64,000 bases of DNA from Prevotella sp. UBA3776 (GTDB lineage Bacteria; Bacteroidota; Bacteroidia; Bacteroidales; Bacteroidaceae), in the NCBI GenBank assembly GCA_002369515.1, contig DFFM01000024.1, positions 9,284-73,283 of the forward strand. Reading direction: 5' to 3'. The notes under the pieces were generated by a model that was not told where the DNA came from, ran no database searches, and saw only the letters and a list, made by a program, of their open reading frames with translations. A program made the position numbers and the translations under genes. The number at the start of each line of letters is the position of its first letter. Position 1 is the first letter of the stretch. This document shows positions 1 through 64,000 of the stretch, piece by piece.

Positions 1-3000
1 TTTGTTCGAGGAAGTCGTTGTCGGTGGGGTTGCCGGCAATCTCGGTGACGGGTTCTAGGGGTTGCGTGGCAAAGCGTTCCATCAGTCGTCGCCTCATTTC
101 GAGCATGTTGCGTATGCAGCCCTTGAGGTACTGTGGCGAGAAGGGCTTCTCTATGTAGGTGTCTGCCCCCACGTCCATGCCCTGAATCTTCGACTCGTCG
201 TCGGTCTTGGCGGTGAGCATGACAAAGGGGATGTGGCTGGTGAGCGGATTGAGCCGCACTCGCCGGCAGAGCTCCGCACCATCCATGCGCGGCATCATCC
301 AGTCGCTGATGATGATGCCCACTTCGTGGCGGCTGAGCTGTTGGAGCGCCTCGATGCCGTCGGTTGCGGTGACCACCTTGTACTGTTCGTTGAAGTTGGT
401 GGCAAGGAATTGCAGCATGTCCTCCGAGTCTTCAACAATGAGCATGGCCCCCTCCAAAGCCCCCTCCAAACCTCCCCCCGTAGGGGAGGCTTCCTGTGCG
501 CTGGGCATCCCCCTATGGGGGGGATGAGAGGGGGGCTTTTGGGCGGCTTGGGTGCTCTCTGGCAGATCCTGTTTCACGGGCAGCAAAACGGTGAATGTGG
601 AGCCCTTTCCAGGCTCAGAATCCACGTTGATGGTTCCGTGGTGCAAATCGACGATGTTCTTCACGATGTTCAGGCCAATGCCCGTTCCTGGCTTGTTGTG
701 CTGAGCCTGAAAGAAGGGTTCGAAGATGCGTTGTATGTCGTCGGGGCGCATGCCCGCTCCGTTGTCGCTCACCACAATTCGGAAAGAGTTGCCGTCGGGC
801 TCGGCCTGACAGCTGAGCGCCACTTCGTCCTTGGTGTATTTGTTGGCGTTGGTGAGCAGATTGCTCACCACCTTGGTCACCGCCTCCCGGTCAACGATGG
901 CGGTGAAGTGGTCGTCGGGGTAGCTGGCTGTGAATCGTTTCCCGCCCTGGCGGAAGGTGGGGGCGAATCGTTCGCTGACGCTCTCGAGCAGTTCCTTGAT
1001 GTTCTGCGGTGCGAAGTGCATCACCAGACTTTGCTGCTCCACCTTGCGGAAGTCGAGCAGTTGGTTGACGAGTTCGAGCAGCCGGTGGGCGTTGCGGTCG
1101 ATGATTCGCATGTCGTCAGAAGGGTGGCCTTTCTTCATGATTTTCTCCAAAGGCCCGATGATGAGCGACACCGGGGTGCGTATCTCGTGGGCTATCATCG
1201 TGAAGAAGTTCAGGCGCGCCTCGCGCACCTCCTTTTCCTTCTCCTCGTTCAGCCGCTCAATTTCCTGTTGGTGCATGCGCTCGGCCCGTTTCAGTCGGAA
1301 GCGCACGTAATACCACACGCCACAGGCCATCAAGAGCAGATAGAGGGTTTTGGCCCACCAACTCCACCACAGGGGTGGGTTTATCACGATGCGCAGCGCC
1401 GCTTCGTTCTTCGACCATGCCCCGTCGTTGTTGGTGGCTTTCACGCGGAATGTGTAGGTGCCTGCCGGCAGGTTGGTGTATGTGGCGCGGTTCTGGTTGC
1501 CCACGTAGTTCCAGTCGCGGTCGAATCCCTCGAGCATGTAGGCGTACTGGTTCTTCTCGGGCGAGCAGTAGCTCAGCGAGGCGAACGATAGCGTCACCAT
1601 GCGCGCGTCGGTATATCCGATGACCAGTTCCTTTGTCTGCGAGAGGTCTAAGGGGAGCCCCTCGGCGGTGTGCTCCTCGCGGTTCATGATGCTCAGCGAC
1701 GTGATATATACCGGTGGCATCACGCTGTTGGCCTTGATCTGATAGGGCAGGAAGGCGTTCATTCCGCTGGTGCTGCCAAAGTAGATGTGGCCGTCGCTGG
1801 CCTTGGTGCAGGCGTTGGGCTGAAACTGCTCGCTGACGAGCCCGTCGTGCAGGGTGAAGCGCTGTGTGCCCTCGCCGGGCACGTACTTCACAATGCCGCG
1901 CTCGGTGGAGAGCCAGAGTGTGCCCTGGTCTTCGATGATGCCCATGACGTTTTGGGTGGGCACGTCGAGTGTGATTCGGTCGAATCGGTTGTGGGCCGCG
2001 TCATAGATGCACAGTCCGTCGAAGGTGCCCGTCCACAGACGGCCACTCTCGTCCACGAGCGAGCAGTTGGCTTGGTTGTCGGGCAGCGAGTGGTCGTCCG
2101 TGTCGCTGTGCTTGAACTGTTTCAGCTGCTTGTTTGTGGGGTTGTATCGCCACAATCCCGCCCCTTGGGTGGATAGCCAGATGTTGCCTTGGCGGTCCTC
2201 GTCGATGTCGATGACCATGGCTCCCGTTGTGCAGATGCGCTCGAATCGGTTTGCCGTGCGGTTGTAGAGGTTCAGCCCGTCCATCGTCCCCACCCACATC
2301 CTGCCTCGCGAGTCGGCATGGATGGCGTAGGCACTCGAGTTGTCGAGCGAGTGGGGGTCGGCCGTTTGGGTGAATTGCTGCAGGCGGCCCGTCGAGGTGT
2401 CGAGCACTATCACGCCGTTGGTGTAGGTGCCCACCCACAGCTCCCTTCCCCATGTACAAAGGGCGTGGGCGTTCTGTTGCGCCAGTATGTCCTGATGGGG
2501 ATAGTCCACGAAGCGTTTATCCCGTGGTGAGTAGCACATCACGCCGCCGTCGTCGCTGGCAATCCAGATGCGGCCGTCGCTGTCTTCGCAAAAGCGCGAG
2601 ATGACGTTGCCCCTCAGCCCCGTCTCCATGGTGAACGACTCGAAGCGCTTGCCCACGGGCGACACGTAGTGTGCTCCGCCGTAGAACGTGCCTGTCCAGA
2701 GCCCGCCCTCGCGGTCGGTGGTGATGGCATAAACAAATCGGCTCGTCTGTTGGTTTCCGTAATCGTTCTCCTCCTCCTCGAGCCGTTGCCAGCTGCGCGT
2801 CTTGGGATTGAAACAGATGGTGCCGTCGTCGCAACCTATGCAGATGCAGTTGTCGTCCCGTTCGTAGAGGGCATGGATGTGTGACCCCACCTTGGCCAGA
2901 TTCGGGTTGAGCATCTGCTCCAGCTTTCCGTTGCTGTCCATGAGCAGCAGCCCCTGCTCCCAAGAGCCTATCCAAATGCGACCGTCGCGCGTCTGCAACA

Positions 3001-3628
3001 TGCGCAGCCCGCCGTAGTCGCCGTCGTAAGTCAGGGCTACGGGCTCAAAGCGGTCGTGCAGACGGTTCAGCCGCTGCACTACAGGTGAGCCCCAGTTGGT
3101 GATGGTCCATATCTGGTTGCTGTTGTCGGCCAGCACTTGGGCGGCGCCATTGTTGTCGCCTTTCAGCTTGTACTGCTTGGCCTGCCCCGTTCTGGGTGTA
3201 TAGCGCCACACACCGTTCTTCATTGTCGAGGCCCAGAGGTTGCCCTCGCGGTCCATGGTGAGGCTGGTCACCACCGAACTGATTTCCATGGGCAGCCTGT
3301 CGAAGATCAGATTCTTTTGCTTCAGCCAGAACACTCCCTTCTCAGTGCCTGCGTAGAGCGCATCTTCGGCGGCAAACAAGGCCGAGATGTACTGGCTGAT
3401 GCCCAACTGTTGTATGCGGAAGGGTTGCACCCGAGTGCCGTCGTAACGGCAGAGGCCGTTGTCGGTTCCCAGCCAAATGAAACCGTAGGGGTCCTGCACG
3501 ATGTTGCGTACGGCGTTCGACAGCAGCCCGTCGTTCATGGTCAGGGTGCGGTGTCGATAGTCGGTGCGCGCCCCCATCGCCACGAGGCATATTAGGGCGG
3601 TTGTAAGCAGGAGCAATCGTTTTTTCAT
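1..3628 (-). CDS. Hybrid two-component system regulator (HTCS), C-terminus cut by window edge
   Basis: Inner-membrane sensor/regulator that in Bacteroidetes senses a glycan fragment in the periplasm and activates an adjacent utilisation locus. About 1,209 codons are present. After a signal peptide there are repeated beta-propeller blades (for example GFIWLGTDNGLCRYDG, GRIWIASDDGG) over residues 25-680, then a Y_Y_Y domain near 690-755 and one membrane segment near 760-780 (LWWSWWAKTLYLLLM). The histidine kinase has its H-box at about 813 (IAHEIRTP) and ATPase motifs SDNGAGMRPDD and GTGIGLNIV. The receiver domain has its phospho-acceptor Asp near 1108 (IISDWMMPRMDG). The family's C-terminal AraC-type DNA-binding domain would lie beyond base 1. 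The linker between kinase and receiver (about residues 1028-1060) is encoded by a GC-rich repeat. It is the last gene of the minus-strand locus and the natural candidate regulator for the tandem operators found upstream of its neighbours. Confidence 0.95.
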   Translation of the reverse strand, partial: MKKRLLLLTTALICLVAMGARTDYRHRTLTMNDGLLSNAVRNIVQDPYGFIWLGTDNGLCRYDGTRVQPFRIQQLGISQYISALFAAEDALYAGTEKGVFWLKQKNLIFDRLPMEISSVVTSLTMDREGNLWASTMKNGVWRYTPRTGQAKQYKLKGDNNGAAQVLADNSNQIWTITNWGSPVVQRLNRLHDRFEPVALTYDGDYGGLRMLQTRDGRIWIGSWEQGLLLMDSNGKLEQMLNPNLAKVGSHIHALYERDDNCICIGCDDGTICFNPKTRSWQRLEEEENDYGNQQTSRFVYAITTDREGGLWTGTFYGGAHYVSPVGKRFESFTMETGLRGNVISRFCEDSDGRIWIASDDGGVMCYSPRDKRFVDYPHQDILAQQNAHALCTWGRELWVGTYTNGVIVLDTSTGRLQQFTQTADPHSLDNSSAYAIHADSRGRMWVGTMDGLNLYNRTANRFERICTTGAMVIDIDEDRQGNIWLSTQGAGLWRYNPTNKQLKQFKHSDTDDHSLPDNQANCSLVDESGRLWTGTFDGLCIYDAAHNRFDRITLDVPTQNVMGIIEDQGTLWLSTERGIVKYVPGEGTQRFTLHDGLVSEQFQPNACTKASDGHIYFGSTSGMNAFLPYQIKANSVMPPVYITSLSIMNREEHTAEGLPLDLSQTKELVIGYTDARMVTLSFASLSYCSPEKNQYAYMLEGFDRDWNYVGNQNRATYTNLPAGTYTFRVKATNNDGAWSKNEAALRIVINPPLWWSWWAKTLYLLLMACGVWYYVRFRLKRAERMHQQEIERLNEEKEKEVREARLNFFTMIAHEIRTPVSLIIGPLEKIMKKGHPSDDMRIIDRNAHRLLELVNQLLDFRKVEQQSLVMHFAPQNIKELLESVSERFAPTFRQGGKRFTASYPDDHFTAIVDREAVTKVVSNLLTNANKYTKDEVALSCQAEPDGNSFRIVVSDNGAGMRPDDIQRIFEPFFQAQHNKPGTGIGLNIVKNIVDLHHGTINVDSEPGKGSTFTVLLPVKQDLPESTQAAQKPPSHPPHRGMPSAQEASPTGGGLEGALEGAMLIVEDSEDMLQFLATNFNEQYKVVTATDGIEALQQLSRHEVGIIISDWMMPRMDGAELCRRVRLNPLTSHIPFVMLTAKTDDESKIQGMDVGADTYIEKPFSPQYLKGCIRNMLEMRRRLMERFATQPLEPVTEIAGNPTDNDFLEQ
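441..540. repeat. GC-rich palindromic repeat embedded in the HTCS coding sequence
   Basis: A dense run of C- and G-tracts with short inverted repeats (CCCCCGTAGGGG, CCCCCTATGGGGG). It shares the core GTAGGGGAGGCTTCCTGTG with the intergenic copy at 40386-40459. It lies in frame and adds about 30 Pro/Gly/Ser-rich residues to the linker between kinase and receiver. Confidence 0.8.
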
Positions 3629-3632
3629 GTTG

Positions 3633-3640
3633 CAAAAATA
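3633..3640 (-). promoter_or_regulatory. Candidate -7 box (TATTTTTG) directly upstream of the HTCS start codon
   Basis: TATTTTTG on the minus strand matches the Bacteroidetes TAnnTTTG box and ends only 4 nt before the ATG at 3628. The predicted transcription start would fall at or within a few bases of the start codon, giving a leaderless or nearly leaderless mRNA. No clear -33 TTG was found. Confidence 0.4.
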
Positions 3641-3692
3641 AGAAAAAAAACAATACGGCTCATGCTTTTCTTGTTTTTTTTCTTTTGTCCGT

Positions 3693-4976
3693 TCATTTCC
3701 CATCTATCCAGAACTTGTAGGGGAAGGTCTTCAAGTCGGCCTTCGGGTCGGGGTTCTCTTCTGTAGGCATGGGAATCTGGTAGTGCTCCGTCGGTGCGCC
3801 CATCACGACGAGATAGAGGTGGGCCAGTTTCTTGCCGCGAGGCACCTTGAAGGTGGTGGCATTCACCGGGCTGTAGATTTCCTCGTCGTCGGTGGTGACG
3901 CCCACAAAGCCCCAGCGCAGCTCCTCGCCCTTGATGCGCAGCTTGTAGGTGCGATGCTCCAGTCCTGTGATGTCGTCAACCAGGATGGCGTTGAAGCCAT
4001 ACTCCTCCAGCCCGTAAGTAGGCGACAGCGAGCCGTCGGTGCCGTCGCCGGTGAGATGGGTGTCGAAGGTGCAGGCGTAGCGGCGCGTCTCCTTGCGGGC
4101 ATGCTTGAAGTCGAAGTTCACCAGGTGCTGATAGCCGCGCAGCATCTCGTCGCAGAACTGGTCCTGCGTGAGCCCATACATGCGCTTATAGGTCACCACG
4201 GGGTCTTCGCCCTTGCGTCCCTGCCGGTAGAGCTCGGCTATCGACTTGCGTCCGTGCAGGTCGCTCCACCACTGGATGACGTAGGGCGAGTGGTAGATGT
4301 TGTCCAGATGGAGGAATGCCTTGTGGGTGAGCCCTTTGAAGGCCTCGAAGTGGAAGTTCTCGTCGGTCAGCCAGTCAGGGTTCACTTGCCAGAGCATCCA
4401 CTGCGAAGTCATTTCGAAGAAACCGCTGCCACCCCACGCGTCGCCCATCGAGTCGGCTGGTATCTGCAGCTGGAACGAGTGGCCCAGTTCGTGGGCCATG
4501 CAGTTCATCTTCTCGTCCTGTATGCGGTTGGGAGCCACCCACAGTGCGCCGATGAAGTCATCGTAGGTTCCGCCATAGGCAGTGCCATCGAGCGAATACA
4601 TCACCATCACCATCATCTTATACTCGTCGCACTTGGAGCCGGGCTTCGAAAATTCCAGCGTGTCGCGGAAGAAGTTGTAGAACCCTTGCACACGGTCGCG
4701 CAGATTCTCGAGGTTGAAGCCCATGGGCTTGCCCTCCAACTGTGGCGGATTGTTGGTGTCCTGGCCGAAACCACGCTCCCACATCAGGATGAGGTCGTCG
4801 GTCTCGATGCTCCGCTTGAAACTCCACTGCGAGGTGTCGGCCTGCAAATCCATCTTTCGCAGGTCTTCGGGGATATAAATCTTCTTCTGGTGTTGTGTCT
4901 GCATCTTGTCTGTCTGTGCCTGCATTGTATGACAGCAAGCTGCCAACGCCCAAATGAAAAATACTATTCTCTGCAT
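3693..4976 (-). CDS. Secreted HExxH (DUF6055-like) putative metallopeptidase
   Basis: A 427-residue exported protein. The N-terminus has a hydrophobic signal; both a type I site after MQA and a lipobox-like LAAC at residues 11-14 are possible, so the anchoring mode is unclear. The centre carries MAHELGHSFQ, an HExxH zinc-peptidase signature. It is preceded by the block DDFIGALWVAP, which matches NVIGALWVTP in the larger paralogue at 8871-11132. The regions DPVVTYKRMYG and DPLQTYTRLY also correspond, so both proteins share one domain, which I believe is the DUF6055 family. No activity is proven. The gene has its own promoter with the locus operator at 5066-5094 and ends about 65 bp before the HTCS gene. 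A role in cutting the protein part of a glycoprotein substrate is inferred. Confidence 0.75.
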   Translation of the reverse strand: MQRIVFFIWALAACCHTMQAQTDKMQTQHQKKIYIPEDLRKMDLQADTSQWSFKRSIETDDLILMWERGFGQDTNNPPQLEGKPMGFNLENLRDRVQGFYNFFRDTLEFSKPGSKCDEYKMMVMVMYSLDGTAYGGTYDDFIGALWVAPNRIQDEKMNCMAHELGHSFQLQIPADSMGDAWGGSGFFEMTSQWMLWQVNPDWLTDENFHFEAFKGLTHKAFLHLDNIYHSPYVIQWWSDLHGRKSIAELYRQGRKGEDPVVTYKRMYGLTQDQFCDEMLRGYQHLVNFDFKHARKETRRYACTFDTHLTGDGTDGSLSPTYGLEEYGFNAILVDDITGLEHRTYKLRIKGEELRWGFVGVTTDDEEIYSPVNATTFKVPRGKKLAHLYLVVMGAPTEHYQIPMPTEENPDPKADLKTFPYKFWIDGK

Positions 4977-5029
4977 GTTTTGTGTATTTTTAGGTTTTTA
5001 GTGCATGATTCAATAAAGGTTTTCTGTTG

Positions 5030-5037
5030 CAAAATTA
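5030..5037 (-). promoter_or_regulatory. -7 promoter box (TAATTTTG) of the HExxH protein gene
   Basis: TAATTTTG on the minus strand fits TAnnTTTG. It lies exactly 26 nt downstream of the extended operator half-site (GGACGATAG), the same geometry as at three other promoters of the locus. The leader to the ATG at 4976 is about 50 nt. No -33 TTG is present at the expected place, as expected for an activator-dependent promoter. Confidence 0.65.
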
Positions 5038-5065
5038 CCATTTCTTCTCTTTTCCGGCTGACACT

Positions 5066-5094
5066 ATCGTCCAAAATGCTGCAAGAATCGTCTA
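5066..5094 (-). promoter_or_regulatory. Tandem operator, copy at the HExxH protein gene
   Basis: The minus strand reads TAGACGATT, 13 nt, then GGACGAT. The two GAC[G/T]AT half-sites are direct repeats 21 bp apart, two helical turns, as expected for an AraC-type dimer. The copy at 6961-6989 is nearly identical, and two related copies lie at 20144-20172 and 20197-20226. Binding by the HTCS at 1-3628 is inferred. Confidence 0.65.
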
Positions 5095-5107
5095 AGGTGC
5101 TTTGTTT

Positions 5108-5530
5108 CTCACACAGAGGAGACAGAGGTACAGAGGTTTTTCCTTCACACAGAATTATTTTTTTATCACGCAGAGGCGCGGAGGATTTTTGAGTACGCTG
5201 AGATTAATTTCTCACACAGAGGAAACAGAGGTACAGAGTTTTTTTTCACGCAGAAGGTTTTTTCACGCAGAGGCGCAGAGGATTTTAGAGTTCAGAGAGG
5301 AATTGTTTTTTTGAGTTCAGAGAGGAATTGTTTTTAGAGTTAAGGAGGATTATAGGGTTGATGGAGTTTTTTTGAGTAAAAGAGGCAAGCGACCGTAGGT
5401 CGCAAACTCTGTACCTCTGTTTCCTCTGTGTGAGAAATTAATCTCAGCGTACTCAAAAATCCTCCGCGCCTCCGCGTGAAAGAAAAAACCTTCCGCGTGA
5501 AAGAAAGCCTCTGTTCCTCTGTGTGAGCTA
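5108..5530. repeat. Inverted-repeat cluster A (ACAGAGG-type dispersed repeats)
   Basis: An array of degenerate units such as CACACAGAGGAAACAGAGG, TCACGCAGAGGCGCGGAGGA and GAGTTCAGAGAGGAATTG in the left arm. The same units appear in reverse complement in the right arm (CCTCTGTTTCCTCTGTGTGAG, CCTCCGCGTGAAAG). The centre holds the perfect palindrome GCGACCGTAGGTCGC (5389-5403). The cluster begins directly after the TAG stop of the CotH-like gene and ends near the operator of the next gene. All ORFs inside are repeat translations, not genes. Cluster B at 7018-7790 is of the same kind. Confidence 0.85.
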
Positions 5531-6895
5531 TTTCATGGGGTATCCATTCACGATATGGTCCATATACACCGCCCTGCTGCTGAGCCACTTCTCCATGCGG
5601 TTGATTTCCGTCTTGGCGTCCTTGCCTATGGGCCATCGGCTGGCGTTGCGCTCCATGGCCTCGCTGGCTGCCTCGGCGTAGCGCTTGGCCTCGGGCCAGA
5701 ACTCTGAGAGTATGCGCGGACGGATGGTTTTCCAGTGGTTTTTCACCTCGCTGACAAACTGGCGGCTCCGCCACATGTCGGTGAAGAAGGAGGGCGTGTA
5801 GGAGTAGTCGCTGATGTGTCGCGCCGGGTCGGTGCCGAGCACCGTCTCGCGGTAGTCGCTGAAGAAGTTGTGTCCTGTGGTCATGTGTGCCCAGTCGAAG
5901 TCGAATCCGGCGTCAAAGTCCCACAGCGGGCCGAAGGTCCACCGGGCATGTTCGCCCTTGTCGCGGAAGAGGAAGATGCTGCGCGGAGCGGCCACCTCCA
6001 CGTTATAGACGAATTCTTGGATGAGCAGATAGTCAATCATCGTGGCCACGTCGCACAGTTGGGCGAGCTTGTCGTAGTCGCTGCTCGCGATGGCATTTTC
6101 CAGTGCAGCCAGCTCTGTGCGGGCATCATCGGTGAGAGTGTTGGGCGAGGCGTAGTCTTCAGCCTCGGGGCACTTCACGCATACGGGCATTCTGTACACC
6201 TCCGACCAGAAGTTGTCCACTGCCCCCGGAGCTTCCGCCGGGCCGTCGTCCACATCGAGCGACAATAGCCAACCCTCGTGCTTGTCGATGTCCACGCGTT
6301 TCTTGCCCTGCTCCACCTGCTCCGTCAGCAGATAGAGCCCCATGTACTCGCCGTTGAGTGTCAGCTCCACATAGCGCGAGTGGTTGGTGAAGGGCATGCC
6401 CAATGCTTCGCCCATGATGAAGACCAGGGTGTTCATCAGGTGCGTCGGGTCGCGATAGTTGGCCAGCAGCACCCAGTCCTTGTCCTCGTCCAGCCCCAGC
6501 ACAGAGGCTTTCTCGTCCAGTTTCAGCCTGTAAGGTTTCTTGGGGTACCATTCCCATGTGGAGTTGCCTCGGCCTCTGATGCGCCCACGCCCCTCGTAGT
6601 TCCAAGCAGTCGTGTCCGCCTCTATTTTGATGGTGCAGGGGCGGTAGTCGGCCTTTTCCTTCGAGTTGACGGCTGCGCCTCCGTCGGTGTTGATGCTCAG
6701 GCGCGCCACGCAGTATTTGGCCTCAAAGGCAGGGGCTGGCGTCACTTGGGGAGTGTCCGTGGTGTCGGTGGTTACGGTTTCGGTAGTGTCGGGTGTTGGC
6801 GATGGTGTTTGCCTGGCTTCCGGCTCGTCGTTCTCCGACGAACAGCCTGCCACCAGCACCGCTGTCAACAGTGCAGCAAATATCTTTTTTCTCAT
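5528..6895 (-). CDS. CotH-kinase-fold lipoprotein
   Basis: A 455-residue lipoprotein with lipobox VAGC followed by SSENDEPE, then a Thr/Pro-rich linker (residues 25-55). The remainder resembles the CotH family: GRIRGRGNSTWEWYPKKPYR near residue 105, NYRDPTHLMNT near 145, GMPFTNHSRYVEL and GEYMGLYLLTEQVE near 175-190, and FGPLWDFDAGFDFDW near 320, the acidic metal-binding motif. CotH of Bacillus phosphorylates spore-coat proteins. In Bacteroidetes glycan loci such lipoproteins are common but their role is unknown. It has its own operator and promoter copied almost base for base from the HExxH gene downstream, so both should be co-regulated. Repeat clusters flank both sides, and cluster A starts immediately after its stop codon. 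Confidence 0.85.
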   Translation of the reverse strand: MRKKIFAALLTAVLVAGCSSENDEPEARQTPSPTPDTTETVTTDTTDTPQVTPAPAFEAKYCVARLSINTDGGAAVNSKEKADYRPCTIKIEADTTAWNYEGRGRIRGRGNSTWEWYPKKPYRLKLDEKASVLGLDEDKDWVLLANYRDPTHLMNTLVFIMGEALGMPFTNHSRYVELTLNGEYMGLYLLTEQVEQGKKRVDIDKHEGWLLSLDVDDGPAEAPGAVDNFWSEVYRMPVCVKCPEAEDYASPNTLTDDARTELAALENAIASSDYDKLAQLCDVATMIDYLLIQEFVYNVEVAAPRSIFLFRDKGEHARWTFGPLWDFDAGFDFDWAHMTTGHNFFSDYRETVLGTDPARHISDYSYTPSFFTDMWRSRQFVSEVKNHWKTIRPRILSEFWPEAKRYAEAASEAMERNASRWPIGKDAKTEINRMEKWLSSRAVYMDHIVNGYPMK

Positions 6896-6924
6896 TTTTT
6901 CCTTTCGTTTCAGGTTAGCCGATG

Positions 6925-6932
6925 CAAAATTA
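6925..6932 (-). promoter_or_regulatory. -7 promoter box (TAATTTTG) of the CotH-like gene
   Basis: TAATTTTG on the minus strand lies 26 nt downstream of the extended half-site GGACGATAG of the operator at 6961-6989. The roughly 70 bp block from -7 box through operator is nearly identical to the one at 5030-5094, so the promoter has been duplicated between the two genes. The leader is about 25 nt. Confidence 0.65.
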
Positions 6933-6960
6933 CCATTTCTTGCCCTTCCCGGCTGACACT

Positions 6961-6989
6961 ATCGTCCAAATTGTTGCAAGAATCGTCTA
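6961..6989 (-). promoter_or_regulatory. Tandem operator, copy at the CotH-like gene
   Basis: The minus strand reads TAGACGATT, 13 nt, then GGACGAT, with half-sites 21 bp apart. It differs from the 5066-5094 copy only inside the spacer. Confidence 0.65.
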
Positions 6990-7017
6990 GGATGCTCTTT
7001 TCAAGGGAGTTTTTCCT

Positions 7018-7790
7018 TGTCTCACACAGAGTTTTTTCTTTCACGCAGAATGTTTTTTCTCACACAGAGGGAACAGAGGTACAGAGTTTTTCTTTCACAC
7101 AGAAATATTTCTTTCACGCAGAGGCGCGGAGGCTTTTAGAGTTCAGAGAGGACTTTTTTTAGAGTTAAGGAGGTTTTTAGAGTTCAGAGAGGACTTTTTT
7201 TAGAGTTAAGGAGGTTTTTAGAGTTCAGAGAGGACTTTTTTTAGAGTTAAGGAGGTCTTTAGAGTTCAGAGAGGACTTGTTTTAGAGTCATGGAGTATTA
7301 TAGAGTTGATGGAGTTTTTTTGAGTTAAAAGAGGCAAGCGACCGTAGGTCGCAAACTCTGTACCTCTGTTTCCTCTGTGTGAGAAAAACTCCTCTCAGAA
7401 CTCAAAATTTCTCCGCGCCTCTGCGTGAAAGAAAAGCCTTCTGCGTGGAAACCTCATTACCTCTGTACCCTCTGTGTGAGAAAATACTCTCTCTGAACTC
7501 AATATTTCTCCGCGCCTCGGCGTGAAAAAGCCTTCAGGATGAAAACCTCTGTACCTCTGTTTCCTCTGTGTGAGAAAAACTCCTCTCAGAACTCAAAATT
7601 TCTCCGCGCCTCCGCGTGAAAAAGCCTTCAGTATGAAAACCTCTGTACCTCTGTTCCCTCTGTGTGAGAAAATACTCTCTCTGAACTCAATATTTCTCCG
7701 CGCCTCCGCGTGAAAGAAAAACCTCTGCGTGAAAGAAAAGCCTTCCGCGTGAAAGAAAAACCTCTGTTCACTCAGTGTGAAACAGATGGG
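7018..7790. repeat. Inverted-repeat cluster B (ACAGAGG-type dispersed repeats)
   Basis: A larger version of cluster A. The left arm carries CACACAGAGGGAACAGAGG-type units and a tandem 40 bp repeat. The centre repeats the palindrome GCGACCGTAGGTCGC (7338-7352). The right arm has about four degenerate units of roughly 110 bp in opposite orientation (CTCCGCGCCTCTGCGTGAAA, CCTCTGTACCCTCTGTGTGAG). Its right end supplies the stop codon of the gene at 7772-8536. Nothing in it resembles a real gene. Confidence 0.85.
7134..7290 (+). repeat. 40 bp tandem repeat inside cluster B
   Basis: A 40 bp unit made of a GAGTTCAGAGAGGACT part, a T-tract and an AGAGTTAAGGAGG part, present about 3.5 times with few changes. 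The last unit diverges (CATGGAGTATTATAGAG). The near-identity indicates recent tandem expansion. Confidence 0.8.
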
Positions 7791-8536
7791 GTGCCGCACC
7801 ATTCATGAAAGTAAGCAACGAAGATGAGACTACCCGTATTGGCGTCGATGACAATATGGCTTACGTCAGCGCGCTTCATGCTACGCCCACTATAGCAGAG
7901 ACGGGGACGCCAATGCCCTCCCTTTGGGTAGAATGCAATATAGCATTCATCATTAATCTGTGAATCCAAATCATCGACCTTGGCACCCAAATACATGGCC
8001 ATTTTCTCCTTGGCCTTGTCAGGTGTCAGCGCTGGCGTGACATTGAAGTCCTTTACTGGTTGGCATGAGCCTTCCATGCGCAGCATCTTGCCACTCTTGT
8101 CGTACCACAATGTGCATGAGCCTGCAACATAGACACCTTTATATAATGGATTATACACTTCCATACGCCCTCTCTGTCCATGCGTCTTGAAAGGTATTGC
8201 CCAATCATCCCTGCTGGCAGCGCTCTTGCGAAACTGATAGTCACTGTCGTAATTCAGCATGCTGAAAAACTCTTCCCCGCTGGCAGGAGGCGTCTTGTCG
8301 TTACGACTCTCAAAGTCAACCATCGTCAGTTCCTCATCATAGACGATGGCCGGCCATCCGGCTATATCCACCTCCTTCTTCCTTTCTGCTTTTTGCTTGT
8401 AAGCCTCATCCATTTCAGCCTCTGTAAACTCAGGATGCAGTTCTGGGGCTACGATTGTCTCGTCATCGCTGTCTGAGCATGCCACTGCCAGCATGCAGAT
8501 CATCAGCGATAGTACCTTCCAAAAAATTCTTCTCAT
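7772..8536 (-). CDS. Lipoprotein resembling a peptidase propeptide (FTP/PepSY-like), possibly truncated
   Basis: A 254-residue lipoprotein with lipobox AVAC and an acidic N-terminus. The middle (about residues 125-165: GVYVAGSCTLWYDKSGKM and GSCQPVKDF) resembles the FTP domain of thermolysin propeptides. The stretch from TPDKAKEKMAMYLG to DANTGSLIF resembles a PepSY domain. No mature peptidase follows: the frame ends 12 residues later, with the TGA stop inside the first unit of repeat cluster B. It may be a protease gene cut by the repeats, or a free-standing inhibitor or chaperone for a neighbouring peptidase. The gene looks less GC-rich than its neighbours, hinting at a different origin. 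No locus operator was found upstream. Confidence 0.6.
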   Translation of the reverse strand: MRRIFWKVLSLMICMLAVACSDSDDETIVAPELHPEFTEAEMDEAYKQKAERKKEVDIAGWPAIVYDEELTMVDFESRNDKTPPASGEEFFSMLNYDSDYQFRKSAASRDDWAIPFKTHGQRGRMEVYNPLYKGVYVAGSCTLWYDKSGKMLRMEGSCQPVKDFNVTPALTPDKAKEKMAMYLGAKVDDLDSQINDECYIAFYPKGGHWRPRLCYSGRSMKRADVSHIVIDANTGSLIFVAYFHEWCGTPSVSH

Positions 8537-8870
8537 TTTTTTCTGACTTTGTTCTTTAATTCAAGTTTCGTTATCGCTCAACTTTTCGTCGTTCAAGGAG
8601 TTCAAGGAGTTTCAAGGAGTTCAAGGAGTTCAAGACTATAGCTTTATTCCTGTAATCCATTTCGGAAAGTTGAAAAAGTGAAGACTATTGTCTTGAACTC
8701 CTTGAACTCCTTGAAACTTCTTGTTTACTTGACTGTCAATATAGTAAATGCAGAGACAGTGAAAAACTTGCAATGACAGGAAACTATTTAAGCTTTTTTA
8801 AGGCTCAACAGGGGCGGACACCGATGTGCCCGCCCCCGTACTATTAACAAAATTAACCTAAAAAACAGGG
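8537..8870. repeat. Intergenic region with TTCAAGGAG repeats forming a long stem
   Basis: Holds tandem TTCAAGGAG units at 8592-8636 and reverse-complement units at 8690-8717. Bases 8609-8636 pair perfectly with 8690-8717 (28 bp stem, 53 nt loop). A second GC-rich hairpin (GGGGCGG ... CCGCCCC) sits near 8811-8837, just past the stop of the gene at 8871. These may end or attenuate the SusCD operon transcript. No convincing promoter for the gene at 7772-8536 was found. Confidence 0.7.
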
Positions 8871-11132
8871 TCAGAACTGCATGTTCAGCGTGATGACAGC
8901 CTTGTACTGCTTGCCGCCCTTGGTATAGACCAGCACGGGCTTCACCACGTATTTGGTTCCAGCAGTGGTCTTGCCGGGATAGTGGCCGTAGGTGAGCACG
9001 AAGTTGTCCTTGTCGTACTCCATCCATATCGGGTCACCATTGTTCCATGAGCCCTGACGGCCGTCGGCTGTGCAGTAGAATCCGGCATTGGCCGTGTAGG
9101 AGTAGCTGATGGTGCCGTCGGGCTGCTGCAGTCCGAAGGCAATCTTTCCCTCGGCGGGCTCGGCCGTCTGTCCGTTGCTGATGGGCAGTGTGCTGCCTGC
9201 CAGCGTGGCGGGTTGCAGTGCGAAGGCCTGTGCAATCTTCTCCAGTGCGCCGTTGTTGGCCAGGTCGAGTGTGCCGATGACATACTCGCTGAACGCGGCG
9301 TCGCACTTCAGGTCGTAGCTCAGGCTGACGTTCTGCGGCTCGGCATCGGTGTCGATGTTGATGTGTCCGCTCACGTTGGTGCCTGCGAAGCTCACCTCGT
9401 AGGGCCACTGCTCGTCGTCGCTTTCGTCGTCGTTCCACGCATGACGGTTGTAGGTGTCGGGCGTGGCAACCACCACCAGGTAGAGCTTGTCCGTTCCGAC
9501 AGGCACCGTCATCACGGCGTCGCCCTCGGCGCCCTTCGTCATCTTGCCATACTCTATGGCCTTGCCATTCTTGATGGCCACGAAGCCAAAGCGGTAGTTG
9601 GCCGACTTGTTCGACTGCGAGTTATACTTGTGGGCGGTGCCCACCACCTGGTTGTCGCCATTCTTCATCTCGCCCGGATCGTCGGGAGCCAGGCCAGAGC
9701 CAACGGGCAGTGCCTTGAGCGAAGCCTTCACGATGGTGCCGCCATCGGGCACGTTCAGCTGTATGGCGTTGAAGCCCGTGGTGCCGGGACAGTTGGCATA
9801 CGAGGGGCGGAACTTGCCATCCACCTCGAACATCTGCGTCTTGAAGGCCTTGGCGTTGTCGTCGGCATATTTCTGAATGTCGCCGAAGTCGTAGGTGAGC
9901 ACCTTCTGGGCGTATTCGGCATAGTCGTCGTAGAACTTCTGCAGGTCGCCCCCGCAATAGAGGCGCGTGTAGGTCTGCAGCGGGTCCTCGGGGAACTTCG
10001 ACTCGTTCCAGATGCGGCCGTACGACTTCACGCCGTGCTTCTGGGTGAAGTAGAACTGGAAATAGACTGAACCATAGCGCATCCACTCGTGGTTGAAATG
10101 GCGGTGGAAATTCTGCTGCCAGGCATAGAAACTGTCAGAGAACGTCACTTCGGGATAGTCCTGGAACGACTGCCACTGGGCGCACTGCTCCCAATAGGCG
10201 CAGCCGCCGGCACCGTTGGCGCCAAATCCGTAGCGGAAGCCGCAGTCCATGCCGTAGTTGGTCTCGTTGCCCTCGCCGGTGAGCAGTTTGTCGCAGCTCA
10301 CCTGATACTGGAACGAGTGGCCAATCTCATGGGCAATGACCGAACCCACGGGCTTGCACGTGGAGGGAGTCACCCAGAGGGCGCCAATCACGTTGTCGTA
10401 GCCCGAGCCGGTGGCCACCCACCATTCGGGAGTGGGGTCGAGCAGATAGATTTCCATCTTGTACTTGTCGAGTTGGCTCTTGCCCTGGCCCGTCACCACC
10501 ATGCCCAGTCGGGTGATGTTGGTCTCGTAGAAGTGCTCAGCCTTCTGCAGCAGGTCATCTACATCCACGCGGTCGTCCTCCTTCAGGTTGGTGCTGTTGG
10601 GGTCGTCGCCGAAGTAGGCGTCCCAGAACACGAAGAAGTGCTCGCTCTGCTTGGAGCGGAACCACGACCACTTGGCGTCACTGCGCAGCATGTCGATGTT
10701 GGCAAACTCGGCGGGCTTGTAGTATTTGTCGAAGTCCTTCACCTGGCTCTTGTCCATCACTTCGATGGTGCTCGGAGCCTGCGTCACCTTCAGAAAGGTG
10801 CTGGCCGTGCCGCAGCTCACCTTGATGTTGGCCACGCGGGGGCTCTTGGTGGTGTTACGGGTCATCTCGAACGAGAGCTTCTCGCTCGTTCCGCCCACGC
10901 CCTTGCCGTCCTTCAGTGTCAGCCATTCGCTGCCACTCTCAACGGTTGCCGACCATACGGCGCGCGCACTCACGGTAAGGCTATACCATGTGGCGTCGTA
11001 GTCCACGTTGACCTCGCTTTCCGAGAGCACGGGAGCCGACGAGGCCGGTTCGTCGTTGTCGCTGCTGCTGCAAGCTGCGAACAATGTCGCAGCGAGCAGC
11101 AGAACAAGCGATTTGATGCAATTTCTTGTCAT
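8871..11132 (-). CDS. BACON - HExxH (DUF6055-like) - DUF4859-like lipoprotein, putative metallopeptidase
   Basis: A 753-residue lipoprotein (lipobox FAAC, then SSSDNDEP). Residues 30-120 look like a BACON domain (VWSATVESGSEWLTL; KVTQAPS), a module common in Bacteroidetes surface glycan proteins. Residues 135-480 are homologous to the HExxH protein at 3693-4976 and carry VIAHEIGHSFQYQ near residue 275. The last 75 residues (NADGRQGSWNNG region, YGHYPGK) match the repeat found three times in the neighbouring protein at 11161-12675, probably DUF4859. It lies 28 bp after that gene in the SusCD operon. A surface-anchored peptidase or binding protein acting on a protein-linked glycan is plausible; activity is inferred from the motif only. 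One reservation is that catalytic use of the HExxH motif is unproven for this family. Confidence 0.75.
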   Translation of the reverse strand: MTRNCIKSLVLLLAATLFAACSSSDNDEPASSAPVLSESEVNVDYDATWYSLTVSARAVWSATVESGSEWLTLKDGKGVGGTSEKLSFEMTRNTTKSPRVANIKVSCGTASTFLKVTQAPSTIEVMDKSQVKDFDKYYKPAEFANIDMLRSDAKWSWFRSKQSEHFFVFWDAYFGDDPNSTNLKEDDRVDVDDLLQKAEHFYETNITRLGMVVTGQGKSQLDKYKMEIYLLDPTPEWWVATGSGYDNVIGALWVTPSTCKPVGSVIAHEIGHSFQYQVSCDKLLTGEGNETNYGMDCGFRYGFGANGAGGCAYWEQCAQWQSFQDYPEVTFSDSFYAWQQNFHRHFNHEWMRYGSVYFQFYFTQKHGVKSYGRIWNESKFPEDPLQTYTRLYCGGDLQKFYDDYAEYAQKVLTYDFGDIQKYADDNAKAFKTQMFEVDGKFRPSYANCPGTTGFNAIQLNVPDGGTIVKASLKALPVGSGLAPDDPGEMKNGDNQVVGTAHKYNSQSNKSANYRFGFVAIKNGKAIEYGKMTKGAEGDAVMTVPVGTDKLYLVVVATPDTYNRHAWNDDESDDEQWPYEVSFAGTNVSGHINIDTDAEPQNVSLSYDLKCDAAFSEYVIGTLDLANNGALEKIAQAFALQPATLAGSTLPISNGQTAEPAEGKIAFGLQQPDGTISYSYTANAGFYCTADGRQGSWNNGDPIWMEYDKDNFVLTYGHYPGKTTAGTKYVVKPVLVYTKGGKQYKAVITLNMQF

Positions 11133-11160
11133 GTCTTATTCTTTTGGTTGACAGTCAGCG

Positions 11161-12675
11161 TTATCGTTGGCCCTTCGCAGCAGCGGCGCCAGTGATGTCG
11201 ATGGTCACGTTGAAGGTGGCGGTGATGCCGTCCTTCTCCACAATCATCTTCGTCTTGATGGTCTGCCCTGCGGGGTTGCAGTTCTCAGGATGGTTGCCCG
11301 AGTAGAAGGCCAGGCTCTCCTCAGAGATGCCGAGGTTCAGATAGGCGATGGCCTCCTCGCCCCAGCTGACGGCCTGGCCGTCGGCACCGAGCCAGTAGCC
11401 GGGAGCGTCGGCCGTGTATTGCGGCAGCCCGTCCTCACCGGCGTTCTTGCCAATCTCCTCGCACCACATCTTCATCTCGCCGCTCTTCAGCGCCTTGAAA
11501 ATCTGATAGGTGGTCATCTTGAAGCACTGGCGCAGGTCTTCCTTCACGTCGAATTCGTCGGTTGCACCCCAGTCGGCATCCCATACCTTGGTCAGCGTGA
11601 ACTCCTTCTCGATGGATTGGGGCGTTCCCTCGGGAGCGGTCTCAGGATCCTCGTAGCCCACGATGTTGACGGTGATGACGTTCTCCACAATCTTGTTGTC
11701 GTACATCGCGCTGAAGTTGATGGTGACGCTCATGCCCTCAGTCATCTGTCCGGGCATCTGACCAATCCAGATCTGACCCTCTTGGAAGGTGGCGAATACG
11801 CTGGCATTGTCGCCCCATGCACCAGAGAAGCCCTCCTTGTCGTACCAGAAGCCAGGTGCGTCAGCACTGTACTCCTGAGCATACGAGCCGTCAGCGTTGG
11901 TAGCCACCCAAGCCACGTCGGCCCAAGAGCCTGCGCCCAGAGCAGCCAGGGCAGCATCGGCATCAAAGCCTTCTACGGATACGGTAGCATAGGTGTCGTT
12001 GGGAGCAGTCTCAACGGTCAGCTTGTTGGAAGCCACCACGGTAGCCTTCACCTCACCACGTTCACGACCAATGGCTGTGATGACAATGGCCACACGCTTG
12101 TCCTGATACTTCAGGGCCTCGATGAACTTCACCTGCTGGTCGGCTACCAGATGACCGGGATACTGGCCTACGTGGAAGATACCCTCGCCATCCTCGGTAT
12201 ATTCGAATTCAGCGAAGACCATGGCCTCGTCGCCCCAGTTCTTCACGTTGCCGTCCTTGTCCCACCAGTGGCCCCAGTAGGCGCCAGAGTTAGAGGAGGT
12301 CATGTTGTCGGCATGGGTTGAGCCTTCGATGGCAAATCCTGTCACGTCGGCACCACCTTCTCCATTAAGGGCCTTGCCCAGCTCATCTTTCGAGAGTCCC
12401 AGCTCGCTGGCAATCTTGTCCATATCAATTTTCACCTCGCCACCATCATAGGAATTGGCGCTGAGATAGAACTCCACGGTGTATTCCAGAATCAGGTCGG
12501 CATCAATGCGTTCGCGCTGAGCCTGCTTGATGGAGTCCTGACGGGCCATCTCTGCAATCTCGTCGTCTGTCAGGGTGTGAGGCCCCCAGAAATCTGTATT
12601 GTCTCCGCAGCTGCAGAAAATGGCAGAAGAGCCGGCAATCAGCAGTACGCTAAGAATATATGATAACTTTTTCAT
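11161..12675 (-). CDS. Surface lipoprotein with three DUF4859-like repeats (SusE-position glycan-binding candidate)
   Basis: A 504-residue lipoprotein (lipobox FCSC, then GDNTDFWGP). Three repeats of about 130 residues each contain a Trp/Gly-rich core: YWGHWWDKDGNVKNWGD, FWYDKEGFSGAWGDNASVF and YWLGADGQAVSWGEEAI, each followed by GQYPGH, GQMPGQ or SGNHPEN. I assign this to the DUF4859 family with moderate confidence. It directly follows SusD (42 bp gap) and so occupies the position of the SusE/SusF-type surface glycan-binding proteins, for which the conserved aromatic residues would suit ligand stacking. The function is inferred from position. The same repeat recurs once at the C-terminus of the next gene. 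Confidence 0.7.
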   Translation of the reverse strand: MKKLSYILSVLLIAGSSAIFCSCGDNTDFWGPHTLTDDEIAEMARQDSIKQAQRERIDADLILEYTVEFYLSANSYDGGEVKIDMDKIASELGLSKDELGKALNGEGGADVTGFAIEGSTHADNMTSSNSGAYWGHWWDKDGNVKNWGDEAMVFAEFEYTEDGEGIFHVGQYPGHLVADQQVKFIEALKYQDKRVAIVITAIGRERGEVKATVVASNKLTVETAPNDTYATVSVEGFDADAALAALGAGSWADVAWVATNADGSYAQEYSADAPGFWYDKEGFSGAWGDNASVFATFQEGQIWIGQMPGQMTEGMSVTINFSAMYDNKIVENVITVNIVGYEDPETAPEGTPQSIEKEFTLTKVWDADWGATDEFDVKEDLRQCFKMTTYQIFKALKSGEMKMWCEEIGKNAGEDGLPQYTADAPGYWLGADGQAVSWGEEAIAYLNLGISEESLAFYSGNHPENCNPAGQTIKTKMIVEKDGITATFNVTIDITGAAAAKGQR

Positions 12676-12716
12676 ATCTATAAACTATAAACTGTAAACT
12701 ATAAACTATAAACTGA

Positions 12717-14435
12717 TTAGTATCCCGGGTTCTGCTTCAGCGAGATGTTGGCCTTCATGGCCTCGTCGGGGATAGAGAAGATGTCGTAAGTGGTGCTGGT
12801 GGTGGCATCCTTGCAGAACCACGACTTACCGTTCCATACACTGCGGCCATCTGCCATCTTGAAGCGGAGCAGGTCCTGGCGGCGGTGCATCTCACAGCAG
12901 AACTCCCAGCCGAGGTCGTCGAGCAGACCGCCCAGTTCGATGTCGGCACCGCCCTCAAAGGTTGTGATGTGGTTGCTCCAGTCAGTGTAGCCGGCAGTAG
13001 CGTCGGCAGCGACCACATATTCATCGTGACCATACTGATAGACTGAGCCACCCTCAAGGTCGGCCACGGTACGGGTAGCCTTCGCTACATTGGAACCAAA
13101 GCTGCGCTGACGTACTTGAGTAACGAGCTGGGCTGCAGTCTCCTTGTCACGGCCCAGACGCAACAGACACTCTGCCTTCATCATCAGCGCATCAGCATAA
13201 CGGAAGATGGCCACATCATCAGATGTCGTGCCGTCGTTGGTTCCGCCCACGATCTCATACTTGTGCAGACGATAGCCCTCCTGCTGGTAGGCACCGGGGT
13301 TGTCGATCGAGTGTACGTTCATATTGTAGGTCAGGATGCCCGTACCTGTCCAGTCGTCGGCCTCGAACATGATGGGATTCTCCTTGTCGCTGTTGGGGAT
13401 ATAGGTATCACCCTGCTTCGTGGCGTGATACTGCGGACCACCGGCCCAGGTGTCAGCCAGACGCTGGTCGGCTTCGTCGTAGGTGCGGATCCACTGCGGA
13501 ATGGCGCAACTGCCGTTATAGCCGGCAGCGGTAGAGCCGTAGGCCTCGATACCCGACTGCGGGAAGCAGTAACTCTGCAGACCGAACTGTACGGTGTGGG
13601 TACGGTCGCCGGGAATCACAAAGATAATCTCGGGGTTACCCGTGAGATCCTCCTTGAAGCACTCCTTATAGGTGGGAGCGAGGCTGTACTTGCCAGAGGC
13701 GATGATGCTCTCCACCTCGGCCAGACATTTTTCGTAGCCGTCGTTATCATTGGTGCCGAGATAGACGTTCTTGTTCAGATAGAGTTTGGCGAGGGCCATT
13801 GAACAGGCGTACTTGTTGCCGTATCCATAGATGTCGTCGTCACCGATGCCAGCCTTGGCCTCTGTGAACTCCGTAACGAGGAAGTTGTACATCTCCTCGG
13901 GGCTCACCTGCTGCGGCAGATAACCAGACTCCACTTCCTGAGTGGTCTGAAGCGGGACGTTGCGGAACATGTCGAAGAGGTGATAGTAGAACATGGCACG
14001 GAAGAAACGGGCGTGGGCCAGACTCTTCTGTGTAGAGGGGTTTGCAGGGTCGATGGCATCAATCACCTTGTTTGCATAGCCGATGCCACGATAGGCGATG
14101 TCCCAGGGATTCTGGATCTGACCGACAGAGGGTCCCCAGTTGTGCTTGTGCAGGTTGATATAGGCATCGCCCCAGCCCACACCGACACGGGCGGGCACCA
14201 TATACTGGTCTGTCGATTCCTCGAGCAGGTGATACATGCCGAACCAGTCCTCCACCAAATAGCGGTATTGTGCGGTGGCGGCACCGAGCAGCAGAGAGAG
14301 GTCGGTCTCGTTGGAGAGGTCGATGTTGGTCTCGTTGAGGCGGTCGTAAAGCGTCTCGTCGAGATTCGTACAGGATGAAAGGCTGATGCTTCCTGCTGCA
14401 ATGGCAATCAGTACCTTGTTGAATATCTTTTTCAT
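12717..14435 (-). CDS. SusD/RagB-family outer-membrane glycan-binding lipoprotein
   Basis: A 572-residue lipoprotein (lipobox SLSSC, then TNLDETLYDRL) that caps the SusC transporter and binds the substrate at the cell surface. Family hallmarks are the N-terminal helical repeats (ARFFRAMFYYHLFDMFRNVP near residue 145, the typical FLRA-YF-L motif), DVAIFRYADALMMKAECLLRLG near 405 and the C-terminal FCCEMHRRQDLLRFKMADGRSVW (E-RR-DL-RF). The length fits the family. It is 15 bp downstream of susC and in the same operon. Confidence 0.95.
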   Translation of the reverse strand: MKKIFNKVLIAIAAGSISLSSCTNLDETLYDRLNETNIDLSNETDLSLLLGAATAQYRYLVEDWFGMYHLLEESTDQYMVPARVGVGWGDAYINLHKHNWGPSVGQIQNPWDIAYRGIGYANKVIDAIDPANPSTQKSLAHARFFRAMFYYHLFDMFRNVPLQTTQEVESGYLPQQVSPEEMYNFLVTEFTEAKAGIGDDDIYGYGNKYACSMALAKLYLNKNVYLGTNDNDGYEKCLAEVESIIASGKYSLAPTYKECFKEDLTGNPEIIFVIPGDRTHTVQFGLQSYCFPQSGIEAYGSTAAGYNGSCAIPQWIRTYDEADQRLADTWAGGPQYHATKQGDTYIPNSDKENPIMFEADDWTGTGILTYNMNVHSIDNPGAYQQEGYRLHKYEIVGGTNDGTTSDDVAIFRYADALMMKAECLLRLGRDKETAAQLVTQVRQRSFGSNVAKATRTVADLEGGSVYQYGHDEYVVAADATAGYTDWSNHITTFEGGADIELGGLLDDLGWEFCCEMHRRQDLLRFKMADGRSVWNGKSWFCKDATTSTTYDIFSIPDEAMKANISLKQNPGY

Positions 14436-14450
14436 ATTGCTGTCTCGTTT

Positions 14451-17400
14451 TTAGAAGTTAAGTGAAAGACCGATGGTGTAGTTGCGCGTGACGGGGTACT
14501 TGTCACGATCGTCGATACCAGGAGCGAGGAAGTAGTTGCTTACCTCGGGGTCGATGCCGCTGTAGCCAGTGATACAGAAGAGGTTGGTGGCATTGGCATA
14601 GATGCGGGCCTTCTTCACGTAGTTGCCCAACGTGCCCTTCGGGGTGAAGGTGTAGCCCAGCGTCAGGTTGGTGAGTTTCAGGAAATCACCGTTCTCCAGA
14701 TGGTCGCTCCACCAACCCTGCTGCATGGCGCTGGCCAGTGTGACCATCTTCTGCTGACCTGTCTCGGGATCGATATAGGGTGTACCGTCGGTATTGATGG
14801 CGGGATGCAGGTCGGCAGCGCTCTTCAGACGGTTGTAGGCTATCGAGTTGTTCTCGTAGAAGGCACGCGAGGCGTTCAATATCTTGTAGCCGAGTTGGCT
14901 TGTGAACTGCATCGAGAGGTCGAAGTCCTTGTAGCGGAAGGTGTTGCCCCAGCCCAAGATGACTTTCGGGGTACCGCTACCTAAGCGCTGACGGTTCTCC
15001 TTGACATTCAGGTTCGGGTTGAACTGCTTCACGGTCCAGCCGCCGTTACCGTCGCTGGCTTCCACGAGGGCGAAGCCGTCCTTGTCGTAGCCCACGAACT
15101 TCAGTCCCCAGAAGTCGCCGAGAGCCGTGCCGACCTCCATGCAGTGGGTCGAAGTGCTGATAGGATCGCTCAGGCCACCCTCTTCCTGGAAGTTATCTGT
15201 CTCGTAGAGATCATTGCTCAGCGAAAGCAGTTTGTTGGAGTTGTGAGAGGCGGTGAGGGTGGTGGTCCACTCGAAGTCCTTTGTCTGTACGGGGATGGCC
15301 TCGATCATGAACTCCACACCGACGTTACGCATCTTACCCACATTGGCCAGAGTCTGGTTCCACATGTTTGGCGGCATGGGTACGCGGTACCAGTAGAGCA
15401 GATCCTTAGTGGTCTTGACATATACATCCAGTGAACCATGGATGCGGTTGTTCAGCACACCGTAGTCAAGACCGAAGTTCCACTCCTGGGTGGTCTCCCA
15501 CTTCAGGTCGGGGTTGGGGTTCTGTACCACCTCGAGGGTCTTGATCCACTTGTTGTTCATTGAGAGTACATCGCCATAGTCGGCAAAGTTGTAGAGGGTC
15601 TGTGCCAGATAAGAACTTCCCGGTGTGATACCCGTGACACCGAAGCCTACGCGGAGACGCAGGTTGTCGAGCCACGAGCGGGTGCCCTTCATAAACTCCT
15701 CGTTCATGATGTTCCAACCGAGAGAGACAGAGGGGAAGGTGGCCCACTTGTGATTGTCACCAAACTTGGAAGAACCCTCATGACGGATACTGACGAGTGC
15801 ATTGTACTTATCGGCATAGCCGTAACTGATACGTCCGAAGAAACCAATCAGTTTGTTGTCGTTCTGGTAACTGCCCATCCAGGCATGATTGTCCTTGTCT
15901 GTTAGGAATGAACCGTTGCCAAGGTTGTTCCACAGGAAGGCGGTGGTGGAGAAGTCCTGGTTGCCGGCATTGAAACCGTCTTCCTGGTTATATAGGTAAC
16001 TATAACCCACGAGGGCGTTGAAGCGGTGGTCGCCCCACTGTGTGTCGTAGCGTGAGGTCAGTTCCAAGTTCTTGCTGACGCTGGTGCCTTCGCTCTTCGA
16101 GGCAGCACCGTTCCAACCCTGGCGCACGAGCGACTGGTGCAGCGGCGATGTCCAGTTCTCTCCTGTGTTGGCATGCTCGCCCCAAGAAATCATGAGGTTG
16201 GTCTTCCAGCCAGTAATGGGTTCGAGCGTGACGTTACCAGTGAGTTGTGAGTAGCGGATGCGGGTATCGCCCCAGGCCTCGTTCTGCAGGGCCACGGGAT
16301 TGTAGTACTGCAGTTTGTTGAAGTTCTCATAGTAACTGCCGTCTTCATTGTAGATAGGCTCCGAGGGATTGTGTATCAGGGCCTGACGGTAGGCATTCTC
16401 GTGAGAATAGGTGTTCAGGTTGTCGTTAGAATACTTCTGACGGGTCACCAGTGCATTGACATTGAACTTCAGCACGTCGTTCCACATATACTGTGTGTAG
16501 TCCATCTGGAGTTTGAAGTTCTCGTTGAAAGTCTTGCGGATGATACCGTCTTCTCTTGCGTAAGAGATATTAGCCGAATAGGTGGCATTCTTCGTACCGC
16601 CGCTGATGTTCAGGTCGTGGTTGTGCTTGAAGCCTGCTTTGCGGGTGATGGCCTTCAGCCAGTCGGTGTCGTAACCGAGATAATCCTGCTGGGTCTTGCC
16701 GTAGATGACATCGTGGGTGTCCATGAATTTAGCCTTCTTGGCCCATGTGGAGAAAGATGCATAGCCATTATAACTGACACTGGCAGCCGTATCGCGCTTG
16801 CCGGTCTTGGTGGTGATGATGATCACACCGTTAGCACCGCGCGTACCATAGATAGCGGCTGCAGAGGCATCCTTCAGCACGTCGATAGAGGCGATGTTCT
16901 CGGCAGCCACTGTAGTCAGGTTGCCCTCGATACCGTCAATCAGAATGAGCGGGGTCAGGTCGCCTTCGAGTGTCGTGATACCACGCAGACGGATGGAAGA
17001 GGTTGCCTTCGGGTCACCGCTTGAGTTGATAACCGTCAGACCGGCAATCTTACCTTTCACCAGTTCGGCGGCATCGCCAATCTTACCTGCGTTGAAGTCC
17101 TCAGCCTTCACAGAGGCCACAGCAGAGGTGACGTCGCCCTTGCGCTGGGTGCCGTAACCGATGACGACGACCTCGTTCAGGAGGGCATTGTCTTCCTGGA
17201 GGGTCACGTTGCTACCGGCTTTCACCTCTTGGGTGGTGAATCCGATGTAGCTCACCACGAGCGTGGCGTTGCGGCTCTTTACCTTGAGAGAATAGTTACC
17301 GTCGAAGTCGGTAACCGTTGCATTTTGGGTGCCTTTCTCGGTCACGGTGGCGCCAATGATGGGTTCGCCTTTCGCATCCTTTACAACACCCGACACAGAG

Positions 17401-17525
17401 ACGCCCTGCTGAGTGACCTCCTGGGCGGCTGGTGATGTGCTCTCTGCGGCATCAGGCTCGGGGACTGCAAATCCCCTCAAGCCAAATGCGGCCAGCAGAA
17501 GCAAGCATAGAAAATGTTTCTTCAT
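14451..17525 (-). CDS. SusC/RagA-family TonB-linked outer-membrane transporter
   Basis: A 1,024-residue TonB-dependent transporter importing oligosaccharides across the outer membrane. A signal peptide (residues 1-20) is followed by an Ala/Glu-rich stretch and a carboxypeptidase-regulatory-like domain (GVVKDAKGEPIIGATVTEKG, near 45-115). The plug domain contains LLNEVVVIGYGTQRKGDVTS and the signature DVLKDASAAAIYGTRGANGV near residue 225, and a large beta-barrel ends in the aromatic terminus GLSLNF. It is preceded by the GH127 gene with a 47 bp gap, so transcription is likely driven from the promoter at 20108-20115. It pairs with SusD downstream. Confidence 0.97.
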   Translation of the reverse strand: MKKHFLCLLLLAAFGLRGFAVPEPDAAESTSPAAQEVTQQGVSVSGVVKDAKGEPIIGATVTEKGTQNATVTDFDGNYSLKVKSRNATLVVSYIGFTTQEVKAGSNVTLQEDNALLNEVVVIGYGTQRKGDVTSAVASVKAEDFNAGKIGDAAELVKGKIAGLTVINSSGDPKATSSIRLRGITTLEGDLTPLILIDGIEGNLTTVAAENIASIDVLKDASAAAIYGTRGANGVIIITTKTGKRDTAASVSYNGYASFSTWAKKAKFMDTHDVIYGKTQQDYLGYDTDWLKAITRKAGFKHNHDLNISGGTKNATYSANISYAREDGIIRKTFNENFKLQMDYTQYMWNDVLKFNVNALVTRQKYSNDNLNTYSHENAYRQALIHNPSEPIYNEDGSYYENFNKLQYYNPVALQNEAWGDTRIRYSQLTGNVTLEPITGWKTNLMISWGEHANTGENWTSPLHQSLVRQGWNGAASKSEGTSVSKNLELTSRYDTQWGDHRFNALVGYSYLYNQEDGFNAGNQDFSTTAFLWNNLGNGSFLTDKDNHAWMGSYQNDNKLIGFFGRISYGYADKYNALVSIRHEGSSKFGDNHKWATFPSVSLGWNIMNEEFMKGTRSWLDNLRLRVGFGVTGITPGSSYLAQTLYNFADYGDVLSMNNKWIKTLEVVQNPNPDLKWETTQEWNFGLDYGVLNNRIHGSLDVYVKTTKDLLYWYRVPMPPNMWNQTLANVGKMRNVGVEFMIEAIPVQTKDFEWTTTLTASHNSNKLLSLSNDLYETDNFQEEGGLSDPISTSTHCMEVGTALGDFWGLKFVGYDKDGFALVEASDGNGGWTVKQFNPNLNVKENRQRLGSGTPKVILGWGNTFRYKDFDLSMQFTSQLGYKILNASRAFYENNSIAYNRLKSAADLHPAINTDGTPYIDPETGQQKMVTLASAMQQGWWSDHLENGDFLKLTNLTLGYTFTPKGTLGNYVKKARIYANATNLFCITGYSGIDPEVSNYFLAPGIDDRDKYPVTRNYTIGLSLNF

Positions 17526-17572
17526 ACCAAGTTTTGTTTTTAGGTTTGTTGTTATTAGAATTTAAATTGAAG

Positions 17573-20053
17573 TTATTTGTTTACTTTCCATTCGAGTACT
17601 CCGCCCGACTCGCCCTTCTGGAGCTTGGCCAGGATTTTCAGGCCTGTGGTCTTCACCGGGGCGAAATCGACGCTGTTGTAGCAGTCCTTGCGCACGGTGT
17701 AGGGGCTGTGGTCGGCCACTTCCTGCCACTCGCCCTGGGCGTCCTTGTAGTAGAGGGTCCACGACTCGGGGGTGCGGAAGTTGCCGTCGTAGTGGTCGAA
17801 GTCGAGCCAATAGACCTGCACGTTCGACACCTCGTACTCCTGGTCGAACTGATAGGTGATGGCCTCGGTGGTGCCCTGCTTCAGCCACCAGTAGTGGTAG
17901 GGCTTCGAGGTGTCGCTGCTGCGACGGGGCTCCCACTGGTCGTTGGTGCCGCCGGCCCAGGAATCGACGGGGGCCGTTTCGGGGGCGTCGTTCTGGATGG
18001 GGCCGCGGTTGCAGAAGGTCTGTGCCTTCGAGGCGATGGTTGGCAGCGGGGTGGCTACGGCCTTGGCGGGCGTGTTGGCAATCCACACCTCCATCTGTTC
18101 GCCTCCTCGGTTGTTCCAGGTGGAGTAGGGGATGGCGTGGAACTTCACGTCCTTCACTTCGCCGTCGGGCTGGAGCTGTTTGGCCGAGCCTTCGAGCACC
18201 ACCACACCACTGAGGAGCTGCGGCTCGAAGTGGGCAGTCACAGGGGCGCTGTCGAGGATGTACTTGTTGAACACGTGGTGGTCGGGCTGGTCGGGGCCTT
18301 CGAGACAGAACACCACGGGGCCGCGCTCCAAGGCCACCTTGCCGCGGTCGTCCTCAGCATTGTCGTTGGCCACGATGCGGCGCACGTCCATGGGGAAGTC
18401 AAGCTCGATGGTGTCGCCCTTCTTCCAGCTGCGCTGGATGGTGAGGTAGCCGTTGGATTGCATATTCGCCGTAACAGCCCGTCCGTTCACGCTGACGCTG
18501 TAGGCGCGTGCCTTGTCCTGATAGGTGTAGAGATTGTTGTTGGTGGGCGAAGTCTTCAGCCACGAGGGGATGCGCAGTTTGATGGCGAACTTGCCGCCGC
18601 CCTTGGCCACGCGGATGCTGATTTTGCCGTTCCAGGGATAGTCGGTGGTCTGCTCCAGTTCGGTGTTGCCAATCTTGGCCTTGCCCTGGGCGTAGAGGTT
18701 CACGAAGATGTCCTTGCCCTGACGGGCGTAGATGTAGCCTGGCACGGAGGCCACGAACCGCGTGATGTTGCCCGGGCAGCAGGCGCAGCCGAACCACTTC
18801 TGGCGCTCGTGCTCGCCGTCGCTCTCCAGCGGGTTGTCGTAGAAGAACTTGTCGCCCGAGAGCGAGACGCCGCTCAACACATTATTATATAACGCGCGCT
18901 CGCACACGTCGATGTACTTCGACTCGCCCGTGGCCAGGAACATGCGGTAGTTCCAATAGACGTTGGCGATGGCGGCACAGGTCTCGCAGTAGGCCGTGTG
19001 GTTGTTCAGCTCGTAGTTGGGGCCGAAGCCTTCGCCCTGCGGACGGCTTCCGATGCCGCCCGTGATGAAGAGTTTCTTCGACGACATGTTCTCCCAGATG
19101 CGCTCCAGGGCCTCCTGATAAGCCTTGTCGCCCATGAGTGAAGCCACGTCGGCAACGCCCGAATAGAGATAGCCGGCACGCACGGCGTGGCCCACAATCT
19201 CGTCCTGACGGAGGATGGGCATGTGGTCCTGCGAATACTCGCTGGGCTTGTGGCCGTCGGTGCAGCGGCCCGTCTCCTCGACGAAGTAGCGGGCCCCCTC
19301 GAGATAGCGCTTGTTGCCCGTCACCTTGTAGAGCTTGCAGAGGGCCATCTCGATGATGGGGTGGCCGCCCGGACGGTGGATCTGTCCCTCGCCAGGGCCG
19401 AAGGTGCGGCAGACGAGGTCGGCGTTCTTGATGGCCACGTTGAGGAAGGTCTTCTTGCCCGTGGCACGATAGTGGGCCACGGCACTCTCGATGAGGTGGC
19501 CTGAGTTGTAGAGTTCGTGCGAGTTGATTTTCTCCCACTTGTGGGTGCCCCACCATCCGCTCAGGCGCGTACATTTATTGGTGACGCAGGTGGTCAGGTA
19601 GCCGTCGGGCTCCTGGGCCATGGCGATGATGTTGATTACGGAGTCGAGATAGTGGTCGAGCTTGGCGTCGTAGTGGACGGCCAGCGAGTAGCTGGCCCCC
19701 TCGATCACCTTGTAGGGGTCGGTGTCGTCGAACGAGAAGTCGCCGCGGTGCTCGAGCGATGCCGGCACATTGGCAATGTTGCCATTGTTTTTGGCGGCGA
19801 GCAAGAAATTGTCGAACCGTCCGTTGGCTTCGCACTCGCGAAAGGCGGAGGGAATGCTGACCGTGCGGTTTATTTCTATGCGGGGTGCCCAGAAACCATC
19901 GTTGAGGTGTACCTCGGTGAAGGGCACTTCCTGGATGGTGGCGGCAGACTGCTTTTTCTTGCCGGCGGATGTCTGTCCGTTGGTTGCTGCTCCGAGGGGA
20001 GTGCAAAGGGCAAATGTCATCAAACCTATCAAAAAGATTGCGCTATGTTTCAT
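17573..20053 (-). CDS. GH127-family beta-L-arabinofuranosidase-like glycoside hydrolase
   Basis: An 826-residue exported enzyme with a signal peptide of about 23 residues. The catalytic domain is of the GH127 (formerly DUF1680) type. The metal/nucleophile residues known in this family are visible: AYCETCA near residue 355 (Glu and Cys of E-x-C) and WFGCACCPGN near 415, where the paired Cys provide the nucleophile and zinc ligands. The C-terminal 200 residues form a beta-sandwich module ending GVLEWKVNK. The plus-strand paralogue at 25459-27891 shares the whole architecture. As first gene of the SusCD operon it is read from the operator-bearing promoter at 20108-20172. Family members release beta-L-arabinofuranose, for example from extensin-type Hyp-arabinosides; related families have other activities. 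Confidence 0.85.
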   Translation of the reverse strand: MKHSAIFLIGLMTFALCTPLGAATNGQTSAGKKKQSAATIQEVPFTEVHLNDGFWAPRIEINRTVSIPSAFRECEANGRFDNFLLAAKNNGNIANVPASLEHRGDFSFDDTDPYKVIEGASYSLAVHYDAKLDHYLDSVINIIAMAQEPDGYLTTCVTNKCTRLSGWWGTHKWEKINSHELYNSGHLIESAVAHYRATGKKTFLNVAIKNADLVCRTFGPGEGQIHRPGGHPIIEMALCKLYKVTGNKRYLEGARYFVEETGRCTDGHKPSEYSQDHMPILRQDEIVGHAVRAGYLYSGVADVASLMGDKAYQEALERIWENMSSKKLFITGGIGSRPQGEGFGPNYELNNHTAYCETCAAIANVYWNYRMFLATGESKYIDVCERALYNNVLSGVSLSGDKFFYDNPLESDGEHERQKWFGCACCPGNITRFVASVPGYIYARQGKDIFVNLYAQGKAKIGNTELEQTTDYPWNGKISIRVAKGGGKFAIKLRIPSWLKTSPTNNNLYTYQDKARAYSVSVNGRAVTANMQSNGYLTIQRSWKKGDTIELDFPMDVRRIVANDNAEDDRGKVALERGPVVFCLEGPDQPDHHVFNKYILDSAPVTAHFEPQLLSGVVVLEGSAKQLQPDGEVKDVKFHAIPYSTWNNRGGEQMEVWIANTPAKAVATPLPTIASKAQTFCNRGPIQNDAPETAPVDSWAGGTNDQWEPRRSSDTSKPYHYWWLKQGTTEAITYQFDQEYEVSNVQVYWLDFDHYDGNFRTPESWTLYYKDAQGEWQEVADHSPYTVRKDCYNSVDFAPVKTTGLKILAKLQKGESGGVLEWKVNK

Positions 20054-20107
20054 CGATATGAGGTGAAGTTTTATGGTTAGTATTCAGGTTTATCATAGTT
20101 TCAGCCG

Positions 20108-20115
20108 CAAATTAA
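20108..20115 (-). promoter_or_regulatory. Candidate -7 box (TTAATTTG) of the GH127-SusCD operon
   Basis: The minus-strand octamer TTAATTTG deviates at one base from TAnnTTTG. It lies exactly 26 nt downstream of the extended half-site GGACTATTT of the operator at 20144-20172, the spacing kept at the other three locus promoters. Confidence 0.5.
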
Positions 20116-20143
20116 CAAAGAAATATAGAAAAGACGTGAAAAA

Positions 20144-20172
20144 ATAGTCCAAGAAAATGGCAAAATAGTCTA
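20144..20172 (-). promoter_or_regulatory. Tandem operator facing the GH127-SusCD operon
   Basis: The minus strand reads TAGACTATT, 13 nt, then GGACTAT, with direct half-sites 21 bp apart. It is the mirror-oriented partner of the site at 20197-20226. Confidence 0.65.
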
Positions 20173-20196
20173 AAAGGGCTGTCCGATAGGCAAATA

Positions 20197-20226
20197 TAGA
20201 CTATTTTGTCAGACACTTTGGACTAT
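20197..20226 (+). promoter_or_regulatory. Tandem operator facing the GH97-GH43-GH127 operon
   Basis: The plus strand reads TAGACTATT, 14 nt, then GGACTAT, with half-sites 22 bp apart (one base longer than the other three copies). The -7 box at 20255 follows 26 nt after the extended half-site. Confidence 0.65.
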
Positions 20227-20254
20227 ATTTCCATCGTCATTGCAGAAAAAGAAC

Positions 20255-20262
20255 TATCTTTG
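20255..20262 (+). promoter_or_regulatory. -7 promoter box (TATCTTTG) of the GH97 operon
   Basis: TATCTTTG is a full match to TAnnTTTG. Transcription would begin near 20268 and leave a leader of about 370 nt before the GTG start at 20639, filled with the hairpin repeats listed separately. Confidence 0.7.
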
Positions 20263-20263
20263 C

Positions 20264-20476
20264 AGTGTTCAAGTAGGAGGTGACGTGTCGCACGTCACGA
20301 ATTCACGGATTGCGACGTGAGACACGTCGCCTCCTACACAAAACGGACGAATAGCTTTCAGTTATATGGAAGTGTTCAAGTAGGAGGTGACGTGTCTCAC
20401 GTCACGAATTCACGATTGCGACGTGAGACACGTCGCCTCCTATACAAAACGGACGAATAGCTTTCAGTTATATGGA
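20264..20476 (+). repeat. Tandem duplication (about 107 bp) with large hairpins in the GH97 leader
   Basis: Copy 1 is 20264-20370 and copy 2 is 20371-20476; they differ at a handful of positions. Each contains an inverted repeat with arms of about 23 bp (TAGGAGGTGACGTG ... CACGTCGCCTCCTA) at 20274-20336 and 20381-20442, followed by an identical tail (ACGGACGAATAGCTTTCAG). Both lie in the transcribed leader. Confidence 0.85.
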
Positions 20477-20529
20477 AGCAAAGAACGTCAGGTGGCGACA
20501 ACAGTTCGCTTTGACCCTGACATAAGAAC

Positions 20530-20592
20530 GGTCTACTCGTGATAGACCGACAGTCTATTCCGAATAGACCGACGGTCTATCACGAATAGACC
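20530..20592 (+). repeat. Three phased palindromes in the GH97 5' leader
   Basis: Three short inverted repeats built on GGTCTA/TAGACC occur at 20530-20548, 20553-20569 (perfect, GTCTATTC-C-GAATAGAC) and 20574-20592, with a period of about 22-24 bp. They end about 45 nt before the GTG start. The ATAGAC/GTCTAT words recall the operator half-sites, so protein binding or RNA structure are both possible. Confidence 0.7.
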
Positions 20593-20638
20593 AACCTAAA
20601 AACCTGCTACGAAAAAAGCCAATAAACAATCAACAACG

Positions 20639-22621
20639 GTGAGAACACAACAAACATTAAGACTATTTGCAATTTCGACCTTCTTTCTGGCGTACTGCAT
20701 CGGGATGGAAGGCAAAGACCTGACGGTGACTTCGCCGGGCGGAAAGATTGCGGTGGGGCTGAGCGATGACCTCAGGCTGACCGTCAGTTACGAAGGACGC
20801 ACACTCTTCACCGCCGAGACGGGGCTGCGCCTTGGCGCTTCGGCCACCGGCGGACGGCAGCTGCGAAAAATGAAGTCGGGCACGGTCGCGATGAAGGTGA
20901 CCGAAGAAACCACCGAGGCCCCCTTCTACCGGCAGAAGAGCGTCAGCACGAGCTACCGGGCTATGGACGTGAGGCTCGCGGGAGGATTCGGCATGCACGT
21001 AAGGGCCTACGACGAGGGCGTGGCCTATCGGTTCTACACCACCAACAAGAAACAGACCGTCATAGCCGACGAGACGGCAGACTTCAGCTTCCCCGCCGAC
21101 AGCAAGGCCTGGCTGGCCTATTCCACCAACGACGAGAAGCCCTTTGCCATGGCTTTCCAGAACACCTACGACGAGACGCTGCTCTCAAAGGCGCAGGACA
21201 AATACATCTTCCTGCCCGCCACCGTCGAGTGCGGACGGGTGAAGGTGACGCTCCTCGAGAGCGACCTGCGCAGCTATCCGGGAATGTTCCTGAAAGCCGA
21301 TGGCAACAGCCTGAAGGCAAGCTTTGCCAAGTTTCCCAAACGGATGGGCTACTACAAGTGGCGCGGCATGAGCTACGTGGAGGAAACGGAAGACTTCATC
21401 GCCAAGTCGGAAGGCGCAAGAACCTATCCCTGGCGCGTGATGGTCATCACGGAGCAAGACACGGCGATGCCGGTGAGCAATCTCGTCTATGCGCTGGCCG
21501 CGCCCAACAGGATTGGCGACACGTCGTGGATAAAACCGGGAAAGGTGGCCTGGGACTGGTGGCACGACTGGAACCTGAAGGGCGTCGATTTCGAGGCGGG
21601 CATCAACACGCGCACATACGAATACTACATCGACTTCGCCGCGAAAAACCACATACCCTATGTGGTGATGGACGAGGGCTGGTATGACTCGTCGCGCGGC
21701 GACATCATGCACCCCATCGAGGCCATCGACCTGGAACACCTGGTGGACTATGGCCGGGAGCGGGGCGTGGGCATTGTGCTGTGGACGGTGTTCAACGTGC
21801 TCGACGAACATCTCATTCCCGCCTGCGAAAAATATGCCGGCATGGGCATCAAGGGATGGAAAGTCGATTTCATGGACCGCAACGACCAGGGGGCCGTGGA
21901 GATGGCCGAAAGGCTGGCCAACAGCTGCGCCCAGTATCGCCTGCTGCTGGACTATCACGGATTCTACGCCCCCACGGGCATGAGTCGCACCTATCCGAAC
22001 ATCCTGAACTACGAGGGCGTGTTTGGCATGGAGGAGGCCCGCTGGGCGAAGAAAGAGACGGACATGCCGCGCTACGACGTCACCTTCCCCTTCATCCGCG
22101 GGATGGCCGGACAGGTAGATTTCACCCCGGGAGCCATGCGCAACGGAACGAAGGAGAACTGGGTGGAATGCTATCAGAACCCCGTTTCGATGGGCACACG
22201 CTGCCATCAGCTGGCCTGCTACGTGGTTCACGACTCGCCCTTCACCATGCTCTGCGACGCTCCCACAAACTACGAGCGCGAACAGCCCTGCGTCGATCTC
22301 ATCACCAGCATTCCCGACACTTGGGACGAAACCCGCGTCGTGCTTGGCCAACTGGGACATTATATCGTGACCGCCCGCCGCGCCGGCAACGACTGGTATG
22401 TGGGCGGACAGACAAACTGGGACGCCCGGGAGGTGACGCTCGCGCTCGACTTCCTGCCGACGGGCTCCTATCAGGCCACCATCGCCACCGACGGCATCAA
22501 CGCCAACCACAATGCCGAAGACTATCGACTGGAGCAGCGACAGCTGACGCCAGCCGACCGCCTGGACATCAAGATGGCCAGCGGCGGCGGATTCCTTGTG
22601 AAACTCATCAGAAAAAACTGA
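20639..22621 (+). CDS. GH97-family glycoside hydrolase (alpha-galactosidase or alpha-glucosidase)
   Basis: A 660-residue exported enzyme with a GTG start; no ATG lies upstream in frame after the last stop and a signal peptide follows directly. The N-terminal beta-sandwich (residues 25-270) and TIM barrel carry GH97 motifs: WKPGKVAWDWWHDWN-like IKPGKVAWDWWHDWN near 300, YYIDFAAKNHIPYVVMDEGW near 330, GIKGWKVDFMDRNDQ near 405 and GVFGMEEARW near 465. The Asp in KVDF corresponds to the nucleophile of the retaining alpha-galactosidase branch; the inverting alpha-glucosidases such as SusB lack it. The assignment to the galactosidase branch is therefore likely but unproven. The next gene starts 3 nt after the stop, so both are co-transcribed. 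Confidence 0.9.
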   Translation: MRTQQTLRLFAISTFFLAYCIGMEGKDLTVTSPGGKIAVGLSDDLRLTVSYEGRTLFTAETGLRLGASATGGRQLRKMKSGTVAMKVTEETTEAPFYRQKSVSTSYRAMDVRLAGGFGMHVRAYDEGVAYRFYTTNKKQTVIADETADFSFPADSKAWLAYSTNDEKPFAMAFQNTYDETLLSKAQDKYIFLPATVECGRVKVTLLESDLRSYPGMFLKADGNSLKASFAKFPKRMGYYKWRGMSYVEETEDFIAKSEGARTYPWRVMVITEQDTAMPVSNLVYALAAPNRIGDTSWIKPGKVAWDWWHDWNLKGVDFEAGINTRTYEYYIDFAAKNHIPYVVMDEGWYDSSRGDIMHPIEAIDLEHLVDYGRERGVGIVLWTVFNVLDEHLIPACEKYAGMGIKGWKVDFMDRNDQGAVEMAERLANSCAQYRLLLDYHGFYAPTGMSRTYPNILNYEGVFGMEEARWAKKETDMPRYDVTFPFIRGMAGQVDFTPGAMRNGTKENWVECYQNPVSMGTRCHQLACYVVHDSPFTMLCDAPTNYEREQPCVDLITSIPDTWDETRVVLGQLGHYIVTARRAGNDWYVGGQTNWDAREVTLALDFLPTGSYQATIATDGINANHNAEDYRLEQRQLTPADRLDIKMASGGGFLVKLIRKN

Positions 22622-22624
22622 GAT

Positions 22625-25423
22625 ATGAAACGACTGACAGCAGCAGCGGTGTTTGCAGGCTGGGCCTTGTCCTTGGGTGCTCAGCCGAAAGCCTTTCATG
22701 CGCCATGGGCGGGCAATCCCGTCATCCCTGGCTATTTTGCCGACCCGACCATCAGGAAATTCGGCGACACCTATTATATATACGCCACCACAGACGGTAC
22801 GGGCAACGGCTACGGCCCGGCACAGGTGTGGGTGAGCAAGGACTTCCTGAACTGGAAGAACATCGTCATGAACTGGCCGACAACCGAGGTGGTGTGGGCC
22901 CCCGACGTGGTGGAGCAGCCCGACGGCTCGTTCCGCTACTATTACTGCGAGCCATGCGTGGTCAGCATCGGTGAGAGCGCGTCGCCCGTGGGTCCGTGGC
23001 GGAACATCCTGGGCAAAGAAGATGCCGTCATGGTGCCCGACCGCTACGTCCACAATGTCATCACCCTGGACCCGCAGCTGTTTCGCGATGACGACGGCTC
23101 GGAGTATCTCTACTTCACCACTTGGGGCATCTATAAGGGCTTCGGCTGCGGGGTGGCCAAGTTGGCACCCCGGGACGGGGCGCATGATACCGACGGCAAA
23201 ACCGCCTTTCAAGACGCGCGCCAATGGAATGAGCATGCACCGTTCCCCATTGCCGCCGACAGCTTCTTCTCCGAGAAGCGGCTCATCCCCAACACCGAAC
23301 TGAAGGACATTTTCGAGGCGCCGTTTGTGTTCAAGCGGGGTGGCATCTATTACTTCACCTACTCGTCGGGCTCCTGCCACGACCACACCTATCGGGTGCA
23401 GTATGCCACGTCGAGCGTGGGGCCCATGGGGCCGTTTGAATATAAGGGCTGCATCCTCGAGACCAATGCCGACCAGACCGTACACGGGCCTGGCCACCAC
23501 TCCATCATCAGTGCCGACGGCAAATACTACATCGTCTATCACCGCCACAACCTGCCGCGCAGCGTTCATGGGTTCAACCGCCAGGTGTGCATCGACGAGA
23601 TGAAATTCGATGCCGAGGGCAACATACTGCCCGTCGTGCCGACACACGACGCCCGGGGCGTGACGCTCTTCAAGCCCCAAAAGGCGAAGAACCTTGCGCT
23701 GGGCGCCAAGGCGACGGCCTCTTCCTGCTACGACGACAACTTCCGCCCCGACTATGCCGTCGATGACAACAACGCCACGCTGTGGAAAGCCCGAAACACC
23801 AACTGGGGCACGGGCAGCCATCACGACGAGTGGCTACAGATAGATTTGGGCCGAAAGATGAAGTTCACCGAGGTGTGGACACAGTTCGAATACGCCACCT
23901 TCTTCTACCAGTACCGCATTGAAACGTCGCTCGACGGCAAGCAGTGGACACTCTACGCCGACCGCACCAACAACACCATGCAGGGCTCGCCAATGATTGA
24001 CAAGGGCAAGGCCAAGGCCCGCTATCTCCGTCTGACCATCACCGACACTCAGAAGAACGGCCACATGCCCGCCGTCTGGAACGTCAAGGTGTGGCAGCAG
24101 GCGCCCCAACTGCCCTACGCCGACATGAAGCCGAGCGAAGGCTATCCCGGCATGCACCAAAAGGATGTCGAGGCGGCTTCGCGCTTCAGCCCGAACGCAC
24201 GCGTCAGCCTCGATGTGGCGGCCATCGCGGCGGAAAAGGGGGCCACCAAGCCTTTCGACATCACCCAGGCTCGTGGGCTGAAGGCCAACAAGCCCATTCG
24301 TGTGCGCGTGAAGGAGGGCCGATGGGCCATGTTCCTGGGTGGCTCGCAACATCTGAGGAGCCTCGCGCCACTGGCCGACGACTACCGCTACAACGCACCC
24401 TACACCATTTCGGCCCTTGTACTTCAGACCAAGACGGGGCCTGTGGCGACGGTCGCTTCGCTCTCAGCCTCGCAAGCCGACCTGGCCACTACCGAACTGC
24501 GGCTGGGCACCGACGCCAAGGCGGGAATACTCAACCACAACGGCTCGTTCGAGAGCTGTGGCGCGCCGGAGGCCGTCAAGGACGCCCAGGGGCGCTGGAC
24601 ACTCTGGACCGCCACTTTCGACGGCTGGATGGAGCGGGTCTATCGCAATGGCGAACTCGTTCACGAGCAGAACAACTTCCTGATGGTGCGTCCTGAGGGG
24701 CACGTCACCATTGGTGCCGACGGCATGGGGTTCAACAACTTCATGGGCTACATCAGCAGGCTCGACATCATGCCACGGGCTATGACGGCCCAAGAGGTGA
24801 AGGACTGCTATGCCGCCTGCACCCGAGAATCACTCCTGCCTTCGCTTGGCGATGACGACTTTGACGAGACCGACCCTGACAGCAAGTTCACCCTGTCCGC
24901 CGACATGCAGCCTGTCTTTGAGCAAAGCGGCGAAGTGAAACTCTCCGAGGGCAATGCCGCCTTCAACGATGACCCACTGAAGAATGGCGGCACGATATAT
25001 AAAAAAGAGGTGGAGGGCGACTTTGTGGTGATGGCGCGCTTCAGCGACATGGAAGGCCTGGCCGCGAAGACCATCACCCCCTACAACGAGGGCGGACTGC
25101 TCGTCAGCGATGGCCAGGGCGGCTTCTGGCAGCTTGGCGTCTTCCCGCTCTACGGCTGCGGCAATATGCTGACCATCCTCAGCAGTGAGGGCCGTCAGCA
25201 GTTCCCCAACTCCAAGGGCTACGACTTCGACCCCATCCTGCAGTTCGAGCGGCGCGGCAATCAGCTCTTCGCCCGCACCAGCAGCGACGGACAGACATGG
25301 AACAACATGCCCGGCTCGCCCATCGAGGTCAGCGCGCCCCGACTCAGCATCGGGGCCTATCAGACCACCTACAGCGACAACGCGTCGTGGGTGAAGCTGC
25401 GCGATGTGGTTATTTATCAGTAG
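22625..25423 (+). CDS. GH43-family multi-domain glycosidase with F5/8C and LamG-like modules
   Basis: A 932-residue exported protein (signal peptide ending LSLGAQ). The five-bladed propeller of GH43 spans residues 25-350, with the three catalytic acids recognisable in YFADPTIR (base), ITLDPQLFRDDDG (pKa modulator) and LKDIFEAPFVFKR (acid). A discoidin/F5-8C-like module follows (about 360-490: LALGAKATASSCYDDN, WLQIDLGRKM). A LamG-like fold comes next (about 560-735: TLWTATFDGWMERVYRNGE), then a C-terminal beta-sandwich (about 755-932). Family activities include alpha-L-arabinofuranosidase and beta-xylosidase; neighbouring GH127 genes favour arabinose release. It sits between the GH97 and GH127 genes in one operon. 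Confidence 0.88.
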   Translation: MKRLTAAAVFAGWALSLGAQPKAFHAPWAGNPVIPGYFADPTIRKFGDTYYIYATTDGTGNGYGPAQVWVSKDFLNWKNIVMNWPTTEVVWAPDVVEQPDGSFRYYYCEPCVVSIGESASPVGPWRNILGKEDAVMVPDRYVHNVITLDPQLFRDDDGSEYLYFTTWGIYKGFGCGVAKLAPRDGAHDTDGKTAFQDARQWNEHAPFPIAADSFFSEKRLIPNTELKDIFEAPFVFKRGGIYYFTYSSGSCHDHTYRVQYATSSVGPMGPFEYKGCILETNADQTVHGPGHHSIISADGKYYIVYHRHNLPRSVHGFNRQVCIDEMKFDAEGNILPVVPTHDARGVTLFKPQKAKNLALGAKATASSCYDDNFRPDYAVDDNNATLWKARNTNWGTGSHHDEWLQIDLGRKMKFTEVWTQFEYATFFYQYRIETSLDGKQWTLYADRTNNTMQGSPMIDKGKAKARYLRLTITDTQKNGHMPAVWNVKVWQQAPQLPYADMKPSEGYPGMHQKDVEAASRFSPNARVSLDVAAIAAEKGATKPFDITQARGLKANKPIRVRVKEGRWAMFLGGSQHLRSLAPLADDYRYNAPYTISALVLQTKTGPVATVASLSASQADLATTELRLGTDAKAGILNHNGSFESCGAPEAVKDAQGRWTLWTATFDGWMERVYRNGELVHEQNNFLMVRPEGHVTIGADGMGFNNFMGYISRLDIMPRAMTAQEVKDCYAACTRESLLPSLGDDDFDETDPDSKFTLSADMQPVFEQSGEVKLSEGNAAFNDDPLKNGGTIYKKEVEGDFVVMARFSDMEGLAAKTITPYNEGGLLVSDGQGGFWQLGVFPLYGCGNMLTILSSEGRQQFPNSKGYDFDPILQFERRGNQLFARTSSDGQTWNNMPGSPIEVSAPRLSIGAYQTTYSDNASWVKLRDVVIYQ

Positions 25424-25458
25424 AAAAAAATGAATCAACAACTAAATAACAAAAACAA

Positions 25459-27891
25459 ATGAAAAGACTTTTGACCATTGCGCTGACGGCAGCGATGATG
25501 ATGCCCGCTGCAGCAGCCAAGAAACAACAGCCGGCGCACGGCTACCCCATCAACCCCGTGCCCTTCACCGCAGTGAAAGTGACGCCCGGCACATTCTGGG
25601 GGCAACGCCTTGAGGCCAGCCGAAAGGTGACCATTCCCTTGGCTTTCTCGAAATGCGAGGAGACCGGACGCTACACCAACTTCTCCAACGCTGCCCAGCA
25701 TCTGAAAGACCCCTCGAAGGTGTTCAAGGTGGGCGGACTGTCGTTCGACGACACCGACCCCTACAAGACCATTGAGGGCGCGTCGTACATCCTGCAGACC
25801 TATCCCGACAAACGCCTCGTGGCCTACATCGACTCGGTGCTCGACGTGATTGCCTCGGCACAGGAGCCCGACGGCTATCTCTACACCGCCCGCACACAGA
25901 ATCCGCAGCAGCCCCACGAGTGGGCTGGCGACAAGCGGTGGAGCAAAGAGGAAGACTTGAGCCACGAACTCTACAACCTGGGCCACATGGTGGAGGCCGC
26001 CATTGCCCACTATCAGGCCACGGGCAGCCGCAAGTTCCTCGACATAGCCATCCGCTATGCCGACTGCGTATGCCGCGAGGTGGGCCCCAACCCGGGACAG
26101 GCCTGTGTGGTGCCCGGCCATCAGATTGCCGAGATGGCGCTGGCCAAGCTCTATCTCGTCACCGGCGACAAGAAATATCTCGACGAGGCCAAGTTCTTCC
26201 TCGACTATCGCGGCAAGACCACCATCACACACGACTACTCGCAGGCCCACAAGCCCGTCGTCGAGCAGGATGAGGCCGTGGGTCACGCCGTGCGCGCCGC
26301 CTACATGTACGCCGGCATGGCCGACGTGGCCGCACTCACCGGCGACAAGGACTACATCAAGGCCATCGACGCCATTTGGGACAACATCGTCAGCAAGAAA
26401 CTCTACATCACCGGAGGCATCGGAGCCACCAGCAACGGCGAGGCCTTCGGCAAAAACTACGAACTGCCCAACATGAGCGCCTACTGCGAGACCTGCGCCG
26501 CCATCGGCAACGTCTATGTCAACTACCGCCTGTTCCTGCTCCACGGCGACTCCAAATACTACGACGTGCTGGAGCGCACACTCTACAACGGGCTCATCTC
26601 TGGAGTAAGTCTGCAGGGCGACGGCTTCTTCTATCCCAACCCACTGGAGTCCATGGGCCAGCACCAGCGCCAGGCGTGGTTCGGCTGTGCCTGCTGTCCG
26701 AGCAACATCTGCCGCTTCATCCCCTCGCTGCCCGGCTACATCTATGCCGTCAAGAACAGAAACGTCTATGTCAACCTCTTCCTTTCCAACAAGGGCGAAC
26801 TGACCGTGGGCGGCAAGAAGGTGGCCCTGAGCCAATCGACCGACTATCCCTGGAACGGCGACATCACCGTGACCGTCGATCAGAACGCCGCCGGCCGGTT
26901 CGCCATGAAGATTCGTATTCCCGGCTGGGTACGCAACCAGGTGGTGCCCTCCAACCTCTACCAGTACACCGACGGCAAGCGACTCTCCGCCACCTGCTCT
27001 GTAAACGGCAACAGCGTAGCCGTCACCCCCTCCGCCGATGGCTACCTGACCATCGACCGCCGCTGGAAGAAGGGCGACAAGGTAATGATTCACTTCGACA
27101 TGGAGCCGCGCACCGTCCGTGCCAACAACAAGGTGGAGGCCGACCGCGGCATGGTGAGCATTGAGCGCGGGCCGCTGGTCTATTGTGCCGAGCATCCCGA
27201 CAACAGCTTCGACATCATGGGCGCCCTGATGAATCAGACTCCGCAGTTCGTCCTCGGCAAGGGAGAGATTGCAGGCACCCCGATACAGACACTCACCACC
27301 AGCGCCCAGACGCTCAGTTTCAACAAGCAGGGCAAGCTGGAAACTCAGGACCAGACGCTCACGCTCATTCCCTACTACGCCTGGTGCCATCGTGGCTCGG
27401 GCAAGATGCGCGTGTGGCTGCCGCAGGACCTCAACGCCACCAATCCCTCGCAGCCCGCAACGCTGGCCAGCGAGAGCAAGGTGAGCAGTTCGACGGAAAA
27501 GATGCCGGCCCTCTCAGCCATCAACGACCGACTTGTGCCCAAGGACGAGAACGACCGCTCGGTGCCCTACACCCACTGGTGGCCCAAGAACGGCACCACC
27601 GAATGGCTGGCCTACGAGCTGCCGCAATCGACAACCGTGCAGAGTGCCACCGTCTATTGGTACGACGACGGCCCTTGGGGCGGATGCCGAGTGCCCAAGT
27701 CGTGGCGCATTCTCTATCAGGATCAGCAAGGGCAGTGGCAGCCCGTCAGCGGAGCCGATGGCTACCCCACTGACAAGGGAACTGCCTGCACCGTCAACTT
27801 CGACCCCGTAGTGACCAAGGCCCTGCGGCTCGAAGTAACCCTGCCCGACGACAATTCCGCCGGACTCTTCGAGTGGAAAGTGAACAATTGA
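25459..27891 (+). CDS. GH127-family beta-L-arabinofuranosidase-like glycoside hydrolase (second copy)
   Basis: An 810-residue exported enzyme (signal peptide ending PAAAA). It shares its architecture with the minus-strand GH127 gene. AYCETCAAIGNVYVNYR near residue 345 and WFGCACCPSNICRF near 410 provide the E-x-C and C-x-C-C metal/nucleophile residues of the family. The C-terminal beta-rich module ends GLFEWKVNN. The gene begins 35 nt after the GH43 stop. Two different GH127 enzymes in one locus suggest action on successive beta-L-arabinofuranosyl linkages or on different aglycones; this is inference. Confidence 0.85.
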   Translation: MKRLLTIALTAAMMMPAAAAKKQQPAHGYPINPVPFTAVKVTPGTFWGQRLEASRKVTIPLAFSKCEETGRYTNFSNAAQHLKDPSKVFKVGGLSFDDTDPYKTIEGASYILQTYPDKRLVAYIDSVLDVIASAQEPDGYLYTARTQNPQQPHEWAGDKRWSKEEDLSHELYNLGHMVEAAIAHYQATGSRKFLDIAIRYADCVCREVGPNPGQACVVPGHQIAEMALAKLYLVTGDKKYLDEAKFFLDYRGKTTITHDYSQAHKPVVEQDEAVGHAVRAAYMYAGMADVAALTGDKDYIKAIDAIWDNIVSKKLYITGGIGATSNGEAFGKNYELPNMSAYCETCAAIGNVYVNYRLFLLHGDSKYYDVLERTLYNGLISGVSLQGDGFFYPNPLESMGQHQRQAWFGCACCPSNICRFIPSLPGYIYAVKNRNVYVNLFLSNKGELTVGGKKVALSQSTDYPWNGDITVTVDQNAAGRFAMKIRIPGWVRNQVVPSNLYQYTDGKRLSATCSVNGNSVAVTPSADGYLTIDRRWKKGDKVMIHFDMEPRTVRANNKVEADRGMVSIERGPLVYCAEHPDNSFDIMGALMNQTPQFVLGKGEIAGTPIQTLTTSAQTLSFNKQGKLETQDQTLTLIPYYAWCHRGSGKMRVWLPQDLNATNPSQPATLASESKVSSSTEKMPALSAINDRLVPKDENDRSVPYTHWWPKNGTTEWLAYELPQSTTVQSATVYWYDDGPWGGCRVPKSWRILYQDQQGQWQPVSGADGYPTDKGTACTVNFDPVVTKALRLEVTLPDDNSAGLFEWKVNN

Positions 27892-27893
27892 CA

Positions 27894-28042
27894 AGCCCCC
27901 CTCTCATCCCCCCTGGGGGGGAAGTCCCAAGACCCCTCCGACCCCCTAGTGGAAAGTCTCAACTAGTGGAAAGTCTCAACTAGTGGAAAGTCTCAACTAT
28001 TGGAAAGTCTCTCCCCCCAGGGGGAGTCGGAGGGGGCTCAAC
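27894..28042. repeat. GC-rich palindromic repeat flanking a 17 bp tandem repeat
   Basis: Outer parts (CATCCCCCCTGGGGGGGAAG and CCCCCCAGGGGGAGTCGG) belong to the same dispersed family as 441-540 and 40386-40459. Between them, 27947-28011 holds four copies of a 17 bp unit (TAGTGGAAAGTCTCAAC; last copy shorter with one change). The block fills the gap between the GH127 and GH13 genes, and translation through it gives a false N-terminal extension of the latter. Confidence 0.85.
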
Positions 28043-28054
28043 CATAAACTGCCA

Positions 28055-29869
28055 ATGAAACCATTCTCCCTTCTCTTGGCTGCCGTCATCGCGCTGCCGC
28101 TGTCGGCACAGACCATTACCGGAAAGTTTGAAATCCCGAAAGTGCCCCAATGGGCAGAGAACGCCGTGTTCTACCAGATTTATCCGCAGACCTTCTGCGA
28201 CTCCGACGGCGACGGCATAGGCGATCTGCAGGGAATCATCAGCAAACTCGACTACGTGAAGAGTCTCGGCGTTGACGCCATCTGGTTCAACCCCTTCTTT
28301 GACTCGCCCTTCAAGGATGCCGGCTACGACATCCGCGACTACTACAAGATAGCCCCCCGCTACGGCACCAACGAAGATGCGCGCCGACTCTTTGCCGAGG
28401 CCCACAAGCGCGGCATGCACGTCATCTTCGACTATGTCATCAGCTACACCGCCATCGACAATCCCTGGTTCGTGGAGTCGCAGAAGCAGCAGAAGAACAA
28501 ATACTCCAACTACTACATCTGGACCGAAACCAACTGGGTGGATCCTCCCCGCGAGTTTGCCGGGCAGTTCATCAAGGGATACGGCCAACGCAACGGGCAG
28601 TTCATGCGCAACTTCTACTGGTGCCAGCCCGCGCTCAACTTCGGATTCGCCAACCCCGACCCTGACCAGCCGTGGCAGCTGCCCACCAACCATCCCGACG
28701 TCATGGCCATGCGCGAAGACCTGAAGAACGTGCTGCGTTTCTGGATGGACATGGGGGCCGACGGCTTCCGAGCCGACATGGCGGGCGCCCTGGTCAAGAC
28801 GCGCCGCATGCGCGGCAACGAGCAGTTCTTCAACACCAACGAGAACGAAACCAAACTCTTTTGGCGCGAAATACGCCGACTGCTCGAAAAGGAGTACCCG
28901 CAGGGATTCATGGTGGCCGAATGGTCCTATCCCGCCGACGCGCTCGACGACTGCTTCCACGTTGACTTCTTCCACTGGTTCAACGGCTACAACGACCTTT
29001 TCCAGAAAGAGAGCTGGCGCATACTGAACGGCGTGAGCGAAGGCCACAGCTATTTTGACCGCGAGGGCAAGGGCGACATCACCGCCTTCCTGCGCAGCTA
29101 CATGGACCAGTATGAGAAAACCGTGGGCAAGGGCTACATCAGCCTTCCCCTGGGCAACCACGACAATGCCCGCCTGGGCAACCGCCGCACCGACAAGGAA
29201 CTGGAAATCATCTATGCCTTCGGGTTCACCATGCCCGGTGTGCCTTTCCTCTACTATGGCAACGAGATAGGCATGCGTCAGCTGCCCAACGACTGGCCGC
29301 AGGTGGAAGGGGCCTACCAGCCGCGCAACGGAGCGCGCACACCCATGCAGTGGACCGGCGGCAAGAACCTGGGATTCTCCACGGCCGACGCCCAGCAGCT
29401 CTATCTTCCTGTTGACCCCTCGCCCGATGCCCCCAATGTGGAGGCACAGCAGAAGAACCCAAACTCGCTGCTCAACAAGACGCGCCGCCTGATCGCCCTG
29501 CGCCACAGCGAGCCAGCCCTGGCCAACTATGCCGAGTTTGTGCCCGTCTATCCGCAGGTCTCCTCCACCTCTTCAGTTGTCGGGGATTTCAAATCCCCGA
29601 CAACTGAAGGGAAACCCAACGTGCAGGGGGCTTCACTTTACCCCTTCGTCTATGCCCGCGCAGCCGGCAACGACGTGGTGTTGGTGATGCTCAATCCGCG
29701 GGCCGAGGCATCGGAGGCCACTTTCAACATCAACGTGAAGTTCGGCAAAACCAAACTCCTTGCCGGTGACAGTTTCAAGATTGCCCACAATAACAAGACG
29801 GGCCTCGTGAGCGTTCGGATGCCTGCCACGTCCTATGCCATCGTGAAACTGCTGAATGTGAAGTATTAG
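28055..29869 (+). CDS. GH13-family alpha-amylase-type enzyme, exported
   Basis: A 604-residue enzyme. The ATG at 28055 is chosen because a signal peptide (LLLAAVIALPLSAQ) follows directly and the 24 codons upstream are repeat sequence. The GH13 barrel is complete: VFYQIYPQTFCDSDGDGIGDL, MGADGFRADMAGAL (nucleophile Asp), FMVAEWSYP (acid Glu) and LPLGNHDNARLGNR (third acid), then TPMQWTGGKNLGF. It resembles secreted oligo-1,6-glucosidase/neopullulanase/trehalose-synthase-type members; specificity is unclear. Near residue 512 a 39 bp perfect palindrome lies in frame, adding about 13 residues (SSVVGDFKSPTTE) between barrel and C-terminal beta domain. A strong terminator follows. The starch-type enzyme fits less well with an arabinose substrate and may serve another glycan. 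Confidence 0.88.
   Translation: MKPFSLLLAAVIALPLSAQTITGKFEIPKVPQWAENAVFYQIYPQTFCDSDGDGIGDLQGIISKLDYVKSLGVDAIWFNPFFDSPFKDAGYDIRDYYKIAPRYGTNEDARRLFAEAHKRGMHVIFDYVISYTAIDNPWFVESQKQQKNKYSNYYIWTETNWVDPPREFAGQFIKGYGQRNGQFMRNFYWCQPALNFGFANPDPDQPWQLPTNHPDVMAMREDLKNVLRFWMDMGADGFRADMAGALVKTRRMRGNEQFFNTNENETKLFWREIRRLLEKEYPQGFMVAEWSYPADALDDCFHVDFFHWFNGYNDLFQKESWRILNGVSEGHSYFDREGKGDITAFLRSYMDQYEKTVGKGYISLPLGNHDNARLGNRRTDKELEIIYAFGFTMPGVPFLYYGNEIGMRQLPNDWPQVEGAYQPRNGARTPMQWTGGKNLGFSTADAQQLYLPVDPSPDAPNVEAQQKNPNSLLNKTRRLIALRHSEPALANYAEFVPVYPQVSSTSSVVGDFKSPTTEGKPNVQGASLYPFVYARAAGNDVVLVMLNPRAEASEATFNINVKFGKTKLLAGDSFKIAHNNKTGLVSVRMPATSYAIVKLLNVKY
29571..29609. repeat. Perfect 39 bp palindrome inside the GH13 gene
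   Basis: Arms of 19 bp (CTTCAGTTGTCGGGGATTT and its complement) surround one central base. The length is exactly 13 codons and the reading frame is kept. Confidence 0.9.
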
Positions 29870-29888
29870 GAGAAACGCACCCCAACAT

Positions 29889-29943
29889 AAAGCCCGCCCC
29901 AACCCTTCCGAATGGAGGGTTGGGGCGGGCTTTAGTTTTTTTT
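29889..29943 (+). terminator. Rho-independent terminator after the GH13 gene
   Basis: A perfect 18 bp stem (AAAGCCCGCCCCAACCCT with its complement, 9 nt loop) runs into a T-rich tail. It closes the plus-strand enzyme operon. Confidence 0.92.
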
Positions 29944-29944
29944 G

Positions 29945-30289
29945 TTTTTCCTTTTTAGCGGGCAGCAATACTTAATAACTCAACTTTCGCTTGTCAGGAG
30001 TTATCAGGAATTATTGGAAGTTAGCAGTCTCATTGCTTTTCCCTCCGGCCATCGATCTTTGGTTCCTGAGCAAGTTCGCCTACCCGTAACCTTTGGCTTT
30101 CCCTACGGCCGCCGATTTTCAATTCAGGCTGTGAAGTCATCGGACATTAGTTTTCCATTAGAATGGTATTGTCCGTTAACTCCACGAGCCGGAGGCTCGT
30201 TAACTGCAGCTACGGCGGGGGCTATTATAGCTACTTCAGTTCTTTTGCCACGATCTACCGAATGGATTAGGAAACAGCGCCGCCCCGGC
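29945..30289. repeat. Non-coding stretch with a degenerate direct repeat and a hairpin
   Basis: Two similar segments (TTGCTTTTCCCTCCGGCC near 30030 and TTGGCTTTCCCTACGGCC near 30091) and a hairpin ACGAGCC-GGA-GGCTCGT near 30183-30199 flanked by TTAAC/TAAC. A 120-codon frame runs through but shows no protein-like composition. It lies in a convergent gap and is probably a dispersed repeat remnant. Confidence 0.5.
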
Positions 30290-31318
30290 CTACAACTTGG
30301 CTAGCAGCTGTTGCTTGGCGGTTTCCTGCGTCTCGATCACGCGGTCGCACCACTGGTCGAAGTCGGGGTCTTCCACCTGGCATTCGGGATGGCTGAGCAC
30401 GTAGGCCACGCAGCGGCGCACACCCTCCTCGAAGTTGACGCGAGGGGCGAACTCGGGCACGGCGCGGCGCAACTTCGCACAATCGAACACCACCGTGACG
30501 GCCTTGTCGCCCAGCAGGTTGCCCTCCACGTCGTACTCCTTGGGAGCCACGGCGGCGAGGAATGCCGACGAAACGTAGTAGGGGCGCAGCTCAACGCCGA
30601 GGGCATTGGCCACCGCCTGATAGACTTGGTTCCATGTGACCGATTCGGAAGACATGATTTGGAAGGCCTCGCCGATGGCATGCGGATTGCCCAACAGTCC
30701 GGTGAATCCCACGGCGAAATCCTCGTTCCACGTCATGGTCCAGAGCGAGCTGCCGTCGCCATGCACAAGCACGGGCTTGCCCTCCATCATTCGTTTGAGC
30801 ACCTGCCAGCTGCCTTTGGTGCCGTGCAGGCCAACGGGTACGCTGCGCTCGCAGTAGGTATGGCTCGGGCGGACGATGGTGACGGGGAAGCGCTCTTGGC
30901 GGTAGAGGTGCATGAGGAGCTCCTCGCAGGCTATTTTGTCGCGCGAGTATTGCCAGTGGGGGTTGGCCAGCGTGGTGCCTTCGTCGATGACGTAGTTGCG
31001 GGCGGGTTTGTGGTAGGCCGAGGCCGAACTGATGAAAACGTACTGGCGTGTGCGGTTGCGGAACAGCCGGTAGTCGCGCTCCACCTGTGCGGGCACGAAG
31101 GCGATGAAGTCGCAAACGGCATCGAACTGCTGGTCGGCCAGTTGCAGGGCTACGGCCGCCTCGTCGTTGATGTCGGCTACAATCTGGTTAACGCCTTCGG
31201 GCACTTCGTCGGCACGGTTGCCTCGGTTCAGGAGCCACAGCTCGTGGCCGCTGGTGGCCAACCTGCGGGTGATGGCACTGCTGATGGTGCCCGTCCCGCC
31301 AATGAAAAGTATTCGCAT
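30290..31318 (-). CDS. NAD-dependent epimerase/dehydratase-family protein (extended SDR)
   Basis: A 342-residue cytoplasmic protein. I place the start at the ATG before RILFIGGTGTISSAI, the N-terminal nucleotide-binding motif of extended SDRs; the longer frame adds 34 residues without domain character. YVFISSASAYHK (Ser) and QYSRDKIACE (the YxxxK catalytic pair) are present, and VTIVRPSHTY is the typical substrate-side motif. The substrate is unknown; sugar-nucleotide or plastid CSP41-like relatives are possible. It is monocistronic, transcribed toward the GH13 terminator, with the fimbrial lipoprotein gene ending 71 bp upstream. Confidence 0.85.
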   Translation of the reverse strand: MRILFIGGTGTISSAITRRLATSGHELWLLNRGNRADEVPEGVNQIVADINDEAAVALQLADQQFDAVCDFIAFVPAQVERDYRLFRNRTRQYVFISSASAYHKPARNYVIDEGTTLANPHWQYSRDKIACEELLMHLYRQERFPVTIVRPSHTYCERSVPVGLHGTKGSWQVLKRMMEGKPVLVHGDGSSLWTMTWNEDFAVGFTGLLGNPHAIGEAFQIMSSESVTWNQVYQAVANALGVELRPYYVSSAFLAAVAPKEYDVEGNLLGDKAVTVVFDCAKLRRAVPEFAPRVNFEEGVRRCVAYVLSHPECQVEDPDFDQWCDRVIETQETAKQQLLAKL

Positions 31319-31389
31319 GGATGTTTCTTTGCTTAGTGTTGATATGAATGTCTTTGTCTGGTTTTTGTGAGGGTGGGGCGTTGGGATGG

Positions 31390-32325
31390 TCAGTAGGAGT
31401 AGGTGTTGACCTTCTCCCACTGGTCTTCCACCGTGAGCGTGAAGCCCGAAGCGTCGGTGTCGCTGCCCCTGTCATCGTCTCCGCCACTGCCGGTGAAGAA
31501 GTTGCCGCTGTATTCGGTGATGGTGTTCACGCTGATGGGCACGTCGTCCAGCTGCAGTTCCTTCACCACGTTGTCAGAGGCGTCGAGGGCCGAAATGGTG
31601 AGTTTCAGCTGTCCGCTGGCATCGTGGGGCAGGGTGAATATTTCGAAGGTGGCTCCGCCACCGCGCTTGTCGGCGGCTATGTCGCGATATTCCGTCTGTT
31701 TGGAGTTGACGCAGCCCAGGCCAGTCGCGCCGTCGAGGGTGCTCGAGCCGCCGGTGTAGTAGAACTTCATGCGCTTCACGTTGTCGGGCAAAGCGTCCTT
31801 CACCACAAGCCTCACCATGGCCGTGATGCGGCGGAGCACCAGCTGCTGTTCAAGGTCGGTGGTGGTGCTGAACTCGGTGCTGTAGTAGAACGTGTCGGTG
31901 GTCTTGTTGTTGGGGAAGGTGATTTTGTTCATGTTGGTCGTAGTGGCATTGCCGTCGCAGCTGTGGGCCAACACCACCAGCCGGTAGCTGCCTGCCGGTA
32001 CGGTGAGCGACACTTTGCCGAAACCTGCATCGTCGGCCTTTTGGTTGACCGACTTCACGCGCTCGCCGTCGGGTTTGTAGAGAGCCACGTTGACGCGCGA
32101 GCACACCTCGCCCACGGCGGTTGCCCGCGACTGCTCGTTGATGGTGCTGAAGGGTTCGGGCGCTATCTGCGCCACGGTGAATGTGAGGGTCACCATGTCG
32201 GCCCCCGTTTCTTCGGGTTGCGGTTGGTTGGGTGTGGCCGGTTCGTCGAAGGCTGCTTTCTCGCACGAGGTTGTCAGCAGCAGGGCCATTGCCAGGTTTG
32301 TCAGTAAGAAGGTGATTTTTTTCAT
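31390..32325 (-). CDS. FimB/Mfa2-family fimbrial anchor-type lipoprotein
   Basis: A 311-residue lipoprotein with lipobox LTTSC. Two beta-sandwich halves and the block ITAMVRLVVKDALPDNVKRM near residue 165 are characteristic of the FimB/Mfa2 group (DUF1812), which caps or anchors type V fimbriae in Bacteroidales. SRVNVALYKPDGERV (about 80) and GSYRLVVLAHS (about 110) are the typical N-terminal domain strands. No fimbrillin, tip or second anchor gene is next to it, so it is an orphan: a stand-alone surface protein or a scattered fimbrial part. Confidence 0.8.
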   Translation of the reverse strand: MKKITFLLTNLAMALLLTTSCEKAAFDEPATPNQPQPEETGADMVTLTFTVAQIAPEPFSTINEQSRATAVGEVCSRVNVALYKPDGERVKSVNQKADDAGFGKVSLTVPAGSYRLVVLAHSCDGNATTTNMNKITFPNNKTTDTFYYSTEFSTTTDLEQQLVLRRITAMVRLVVKDALPDNVKRMKFYYTGGSSTLDGATGLGCVNSKQTEYRDIAADKRGGGATFEIFTLPHDASGQLKLTISALDASDNVVKELQLDDVPISVNTITEYSGNFFTGSGGDDDRGSDTDASGFTLTVEDQWEKVNTYSY

Positions 32326-33035
32326 GTGCTATTATGATTATCGGTTGTGTAAAATGAAGTGTAAGACAAAAGTAGCAAAAAAGTAATGAGGGTGGTTTGC
32401 TGCTCCTGAGCTTTTATGAATTATTAACCAAACATTTTCGCTTTAGCCGTCGGCTGCTGCTGATGGTGTGCTCGGCGGGCCGCTCGCCCTTACGGCCGTT
32501 CTTCACCTTGTTGTCGGGAAACGAAACGCCGTGTGGCGTTTTGTGAAGTTATATTTCCCGACGCCACATTCGTAGTCTCAAGGCCTGCTTCGTTTCTTCT
32601 GCAAAAAAGCAATGAGAAGCAAAGCGTTATCATTCTCAGGGATTCCCGTGTAAAGCACGACAATAGAAAAACAAACTCAAGACTACAGAAAATTATCTCC
32701 CGGCAATACGAAATCATTGTCGGGAGATGAAAAAATATTGTCGGGAGATAGTGTCAAATTTTCTAGAGAATTCGGAGCTGTCGTCGGGAGATAAAAAAAC
32801 GCTGCCGGCTGTCGGGAAAACAACGGCCGACATGGCTGCGAAAATGGACGGAAAAAAGCAGGGAAAGCCGCTTGTTTGCGCACACAAACGCAACAAAAAA
32901 CTGCACAAAACGGGGCGTTTGTGCAGGTGAACGGTGCTTTTTGGTTAACTAACCTTAAATAAAGAGGGCGAAAAGAGGAAATTCAGAACAATACAGATAA
33001 CTTTGCAAACAATTTTCTAAAGTTGTTTTAAGAAT
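32326..33035. repeat. Long intergenic region with nested palindromes and ATCTCCCGACAAT-type repeats
   Basis: No gene is supported. 32513-32562 is a nested inverted repeat (GTCGGGAAA ... TTTCCCGAC outside, AAACGCC/GGCGTTT inside). From 32697 the word ATCTCCCG(A/G)CAAT occurs once forward and three times in related reverse form (ATTGTCGGGAGAT and variants) up to 32800; 32697-32729 can fold back. The associated AAATTTTCTAGA motif also occurs at 45910, and a variant (AAATTTTCTGGAGAAT) near 56517. The right end carries the promoter of the FadL-type gene. Confidence 0.6.
32998..33005 (+). promoter_or_regulatory. -7 promoter box (TAACTTTG) of the FadL-type gene
   Basis: TAACTTTG matches TAnnTTTG and lies about 30 nt upstream of the ATG at 33036. 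The short leader AAC-TTT ... AAAGTT could form a small hairpin. Confidence 0.6.
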
Positions 33036-34685
33036 ATGAAAAAATTATTTGCATTCGTCGCCAGCTCGATGCTGGCTGCAAGCCAACTGACAGCTACGGC
33101 TGGCGGCATTCTGACCAACACAAACCAAAGTGTAAGCTTTCTGCGAAACCCCGCGCGCGACGCGGCCATTGGACTCGACGGAGTCTATTCGAATCCGGCT
33201 GGCGTGGCCTTCATGAACGATGGGCTGCACCTGGCCTTCAACTGGCAGTATGCCCACCAGACGCGTACCATAGATTCACAGAACGCCCTCTTCCGCCTGG
33301 GCGCCAAAAACAACGGCCAAGACACCAAGTCGTTCAAGGGTGTGGCCGACGCTCCGTTCATCCCCTCGCTGCAGGCAGCCTGGAACAAGAACAACTGGAG
33401 TCTGCAGTTCAACTTCTCGGTGACGGGCGGCGGCGGAAAGTGTGAGTTCGACCGGGGCATCGGTTCGTTCGAGACGGCCGTGGGTGCCATCGCCAGCAAG
33501 CTGATCGAAACGTCGAAAGCCCTGAACCAGTCGCTCAATCCGCTGGGGGCCTCGGTTCCCGACGTGACAGGATACGACGTTGACGGATATATGAAAGGCC
33601 AGCAGTTCTACTTCGGTTTCCAGGTGGGTGCTGCCCGCAAGATTACCGAGAACCTGTCGGTGTATGGCGGTCTGCGGCTGCTCTACGGCACGGCGTCGTA
33701 TGAGGCCCGGCTGAACAACATCCGCGTGATGAACGGCCAGTCGGGCATGTCGCTGCCCGATTATTTCGTGGGCGTGACCAAGGGGCTGACCGACGCCGCC
33801 CAGACCGTCGCCATGAACGGCGAGAAGGTGCAGATGGGCATCAGCCAGTATGTGCAGGCCTACATGGCGCAGGGCATGACGCAGGAACAGGCCATGCAGA
33901 CGCCCGAAGTGGTGGCGCTGGCGCAGCAGGGGCAGCAGCTGGCTGAGGCCGGACAGAGCCTGAAGGCCACAGCCGACCAGCTGGCTTCGAGTGCCGAGAC
34001 GCTGGCTCCCTACGCCGACGGCATGAACCTGAAGTCGGACCAAAGTGGATGGGGCGTGGCTCCGGTGGTGGGCATCGACTACAAGACGGGCGACTTCAAC
34101 TTTGCCGCCAAATATGAGTTCAAGACGCGCATGCGGATGAAGAACAACTCGGACCTGAAGGAGGCCAGCGTGATGGAGGCCACCAACAAGTATGTGAACG
34201 GAACGAGCGTGCCCGAGGATTCTCCCGCGCTGCTGACCGTGGGTGCGCAGTGGAGCGTCGTGGACAATGTGCGCTTGAATGCGGGCTACCACCACTTCTT
34301 CGACAAGAGCGCCCACTGGTATAACGACACGAACAAGCTGCTCGACGGCGACACCAACGAGTACCTGGCCGGTGTGGAGTGGGACGTCATGGACCGTCTG
34401 ACCGTTTCGGGCGGCGGACAGCTCACCCGCTACGGACTGTCGGACGAGTATATGAACGACATGTCGTTTGTGGTGAACTCCTGGAGCTTCGGCTTGGGAC
34501 TGGAGTACAAGCTGACGGAAAAGGTGAAGCTCAGCGCAGCCTACTTCCAAACCAACTACGACACGTACAAGATGGACACGCCGGCGCAGAACATGGCCAG
34601 CCTGGGGCTGAGCATTCCTGCCGGCCACAACGATTTCACACGCACCAACCGAGTGCTGGGCGTGGGTGTGCAGGTGGATTTCTAA
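33036..34685 (+). CDS. FadL/OmpP1/TodX-family outer-membrane transport protein
   Basis: A 549-residue beta-barrel for hydrophobic substrates such as long-chain fatty acids. Signal peptide residues 1-22. The mature N-terminus (NTNQSVSFLRNPARDAAIGL, then GVYSNPAGVAFM) is the family's hatch region with its NPA motifs. The C-terminus ends in an aromatic beta-strand (GVGVQVDF), as outer-membrane barrels do. Compared with proteobacterial FadL it carries an extra helical, Gln/Ala-rich stretch (about residues 265-335: YMAQGMTQEQAMQTP; LAQQGQQLAEAGQSLKA). It has its own promoter. Its stop codon directly abuts the stop codon of convergent priA. Confidence 0.88.
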   Translation: MKKLFAFVASSMLAASQLTATAGGILTNTNQSVSFLRNPARDAAIGLDGVYSNPAGVAFMNDGLHLAFNWQYAHQTRTIDSQNALFRLGAKNNGQDTKSFKGVADAPFIPSLQAAWNKNNWSLQFNFSVTGGGGKCEFDRGIGSFETAVGAIASKLIETSKALNQSLNPLGASVPDVTGYDVDGYMKGQQFYFGFQVGAARKITENLSVYGGLRLLYGTASYEARLNNIRVMNGQSGMSLPDYFVGVTKGLTDAAQTVAMNGEKVQMGISQYVQAYMAQGMTQEQAMQTPEVVALAQQGQQLAEAGQSLKATADQLASSAETLAPYADGMNLKSDQSGWGVAPVVGIDYKTGDFNFAAKYEFKTRMRMKNNSDLKEASVMEATNKYVNGTSVPEDSPALLTVGAQWSVVDNVRLNAGYHHFFDKSAHWYNDTNKLLDGDTNEYLAGVEWDVMDRLTVSGGGQLTRYGLSDEYMNDMSFVVNSWSFGLGLEYKLTEKVKLSAAYFQTNYDTYKMDTPAQNMASLGLSIPAGHNDFTRTNRVLGVGVQVDF

Positions 34686-37028
34686 TTACAGCGGATCTAC
34701 ATCGTAATAAATCTGAACGGCGGCATATTGTTTGTCGCCGTTCATTTGTTCTGCGGCCAGTCTGAGGCATTGGCGCACACGGCGCATGTCGATGCCTTGT
34801 TCGAGCTTGAGCATCATCTTGCGGATGCAGAGCGTCTTGACACGAGCCACGGCGGGCTTGTCGGGACCCAGCACACGGGCGCCGAACCACTGGCGCAGAC
34901 GGCTGGCCAGCTCGGTGGCGGCTGTGCTGACGACGGCCTCCTTGGGATGTTTCAGATAGACGTAGATGAGCCGGTAGAAGGGGGGATAGTGGAACTGTCG
35001 GCGCTCGTCCATGAGCTCTTGGAAGAAAGTGGTCCAATCGCCTGTCACCACCTGGTTGATGATGGGCAGCTGGGGATTGCGGGTTTGCAGGATGACGAGT
35101 CCGCGCTGCCCCTTGCGTCCGGCCCGTCCGCTCACCTGGGCCATGGTGGTGAAGGCCTGCTCGTAGGCGCGGAAGTCGGGGTAGTTGAGCATGGAGTCGG
35201 CACTGAGAATGCCCACCACGCTGACACGGTCGAAGTCGAGCCCCTTGGTGACCATCTGTGTGCCGATGAGCAGGTTGGTGCGTCCGGCGGAGAAGTCGCT
35301 GATGAGCCGTTCGTAGGCGTTGCGTGTGCGGGTGGTGTCGAGGTCCATGCGGGCAATGCGCGCTTCGGGGAAGATGTTGCGCACGTAGTCTTCTATCTTC
35401 TCGGTGCCGAAGCCGCGGCCCTGCAAATGGGTGGCGCCGCAGTTGGGGCATGCTTCGGGCACGGTGTAGGTGAACCCGCAGTAGTGGCAGCTCAGTTGGC
35501 CGATGTTTTTGTGGTAGGTGAGGCTCACGTCGCAGTTTTGGCAGCGCGGCACCCATCCGCAAGCCTTGCACTCAATCATGGGGGCGAAGCCGCGGCGGTT
35601 CTGAAACAGGATGGCCTGGCGTCCGCTCTGCAGAGCTTTGCGCACAGCGGCCAGCAGTTGGGGCGAGAAGGGGCCATTCATCATTTTTCGCCGTTTGAGG
35701 TCGGCCACATCGACTACTTGGATTTCGGGCAGCATGATGTCCTTGAAACGCGTGGAGAGCGTCACCAGTCCGTATTTGCCTTGCTGGGCGTTGTAGTAGC
35801 TTTCGGCCGAAGGTGTGGCGGTGCCGAGAAGTATTTTGACGGTCTCCTTCTCATCCCTCCCCTCTGGGTTCCTGTTGGCGGAGACGTGAGGGGAATCGGT
35901 CTTTCGAAACAGCTGTCCCAGCATGATGGCTGCCGAACGGGCATGGTAGCGCGGCATGGGGTCTTGCTGCTTGAACGACGTTTCGTGCTCTTCGTCAACG
36001 ATGATGAGGCCGAGCCGCTGGAACGGCAGGAAAAGGGCCGAACGGGCCCCGAGAATGATGTCGTAGGGAGCCGGCGAGAGCTGTTTCTTCCAGATTTCCA
36101 CCCGTTCGGCATCGCTGTACTTGCTGTGATAGATGCCCAGACGCGAGCCGAAGACGCGCCGCAGACGGTCCATCATCTGCACCGTGAGGGCTATTTCGGG
36201 CAACAGGTAGAGCACCTGCTGGCCCCGCTGGAGGGCTTGCTGGATGAGGTGGATGTAGATTTCGGTCTTTCCGCTGGAGGTGACGCCGTGGAGCAGCACC
36301 ACGTTCTTTCTAAGAAACTGAAACTGTATTTGGTTGTAGGCGTCCTGCTGGGCGGCAGACAGTTTTTTCGGACTCACTTCGGGCATCCCGTCGTCCGGGC
36401 GGTTGATGCGGCTCACCTCCTTTTCGTAGGTGACCAGGAAGTTTCGGTCGGTGAGGTTCTTGATGGTGGGCAGGGTGCAGTTGCTCTCGTTCATCAGTTC
36501 CTCGCGGGTGATTTCCACTGTCGGTTCTTCGCACACGTTGCCGTTGAGCGTGTCCCAGTGGGAGAGGGCAAGGTAGTCGATGAAGGCTTTCTGCTGTTTC
36601 TGCGCGCGCGAAAGCAGGTTGAGCGCCACGTGCAGGCTCGCCTCGTTCTGGAGGTTGGGAGCCAGCCCCACATAGAGTTCGGTCTTGGGTTTGTAGCCGT
36701 CTTCAGCTTTCAGGCCCGAGGGCAGCGCAGCCTTCATCACCTCGCCGATGGGCGAGAGGTAGTAGTCGGCAATCCACTGCCAGAGGCTCCACTGCGAGGG
36801 CAGCAGAATGGGGCTGCTGTCGAGCACGGCCAGTATTTCCTTGCATTCGAAGGCGGGCTTCTGCTGGTGTATCAGACCGACGATGCCCACGTACTTTTTG
36901 CTGCGCCCCAGGGGCACGAGCACACGCATGCCGAACTGCACCTGACGGGCCAGCGTTTCGGGCACCGAATAGGTGAACATTCCTTCCAGCGGAAGGGGCA
37001 GGACGATGTCGGCATAACGTTTCATCAT
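34686..37028 (-). CDS. priA: Primosomal protein N' (replication restart helicase PriA)
   Basis: About 780 residues. It reloads the replisome at stalled forks. Visible are the N-terminal 3'BD-like domain (DIVLPLPLEGMFTYSVP), Walker A GVTSSGKTEIYIHL near residue 255, DEEH box IIVDEEHETSFKQQD, and the zinc-binding insertion with paired cysteines (CKACGWVPRCQNC, CHYCGF, CPNCGATHL). Helicase motifs LIGTQMVTKGLDF and QVSGRAGR follow. The ATG at 37028 is 2 nt after the stop of the upstream gene; a GTG 12 nt earlier and an ATG 3 nt later are alternatives. An unusual insert (about residues 377-396, TDSPHVSANRNPEGRDEKET) just before GTATPS looks repeat-derived. Confidence 0.95.
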   Translation of the reverse strand: MMKRYADIVLPLPLEGMFTYSVPETLARQVQFGMRVLVPLGRSKKYVGIVGLIHQQKPAFECKEILAVLDSSPILLPSQWSLWQWIADYYLSPIGEVMKAALPSGLKAEDGYKPKTELYVGLAPNLQNEASLHVALNLLSRAQKQQKAFIDYLALSHWDTLNGNVCEEPTVEITREELMNESNCTLPTIKNLTDRNFLVTYEKEVSRINRPDDGMPEVSPKKLSAAQQDAYNQIQFQFLRKNVVLLHGVTSSGKTEIYIHLIQQALQRGQQVLYLLPEIALTVQMMDRLRRVFGSRLGIYHSKYSDAERVEIWKKQLSPAPYDIILGARSALFLPFQRLGLIIVDEEHETSFKQQDPMPRYHARSAAIMLGQLFRKTDSPHVSANRNPEGRDEKETVKILLGTATPSAESYYNAQQGKYGLVTLSTRFKDIMLPEIQVVDVADLKRRKMMNGPFSPQLLAAVRKALQSGRQAILFQNRRGFAPMIECKACGWVPRCQNCDVSLTYHKNIGQLSCHYCGFTYTVPEACPNCGATHLQGRGFGTEKIEDYVRNIFPEARIARMDLDTTRTRNAYERLISDFSAGRTNLLIGTQMVTKGLDFDRVSVVGILSADSMLNYPDFRAYEQAFTTMAQVSGRAGRKGQRGLVILQTRNPQLPIINQVVTGDWTTFFQELMDERRQFHYPPFYRLIYVYLKHPKEAVVSTAATELASRLRQWFGARVLGPDKPAVARVKTLCIRKMMLKLEQGIDMRRVRQCLRLAAEQMNGDKQYAAVQIYYDVDPL
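35855..35896. repeat. Possible palindromic repeat inside priA
   Basis: CCCTCCCCTCTGGG ... GTGAGGGGAA forms an imperfect inverted repeat and shares AGGGGAGG and CAGGAA words with the GC-rich family at 441-540. It encodes the extra residues in PriA between the DEEH box and the TATPS motif, where the family normally has a short loop. Confidence 0.45.
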
Positions 37029-37030
37029 TT

Positions 37031-37945
37031 CTATTTCCACGCCTTGCTCAGCCAGTTGATCGCCATCTGGGTGAGCAGTGTTTTCTCGCCTTGTTTCTCC
37101 AAGATGGTGACGAGCACACTACGCGGCCACCCGTCGGGGAAATAGGTGTAGTCGTAATAGTAATTGGTCTGCTGGCCGTTGGCTTCAGGTTCTGTCAGCT
37201 TGTAGTAAATCTCGTAGTCGTCGTCGGTAGTGTCTGTCTCGTCTTCCAGTTTGCCTTTTGTCACCGAAACGGTGATATGGTATCCGTCTGTGTCATCCTC
37301 GGTTTCGCCCGTGGGAAAAATCTTTCCGTGGTTGTTGAACAGCAGTTTCAGCCCGTAATATTGGTTGATGAGGTTCTCATGCGAGGCGAAGATGGTGTCC
37401 AACTTCTCTTTCAACTGCTTCTTCATGTCCTGGCGGCTGATTTTTCCAACGAGCAGCGGTATCTGCTCGTAGAGCCGATCGACGGTTTGCTGCATGTCTG
37501 CCAGCGATTTCTTGTACAGTTCTTTCTCGTTAGTTATTCTCTGTATGACTCCTGTTTCGCTGATGGCGACTTTCACGCGCTGTCCGATGCCCAAGCGTGC
37601 CTTCTGCAAACTGATGATTCCCCGCATCGAAGTGGTGTCTGAAGAAAACACGTCCTGCAGCCGGTACTCCAATTCGTAGCCTTTCTTGGTGGAGTCGGTC
37701 ACGCATACCATGAACTCGTTGCGCGTGGATTCGGTCACGGTGGTGTCGTTGCCGACTATTTCTGCTGCCACCGACGACATTCGGTATTCGACGGTGTCTC
37801 CTACGCAAAACCACGAACAAACGGCTACTGAGTCTGTTTCTTGGGCCGTTGCTCCCCCTGATGTTTCTTCATCGGATGCGGCTGTCTGCGCCTGCATGGC
37901 GGCAGAAAAAACAAGCAGTAAAAAAGTGAAAAATGTTTTTCTCAT
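37031..37945 (-). CDS. Exported protein of unknown function
   Basis: A 304-residue protein. The start chosen is the ATG preceding RKTFFTFLLLVFSAAMQAQ, a clean signal peptide; the longer frame would run through the terminator region upstream. The mature part is rich in Thr, Asp and Glu, has a predicted beta-rich N-terminal half (DTVEYRMSSVAAEIVGND; GYELEYRLQDVF) and a helical Lys/Gln-rich middle (KELYKKSLADMQQTVDRLYEQI). The C-terminus reads TQMAINWLSKAWK. It overlaps nothing but ends 2 nt before priA, so the two are probably co-transcribed. No domain is recognised; it is likely periplasmic. Confidence 0.7.
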   Translation of the reverse strand: MRKTFFTFLLLVFSAAMQAQTAASDEETSGGATAQETDSVAVCSWFCVGDTVEYRMSSVAAEIVGNDTTVTESTRNEFMVCVTDSTKKGYELEYRLQDVFSSDTTSMRGIISLQKARLGIGQRVKVAISETGVIQRITNEKELYKKSLADMQQTVDRLYEQIPLLVGKISRQDMKKQLKEKLDTIFASHENLINQYYGLKLLFNNHGKIFPTGETEDDTDGYHITVSVTKGKLEDETDTTDDDYEIYYKLTEPEANGQQTNYYYDYTYFPDGWPRSVLVTILEKQGEKTLLTQMAINWLSKAWK

Positions 37946-37973
37946 AGATGTGGATGGATGGAAAAGACAAATC

Positions 37974-38013
37974 AGAACAAAAAAGAGAGTGCCCCTTTCA
38001 AAGGCACACTCTC
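37974..38013 (-). terminator. Terminator after the small outer-membrane barrel gene
   Basis: The hairpin GAGAGTG ... CACTCTC with inner CCTTT/AAAGG pairing is followed on the minus strand by a run of six T residues (+ strand 37978-37984). It separates the barrel gene at 38059-38685 from the downstream exported-protein gene. Confidence 0.75.
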
Positions 38014-38058
38014 GTTTCTCTCTCTGATGCCGAGCACCCTTTTGATAGGTTTCTTCAA

Positions 38059-38685
38059 CTAGAAATAGTATGCGGCATACACCTGCCAGGCATTGTTTTT
38101 TGCGTCGAAATTCTTCACGGCGTCCTTGGTGGTGTTCCATGCCCCTTCAGCATCTACATCGGCGGTCTTGCCTATGGCAATGTTGTAGGTGACGCCAACG
38201 TCCAGTTTGCCGAAGTGTACACCACCGCCCACGTTGACGCTGAAGTTCGACTTCTTCAGTTGGAACTTGTCCTTGGCCGTTTCGGTGCTGCCCTTCAGGT
38301 CTTTGAACGAGAATTCCTTGTCGCCCACGTTGAATCCGAACTGCGGACCGGCGGCGATGAACGCACCGACAGCCCCCAAGCCAAAGTTGAGGCGGGCGTT
38401 GACGGGAATCACGATGCTCTTCTGCTTGATGGTTTCCTCGTTCACCTTGGCTTCGCGCTGGTCGTAGAGGGCGGCGATGTCTGCACCAATGGTGCCGAAG
38501 CCCAGCTTGAGGGTGGGGCCGACGAAGAAGCCGGCACGGTTGGAAACATTGAAAACGTCTTTGTCAAGCGACATGTTGGTGACGTTCAAACCGCCACGCA
38601 AACCAATGTTTACCTGAGCCTGTGCTGGCTGGGCCATCACGACGGCTGCCAGCAGAATGATTGCTACATAGATTTTTTTCATCAT
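38059..38685 (-). CDS. Small outer-membrane beta-barrel protein (PorT/OmpA-like barrel family)
   Basis: A 208-residue exported protein. The signal peptide (AAVVMAQPAQAQ) is followed by VNIGLRGGLNVTNMSL and alternating strands such as RAGFFVGPTLKLGFGTIGADIAALY and VNVGGGVHFGKLDVGVTYNIAIG. The terminal AWQVYAAYYF has the C-terminal aromatic residue of outer-membrane barrels. The length fits an eight-stranded barrel. The function is unknown; such proteins are frequent in Bacteroidetes. It has its own promoter (38831-38838) and terminator. Confidence 0.8.
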   Translation of the reverse strand: MMKKIYVAIILLAAVVMAQPAQAQVNIGLRGGLNVTNMSLDKDVFNVSNRAGFFVGPTLKLGFGTIGADIAALYDQREAKVNEETIKQKSIVIPVNARLNFGLGAVGAFIAAGPQFGFNVGDKEFSFKDLKGSTETAKDKFQLKKSNFSVNVGGGVHFGKLDVGVTYNIAIGKTADVDAEGAWNTTKDAVKNFDAKNNAWQVYAAYYF

Positions 38686-38770
38686 ATTCTGTGTTTTAAA
38701 CTTTGAATTTTAAACTTTGAATTTTAAATGAAGAATCTTTTTTAATGAAGAAAGAAGAATCGGCTTCGCC

Positions 38771-38827
38771 TAAACTCCTAACTCCTAACTCCTAACTCCT
38801 AACTCGTAACTCGTAACTCCTAACTCT
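38771..38827. repeat. 7 bp tandem repeat (ACTCCTA)
   Basis: About seven copies of ACTCCTA, with ACTCGTA variants, in the leader between the promoter at 38831 and the barrel gene. Confidence 0.8.
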
Positions 38828-38830
38828 TTA

Positions 38831-38838
38831 CAAAGGTA
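38831..38838 (-). promoter_or_regulatory. -7 promoter box (TACCTTTG) of the outer-membrane barrel gene
   Basis: TACCTTTG on the minus strand fits TAnnTTTG. The leader of about 145 nt contains the ACTCCTA tandem repeat. Confidence 0.6.
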
Positions 38839-38851
38839 GTGTTTTCACACA

Positions 38852-38907
38852 AAAAAAGCAATTTTTCGTCCCCTTTTTTTCATTCACGGACGAAAAATTG
38901 CTTTTTT
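38852..38907. repeat. Perfect 20 bp inverted repeat between two divergent promoters
   Basis: AAAAAAGCAATTTTTCGTCC and its exact complement surround a 16 nt loop. The element is centred between the minus-strand -7 box at 38831-38838 and the plus-strand -7 box at 38932-38939, so it occupies the -33 side of both. Confidence 0.85.
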
Positions 38908-38931
38908 CTGTGTTTTTAGCAAATAATTTCC

Positions 38932-38939
38932 TACCTTTG
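38932..38939 (+). promoter_or_regulatory. Candidate rightward promoter (TACCTTTG) with no obvious gene
   Basis: TACCTTTG fits TAnnTTTG and mirrors the leftward promoter across the inverted repeat. The 370 bp to its right hold no protein-like ORF; a small RNA is possible. The region also contains GTTCTATTATTAGAAC, an AT-rich palindrome near 39097. Confidence 0.45.
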
Positions 38940-39154
38940 CTGATTACAGTCCCCCCTTCTAAGGCGTTCTAAGGCATTGCCCCAACCCCGAATCCCTGTC
39001 TCCTTCCTTGTTTTCACGTTTGTTGTTTGCCTGCTGATTACTATTTTTGCCGCGACGAGATAAACTTCGTTCCGTTGGGTGTGATATTTGGGCGTGTTCT
39101 ATTATTAGAACGGTTAGGCAACTGCTTTTTATCACATCCTATACATTTTTTAAC

Positions 39155-39190
39155 ATAAAAAAGCGCTCCCAACAGCATGTTGGGGGCGCT
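39155..39190 (-). terminator. Terminator of the type IX secretion operon
   Basis: A 13 bp stem (AGCGCTCCCAACA with TGTTGGGGGCGCT, one G-U pair) runs on the minus strand into six T residues. It lies about 115 bp past the gldN stop. Confidence 0.85.
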
Positions 39191-39305
39191 GGTAGTGCAA
39201 AAGTCTCTTTTCTGACGGTCTATGATTCTGAAGCCATGGAAGACTTGCGCCAAGACAAGGCTTGAAGCGTTCAGAAGGAATCGGCAAACAGGGTTTATGA
39301 CAGCC

Positions 39306-40349
39306 TTAGTGGCGCTGGCGGCGCACGGAAACGCGGGCGGGGCTGGAGCCCGACGACGACGATGAGCCCGACGAGCGGCGCGTCTTCACCTTGGCCTCCT
39401 TGCTCTTTCTCTCTGCGCGGCGGTTCTTCTTCAGTGCTTTCTTTGCCTTGGTGTCTTCCTTCAGCTTGGCAATGCTGTCGAGCGAGTCCTTGCGGGCCTG
39501 GTCGCCCCAGATGTTCTTTTCGAAGGCCACCAGCTCAGCCTCTATGCGTTTCTGCTCGTTGGCCATGGCCGAGTCGGTGGGGCAATATTGGGCCAGTGTG
39601 CGTCCCAGCATGTTGGTGGTCTTGTAGATTTTTCCCTTGTACATGTTGCGTGTGAAATAGTCGTCCAGACTCATGATGGCTGCATTGTTCAGGTTGCTCG
39701 TCATGACGGTCTGCTTGGCCAGGAAAGGTGCCAGGTCGTCGTATTTCACCCAGAAGAGCGGATATTGCGTGGCAGCGTCGCCAAAGTCGTCCTCGCGGCT
39801 CATGATGGGGCAGAGGGCAATCACCTTACGGTGGAAAGTGGCTGTGTGCTGGTCGTAGTAGGCGCTTTCCTTCAGATAGTAACCTTTCACCTCGCGCGAG
39901 GGAATGTCGCTGTCGTCGATGTGGACGCCACGGTCGCGCCGCTCGTAGTAGATGTGGTAGTTGTCCAGAAAGTCCTTGGGCTTGACGCGGGCCGAGTCGC
40001 TGAACACCTCGTTGCCGTCCATTCTGTATTCATAAACGCGGATTTGTCCGCGCATCATCAGCTTGAACATGTAGGTGAACAGGTTGGCCTGTCCGTCAAC
40101 GGGCTCCACGGGGTAGTAGAGGCCGGCGTTGGCGTCTTCCTCGAGGTTGAGCTGGCGGTAGATGTCGCGTCGCCACACCACGTCGTCGGACATGGGTGCC
40201 ATGGTGGGGAATGAAATGCGGGCGCGGTTGGTCACGTTGTTGGCGTTCGAGCGTGTCTGCGTCTGCTGCGCCTGTCGGCGCGAAGCGGGCTGTGCGGCCA
40301 GGGTCATGGCCAAACATGCCAGCAGGGATATGCTTACTATGCGCTTCAT
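39306..40349 (-). CDS. gldN: Type IX secretion system ring protein GldN/PorN
   Basis: A 347-residue periplasmic protein (signal peptide ending LAAQ) that forms the outer-membrane-associated ring with the GldK lipoprotein. Family blocks are DDVVWRRDIYRQLNLEEDANAGLYYPVEP-like text near residue 55 (seen as DVVWRRDIYRQL and NAGLYYPVEP), PLFWVKYDDLAPFL near 200 and NMYKGKIYKTTNMLGRTL near 235. The basic, Ser-rich tail (residues 300-347) is low complexity. It is the last gene of the operon, separated from gldM by 118 bp that hold a GC-rich repeat. Confidence 0.95.
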   Translation of the reverse strand: MKRIVSISLLACLAMTLAAQPASRRQAQQTQTRSNANNVTNRARISFPTMAPMSDDVVWRRDIYRQLNLEEDANAGLYYPVEPVDGQANLFTYMFKLMMRGQIRVYEYRMDGNEVFSDSARVKPKDFLDNYHIYYERRDRGVHIDDSDIPSREVKGYYLKESAYYDQHTATFHRKVIALCPIMSREDDFGDAATQYPLFWVKYDDLAPFLAKQTVMTSNLNNAAIMSLDDYFTRNMYKGKIYKTTNMLGRTLAQYCPTDSAMANEQKRIEAELVAFEKNIWGDQARKDSLDSIAKLKEDTKAKKALKKNRRAERKSKEAKVKTRRSSGSSSSSGSSPARVSVRRQRH

Positions 40350-40385
40350 TATATCTTGTTTTTTTACGTTGTTTGCGATGTTTGG

Positions 40386-40459
40386 GCCCCTACCAAACTT
40401 CCCCCGTAGGGGAGGCTTCCTGTGCGCCGGGCTCCCCCCAGGGGGAGTCGGAAGGGGCT
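40386..40459. repeat. GC-rich palindromic repeat between gldM and gldN
   Basis: Contains CTTCCCCCGTAGGGGAGG and CTCCCCCCAGGGGGAGTCGG. It matches the copy inside the HTCS gene (shared GTAGGGGAGGCTTCCTGTG) and the right part of the 27894-28042 block. Confidence 0.85.
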
Positions 40460-40467
40460 CGCTGTTG

Positions 40468-42024
40468 TCATTTCACGACCACCTCCATGGCTGCGGGCAG
40501 TTTGCGGGTGATGCCGTCGGGTCCGATGGCCGTCACGCGCGAGATGTAGAAGCGGCGGTTGCGCGAGAGCTTGCGGAAGGCGTCTTTCTGGCGGGCCGAG
40601 AACTGTGGGCCGTCAGAGGCCAGGGGCACGGCATTGCCCATGTTGTCGAAGAACACGGCTTCGAAGCTGACCACGCGGAAGGGAATGTCGAGCAGTCCGT
40701 CGTCGATGGCGGCACTGAGCTGTGTGAGCGACATGAGCGAGGCTTTCTGCAGCCCTCCGCCCTTGAAACGGTCGGTGCCGATGTTCAGATAAGGTGTCGG
40801 GTCGGGCAGTTTGCGCACCTTGAATGTCACTTGTGCCATTTGGCGGCTCTTGCCCTTGTCGTTGGCCGACACGGTGAAGGTTACGTCCTTGCCCACAGCT
40901 GCAGGCACCGCCACGTAGTGGCCGTCGCCCTTGGCGGAGAGCGAGCCGCCGCTCATGCTCACCGACACGGCGTTCTGCGGAACGCCCGGCACACTGACGC
41001 TCATGGGGTTCTGGTAGCCCGCATAGAGCACGTTCATCAGGTCGGCAGCCACGGTGGCCCCGCTGGGAGCGGGAATGACGCTGTACTTCTGGGTGAAGTC
41101 GCGGCGGAGCACTTCGCCGGCAGCGTTCTGCGTGAGCAGATAGCCGCCAAACTGGTGTTCGCCGACGCCGCCCGCCGTAAACGAGTATTTGCCGCTGCGG
41201 GTGTTGATCTTGGTCCCGTTGACGAATATTTCAGGCTGCATGGTTGTATCGACGGCGGCCATCACGATGTTGGCCGTGAAGGTCTCGCCCGGATAGAGCA
41301 CCGTCTTTTCGGGTATGACGAAGGCGTCGAGCTTGTTCACGCGGATGTCCTTCACGTCGATGTTAGCCACCAGCGTGTGGAGCACCTCGCCCTCGGCGTA
41401 GCGCACGTCGCTCTGCAACTTGGAGAGCAGCGTCACGGCGGCAGCCACTGGCATGTCCTCGAACATGTACTCCTGCCAGTTCTTGCCCATGGCGTGGGCG
41501 TCCTTGGGCAGTTCGGTGGAGAGGTTGCTGCTGATGATTTTCTTCTGGTGGTCGTCGGTGATCATGCCCAGGATTCGGTCGCGGAACCGGTTGATGGCGT
41601 CGAAGAGCGCCTTGCCCTTGCCCACGCCCGGAGCGAGCATCACCTGGTTGGCTGCCTCGAGGTCCTCCTTGTGCTGGATGTTGTTCAGGTCGGCGTTCTT
41701 GCCGTCGGCCTCGCGCACGATGGCCTCCTTGAGCTGCTGGGCCATGTCGAAGAGCGAGTCGCTCATCTGCTTCACGGCGGTGGCCTTCTCGAACCATTGC
41801 TTCACCTTTTCGGGGTTCTTCTTCATCTGCGCCTCGAAATCGCCAAACATGGCCTTGTTCTCGGCCGACGAGTTGGCGGTGGTGCGCCGCAGGCTTTCCT
41901 CCACGATGGAGAATCCCTCGAGCACTTCCGACGACACGTTCAGCGCAAGCATGGCCATCAAGACGACATACATGAGGTTGATCATCTTCTGGCGCGGCGA
42001 TACAGGTCTTTTCTTTATAGCCAT
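40468..42024 (-). CDS. gldM: Type IX secretion/gliding motor protein GldM/PorM
   Basis: A 518-residue inner-membrane protein with one N-terminal membrane segment (MINLMYVVLMAMLALNVSSEVL, seen from residue 14) and a long periplasmic part of four domains reaching toward the GldKN ring. With GldL it forms the proton-driven rotary motor of the type IX system. The N-terminus (KKRPVSPRQKMINLMY) is the family signature, with VLEGFSIVEESLRRTT next. Its ATG overlaps the gldL TAA stop by one base (TAATG), indicating translational coupling. Confidence 0.97.
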   Translation of the reverse strand: MAIKKRPVSPRQKMINLMYVVLMAMLALNVSSEVLEGFSIVEESLRRTTANSSAENKAMFGDFEAQMKKNPEKVKQWFEKATAVKQMSDSLFDMAQQLKEAIVREADGKNADLNNIQHKEDLEAANQVMLAPGVGKGKALFDAINRFRDRILGMITDDHQKKIISSNLSTELPKDAHAMGKNWQEYMFEDMPVAAAVTLLSKLQSDVRYAEGEVLHTLVANIDVKDIRVNKLDAFVIPEKTVLYPGETFTANIVMAAVDTTMQPEIFVNGTKINTRSGKYSFTAGGVGEHQFGGYLLTQNAAGEVLRRDFTQKYSVIPAPSGATVAADLMNVLYAGYQNPMSVSVPGVPQNAVSVSMSGGSLSAKGDGHYVAVPAAVGKDVTFTVSANDKGKSRQMAQVTFKVRKLPDPTPYLNIGTDRFKGGGLQKASLMSLTQLSAAIDDGLLDIPFRVVSFEAVFFDNMGNAVPLASDGPQFSARQKDAFRKLSRNRRFYISRVTAIGPDGITRKLPAAMEVVVK

Positions 42025-42929
42025 TATTCTACTTTCATCTTCATGGTCATGGCCTCAATCATTCGAGCGTAGATGTTGTTCAGCTGCTCTATCTGCTGGG
42101 CCATCTTCTTGGTCTGCTCGTTAATCTCGTCGATGGTGCCAATCTGCGAGCTGGCACTCTTGAGCTGCATTTCATATACCTTGCAGATGCCGGTGAGTGT
42201 GCGGTTGAGGTTCTCCATCTCCTCCGAGTCGGTGGTCAGTCGGCGGCTCTGCTCCGAAACGCGCTCGAGCACCTCGGTGAGTTTCTTCAACTCATCGACG
42301 TAGGCATTGGTGGCCTCGGTCATGTCGGGTGTGAGCGGCGGAATGACGGGTGCCTGGTCGGCCACGGCCACACCGCTTCCGACGGTCTGCCCGCCTGCAG
42401 CGACGTTGCCGCCTCCGATGGTCACTGTGCCGCCGCCCAGGGAGCCTCCTCCCACGGCAGCTGCCGCCACGGCCGGCTGTTCGCCGTCGCTGGCAGCCAC
42501 GGCGCCCTGGCGTCCACCGCCACCGCCGATGATGATGGTGCCTCCGCCGGCCACTCCGCCTTGCAGTGTGCCCCCGCCTTGTGCGGTGGCCACGGCCACG
42601 GCGGGCCTTCCTTCGGCGTCGGGCAGCCCTTCGCCGGCTCCTTCGCCGTTAGCATCGTCCAGATTGAGGTGGGTGGGCAGATCCATGCCGTCGGCAGTCT
42701 TGTCGAACGGACGGTCGAAGGCCGAGAGGAAGAACACCACCACCTCGGTGCCCATGCCCAGGAACAGCCAGAAGTTGGCTCCCGGAATGTGGGTCAGCTT
42801 GAAGAGCGTACCGAGAATCACGATTGCTGCACCCCAGCTGTAGGCATAGTTGAGGAATGTCTGGCCGGGCACGCTATCCATCCACTTCTGCAGACGATAG
42901 ACGACGTTGAACTTGCTGTATTTTGTCAT
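42024..42929 (-). CDS. gldL: Type IX secretion/gliding motor protein GldL/PorL
   Basis: A 301-residue inner-membrane protein. The start at 42929 is supported by the ATGA overlap with the gldK stop and by the family N-terminus [20 protein letters not shown]. Two membrane helices ([20 protein letters not shown] and [19 protein letters not shown]) lie within residues 30-75. A very Gly-rich linker (about residues 125-205; [26 protein letters not shown]) is longer and lower in complexity than I would expect. The C-terminal coiled-coil (residues 215-301) follows. It works with GldM. Confidence 0.95.
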
Positions 42930-44380
42930 TTTTTCTTCTTCGATTTCTTTTGCTTGGTGGTTGTTGTGTTGGCTAGGCTGCGCACACAGCGGAATCCGAT
43001 GTACGAACGTGGCTGGTTCTGGTATTCCCACGAGCGCCATGCCGAGCGTATGCCCGACTCGGGGTCTTTCCACGAGCCTCCGCGCACACTCTTCTTCTTC
43101 AGCTTGTAGGGGTCCTCGCGGGCGGCGTTGTAGCGCAGGGTGGGGTTGAGGTCGTTCATGGCCTCGACGCCGCCCTCGGTGAAGATGGTGCTGGTCCATT
43201 CGGCCACGTTGCCGGCCATGTCGAACAGTCCGTTGGTGTTGGCCGAGTAGGCCCCCACGCGGCTGGTTATCAGGTTGCCGTCCTTGGTGTAGTTGCCTCG
43301 GTCGGGCTTGAAGTTGGCGTAGAAGCAGCCTTTGTCGCTGGCCACGTCCTCGTTGTCCCAGGGGAACTCAGTGCCGTCCATGCCTCGGGCGGCATATTCC
43401 CATTCGGCCTCGGTGGGCAGACGGTAGCGCTGCACGAACTTGGCTGCGCCGCCCAGCCCCTTCAGCAGGTAGTCGGTGCGCCATGCGCAGAAGGCGTTGG
43501 CCTGTTCCCAGGTGACGCCCACGACGGGATAGTCGTTATAGACGGGGTTGCTGAAGTAGTAGCGCAGATACATCTCGTTCTCCGAGTTCTGGAAGTCGTT
43601 CACCCAGCAGGTGGTGTCGGGATAGACGTTCACGATGTAGGTGTTCAGGAAGTCCCACGGTCCCGAGAGCGGGCGGTCGATGGTTTCGCGCACGATGCGC
43701 CCCTCGTCGTCTATGTAGGCCGTGTCCTTCGAAATCATCACCACCTCGTTGGGGTCCACGGCGAAGTCGGTGTTCAGCGAGCGGTCCTCGGGGTTGAGGC
43801 GGTTGCGGCGCAGGGCTGCAGCCGTGTAGTCGTAGATTTCGTAGCGGTAGTTGAGCTGCTTGTAGTCGAGCAGTTTCTCGCCCGTCACGGGGTTGGTGAC
43901 GTACATGCTCTCGATGGCGCGCTGCTCGTCCTCGTTGGGTTTTCGTGGCAGCGACTTTTTCCAGTTGAGGTGGGGCGGCACGGGGTCGCCGTTCTTGTCC
44001 TCGGTGATTTTGTAGCTCTCGTCGCCGCCGTAGGCAGGGTCGGCGAGCCGTTCGCGCAGGATGCTGTCGCGCACCCACTGCACAAACTGCTTGTACTTGG
44101 CGTTGGTCACCTCGGTTTCGTCCATCCAGAATCCATCTACAGAGATGTCCTTCACGGGAGTCTGCATGCCCCAGAGGCTGTCTTGCTTCTCGATGCCCAT
44201 CTTCAGATAGCCGCGCTTCACCAGCGTCATGCCGTAGGGCGTTGGCTCGGAATAGCCTTTGCCTCCACCTACGCCCGTCACCTCGCCGCCGCGTCCCGAC
44301 GACAGCGAAGCCTTGCCTCCGAAACATCCCGAAAGCATGGCCACGCAAACAGCACAGGCAAATATGGTTAACTTTCTCAT
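42926..44380 (-). CDS. gldK: Type IX secretion ring lipoprotein GldK/PorK
   Basis: A 484-residue outer-membrane lipoprotein (lipobox LSGC). It has a formylglycine-generating-enzyme/sulfatase-modifying fold: [21 protein letters not shown] near residue 80 (read as [12 protein letters not shown]), [15 protein letters not shown] near 315, [17 protein letters not shown] near 375 and VRGGSWKDP near 430. GldK with GldN builds the periplasmic ring of the type IX machinery. Overlap with gldL (ATGA) and the 45 bp gap to porP place it in one operon. Confidence 0.95.
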
Positions 44381-44425
44381 TACTTTATTATAATTATATA
44401 CACATTTTTTTCTCTACACGTTTTT

Positions 44426-45400
44426 CTACAGATACCTCACGCTCTTGTGCTTGTTCTTGCCTTTCTTGGTCATCCCGATGTCGGTTTGGTAGCCCACGAA
44501 CAGCTCGTGGCTGCCGTTGCCGGGGTTGATGGCCGAGGTATAGACCTCGTAGCTGTAGCCCACGTTGATGCCGTGGAATTTTCCGCCGATGAGCACCGTC
44601 ACCGAATTGGTGGGACTGTAGGCGGCTCCCACGTACATCTGCTTCTTTTCGGTGGTATAGACCAGCCGGGCCGTCACGTCGCCCCGGTAGCCCACGGCGT
44701 CGGTGCGCACAAGGAAAGAGGTTGGTATTGATAAAAACGGATTTCTCAGCTTAATATTGTATCCGCCTGTCAAATAATACGTTCGGTCTATCTTCATGTC
44801 GTTTCTTTCGCCCAGCTCCACCGTTGGCGCCGTGGCGTGCTGGACCGAAGCGCCTACATACCACGGGCCATGCACATAGTAAAGTCCCGCCGAAAGGTCG
44901 AAGCCGCTGCCCGAGATTTCCGAGCCCAGGAAAACGTCGTCGGTCACCCCCTCGTCTGGCACATCGGCCTTCGAGCCGTCGAACTTCTCGGAGAGGAACC
45001 CCACCTGCAAACCTGCCGACAGCACACCGCCCAGCAGGTCGCGCTTGAGCGCGTACTGGAGCGCCACGCGCTGGTGGTTGAACAGACCGATGCGGTCGTT
45101 CATGATTGACACGCCGCCGCCGTGGTACATGTTCAGGAAATAGAACGGCATGTCGGCCGCCACGTACATCGTGTTGGGGTTGTGCTCAAACCCCGCCATG
45201 GCCATGGCGTAGGCGGCCGTGATGTTCACCTGCTGGCCCTTGCCCACGGCTGCGGGGTTGAAGGAGGGCTCCATGTCGAAGTAGTGGCTGAACGACACGT
45301 CATACTGGCTTCTTGCCGCGGTTGCGACAAAAAGCAGCATCGCCAATATGGAGATTTTCTGTTTCAAGAAAGTAGTGTTTCTTTTTAAAGGCACTCTCAT
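44426..45400 (-). CDS. porP: PorP/SprF-family type IX secretion outer-membrane protein
   Basis: A 324-residue barrel of the PorP/SprF family. I place the start at the ATG at 45400, which is followed by a signal peptide (ISILAMLLFVATAARSQ); the longer frame adds 58 residues from the intergenic region. Family blocks are YDVSFSHYFDMEPSFNPAAVG after the signal (seen as FSHYFDMEPSFNPAA), MYHGGGVSIMNDRIGLF near residue 115 and GYSYEVYTSAI near 285. PorP-type proteins link secreted products or the PorE anchor to the machinery. It is the first gene of the operon porP-gldKLMN. Confidence 0.92.
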   Translation of the reverse strand: MRVPLKRNTTFLKQKISILAMLLFVATAARSQYDVSFSHYFDMEPSFNPAAVGKGQQVNITAAYAMAMAGFEHNPNTMYVAADMPFYFLNMYHGGGVSIMNDRIGLFNHQRVALQYALKRDLLGGVLSAGLQVGFLSEKFDGSKADVPDEGVTDDVFLGSEISGSGFDLSAGLYYVHGPWYVGASVQHATAPTVELGERNDMKIDRTYYLTGGYNIKLRNPFLSIPTSFLVRTDAVGYRGDVTARLVYTTEKKQMYVGAAYSPTNSVTVLIGGKFHGINVGYSYEVYTSAINPGNGSHELFVGYQTDIGMTKKGKNKHKSVRYL

Positions 45401-46181
45401 ATAACGCTCGCCCGTGCCTTTTATTGTGTCAATGCCCCAAAAACCGTTCCGCCGACCCGCTGCCGCGCCGAAAGCGGCGAGTGGGGGGGCGGTGCGATTG
45501 TTGGTAAGGGTGGTCGTCGCACTTTTTGGGGGAGACGGGTGTGCAAACAACTTGGGTTTGTAAACAAAATTCATTGTTTTGCCTCTCTGTGGGCGCGCTC
45601 GTTGTCAGCCTTGCACAGTTGGCCGACGGCCATGCTCATGCTTGCAGGGGGTGTTTGTGGCCGGATTGTTCTGTTTTTCGGTTTTTGCAAGAGGCGGGCA
45701 ATGCCGTTTTTCGGTGGATTGTAAGAAAAAATGATTTTCCGAGAGTGGTGCAGTCTGGCACGTTGGTTGCAATTCGTTGCTATTCAAAGGGTTGCAAAAT
45801 TGCAAAAGGCGGGATTCTGCCCGCTGGTGTGCTGCGTTGCAAAATTATCTTCCGACGTTACGAAAATATCTCCCGACAATAATTTTCCAAAACGCGGCGT
45901 TGCGACAAAATTTTCTAGATTTTTTTGGGCCGATTTGTCGGTTTTGGCTTCCTCGCCGCAAGCGTCGTCGGACTGACGTCGGGCAATGGAAAAGCCGTTT
46001 TTGCGTTCAGAAATGGCAAAACGCCACTCTGTGGACTGCAAAAACGGCTTTCGTTTTTCTTTTTTCTGACAAAAATGGGCTCTTTCCGGCGTAGAATGCA
46101 GCCGCAGGCGGAAGTGCATTTGTCGGCTTTTTTTATCAGTTGGCCAGTGGGGGCGGCTCCCGGGCCCATGCTCGCGGTGCG
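45401..46181. promoter_or_regulatory. Long intergenic region upstream of the T9SS operon, with hairpin and repeat words
   Basis: No gene is supported. A minus-strand TAATTTTG box at 45840-45847 could drive porP with a leader of about 430 nt. Next to it are ATCTTCCGAC and ATCTCCCGACAATA, words shared with 32690-32800, and ACAAAATTTTCTAGA. A hairpin (AAAGCCGTTTTTGC paired with GCAAAAACGGCTTT) spans about 45990-46055 and ends in a T-rich tract on the plus strand; it may close the PgpH-like gene's neighbourhood or be structural. Confidence 0.4.
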
Positions 46182-48320
46182 TCAGTTCTTCTTGTGCTTT
46201 TCTGAGCGTTTGCGGGGCTCTTCGCCGATTTTTCGGGGCGCCTCTTCGGCTGAGGGCGCATCGGCGGGGCGGTTGAGCGTGGGATAGCTCACGCGGGTGT
46301 GGTAGATGCTCATGAGTCGTTCGGTGAGCACCTGCTTGGCCTGTGAGATGTCGTAGAAGGTGATGGGGCACTCGGTGAAATATCCTTCGGCCATCTGTCC
46401 GTCGATGATGCGGCTGACGAGTTGGCTGATGCTCTCCTCGGTGTATTCGGGCAGCGAGCGGGCGGCGGCCTCCACCGAGTCGGCCATCATGAGGATGGCC
46501 TGTTCGCGGGTGAAGGGGTTGGGGCCGGGGTAGGTGAACGGCTTCTCGTCTATTTCCTCGTTGGGATGTTCGTTGGCGTAGCTGATGTAGAAGTACTTGG
46601 TCTTGCCCTTGCCGTGGTGGGTGGCTATGAAGTCCTTGATGATGGCCGGCAGGTTGTTGCGGTCGGCCAGCTTGAGCCCCTCGGTGACGTGGCTGATGAC
46701 AACCTGGGCGGCCTGCTGTCGGTCCATGTTGTTGAGCGGGTTGACGCCCTTTTGGTTTTCGGTGAAGAAGGCGGGGTTCTGCATTTTCCCAATGTCGTGG
46801 TAGAAGGCACCCGTGCGCACCAGCAGGGCCTTTGCTCCGATTCGGTTGGCTATTTCGGCGGCCAGGTTGCCCACCATGATGCTGTGCTGGAAGGTGCCCG
46901 GCGCCAGCTCGCTGAGCCGGCGCAGCACGTCTTTGCTGGTGTTGGAAAGCTCGATGAGCGCCACGTCGGAGACAAAGCCGAAGGTTTTCTCGATGAGGTA
47001 CATCAGCGGGTAGGCAAAGAGCAGCAGCACACCGTTGACGATGAGGTGGGTGTACATGGTGTGGTCGAAGACGAAGATGTCGTTGTCCTGCATGAGCTGC
47101 AGGGACATATAGACGGCCACGCTGGCCAGGGTGATGAGCACGGCGGTCTTGAAGAGCTGGGCGCGGTTGGAGAGTTCGCGCAGCGAGTAGATGGCCACGA
47201 GCCCCGACGTGAGCTGGACGATGATGAACTCGTACTGGTATTTCACAGCCGCCGCGCAGAGCATGATCATGATGGCGTGGGTGATGAAGGCCGTGCGCGA
47301 GTCCATGAACACGCGGGTGAGGATGGGCACGATGGCGAAGGGCACGATATAGACGCTGAGGATGGTGTGGCCCATCATGATGGAGACGATGATGGGGAAG
47401 ACGGTGATCATGCCGTAGAGCATGAGTATGCTGCGGGTGCTCTCGAAGTAGTCCTTGCGGAAGAGGAACAGATAGATGGTGAAGAGCATGATGAAGATGC
47501 CCACGTAGAGAATCTGCCCGAGCACGGTGGTGGCAATCTCGTGGGACGACTGGCTGCGGCGCTGCATCTCGCGGTCGAAGGAGTTGAGCACACGATAGGT
47601 GTATTCGTCAACGATTTCGCCGCGGTCGATGATTTTCTGTCCGCTGAGCACCATGCCGCTGGCCAGGGGGATGGAGCTCAGCAGGTCGGCCTTCTCGGCT
47701 TCGCTGCGCTCCTTGTCGTAGAGCACGTTGGGCGCGATGTATTCCGTCAGGTTGCATTTCTGCAGGATGGCGCGGTGGGGGGCCAGCTTCTCGTCGGTGA
47801 ACAGCTGGGTGTAGGCCGTCTTGGTGGAGTAGAGGCAGTTGATTTGCAGGCTGGTGGCCTCCTTGCCGTTGATGATGCGCACCATGTTGGTGCTGTCGCG
47901 CGCAATCCTTTCATATTGTACGGGCGACATGATGCCCGACTGGTAGAGGCGGTGCAGACGGTCGATGATGACGTTGATGTAGTCGGACGAAAGGCCGGGA
48001 ATGCCGTTCTGGAAGTCGTAGAGGAACTTGTTGATGTGCCTCTTCTCCACTTCGGTGTCGTAGCTGAAGTAGGGCTCAAACTGGCTGATGAGGCTGTCCT
48101 GCTCGGCCTTGATGGTTTCGTCGGTCTTGTAGATGGGGAAGTCGAACTGTGCAATGAACGACCCGTACATCCACGGCTTGTCCACGTCGTAGTGGTACTG
48201 CTGGCGCGTGGTGCGCGGCAGGGCCCACACAATGAGGACGATGGTGGCCAGGATGAGGGCTATTCTCGACAGGGCGTAGCCTGTGCTGGAGCTTTCGGTA
48301 TGGTCTGGTTTGGTGGTCAT
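46182..48320 (-). CDS. PgpH-like 7TM-HD phosphohydrolase (predicted cyclic-di-AMP phosphodiesterase)
   Basis: A 712-residue membrane protein. A first helix (RIALILATIVLIVWAL) leads to an extracytoplasmic 7TMR-HDED-type domain (residues 45-270). A bundle of about seven helices follows (about 275-470, for example ILYVGIFIMLFTIYLFLF and VNGVLLLFAYPLMYLIE). The cytoplasmic HD domain has HSIMVGNLAAEIANRIGAK near 500, the metal motif TGAFYHDIGKM near 525, ATHHGKG near 595 and MMADSVEAAARS near 635. Relatives hydrolyse c-di-AMP; the assignment rests on architecture. The C-terminal tail is basic and charged. It is divergent from gltX. Confidence 0.9.
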   Translation of the reverse strand: MTTKPDHTESSSTGYALSRIALILATIVLIVWALPRTTRQQYHYDVDKPWMYGSFIAQFDFPIYKTDETIKAEQDSLISQFEPYFSYDTEVEKRHINKFLYDFQNGIPGLSSDYINVIIDRLHRLYQSGIMSPVQYERIARDSTNMVRIINGKEATSLQINCLYSTKTAYTQLFTDEKLAPHRAILQKCNLTEYIAPNVLYDKERSEAEKADLLSSIPLASGMVLSGQKIIDRGEIVDEYTYRVLNSFDREMQRRSQSSHEIATTVLGQILYVGIFIMLFTIYLFLFRKDYFESTRSILMLYGMITVFPIIVSIMMGHTILSVYIVPFAIVPILTRVFMDSRTAFITHAIMIMLCAAAVKYQYEFIIVQLTSGLVAIYSLRELSNRAQLFKTAVLITLASVAVYMSLQLMQDNDIFVFDHTMYTHLIVNGVLLLFAYPLMYLIEKTFGFVSDVALIELSNTSKDVLRRLSELAPGTFQHSIMVGNLAAEIANRIGAKALLVRTGAFYHDIGKMQNPAFFTENQKGVNPLNNMDRQQAAQVVISHVTEGLKLADRNNLPAIIKDFIATHHGKGKTKYFYISYANEHPNEEIDEKPFTYPGPNPFTREQAILMMADSVEAAARSLPEYTEESISQLVSRIIDGQMAEGYFTECPITFYDISQAKQVLTERLMSIYHTRVSYPTLNRPADAPSAEEAPRKIGEEPRKRSEKHKKN

Positions 48321-48388
48321 AAAAAACGGTTTTTGCCAATTACAGTGCGAAAATACAAAAAAAATATGCTAATATGCAAAAAAAATCG

Positions 48389-48396
48389 TAATTTTG
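48389..48396 (+). promoter_or_regulatory. -7 promoter box (TAATTTTG) of gltX
   Basis: TAATTTTG fits TAnnTTTG and lies 18 nt before the ATG at 48415, so the leader is only about 10-12 nt. Confidence 0.6.
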
Positions 48397-48414
48397 CACA
48401 AAAAACAACGATAA

Positions 48415-49932
48415 ATGGCAGAAAAGAAGGTCAGAGTGCGTTTTGCACCGAGCCCCACGGGGCCTTTGCACATTGGCGGTGTGCGTACCGCTTTGTTCAA
48501 TTATTTGTTTGCGCGCCAGCATGGTGGCGACTTGGTCTTCCGTATCGAGGACACCGATTCTAACCGCTTCGTTCCCGGAGCCGAGGACTACATCATCGAG
48601 TCGTTCCGCTGGCTGGGCATCAAGTTCGACGAGGGCGTGAGCTTCGGCGGCGACAAGGGTCCCTACCGCCAGAGTGAGCGGCGGAAAATCTACAAGAAGT
48701 ATGTGGACCAGCTGCTCGACGCCGGCAAGGCGTACATCGCCTTCGACACCCCCGAAGAGCTGGAGGCCAAACGCAACGAGATACAGAATTTCCAGTACGA
48801 CGCCCGCACACGCGGGATGATGCGCAATTCGCTCACCATGTCGGCTGCCGAAGTGCAGTCCGAAATCGACGGAGGCAGCCAGTATGTGGTGCGCTTCCTC
48901 ATCGAGCCCGGCCAGGAAATCCTGGTCAACGACATGATTCGCGGCGAGGTGCGCGTCAAGAGCGACATCCTCGACGACAAAGTGCTCTACAAGAGCGCCG
49001 ACGAACTGCCCACCTACCATCTGGCCAACATCGTTGACGACCACCTCATGGAAATCACCCACGTCATACGTGGCGAGGAGTGGCTGCCCAGCGCACCGCT
49101 GCACGTGCTGCTCTACCGTGCCTTCGGATGGGAGGAGACGATGCCCCGGTTCGCCCACCTGCCCCTGCTGCTCAAGCCCGAGGGCAAGGGCAAACTGAGC
49201 AAGCGCGACGGCGACCGCCTGGGATTCCCCGTGTTCCCACTGGAGTGGCACGACCCCAAGACGGGCGAGGTGAGTTCGGGATTCCGCGAGAGCGGCTATT
49301 TCCCCGAGGCCGTGGTCAATTTCCTGGCCATGCTGGGTTGGAACCCGGGCACCGAGCAGGAAATCTTCTCGCTCGACGAACTGGTAGAGGCCTTCGACAT
49401 CAGCCGCTGCTCCAAGGCCGGAGCCAAGTTTGACTATCAGAAGGGCATCTGGTTCAACCACGAATACATCCTGCGCAAAAGCAACGAGGAGATAGCACAG
49501 CTGTTTGCCCCCATCGTGGCCAACAACGGCATCGACGAGTCCATGGAGCGCGTCACCCGGGTGGTGGCCATGATGAAGGACCGCGTGAGCTTTGTCAAGG
49601 AACTGTGGCCCTTGTGCTCGTTCTTCTTCATCCCGCCCGTGGAGTACGACGAGAAAACCCGCAAGAAACGCTGGAAGGAAGACTCGGCGCAGGCCATGAC
49701 CGAACTGGCCGACCTGCTGGAGGGCCTCGACGACTTCTCGCTGGAGAACCAAGAGCGCGTGGTGGAAGCCTGGATCGAGCAGAAGGGCTACAAGCTGGGC
49801 AACATCATGAACGCATGGCGGCTCACACTGGTGGGCGAAGGCAAGGGGCCCGGCATGTTCGACATCTCTGCCTTCCTGGGCAAGGACGAAACGCTGCGCC
49901 GCATGCGCCGCGCCGTCGAGGTGCTGGGCTGA
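48415..49932 (+). CDS. gltX: Glutamate-tRNA ligase
   Basis: A 505-residue class I aminoacyl-tRNA synthetase charging tRNA-Glu. The Rossmann fold has the HIGH-type motif [20 protein letters not shown] near residue 10 and the KMSKS-type motif [13 protein letters not shown] near 260. Family blocks [17 protein letters not shown] and [11 protein letters not shown] are present. The length is normal and the C-terminal helical anticodon-binding domain is complete ([37 protein letters not shown]). Confidence 0.98.
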
Positions 49933-50009
49933 TGCGACCGTGCCGAACGCTCCACGAGGGGCGTTCGTGACTGAGTGATTGTAAAGTATTAACGGAAACA
50001 TTTATATAG

Positions 50010-51251
50010 ATGTACAACGTTGTCATCTATTTGTATCTGGCAGGAGTGGCTGTGGCCAGCCTGTTCAGCAAGAAAGTGAAGAAAATGTGGCGTGGCGAAC
50101 GCGCCGCATTCTCGGTGTTGCGCGAGAAAGTCGATCCCGACGCCCAATACGTTTGGGTGCATGCCGCTTCGCTGGGTGAGTTTGAGCAGGGGCGCCCCAT
50201 CATCGAGCGCCTCCGCCGCGACCATCCCGAATACAAGATCCTCCTTACTTTCTTTTCGCCCTCGGGCTACGAGGTGCGCAAAAACTACGAAGGGGCCGAC
50301 ATCGTTTGCTATCTGCCCCTCGACACCATCAGCAATGCCCGCCGCTTCCTGCGGCTGATTCGCCCCTCGATGGCTTTCTTCATCAAGTACGAGTTCTGGT
50401 ACAACTACCTGCACATACTGAAGCACCGCAACGTGCCAACCTACAGCGTCTCGAGCATCTTCAGGCCCGAGCAGGTGTTCTTCCGTTGGTATGGGAGACA
50501 GTATGGGCGAGTGCTGAAGTGTTTCACCAAGTTCTTTGTGCAGAACGAGGTCAGCCGGCAACTGCTGGCCACGCTGGGCATCACCGACGTGGTTATAGCG
50601 GGCGACACGCGCTTCGACCGCGTACTGCAAATCAAGCAGCAGGCCAAGCAGCTGCCGGTGGTCGAGGCGTTTGTCAAGGATGCACCCCGCGTGTTCGTGG
50701 CGGGCTCTTCGTGGCAGCCCGACGAGGAGATATTCCTGCGCTACTTCAACAGCCACCGTGAGTGGAAACTCATCATCGCGCCGCATGTCGTAGGCGAGGA
50801 CCATCTTCAGCAGATTGAGCGGTTGCTTGCCGGAAGAAAGGTGGTGCGCTACACGCAGGTGGAGGGCGGCTCAGCCGATGCGGCCCGCCGGCTGGCCGAG
50901 GCCGAGGTGCTCGTCATCGACTGTTTCGGGCTGCTCAGCAGCATCTACCGCTATGGCGACGTGGCTTACGTGGGCGGTGGGTTCGGCGTGGGTATCCACA
51001 ATCTGCCCGAAGCTGCCGCGTGGAGCCTGCCGGTGTTCTTCGGCCCCAACAACGAGCGTTTCCAGGAAGCGCAGGATTTGAAGGAAAATGGGGGTGGCAT
51101 GGAAATCAGCGACTATGCCGCCTTCGAGTCGCAAATGGACGCTTTGGCGGTCAGTCCCGACTTGCTCGCCGAGCGTGGGCGGAAGGCGGGCGAATACGTC
51201 ATGGGACGTGCTGGCGCTACAGACATCATCCTCAGTTCTTTGGGTCTATGA
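50010..51251 (+). CDS. waaA: 3-deoxy-D-manno-octulosonic acid (Kdo) transferase
   Basis: A 413-residue inner-membrane-associated GT30 enzyme adding Kdo to lipid A precursor. An N-terminal anchor (NVVIYLYLAGVAVASLF) is followed by VWVHAASLGEFEQGRPIIE (the ASxGE motif with the catalytic Glu), ILLTFFSPSGYE, KYEFWYNYL and GDTRFDRV. The C-terminal nucleotide-sugar domain has SSWQPDEEIFL and VGGGFGVGIHNLPEAAAW. It lies 77 bp after gltX and overlaps the next gene (ATGA). Confidence 0.96.
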   Translation: MYNVVIYLYLAGVAVASLFSKKVKKMWRGERAAFSVLREKVDPDAQYVWVHAASLGEFEQGRPIIERLRRDHPEYKILLTFFSPSGYEVRKNYEGADIVCYLPLDTISNARRFLRLIRPSMAFFIKYEFWYNYLHILKHRNVPTYSVSSIFRPEQVFFRWYGRQYGRVLKCFTKFFVQNEVSRQLLATLGITDVVIAGDTRFDRVLQIKQQAKQLPVVEAFVKDAPRVFVAGSSWQPDEEIFLRYFNSHREWKLIIAPHVVGEDHLQQIERLLAGRKVVRYTQVEGGSADAARRLAEAEVLVIDCFGLLSSIYRYGDVAYVGGGFGVGIHNLPEAAAWSLPVFFGPNNERFQEAQDLKENGGGMEISDYAAFESQMDALAVSPDLLAERGRKAGEYVMGRAGATDIILSSLGL

Positions 51252-52063
51252 TTCGGTTGCCAAGGCTTCTGTCGGTTGCGTTCGTGCTTCTTTCGGCCAC
51301 ATTGTTCCTTTCGTGTCTGAAAGATACTTTTGGCGACATCGACTACGGACAACTCTCGTTGCGGAAGCCGGTTTACGAGATGCCCTGCACGGGGCAGCTT
51401 CGGGTGCCCGTATTCTATGGCAGCAAGCGCGTTGCCGTCAGCATGGCCGACACGTCGCTGGCAAAAATGACTTTCCGCACCTACTCCGACATGTACTCCA
51501 ATCTCTGGGAGGAGAACCAAACCGTGAGCATTCTGCTCGAAGGGCGCAATAAAGAGGGCGCAACCTTCGTCGGCGTGAAAGACTTGCGCACACAGGACTC
51601 CGTGGCGTTCAAGCTGCGGTTCACTGCCGGCTACGTGGCGATGCTTGTCAGCCGAAGCACCATTCCTGTTTTCAAGGCCAAGGATCCGCAGATGCTGCTC
51701 TTCATCGACGGTCACATGAATGCCTATCTTTTTCATTTGAAGTCGTTCCAGGCGGTCAGCCAACTGACGGCCAACGAGCTGGCGGCTCGGGGCGCGGTGG
51801 CGTTGGGCGGTGCTGGCAAGAGCCTGAGCGTGAACCTCACATTGGGCGATGCCAAGCTGAATCTGGCTGCTGAACAGGCAGGCTCGGAGGTGCTGGCTTA
51901 TGTGTTCCACATGCTGGGCGTCAAGAGGGATGGCCTGCCTGCTTCCGATGGCACCGCGCCCAAGAACACGTTGATTCGTTTCGTAGATGCCGCCTCCGAC
52001 GGCGAAGTGGATTTCCTTTTGCAGCCGTTGCTGTCCATTCCCGACGGAGTGATGGCAGACTAA
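51248..52063 (+). CDS. Lipoprotein of unknown function, translationally coupled to waaA
   Basis: A 271-residue protein starting in an ATGA overlap with the waaA stop. The signal ends in lipobox LFLSC, followed by LKDTFGDIDYGQL. The remainder is mixed alpha/beta without a domain I recognise; MADTSLAKMTFRTYSD and ILLEGRNKEGATFVGVKDL are typical segments. It is probably outer-membrane anchored. The tight overlap with a lipid A core gene suggests co-expression but not necessarily a shared function. The gene converges on the carbonic anhydrase-like gene with 37 bp between stops. Confidence 0.7.
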   Translation: MIRLPRLLSVAFVLLSATLFLSCLKDTFGDIDYGQLSLRKPVYEMPCTGQLRVPVFYGSKRVAVSMADTSLAKMTFRTYSDMYSNLWEENQTVSILLEGRNKEGATFVGVKDLRTQDSVAFKLRFTAGYVAMLVSRSTIPVFKAKDPQMLLFIDGHMNAYLFHLKSFQAVSQLTANELAARGAVALGGAGKSLSVNLTLGDAKLNLAAEQAGSEVLAYVFHMLGVKRDGLPASDGTAPKNTLIRFVDAASDGEVDFLLQPLLSIPDGVMAD

Positions 52064-52100
52064 TGCGTCATCTACAGATTTTCATCCTTCTTTTTCGTTT

Positions 52101-52613
52101 TCATTCTTCATCCTCCAAATACCATTTGGAGTATTCCACATAGTGGCGGGCATAGGACTCAGCCTGGTCGGGACTGGTTTTCTTGATGAACTTGGCCGGA
52201 ACGCCTCCCCATATCTCGTGAGGGCCTATCACCGTGCGCCCCAGCACCAATGCGCCGGCGGCAACCACGGCGCCTTCGCCCACCACGGCGTTGTCGAGCA
52301 CGGTGCTGCCCATGCCTATCAGGCAGCCGCGCTTCAGTGTGCAGGCATGCACCGTGGCGTTGTGGCCGATGGTGACGTCGTCCTCGATGATGGTGGGGCC
52401 AATCTTGTTGGTCACATGCACCACGGCACCGTCCTGAACGTTCACGCGGTCGCCCATGGTCACCGGGGCCACGTCGCCGCGCACTACGGCATTGAACCAT
52501 ACTGAGCACTCGTCGCCCATCGTCACCTCTCCGACGATGGCCGCGTTTTCGCTGAAATAACACTCTTTGCCCCACTTCGGGGTCAGTCCTTTCACTGATT
52601 TGATGATTGCCAT
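52101..52613 (-). CDS. Gamma-carbonic anhydrase-like hexapeptide-repeat protein
   Basis: A 170-residue left-handed beta-helix protein. The ATG at 52613 precedes AIIKSVKGLTPKWG. Hexapeptide repeats include NAAIVGEVTMGDECSVWFNAVVRGDVA (seen as IVGEVTMGDECSVW), VNVQDGAVVHVTN, TIGHNATVHACTLKRGCLIGMG and GVPAKFIKK. The His positions of the gamma-carbonic anhydrase zinc site are present (VVHVTN, GHNATVHAC). The YrdA/PaaY-type subgroup is likely. Whether it has carbonic anhydrase activity is unknown. Confidence 0.88.
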   Translation of the reverse strand: MAIIKSVKGLTPKWGKECYFSENAAIVGEVTMGDECSVWFNAVVRGDVAPVTMGDRVNVQDGAVVHVTNKIGPTIIEDDVTIGHNATVHACTLKRGCLIGMGSTVLDNAVVGEGAVVAAGALVLGRTVIGPHEIWGGVPAKFIKKTSPDQAESYARHYVEYSKWYLEDEE

Positions 52614-52665
52614 ATTGGTTTCTTCGTTTTTTGCTTTTTGGGATGATTTGCCTTTTGAAGCGGTG

Positions 52666-52673
52666 CAAAGGTA
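52666..52673 (-). promoter_or_regulatory. -7 promoter box (TACCTTTG) of the carbonic anhydrase-like gene
   Basis: TACCTTTG on the minus strand fits TAnnTTTG. The leader to the ATG at 52613 is about 45 nt, which supports the short start over the upstream extension of the frame. Confidence 0.6.
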
Positions 52674-53037
52674 GTCATTTTTCCATATTTTCGTCCTTTC
52701 TGAACCGGGAAAAAAGGCGGCGGCAGGCAAAAAATCAGGTAAGGGCACAAAAAAAGTAACCCCCGTTTCACAACGAGGGCTACCAGAATGAAAACTTACT
52801 TAATTAAACCGCTATTTGTTATTGTTTTATTAGAGAATCTTTATTTTTGAAGTCTTGCATTCGGTTTGAAGTTCCAGAACTGTCAGTGCCGTTTGTGCAA
52901 ATCTGATTTTGTTCTGTTTTTTTATTGCTGCAAATTTAAATAAAAATAGTTTATCTTCCAAAAAAATAGCACAAAAATTTCGATTTTTTCGACAAATTGT
53001 GAATTTTTCTAGTTAAATATTGATGATTTGTTCGTTT

Positions 53038-54711
53038 TTACAGCTTTTCAATGTGCAGCGTCTGGTCGCAATAATCCACTACGGCGTGGCGATGAGTGAT
53101 GAAAATGACGGTTTTTTCGTGCGTTGCCAGTATGTTTTGCAGCAGTTGGCGCTCTGTGTCGGGGTCGAGTGCGCTGGTGGCCTCGTCGAAGAGCATGATG
53201 CTGCGGTTGCGCAGCAGTGCGCGTGCGATGCTGATGCGTTGCGCCTGGCCTTCGCTCAGTCCTCCGCCCGACTCGGTACACAGCGTGTCGAGTCCGTCGG
53301 GCAGGTCGGCCACAAAGTCGGCGCAGGCTGTGTGGAGGGCGGCCAACATCTCCTCGTCGGTGGCATGGAGCTGTCCCAGCCGCAGATTGTCGCGAATGGT
53401 TCCGCTCAGCAGCGTGTTGCCCTGCGGCACATAGACAAAGTTGCAGCGCATGCGGGGTGTCAGTTCCAGCTGCTGGTGGCTGTTGTATATTTCCACCTTG
53501 CCCGACTGTGGGGCAATGAGCGCCAGGATCATGCGCACGAGCGTGGTTTTGCCGGCGCCCGTCTCGCCGAGTATGGCGGTGCAGCTGCCGGGGCGGAAGT
53601 CGAAGCTCAGTCGGTCGATGACGTTCTCGTTGCTGTCGTCGTAGTGATAGGAAGCGTTGCTGATGCGGATGCCGCAGGGGGCGTCCACATTGATGGGGTC
53701 GCCCTGCTCTTCCATCGGGTTTTCCTCCAGTTCCATGAGCCGCTCGGCGGCGGTGAACACGCTGACGAAGGCGGGCACCAGCTTGGTGAGCGAGCGGGCG
53801 GGAGCCTGAATCTTGTTGACCAGCTGCAGGAAGGCCGTCATGCCGCCGAAGGTGAGTGTGCCCGCCGACATGCGCAGGGCACTCCACAAGAAGGCCACCA
53901 GGTAGCCCAGCGCGAAGCCGAAGTTGAGCGCCAGGTTGGAGAGCACCGAGAAACGTGTGCGCCTGACCACATGGCTGCGCAGCTCGCTTTGGGTGTTCTC
54001 CAGCTTGTCCACCATGGCGGCGTCGCTCTCGAGCGTCTTGATGAGCATGCGGTTCTGCACGGTTTCTTGCAGCACGCTTTGCACCTTCGAGTCGCTGTCG
54101 CGCACTTGGCGGGTGAGTTTGCGCATGCGTCCGAAGTAGATGCGGCTGAAGAAGATGAAGACGGGAATCATCACCACGATGATGAGGGCCAGCCGGTGGT
54201 CCATGCTGAACAAGTAGAAGAAGGCTCCCAGGAAGAGCGTCACCGTTGAGAGGGTGCCGGGCAACGTCTCGGTGAGGAAGTTCACCACGTTGTTCACGTC
54301 GCCCTCCAGTCGGTTGATGATGTCGCCGCTGTGCATGCGTTCCTTGCCGTGCCACTCGGAGCGCAGGATGCGGTCGAGCATTCGCTGCTGCATGCGGTTT
54401 TGCGCCTTGATGCCAAGCAGGTTGCGCACCCAGATGCTGCTGATGCTGATGGCGAAGTTGCACAGCACCAGCAGGCCCATGAAAGCCACGGCCCAGTAGA
54501 TGGAGCCTTGTTTGGCGTGCGAGGCCACGTCGATGGCATGCTGCACGGCCCACACCTGCGTCAGGCTCACGGCCACGCCCAGCAGTCCGAGCACGGCGTT
54601 GAGCACGGCTTGCAGTTGGTTGCCGCGCCACGCGCGCCAGAGCCACCGCAGGGTGACTCGCGCACTGTATTTGCTTTTTGGCATTCTGAGGAGTTTTCGC
54701 AGCTGTGTCAT
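53038..54711 (-). CDS. ABC exporter, fused permease and ATPase
   Basis: A 557-residue half-transporter. Six membrane helices occupy residues 30-310 (for example VLGLLGVAVSLTQVW, AVAFMGLLVLCNFAISISSI, LALIIVVMIPVFIFFSRIYF). The nucleotide-binding domain has Walker A LGETGAGKTTLVRM near 375, Q-loop VYVPQGNTLLSGTIRDNL, signature LSEGQAQRISIARALL (Glu replacing the usual Gly) near 470, Walker B RSIMLFDEATSALD and H-loop IFITHRH. The substrate is unknown; lipid, peptide or drug exporters share this form. It begins 3 nt after the NAD kinase stop, so the two are co-transcribed. Confidence 0.93.
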   Translation of the reverse strand: MTQLRKLLRMPKSKYSARVTLRWLWRAWRGNQLQAVLNAVLGLLGVAVSLTQVWAVQHAIDVASHAKQGSIYWAVAFMGLLVLCNFAISISSIWVRNLLGIKAQNRMQQRMLDRILRSEWHGKERMHSGDIINRLEGDVNNVVNFLTETLPGTLSTVTLFLGAFFYLFSMDHRLALIIVVMIPVFIFFSRIYFGRMRKLTRQVRDSDSKVQSVLQETVQNRMLIKTLESDAAMVDKLENTQSELRSHVVRRTRFSVLSNLALNFGFALGYLVAFLWSALRMSAGTLTFGGMTAFLQLVNKIQAPARSLTKLVPAFVSVFTAAERLMELEENPMEEQGDPINVDAPCGIRISNASYHYDDSNENVIDRLSFDFRPGSCTAILGETGAGKTTLVRMILALIAPQSGKVEIYNSHQQLELTPRMRCNFVYVPQGNTLLSGTIRDNLRLGQLHATDEEMLAALHTACADFVADLPDGLDTLCTESGGGLSEGQAQRISIARALLRNRSIMLFDEATSALDPDTERQLLQNILATHEKTVIFITHRHAVVDYCDQTLHIEKL

Positions 54712-54714
54712 CTT

Positions 54715-55602
54715 TCAGTCTCTTTTGTCCATGCCCCACATCATTTTCTCGCGCAGGGTGGCATAGTATTTTCGTCCGCTCCGTTTGGCAATCCTAATAT
54801 AATAAGGTGCTTTGCGTATGGTGAGCCGGGTGCCTTCCGAGCATTTCTGCGAGCGTCCGTCAATGGCGATGAGGAAGTTGTGCGAGCGGCTCTCTACGGT
54901 GAGTGTTATCTCTGCATCGTCGGGAATCACCACGGGCCTTATGTTCAGACTGTGGGGAGCCACCGCCGTGAGACACATCACGCCCGTTTGCGGCACGATG
55001 ATGGGGCCGCCGTTTGAGAGCGAGTAGGCCGTTGAGCCTGTGGGAGTGCTCACGATGAGACCGTCGGCCTGGTAGGTGGCCAGATAGTCGCCGTTGATGC
55101 TGGTGCGTATGGAAATCATCGAGGCGTTGTCGCGCTTCAGCACGGCAATGTCGTTCAGGGCCTTGGGGCAGATGGCCAGGGGCTCGCCGTCGGTATCCAC
55201 CTGGATGACGGCATGCTTCTCCACTTCGTAGTCGCCCGTGTAGAGGGCGCGGATGGCAGGGCTGATTTCCTCGGGCCCCACATCGGCCAAAAATCCCAGG
55301 CGCCCCATGTTGATGCCCATCACGGGAATGTTCTTTTCGCCCACGAAATGGGCCGTCTTCAGGAACGTGCCGTCGCCGCCCATGGAAAGGGCGAAGTCGG
55401 CTTCGAAGTCGTTGCCGTCGATGATGCGTGTGGGCTGTACGTTGAAGCGTTGCTGGGCGGCGAGAAACTCGTAGTACTCGCGCTCCACGTAGATGTCTGC
55501 CCCGAGTTGGGCGAGCATCGTCAGTATTTTCTGTATGGAAGCCGACTTCTTGGCCTGATAGACGTTGCCAAAAAGGGCGAATCTCAGTTTTTTTGCCGTC
55601 AT
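54715..55602 (-). CDS. nadK: NAD kinase
   Basis: A 295-residue cytoplasmic enzyme phosphorylating NAD to NADP. The start at 55602 (MTAKKLRFALFGN) is chosen because the longer frame crosses the promoter. Signature SMGGDGTFLKTAHF near residue 80 (GGDGT), GINMGRLGFLADV, and DGLIVSTPTGSTAYSLSNGGPI near 175 with the catalytic and NAD-binding residues are intact. It is transcribed together with the ABC exporter. Confidence 0.97.
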   Translation of the reverse strand: MTAKKLRFALFGNVYQAKKSASIQKILTMLAQLGADIYVEREYYEFLAAQQRFNVQPTRIIDGNDFEADFALSMGGDGTFLKTAHFVGEKNIPVMGINMGRLGFLADVGPEEISPAIRALYTGDYEVEKHAVIQVDTDGEPLAICPKALNDIAVLKRDNASMISIRTSINGDYLATYQADGLIVSTPTGSTAYSLSNGGPIIVPQTGVMCLTAVAPHSLNIRPVVIPDDAEITLTVESRSHNFLIAIDGRSQKCSEGTRLTIRKAPYYIRIAKRSGRKYYATLREKMMWGMDKRD

Positions 55603-55660
55603 AAATGCCTGTTTTGAAATCTTTCTGCCCACAATGTGTGGTTGAATGCAAAACATTTTG

Positions 55661-55668
55661 TATTTTTG
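55661..55668 (+). promoter_or_regulatory. -7 promoter box (TATTTTTG) of pdxJ
   Basis: TATTTTTG fits TAnnTTTG, with a TTG at 55642-55644 on the upstream side. The leader to the ATG at 55736 is about 60 nt. Confidence 0.6.
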
Positions 55669-55688
55669 CATCGTATAAAAACGTAGTG

Positions 55689-55696
55689 CAAAAATA
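55689..55696 (-). promoter_or_regulatory. -7 promoter box (TATTTTTG) of the nadK-ABC operon
   Basis: TATTTTTG on the minus strand is the same octamer as the pdxJ box, facing the other way. The two boxes are only about 20 bp apart and face each other, so the two transcripts would overlap at their 5' ends. Confidence 0.55.
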
Positions 55697-55735
55697 ATCA
55701 ATTTTAGCGAATTGACATACTAAATCGACCGAAAA

Positions 55736-56449
55736 ATGACGAAATTGAGCGTAAACATCAATAAGGTGGCCACTTTGCGTAACGCGCGAGGGGGCAACAA
55801 TCCCAATGTGCTCCAAGTGGCTCTCGACTGCGAGCGGTTTGGAGCCCAGGGCATCACCGTCCATCCCAGGCCCGACGAACGCCACATCCGCTATCAGGAT
55901 GTGCGCGATTTGCGCCCCCGTGTCACCACCGAGTTCAACATTGAGGGCAACCCCATTGAAAAATACACCGACTTGGTGCTCGAGGTGCATCCTGACCAGG
56001 TGACGCTCGTGCCCGACGGAAACGACCAGATAACGAGCAACCACGGGTGGGACACCGTGGAGAACCGTTCGTTCCTGACCGACATTGTGGGAAGGTTCAA
56101 CGAGGCGGGCATCCGCACCAGCATCTTCGTCGATGCCAATCCACGCATGGTGGAGGCCGCCCGTGAGTGTGGTGCCGCCCGTGTGGAACTTTACACCGAA
56201 CCTTACGCAGCCAACTATGCCCGCGACCGCGAAGAGGCCATCCGTCCCTTCATCGATGCTGCCATTGCCGCCCGCGAGGTGGGGCTCGGACTCAACGCCG
56301 GCCACGACTTGAGTCTAGAGAACCTGGCCTTCTACCACCAGATGATTCCCTGGACCGACGAGGTGAGCATCGGCCACGCCGTCATCTGCGACGCCCTCTA
56401 TCTGGGGCTCCAGGAAACCATCCGCCGCTACCTGGACTGCCTGAAGTAG
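55736..56449 (+). CDS. pdxJ: Pyridoxine 5'-phosphate synthase
   Basis: A 237-residue TIM-barrel enzyme forming pyridoxine 5'-phosphate from 1-deoxyxylulose 5-phosphate and 3-amino-2-oxopropyl phosphate. [19 protein letters not shown] (N-terminus), [18 protein letters not shown] (catalytic His and Arg), [21 protein letters not shown] and [12 protein letters not shown] are all diagnostic. The length is standard. It diverges from nadK. Confidence 0.98.
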
Positions 56450-56626
56450 TGGAAACGCTTCGGACGTTGCAGAAACAATCCCGCGAGACGGCAAAATAAC
56501 TCACGGCAATACGCGCAAATTTTCTGGAGAATCTGCACGTAAAACCGAGGAATGGAAAAGAGCGCCTGAAACGGGGGCCGCGAAGTGAAGAAAAAACAAT
56601 TTAACCTTAACAAACAAATAGTGACT

Positions 56627-57196
56627 ATGGCAAAAGTTTATATGTTCCTGGCCCAGGGGTTCGAAGACATCGAAGCCCTGATTCCGCTCGACGTGCTGCG
56701 TCGCGGTGGCGTTGACGTGAACACGGTGAGCATCACCGACCAAAACCTGGTGGAGTCGGCCCACGGAGTGGCCTTGCTGGCCGACTGGACGTTCAACGAA
56801 TGTGACCTGAGCGACGCCGACCTGCTGATGCTGCCCGGCGGCATGCCCGGAGCCACCAACCTGAATGCCCACAAGGGACTGAAAGAGGCCCTTGTGAAGC
56901 AGAACGAGCGTGGCGGCCTTATTTCGGCCATCTGCGCCGCTCCGCTGGTGCTGGGCGGGCTGGGCCTGCTCGATGGTCGCCGTGCCACGTGCTATCCCGG
57001 TTTCGAGCAGACGCTCACGGGTGCCACCTATACGGCTGAACTCTGCACCGTTGACGGCAACATCACCACCGGCGAGGGGCCGGCAGCCGCGTTCCCCTAC
57101 GCCTACACGCTGCTGGCGCGGCTCACCGACCAGGCTACAGCCGACGCCGTGGCCGAGGGCATGCGTTTCGTTCACCTGATGAGCGGCGAAGCATAG
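56627..57196 (+). CDS. DJ-1/PfpI-family protein (YajL-like)
   Basis: A 189-residue cytoplasmic protein of the DJ-1/ThiJ superfamily. The ATG at 56627 precedes AKVYMFLAQGFEDIEA, which carries the conserved Glu of the active site. LMLPGGMPGATNL near residue 70 and LISAICAAPLVLGGLGLL near 100 (nucleophile-elbow Cys) are typical. Proposed family roles include chaperone and glyoxalase/deglycase activity; which applies is unknown. The 177 bp upstream contain a variant of the AAATTTTCT intergenic motif and no clear -7 box. Confidence 0.9.
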   Translation: MAKVYMFLAQGFEDIEALIPLDVLRRGGVDVNTVSITDQNLVESAHGVALLADWTFNECDLSDADLLMLPGGMPGATNLNAHKGLKEALVKQNERGGLISAICAAPLVLGGLGLLDGRRATCYPGFEQTLTGATYTAELCTVDGNITTGEGPAAAFPYAYTLLARLTDQATADAVAEGMRFVHLMSGEA

Positions 57197-57248
57197 AAGG
57201 CGGACGCCAGACGGACGATTTACGTAGAATCCGTAAAAACTAGAAACA

Positions 57249-57941
57249 TTGGACTATATCATCATTCTGGCGGGCGGCAAAGGCCTCCGCATGGGGGCTG
57301 ATGTGCCCAAGCAGTTCCTGCCCGTCGGCGGGAAACCCATACTCATGCGCACCATCGAGCGTTTTCGCGAGTATTCGCCCACGCTCAACATCATCCTCGT
57401 GTTGCCCGCGGCGCAACATGAATACTGGCATGGGTTGTGCAGCGAGTATGGCTTCCGTGTCAGCTGTGCCGTGGCCACCGGCGGCCCCACGCGTTTCCAT
57501 TCCATCAAGAATGGGCTCGCGCTCATTCCCGACGATGCTCAGGGGGTTGTCGGAGTACACGATGGGGTGCGTCCCTTTCCGTCGCTCCGTGTGATTGCCG
57601 ACTGCTATGCCACGGCGCGCCGGTGCGGAACGGCAGTCCCCGTGGTGAAGGTGGTCGAGACGGTGCGCCATCTCGTGGCTGGCGCCGACGGAGAGACGAA
57701 AGAGTCGGTCACCGTGCCCCGCGACGACTACCGGCTGGTGCAGACGCCACAAATGTTCGACATTCAGTTGCACAAACGCGCCTACGCCCAGGACTATACC
57801 GACGATTTCACCGACGACGCGTCGGTGGTGGAGGCTTTGGGCCACACCATTGCGCTGGTGGAGGGCAACCGCGAGAACATCAAGATAACCACCCCCTTCG
57901 ACATGGTGGTGGCCGAGGCCTTGGCATCCATGGAAAAGTAA
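57249..57941 (+). CDS. ispD: 2-C-methyl-D-erythritol 4-phosphate cytidylyltransferase
   Basis: A 230-residue enzyme of the non-mevalonate isoprenoid pathway. The only possible start after the last in-frame stop (57234) is the TTG at 57249, immediately before [20 protein letters not shown], which is the nucleotide-binding loop. [15 protein letters not shown] and [11 protein letters not shown] with [15 protein letters not shown] near the C-terminus are diagnostic. It lies between the DJ-1 and recG genes, likely in one transcript. Confidence 0.96.
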
Positions 57942-58011
57942 CTGCCACTCCAACGTCGTCCACCCTTCATCACAACGTCATCCACCCTTCATCATCCGTC
58001 ATTCATCATCC

Positions 58012-60111
58012 ATGTACGACTTGCTGCAACAGGACATCAAGTATCTGCCAGGTGTCGGTCCGCGGAGGAAAGACATCCTGAGCAAGGAACTGGGCATCGA
58101 GACCTTCGGTGACCTGTTGGAATATTATCCCTACAAATATGTTGACCGCAGCAAGATTTACCGCATCGGCGAACTGTCGGGCGAACTGCCTTTCGTGCAG
58201 ATAAGGGGCTACGTGCTCAGTTTCGACGAGTACGAAATGGGGCCGCGCCGCAAACGCATTGTGGCCCACTTCAGCGACCATACGGGCGTGGCCGACTTGG
58301 TGTGGTTCCGTGGTACACAGTATGTCTATAACACCGTGCAGGTGGGCAAAGAGTACATCGTCTTCGGCAAACCGACGGTCTATAACGGCCGCTATCAGTT
58401 TGCCCATCCCGAGGTGGAGAAGGCCGACGAGGTGGAACTCTCCGAAATGGGCATGCAACCCTACTACGTCACCACCGAGAAGATGAAGAACACGGGGCTC
58501 ACGTCGCGCACCATCGAGAAACTCACCAAGAGCATGCTCGAGCGCATGAGTCAGCCGCTGCCCGAAACACTGCCGCCTTTCATCGTCAACCGGCTGAAGA
58601 TGGTGTCGCGCGACACGGCCTACCGCCACATCCACTATCCCAAATCGCTCGACGAGCTGCAGCACGCCCAGGTGAGGCTCAAGTTCGAGGAATTGTTCTA
58701 CGTGCAGCTTAATATATTAAGGTACGCGAGCGACCAGCGGCGCAAGTATCGAGGCTATGTGTTCCAGCACGTGGGACGGCATTTCAACACGTTCTACCAC
58801 GAACATCTTCCCTTCTCGCTCACCAATGCGCAGAAGCGCGTCATCCGAGAGATTCGCCAAGACACGTGCAGCGGACGGCAGATGAACCGCCTGCTGCAGG
58901 GCGACGTGGGGTCGGGCAAAACGCTCGTGGCGCTCATGACCATGCTCATTGCCCTTGACAACGATTTCCAAGCCTGCATCATGGCTCCTACGGAAATCCT
59001 GGCCGAACAGCACCTTGCCACCATCAACAGCTTTCTCGGCGGCATGGACATCCGCGTAGAACTGCTCACGGGCATGGTGAAGGGAAAACGGCGCCAGCAG
59101 GTGCTCGACGGACTGGCCGACGGCAGCGTACAGATTTTGGTGGGCACCCACGCCGTGATAGAGGACTGGGTGCAGTTCCGTCGGTTGGGCATGGTGGTCA
59201 TCGACGAGCAGCACCGCTTCGGCGTGGCCCAGCGCGCCAAGCTCTGGGGCAAGAGCCAGAATCCGCCCCATGTGCTGGTGATGACGGCTACGCCCATCCC
59301 GCGCACCCTGGCCATGACCATCTACGGCGACTTGGACGTGAGCGTCATCGACGAACTGCCGCCGGGACGCAAACCTGTGGTCACCCTGCACAAGTACGAC
59401 AATCAGACCACCAGCCTCTACAACGGCATCCGCCAGCAGATACGCCAGGGAAGGCAGGTATATATCGTGTTCCCCCTGATACAGGAAAGCGAGAAGATGG
59501 ATTTGCAGAATCTGGAAGAGGGGTTCAAGGTGCTTGTCGAAGCTTTCCCCGAGTTCCGCCTGAGCAAGGTCCACGGGCGCATGAAGTCGAAAGACAAGGA
59601 GACCGAGATGCAGCGGTTCGTCAGTGGCGAAACGCAAATCCTGGTGGCCACCACCGTCATCGAGGTGGGCGTCAATGTGCCCAATGCCTCGGTCATGATC
59701 ATTCTCGACGCCCAACGGTTCGGCCTGTCGCAGCTCCATCAGCTGCGCGGAAGGGTGGGGCGAGGGGCCGACCAGAGCTTCTGCATCCTGGTGACCAACC
59801 ACAAGCTGACCGACATTACGCGCAAGCGCATCGACATCATGTGCGACACCAACGACGGTTTCCGCATAGCCGAGGCCGACCTCAAGCTGCGCGGCCCGGG
59901 CGACTTGGAAGGCACCCAGCAAAGCGGCATGGCCTTCGACCTGAAAATTGCCGACATCGCCCGTGATGGGCAAATCGTGCAGATGGCACGCGACGAGGCG
60001 CAGCAAATCATAGAGACCGACCCCACATGCGAAAAAACAGAGTACCAGATGCTGTGGAACCGGCTGCGCGAACTGCGCAAATCAAACATCAACTGGGCGG
60101 CCATTTCATGA
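58012..60111 (+). CDS. recG: ATP-dependent DNA helicase RecG
   Basis: A 699-residue branch-migration helicase for fork regression. The wedge/OB domain (LPGVGPRRKDIL; GYVLSFDEYEMG) is N-terminal. Walker A LLQGDVGSGKTLVALM is near residue 300, DEQH box VVIDEQHRFGVAQR near 395, and MTATPIPRTLAMTIYGDLDVS, QLRGRVGRGADQSFC and the C-terminal TRG-type motif DLKLRGPGDLEGTQQSG follow. It starts 70 bp after ispD; the gap holds short CATCCACCCTTCATC direct repeats. Confidence 0.98.
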   Translation: MYDLLQQDIKYLPGVGPRRKDILSKELGIETFGDLLEYYPYKYVDRSKIYRIGELSGELPFVQIRGYVLSFDEYEMGPRRKRIVAHFSDHTGVADLVWFRGTQYVYNTVQVGKEYIVFGKPTVYNGRYQFAHPEVEKADEVELSEMGMQPYYVTTEKMKNTGLTSRTIEKLTKSMLERMSQPLPETLPPFIVNRLKMVSRDTAYRHIHYPKSLDELQHAQVRLKFEELFYVQLNILRYASDQRRKYRGYVFQHVGRHFNTFYHEHLPFSLTNAQKRVIREIRQDTCSGRQMNRLLQGDVGSGKTLVALMTMLIALDNDFQACIMAPTEILAEQHLATINSFLGGMDIRVELLTGMVKGKRRQQVLDGLADGSVQILVGTHAVIEDWVQFRRLGMVVIDEQHRFGVAQRAKLWGKSQNPPHVLVMTATPIPRTLAMTIYGDLDVSVIDELPPGRKPVVTLHKYDNQTTSLYNGIRQQIRQGRQVYIVFPLIQESEKMDLQNLEEGFKVLVEAFPEFRLSKVHGRMKSKDKETEMQRFVSGETQILVATTVIEVGVNVPNASVMIILDAQRFGLSQLHQLRGRVGRGADQSFCILVTNHKLTDITRKRIDIMCDTNDGFRIAEADLKLRGPGDLEGTQQSGMAFDLKIADIARDGQIVQMARDEAQQIIETDPTCEKTEYQMLWNRLRELRKSNINWAAIS

Positions 60112-60195
60112 TTTTCTGAATCCTAAAAGATTTTGTTTTGTGTTAAATAGACAATAAAAACTGTTAACGCGCACTCGGATTTGAGTTTTTTTTAT

Positions 60196-60203
60196 TATCT
60201 TTG
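60196..60203 (+). promoter_or_regulatory. -7 promoter box (TATCTTTG) of the M23/LysM gene
   Basis: TATCTTTG fits TAnnTTTG. The leader to the ATG at 60302 is about 95 nt. The rest of the 190 bp gap after recG shows nothing else of note. Confidence 0.6.
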
Positions 60204-60301
60204 CACCGTATTTTTACATAATCGATGGGTGCTCTTCTTGCCCAACGCTTATTGAATTTTAACTTTGGTCGTAATGACTGACCCAAACAACCGTATATAT
60301 T

Positions 60302-61258
60302 ATGAGTTTAGAAAAAAGTATTAAGACATTTGTCATATCTGCCCTTTTCGTATTAATAGCCGTACCCTCGATGGCACAGGATCTGCTGGCGCGCCAGGCT
60401 CCTGTTGACCGAAAGATGAGAATAGCCGATACTATCTCGATGGAGATAAACTATACGCTGGCTGTTGAGGAAACCATGGAAGAATGGCAGAATACTTTTA
60501 CCCGACATACCAAATCACTCCCCGAATCATTCAAAATCGATCTTACTCACTTCTGCATGCCTACGCCGAGCCGCGTCATCACGTCGAATTTCGGTGCCCG
60601 TTGGGGACGCATGCACAAGGGACTTGACATCAAGGTGTATGTGGGCGACACCATTCGCGCCGCATGGAGTGGAAAAGTGAGAATTGTGAAATATGAGGCC
60701 GCCGGATATGGCAAATATGTGGTGATTCAGCACTACAACGGACTGGAAACCATCTACGCCCACATGTCGAAGCATCTGGTGCGCGAAGGCGAGACCGTTC
60801 GAGCAGGCGAACCCATCGGACTGGGCGGCAACACCGGTCGAAGCACTGGTTCGCACCTGCATTTCGAAACACGCTACAAGGGCATTGCCCTCAACCCGGC
60901 GCTGATGTTCGACTTCCGCGCACAGGACGTTACCGGCGACTACTACGTCTATAACCGCAGCACCTACAACCGCGACTCCAACGAAGCCAGCCGTCTGCGC
61001 GGCAAGCGCGGCAATGGCGGCTACACCCGCAGCGAGGTCATCGGAACGGCTCGTGCCGCACAAGAGGAGCGTTCGTCCAACAGAGTGGTTGCGCAGACCA
61101 TGGACAACAGCAGCAAACAGTACCACAAGGTGGTTTCCGGCGAGACGCTCTATTCCATTTCGCGCACTCGTGGCGTGTCGGTGGACGAACTCTGCCGCCT
61201 GAACAACCTGAGAAAGAACACCAAGGTGCGTGTTGGTCAGATTATCCGCTACTCTTAA
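60302..61258 (+). CDS. M23-family metalloendopeptidase with C-terminal LysM
   Basis: A 318-residue exported cell-wall hydrolase. The signal peptide ends PSMAQ. The M23 lysostaphin-like domain (about residues 90-205) has the zinc residues in RMHKGLDIKV (H and D) and GSHLHFETRYKG (HxH). A low-complexity Arg/Ser/Asn linker follows, then a C-terminal LysM (YHKVVSGETLYSISRTRGVS, residues about 270-318) for peptidoglycan binding. It has its own promoter and terminator. It probably trims peptide cross-links during growth or division. Confidence 0.93.
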   Translation: MSLEKSIKTFVISALFVLIAVPSMAQDLLARQAPVDRKMRIADTISMEINYTLAVEETMEEWQNTFTRHTKSLPESFKIDLTHFCMPTPSRVITSNFGARWGRMHKGLDIKVYVGDTIRAAWSGKVRIVKYEAAGYGKYVVIQHYNGLETIYAHMSKHLVREGETVRAGEPIGLGGNTGRSTGSHLHFETRYKGIALNPALMFDFRAQDVTGDYYVYNRSTYNRDSNEASRLRGKRGNGGYTRSEVIGTARAAQEERSSNRVVAQTMDNSSKQYHKVVSGETLYSISRTRGVSVDELCRLNNLRKNTKVRVGQIIRYS

Positions 61259-61308
61259 AAAAACAGAAAAAAATTCTTATATCATAAGATAATAAATCAC
61301 CTGCGAAG

Positions 61309-61343
61309 AAAGCCCGTCAGCGTTTTTGCTTACGGGCTTTTTT
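61309..61343 (+). terminator. Terminator after the M23/LysM gene
   Basis: A 9 bp stem AAAGCCCGT/ACGGGCTTT with a 14 nt loop is followed by a run of T. It lies 50 bp past the stop. The remaining 165 bp to the GT2 gene hold degenerate TTCTCTTGGCCGCTACCGC repeats only. Confidence 0.88.
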
Positions 61344-61510
61344 AGTGGGTGATGCTGTGTTCCCCCGATATTCTTTTGGTTGCAGTTCTTATGGCCGCAG
61401 CGGCAGTTCTCTTGGCCGCTACCGCCGTGCTGTTGCCGCAGTTAAAGTTCTCTTGGCCGTTGCCACTGTTTTCTTGACTGCTTCGACGTGCTGTTGGGTG
61501 CGCCGCCGTT

Positions 61511-62290
61511 CTATTGCGGCTTCTTGAAAACCGCCCTTACGGCAAACCACATGTGCATGGCAATGGTGGTGAGCCACCCGTAGTGGCGCACCATGACGCT
61601 GAACCGCTCGCGGAGCGAAGCGCGGTGGTGGAGCGTGGTTTGGCCTTCGCGCAGATAGTGGCAAACCACGGTGTGCAGGTTGACCAGTTCGCGCTGTTGC
61701 TGCTCGCAACGTTTCATTACGCGTATGCACCAATCCACATCGGCCGAGTAGTGGAACTGTTGGTCGTAGGGCTCTTGGCGGGCAATGTCGGTCAGTGCGT
61801 AGAAGGCCTGGTGGCAGACAAGCATGCCCTGGCGGAACGAGCGCCACGTGAGGTGTTCGGGCGGCGCCAGGCGGCGGTGGGAGAGAAACCGTCCTTGGGC
61901 GTCGATGATGTCGGTGTCGCCATAGAGCACACCGGGCTTGTGCTCGGTGTCTATTTTGTCGGCTATTGTGAGCAGCGTGTCGGCGTCAGCCAGCCGGTCG
62001 CCGGCGTTCAGAAAACAGATGTAGTCGCCCGTAGCGCGGTTGAGGCCCTTCTGCATGGCATCGTAGAGCCCCTTGTCGGGTTCCGAAACGATGACGATTT
62101 CGTGTCGGCTGGCCGATTGCTGGTTGCGCAGTCTGTAGTCGCGAGCCATTTGCAGTGTGTCGTCGGTCGATGCTCCGTCGATGATGATGTGCTCCACGTC
62201 GGCATACGATTGGTTGAGTACGCTCTCGGCTGTCGGCATGAAGGTGTCGGCAGCGTTGTAGGTGACGGTGACGAGGGTGAATTTTATCAT
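61511..62290 (-). CDS. Family 2 glycosyltransferase
   Basis: A 259-residue GT-A-fold enzyme. FTLVTVTYNAADTF, VEHIIIDGASTDDT and SEPDKGLYDAMQKGL are typical of the GT2 group of WcaA/WbbL-like polysaccharide transferases. YICFLNAGD supplies the metal-binding acidic motif. YSADVDWCIR and the C-terminal basic helices (FSVMVRHYGWLTTIAMHMWFAVRAV) suggest membrane association. It starts 3 nt after the stop of the GT4 gene, forming a two-gene operon for surface polysaccharide or LPS synthesis. Confidence 0.92.
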   Translation of the reverse strand: MIKFTLVTVTYNAADTFMPTAESVLNQSYADVEHIIIDGASTDDTLQMARDYRLRNQQSASRHEIVIVSEPDKGLYDAMQKGLNRATGDYICFLNAGDRLADADTLLTIADKIDTEHKPGVLYGDTDIIDAQGRFLSHRRLAPPEHLTWRSFRQGMLVCHQAFYALTDIARQEPYDQQFHYSADVDWCIRVMKRCEQQQRELVNLHTVVCHYLREGQTTLHHRASLRERFSVMVRHYGWLTTIAMHMWFAVRAVFKKPQ

Positions 62291-62293
62291 GTT

Positions 62294-63568
62294 TCAGAGT
62301 TTGAAGTGCTTGGTGGCAAGAGCTTGGTTGTAGAGTTCCTCGTATCGCAGCGCCACGCTCTGCTGCGAGTAGTTGTGGGCCACCTTGCGAATGGCCTGTT
62401 GGCTGGCATCGCTGTAGTCGCACTCGCTGAGCACCCAGCGAATGCCGCGGGCCAAGTCGGCGGCGTCGCGGTAGGCTGCCACGTAGCCGTTCTTCAGGTG
62501 GTCTATCTCCTCGGGAATGCCGCCCACGCGGAACCCCACGCAGGGCACTCCGCAGGCCATGGCCTCCATGATGGTGTTGGGCAGATTCTCCGACAGCGAG
62601 GGCAGCACGAACACGTCGGCGGCATTGTAGGCATCGACCATGCGTTGCGTTTCGTTGATGTAGCCCAGTGCATGGACGGGGAAGTCCAGCTGGTTCTCGT
62701 ACTCTTCGGCATGGCCTCCGAGCACCACGACGGCGGTGCTCTCGCGCATGTCGGGATGCTCGGCGGCCAGCTGTCGGCAGGCTTCCATCAGGTAGCTCAT
62801 GCCCTTGTTGGCGTTGGTGGCCCGCTGCGAAACGAACAGCACCAGCCGCTTTTCCTGCGGCAGTTGCAGTCGCTGGCGAGCCTGCTGCTTGTTGGTGCGT
62901 CGGAAGATGTGGGTGTTGATGGGGTTGGGTATGCATTCCACCCTCTGTCCCCTGAGAAGCGCGCTCTGTCGCGCCTCGCCCTGCAGCCATCTGCTGCAAG
63001 CCACGAAGGCGATGTGCTGTCCGCTGAGCATTTGTTGCTTGCGGGCCCATGTGCGGGCGGCCAGGTCGTTCTCGGAGCCGCCGCCCGGCAGGTATTTGCA
63101 CTGGCGGCAGGCAGTCTTGAACTTGTTGCAACCCAGCGTGAGGTGGCAAATGGCCGTGGCGGGCCACATGTCGTGCATGGTCCACACCACGGGTTTGCCC
63201 GAACGGAGAATCTTGCGGATGTTGGCCAGCGACAGCATGCCCTGGTTCACCCAGTGCAGGTGGATGATGTCGGCCTCCTTGAACTCTCGCAGGCGGGTGA
63301 TGTCGTTGCCAGTGTTGGCGATGTCGAGGTCGAAGAGATGCTTTCGGCTGAAGCGCAGCCGGCAGAAGATGCACCACCGTTCCCACAGGAAATGCCAGCG
63401 ACGGTGCAAGCCCGTGCTGAGCCCCACCACGGTGAGTTGCTGCGTTTCCTTGTCGCGCACCAGCATCTTGGCCTTCACGCCGCTGTTGTTCAGCGCGTCG
63501 GTCAGTCGCTTGGCTGCCAGAGCTGCACCTCCGGCCTGTTCGCTCGTGTTCACTATCAGTACTTTCAT
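62294..63568 (-). CDS. Family 4 glycosyltransferase
   Basis: A 424-residue GT-B-fold enzyme. The N-terminal domain has VLIVNTSEQAGGAALAAKRL and a Cys-rich segment (TLGCNKFKTACRQCKYLPGG) seen in some Bacteroidetes GT4 enzymes. The C-terminal domain has LVLFVSQRATNANKGMSYL, VFVLPSLSENLPNTIMEAM (the E-x7-E motif, first Glu in SEN) and GVPCVGFRVGGIPEEI. It is the first gene of the operon. The sugar donor is unknown. Confidence 0.93.
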   Translation of the reverse strand: MKVLIVNTSEQAGGAALAAKRLTDALNNSGVKAKMLVRDKETQQLTVVGLSTGLHRRWHFLWERWCIFCRLRFSRKHLFDLDIANTGNDITRLREFKEADIIHLHWVNQGMLSLANIRKILRSGKPVVWTMHDMWPATAICHLTLGCNKFKTACRQCKYLPGGGSENDLAARTWARKQQMLSGQHIAFVACSRWLQGEARQSALLRGQRVECIPNPINTHIFRRTNKQQARQRLQLPQEKRLVLFVSQRATNANKGMSYLMEACRQLAAEHPDMRESTAVVVLGGHAEEYENQLDFPVHALGYINETQRMVDAYNAADVFVLPSLSENLPNTIMEAMACGVPCVGFRVGGIPEEIDHLKNGYVAAYRDAADLARGIRWVLSECDYSDASQQAIRKVAHNYSQQSVALRYEELYNQALATKHFKL

Positions 63569-63614
63569 GAGTGGATGTATGTTTTCTCAATCAGCTGTTT
63601 TCCATTCTTTGAAA

Positions 63615-63622
63615 CAAAGATA
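63615..63622 (-). promoter_or_regulatory. -7 promoter box (TATCTTTG) of the glycosyltransferase operon
   Basis: TATCTTTG on the minus strand fits TAnnTTTG. The leader to the ATG at 63568 is about 40 nt. Confidence 0.6.
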
Positions 63623-63760
63623 CGGCAAATTTGATACAGAAGCAAGAAAAAAGGCAAAAAAGTGGCTGTTATCGCACACAATTAGTTGATTTACGTCAAG
63701 AAAGCGGGCAAAAACCGAAAAAATGCCCGTCAAAGTATTGCTTGGAGCGCAAAAACATTG

Positions 63761-63768
63761 TACCTTTG
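63761..63768 (+). promoter_or_regulatory. Rightward promoter box (TACCTTTG) of the terminal leader unit
   Basis: TACCTTTG fits TAnnTTTG; a TTG about 20 nt upstream (ATTGCTTGG region) could be the -33 element. It drives the unit at 63775-63977. Confidence 0.6.
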
Positions 63769-63870
63769 CATCGTCAAAAGGTTAATAGATTGTTTAGGTT
63801 AGTAGTAATAGATTTAGGTTTTTAGTTATTTAGATTTAAGGTAAGTTTAACAAGATTGCTTTCGTTAAGG

Positions 63871-63909
63871 ATGACAATGGTGGACCGTGAGGCTCCCATT
63901 TCGTTTTGA
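63871..63909 (+). CDS. Possible 12-residue leader peptide
   Basis: The ORF encodes MTMVDREAPISF with ATG and TGA codons and ends about 40 nt before the terminator stem. Its position between promoter and terminator recalls a leader peptide, but no run of regulatory codons is seen. Only the position supports it. Confidence 0.25.
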   Translation: MTMVDREAPISF

Positions 63910-63949
63910 AAAGGATTTTTAGTTAAACATAGGCGATACGCTGGTGCTC

Positions 63950-63977
63950 GTTGATGAGTATCAGCGTATTTTTTTTT
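63950..63977 (+). terminator. Intrinsic terminator of the terminal leader unit
   Basis: A TACGCTG/CAGCGTA stem (left arm just upstream, near 63937-63944) with an 18-20 nt loop runs into nine or more T residues. It may act as a true terminator or as an attenuator for a downstream gene outside the window. Confidence 0.7.
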
Positions 63978-64000
63978 ATTGCTGTCCGCTAAAACTCAAA

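Follow-up and report, generated by a model that had tools for sequence, protein, structure and literature searches.

Four tandem sites (S1–S4) were located at four promoters of a polysaccharide utilization locus in the gut-type bacterium Prevotella sp. UBA3776, within a window of 64,000 nucleotides, the whole stretch of DNA that was analyzed. Judged from sequence, these candidate operators very probably belong to the adjacent hybrid two-component system (HTCS), which would recruit or position RNA polymerase at lone -7 boxes. The sites, their geometry, their conservation and their co-occurrence with the HTCS form the computed part of this explanation. It offers a sharp, testable predicted operator for an HTCS ortholog group occurring in many Prevotella-type genomes, and ties this group to the conserved, little-studied DUF6055, DUF4859 and CotH genes and to beta-L-arabinoside breakdown.

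S1 lies on the minus strand, with its first half-site at 5079..5094 (TAGACGATTCTTGCAG) and its second at 5058..5073 (TGGACGATAGTGTCAG). S2 (first half-site 6974..6989, second 6953..6968) and S3 (20157..20172 and 20136..20151) are also on the minus strand, while S4 (20197..20212 and 20219..20234) is on the plus strand. All four were found where an earlier note on this DNA had placed them, with the same GAC-to-GAC spacing of 21, 21, 21 and 22 bp for S1, S2, S3 and S4, respectively; the 22-bp spacing of S4 recurred at most GH97-side sites of relatives. The half-site, at about 16 bp, was longer than the motif first described, being extended by positions outside the selection: T at +10 in 22/22 cases in both halves, and A at +14 in 21/22 and 20/22.

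The count of four promoters held for the sites themselves, but S1 and S2 proved to be duplicates of one promoter (86% identity over 85 bp), so that three independent cases are available rather than four. Dispersed repeats were observed flanking S1 and S2. A division into two regulators, one recognizing GACGAT (S1/S2) and the other GACTAT (S3/S4), was rejected, as single sites in relatives mix both variants (e.g., L048 plus 5662 and L117 plus 1557).

The -7 consensus of Bacteroidota primary (sigma-ABfr) promoters is TAnnTTTG (PMC7366714). This box was exact in S1 (TAATTTTG, 5030..5037, minus strand), S2 (TAATTTTG, 6925..6932, minus strand) and S4 (TATCTTTG, 20255..20262, plus strand), and S3 showed a near match (TTAATTTG, 20108..20115, minus strand). 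GGACKAT and the start of the box were 28 nt apart in S1, S2 and S4, and also in S3 when its box is read as TTAATTTG; with the seven-letter TAATTTG the distance there is 29. Measured from the longer half-site, the exact 26 nt claimed previously was thus reproduced, with an imperfect box in S3. Where S3 has its box, GH127a-side promoters of relatives carried TTATTTTG or TTACTTTG.

Across 48 non-redundant sites, TTTG stood in the 36 frame in 31 and at any other offset in at most five, leaving 17 without TTTG in that frame. The complete TAnnTTTG was at offset 36 or 37 in 16 of the 19 boxes found. The -33 element of sigma-ABfr promoters (TTTG/TTG) was absent from S1–S4, in agreement with the earlier note: by eye, the stretch 16–25 nt ahead of each box contained no TTG. 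It was also rare in the 31 non-redundant sites with a box, where TTG at spacers of 16–25 was counted in nine cases, with spacers 18 and 20 represented once each. The missing -33 element fits dependence on an activator. The promoter geometry is precise enough for tests with spacing mutants.

The gene contents first described for the locus, namely a SusCD operon, an enzyme operon, a CotH-like gene and an HExxH gene, were confirmed by Pfam. S1 leads to the HExxH gene, DUF6055a (3693..4976, minus strand; PF19527, HELGH at 162), and then to the HTCS gene (1..3703, minus strand), a position that the earlier note did not mention and from which autoregulation is probable. The HTCS gene extends beyond the window (whole ORF L013:8985-12986, 1333 aa), and an in-frame ATG at 3628 gives a signal-like MKKRLLLL... 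start. Reg_prop, Y_Y_Y, HisKA, HATPase_c, Response_reg and HTH_18 domains all exceeded the curated Pfam cut-offs, so that a periplasmic propeller sensor, HisKA, HATPase, receiver and AraC-type HTH are united in one chain, as in hybrid two-component systems. Hydrophobic segments were present at 30-48 and 786-804, the membrane segment being assigned by hydropathy only.

For a structure model of DUF6055a (pLDDT 84.8), the matches were M1 and M60-type metallopeptidases, with E values of 3e-6 to 8e-4 but TM-scores of 0.32-0.36; this weak resemblance to gluzincin metallopeptidases is suggestive only. In the one open-licence PMC paper retrieved for DUF4859/DUF6055, a DUF6055 protein from a fungus, its active site complete, is assigned to metallopeptidase family M106 (PMC11241649). 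S2 precedes the CotH-like gene (5528..6895, minus strand; PF08757).

The operon behind S3 (8871..20053, minus strand), predicted from strand and spacing and annotated by Pfam, comprises GH127a (17573-20053), SusC (14451-17525), SusD (12717-14435), three DUF4859 copies (11161-12675) and DUF6055b (8871-11132). Behind S4, a plus-strand operon (20639..29869; Pfam) contains GH97 of the alpha-galactosidase type (20639-22621), GH43 (22625-25423), GH127b (25459-27891) and, as a probable member, GH13 (27983-29869). The best match of the GH97 was the 3a24 alpha-galactosidase at 600.7 bits, compared with about 118 for SusB. With a SusC/SusD pair, glycoside hydrolases and a sensor-regulator, the locus has the makeup of a polysaccharide utilization locus (PUL). 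Its substrate may, at a guess, be a plant glycoprotein bearing arabinose and galactose, or else a related beta-L-arabinoside. For one regulon gene of L114, a relative, the Pfam match was below threshold.

The site was conserved at 25 of the 73 HTCS ortholog loci, and 48 were siteless, some of them because the operon start falls outside the locus DNA covered. Among 80 HTCS loci, exact half-site pairs 9-60 bp apart numbered ten, with a spacing of 21 in nine and of 22 in one. At the few Bacteroides and Phocaeicola loci covered, sites either scored low, with 20-30 bits in L068 and 27.7 bits in L071, or were not detected. The recognition helices of the HTH were nearly constant among HTCS orthologs, and the SHIP motif was present in the receiver domain.

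Exact sites occurred in 14/199 congeneric genomes, 13 of which carried an HTCS ortholog, defined by at least 45% identity (Fisher p ~9e-11, a value overstated by the relatedness of the genomes). Leaving aside the own genome, 33 genomes had an ortholog; no exact site was found in 20 of them, and no site at ≤1 mismatch in 14. Conversely, a site at ≤1 mismatch was present in 9/166 genomes lacking an ortholog, compared with 9 matches in 200 genomes for the reversed control. Where site and ortholog did not go together, the cause may be divergence, another spacing or an incomplete genome.

The earlier note had proposed a scan of the full genome; in the sequence available, 66.7% complete, it brought up no unrelated targets. 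The pattern TAGACKATTN{10,16}GGACKAT yielded four matches there and none in the reversed control, more than chance would give; in 99 congeneric genomes it gave six matches in four genomes, only one with 21-22 bp spacing, and five in the reversed control. At up to three mismatches, only background was found in the own genome beyond the four sites: the 21-bp and 22-bp patterns added two and three matches, all at three mismatches (reversed controls, three and three), and a rigid pattern of half-sites plus box gave 11 matches at three mismatches, mostly noise, against four in controls. A matrix built solely from HTCS loci of other species ranked the four sites at the top of the window, with 42.7, 42.4, 38.6 and 30.7 bits. 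Together with the co-occurrence, this ranking supports the view, already put forward in the earlier note, of one regulon with the neighboring HTCS as the likely activator.

The co-occurrence as such fits the HTCS or another factor travelling with the locus alike. If the motif were instead recognized by such a factor, be it another HTCS or an AraC protein of the one-component kind, the neighboring HTCS would be incidental. Similar motifs are possible among related HTCSs (PMC3878776), and the nine genomes with a near-exact site and no ortholog point the same way, but the presence of this HTCS in 13 of the 14 other genomes with exact sites argues against it. Moreover, no other transcription regulator was detected among 28 distinct proteins scanned with Pfam (a subset of ORFs from the window and its left flank), and no site was found with four distant HTCSs having clearly different HTH helices (L099, L102, L104, L106). 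This explanation was accordingly considered improbable. If a promoter segment had been duplicated and spread through the locus, shared descent with no common regulation would account for the resemblance of S1 to S2 and for the repeats beside them. This reading is contradicted for S3 and S4, which match only in half-sites and box; the S1 promoter used as a query retrieved S2 and neither S3 nor S4, and other species keep the site while the flanks differ. As an explanation of all four sites it is hardly credible.

A repressor or dual regulator acting at S1–S4, with derepression instead of recruitment as the switch, has a precedent in another HTCS, BT2391, which departs from the usual contact motif and represses its PUL (PMC11253607). 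The HTCS studied here has the consensus SHIP motif, in a comparison of SHIP without its partner D and K positions, and its operator does not overlap the -7 box but sits upstream of it. The promoters also have no -33 TTG, so basal activity should be low, and this role is unlikely.

Under activation by the HTCS, the inferred part of which covers binding, phosphorylation dependence, activation, autoregulation and substrate, the periplasmic sensor would bind a glycan fragment and the HTCS would become phosphorylated. Two AraC-type domains would then be set on the two 16-bp half-sites, on one DNA face and two turns apart. The promoter-proximal half-site would span about -48 to -33 and stand in for the missing -33 element, whereby the HTCS could recruit or position RNA polymerase at the lone -7 box. 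The SusCD-GH127 operon, the GH97-GH43-GH127 operon, CotH, DUF6055 and the HTCS gene itself would be switched on, with two HTCS complexes back to back at a fixed distance on the divergent pair.

In those AraC/XylS-family activators whose direct-repeat half-sites abut the -35 element, each monomer has two HTH motifs. This feature, tandem half-sites and a proximal half-site beside the core promoter are common to those activators and this HTCS, which differs in its fusion to a membrane-bound sensor kinase and in its Bacteroidota TAnnTTTG-type promoter. As 21-bp direct repeats, the sites are of an already published HTCS operator type (Ravcheev et al. 2013; PMC3878776), and on sequence grounds they are assigned to that predicted class, a direct repeat of about 21 bp upstream of PUL operons. 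For B. thetaiotaomicron, that study described HTCS motifs as direct repeats with an average distance of 21 bp and half-sites of 12, 14 or 16 bp (for HTCS_Man, 16-bp sites on either side of a 5-bp spacer), predicted motifs for 16/36 HTCSs of one model species, and proposed dimer binding on one DNA face. An AraC-type HTCS beside susC/susD and the ~21-bp repeat are shared with the present locus. In contrast, those regulons are from Bacteroides, the main text of PMC3878776 does not mention "Prevotella", "divergent" or "transcription start", and neither a constant -7 distance nor back-to-back geometry was seen in it. The HTCS gene behind S1, TTTG in one frame and the conserved divergent arrangement are added here.

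REC-HTH fragments of BT4124 and BT4663 gave phosphorylation-controlled gel shifts on the bt4114 and bt4662 susCD promoters, and the SHIP motif was linked to this control (PMC11253607, 2024). The motif is the same in the HTCS studied here; regulators and substrates are different, and the cited passages give no site geometry. In the open-licence PMC literature, no account of steady spacing at back-to-back promoters of this kind and no paper combining HTCS, extensin and Prevotella was found; among the matches listed there, none came closer to this HTCS site geometry than Ravcheev 2013, and no title named a GH127/GH97/extensin PUL of this kind. PMC12125979 deals with a XylR-like regulator of the one-component type from Vibrio.

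The spacing between S3 and S4 is itself conserved, a point absent from the earlier note. Their operators are separated by 24 nt (20173..20196), and among 18 back-to-back pairs taken from different loci, 17 had their nearest opposed half-sites 24-25 nt apart, although the DNA between them was hardly more alike than shuffled sequence. Such fixed spacing suggests two membrane-bound regulators touching on DNA. Tentatively, S3 and S4 might constitute one composite operator on which two membrane-tethered HTCS dimers make contact and both operons fire together. In mirror order, its four half-sites would be spaced by 21, 24-25 nt (the back-to-back step) and 21-22, and the transport and enzyme operons would be switched from a single anchored complex.

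A motif-free search for mirror-symmetric arrangements of four half-sites in 73 divergent intergenic regions gave seven top rows with scores of 60-70, against 51 for the best shuffled case. Six of them were regions of this operator family; the other one, L154 with a gap of 6, was outside the family, and no second family with mirror geometry was convincing in these regions. The register of this search was loose, with gaps of 20-42 in the six family rows, and therefore it does not confirm the 24-25 nt. Fifteen pairs had a -7 box on either side; among these, the box-aligned operators were 24-25 nt apart in 12, 13 nt in one and 46 nt in two. In the last two (L112, L125), an extra half-site fills the 25-nt position, and only through this neighbor do they enter the count of 17/18. 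The 24-25, 13 and 46 nt classes are offset from one another by roughly one and two turns of the helix.

The earlier note had placed four tandem operators in the window, and all claimed positions were confirmed. Read along transcription as TAGAC[G/T]ATT - spacer - GGAC[G/T]AT, the operators S1 (5094 to 5066), S2 (6989 to 6961) and S3 (20172 to 20144) lie on the minus strand with 21 bp from GAC to GAC, and S4 (20197 to 20226) lies on the plus strand with 22 bp. A box resembling the -7 element TAnnTTTG was located 28 nt past GGACKAT (K, G or T) at all four sites; that of S3 is TTAATTTG. The half-site TRGACKATW occurred nine times in the window, eight of these being S1–S4 half-sites, compared to a mean of 1.4 and a maximum of 4 in shuffled sequences.

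The whole-genome scan proposed in the same note turned up no further promoters of this kind in the sequence available. In the own genome (2,400,140 bases, 66.7% complete), TAGACKATTN{10,16}GGACKAT gave four exact matches, all of them S1–S4, and the reversed control gave none; with K relaxed to N, the matches were still exactly S1–S4. When up to three mismatches were allowed, the 21-bp version yielded two additional matches and the 22-bp version three, all with three mismatches, and the reversed controls yielded three and three. Across 99 congeneric genomes, the same gapped pattern matched six times in four genomes (reversed control, five), with one of the six at 21–22 bp.

The proposed activator, a hybrid two-component system regulator (HTCS) of 1333 aa, is encoded by an ORF that extends beyond the window (8985–12986 of the fetched locus L013) and contains propeller, Y_Y_Y, HisKA, HATPase, receiver and HTH_18 domains. 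Genome contigs were searched for this gene, and the best 80 of 260 relatives were used. Orthologs comprised 73 of them (best segment at least 45% identical, some partial), and seven were set aside as distant (L099, L101, L102, L104, L106, L107, L108). Varying subsets of the neighbours GH127a, SusC, SusD, DUF4859, DUF6055b, CotH, DUF6055a, GH43 and HTCS were kept at related loci.

Exact TRGACKATW pairs 9–60 bp apart in the 80 loci were all spaced at 21 (nine) or 22 bp (one), and with one mismatch 18 of 22 fell at 20–22 bp. Across 22 aligned sites, the window's four included, the half-site is conserved past the letters used for finding it: position +10 was T in 22/22, in first and second halves alike, +14 was A in 21/22 and 20/22, respectively, and +13 was mostly C or T. 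A matrix built from the 18 non-window sites ranked S2 (42.7), S1 (42.4), S3 (38.6) and S4 (30.7) as the best of the window at spacings of 14–31; another two rows, at spacing 31 and with scores of 27.0 and 20.7, were built again from S1–S4 half-sites. With this matrix, a site of at least 16 bits was present in 25 of the 73 ortholog loci, some being weak (17–23 bits), and none was found in the DNA examined of the other 48, where the operon start sometimes fell outside. Genes behind these sites were CotH, DUF6055a, GH97, GH127a, GH127b, SusC, HTCS or genes matching no window protein.

Site and regulator also co-occurred. The 21-bp pattern with at most one mismatch was present in 29 of 200 congeneric genomes. 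An HTCS match of E ≤1e-200 was obtained in 41 of the same 200, 34 of them reaching ≥45% identity; the seven genomes at 33–37% identity were excluded from the ortholog count. Excluding the own genome, the site was found in 19/33 genomes with an ortholog versus 9/166 without, and the exact site in 13/33 versus 1/166. Since the reversed control gave nine hits in 200 genomes, the nine site-bearing genomes lacking an ortholog are at about chance level. Among these, G049, G097, G157 and G196 look real and may reflect assembly gaps; the G049 site is half of a back-to-back pair. Both HTH recognition helices were nearly invariant across orthologs, whereas the distant, well-aligned HTCSs of L099, L102, L104 and L106 had different recognition helices, and no site is listed for them. 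The receiver contains SHIP, associated with phosphorylation-controlled DNA binding (excerpt of PMC11253607).

Of 19 TAnnTTTG boxes in ortholog loci, 14 began 36 nt and two 37 nt downstream of the T in the second half-site. In a wider set, 50 sources contributed 80 distinct sites: HTCS-search loci supplied 34, the window four, and the remainder came from loci retrieved by pattern or adjoining HTCS orthologs, some from species already in the HTCS-search loci. Exact duplicates were removed, and box or pairing was never a selection criterion. The offset was 36 in 33 sites, 37 in two, 35 in one and elsewhere in eight. Removal of sites below 28 bits and of copies more than 75% alike left 48 non-redundant sites (three from the window), of which 31 had TTTG in the 36 frame, with at most five at any other offset; TTG at the usual -33 spacings was rare among them. 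The constant offset together with the rarity of a -33 TTG suggests that the second half-site covers about -48 to -33 and replaces the -33 element, a position that would be that of an activator contacting RNA polymerase.

The first T's of S3 and S4 are 25 nt apart. All minus/plus site pairs within 120 nt gave 24 rows, which came from 18 loci, the window among them. Measured between the closest opposed half-sites, the distance was 24 or 25 nt in 17 loci and 13 nt in L066. The six other rows (46 and 67 nt) correspond to extra tandem half-sites of L112, L125, L127 and L141, which have three tandem half-sites in 21–22 bp steps at some back-to-back promoters. Both sides had TTTG in the 36 frame in 15/18 loci, and one side only in L068, L078 and L135. 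Box-aligned operators of the 15 two-box loci were 24–25 nt apart in 12 (window included), 13 nt in L066, and 46 nt in L112 and L125, where an extra half-site takes the 25-nt position. Measured against the DNA helix, the spacing classes 13, 24–25 and 46 lie roughly one and two turns apart.

Compared between pairs, the central gap had a mean identity of 0.35, versus 0.33 for shuffled letters (136 comparisons). Gap length was kept while gap sequence drifted, which suggests a physical constraint spanning both operators; the bold reading would be contact between two HTCS dimers. The dull reading is descent with few indels. Eight pairs sit between GH127a and GH97 by script gene labels, and in L081, L094, L125, L131 and L137 at least one side of the pair carries another gene; site-to-start-codon distances in relatives ranged from 33 to 286 nt (longest-ORF rule). 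The 22-bp spacing of S4 likewise looks inherited, recurring at GH97-side sites of L048, L110, L112, L121, L125, L127 (where the gene carries the script label GH43) and L141; in L066, L095 and L117 it is 21 bp.

The four sites are not all independent. Including boxes, S1 and S2 were 86% identical over 85 bp, with dispersed repeats around both, and a similarity search with S1 did not retrieve S3 or S4, which are separate. In several relatives (e.g., L039, L042, L045, L077), CotH, DUF6055a and HTCS are consecutive with few bases between, and an operator lies upstream of CotH in L032, L049, L089 and L105. S1 therefore appears to be a later duplicate of S2, probably brought along with repeat DNA. 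A dispersed repeat family other than that of the S4 leader (cacacagagg...gtacagag plus a 94-bp unit) surrounds these promoters at 5100–5540 and 6990–7770, with short copies also on contigs C24, C38 and C47.

Behind S3 lie GH127a, SusC, SusD, DUF4859 and DUF6055b; behind S4, GH97, GH43, GH127b and perhaps GH13; behind S2, CotH; and behind S1, DUF6055a and HTCS. GH97 matched retaining alpha-galactosidases (3a24) with 600.7 bits versus about 118 for SusB. Both GH127 proteins matched solved beta-L-arabinofuranosidases; the best match of each, 6ex6 (661.7 and 1025.5 bits), bears the title six-hairpin glycosidase. DUF6055a and DUF6055b share HExxH, and the predicted DUF6055a model showed weak likeness to gluzincin peptidases. 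Besides beta-L-arabinofuranosides, extensin also bears Ser-linked alpha-galactose. The former are found in extensin, arabinogalactan proteins, arabinan and RG-II (excerpt of PMC10850190), and a fungal DUF6055 protein has been assigned to peptidase family M106 (excerpt of PMC11241649). Joint control of arabinosidases, an alpha-galactosidase and putative peptidases would fit plant hydroxyproline-rich glycoproteins, a substrate proposed tentatively, at a little short of even confidence. The first gene behind the site encodes an M61 peptidase in L118 and a short lipoprotein of unclear family in L114; no gene of either type turned up among those window proteins that were scanned.

The operator type is already known: the 16 HTCS motifs described for B. 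thetaiotaomicron are all direct repeats with an average distance of 21 bp (excerpts of PMC3878776), an arrangement shared by S1–S4. The regulon is a new and well-supported one of this type, in what the nearest orthologs indicate to be a Prevotella-type host. Neither a constant -7 distance nor a fixed back-to-back spacing was found in those excerpts or among the open literature matches listed.

The leader that separates the GH97 ORF from the S4 box (20264–20592) is filled by a palindromic repeat, present as two tandem copies of 106 bp, and by 22-bp repeats. The 106-bp repeat is scattered genome-wide (54 alignments, many being both strands of a single copy). The leader RNA folds at -176 kcal/mol versus a shuffle mean of -95, and the second S4 half-site lies 420 nt from the start codon, compared to 33–70 nt in relatives. 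Elsewhere in the window, gldN, gldM, gldL and porP/sprF (gliding/type IX secretion) are encoded at 39306–45574 on the minus strand.
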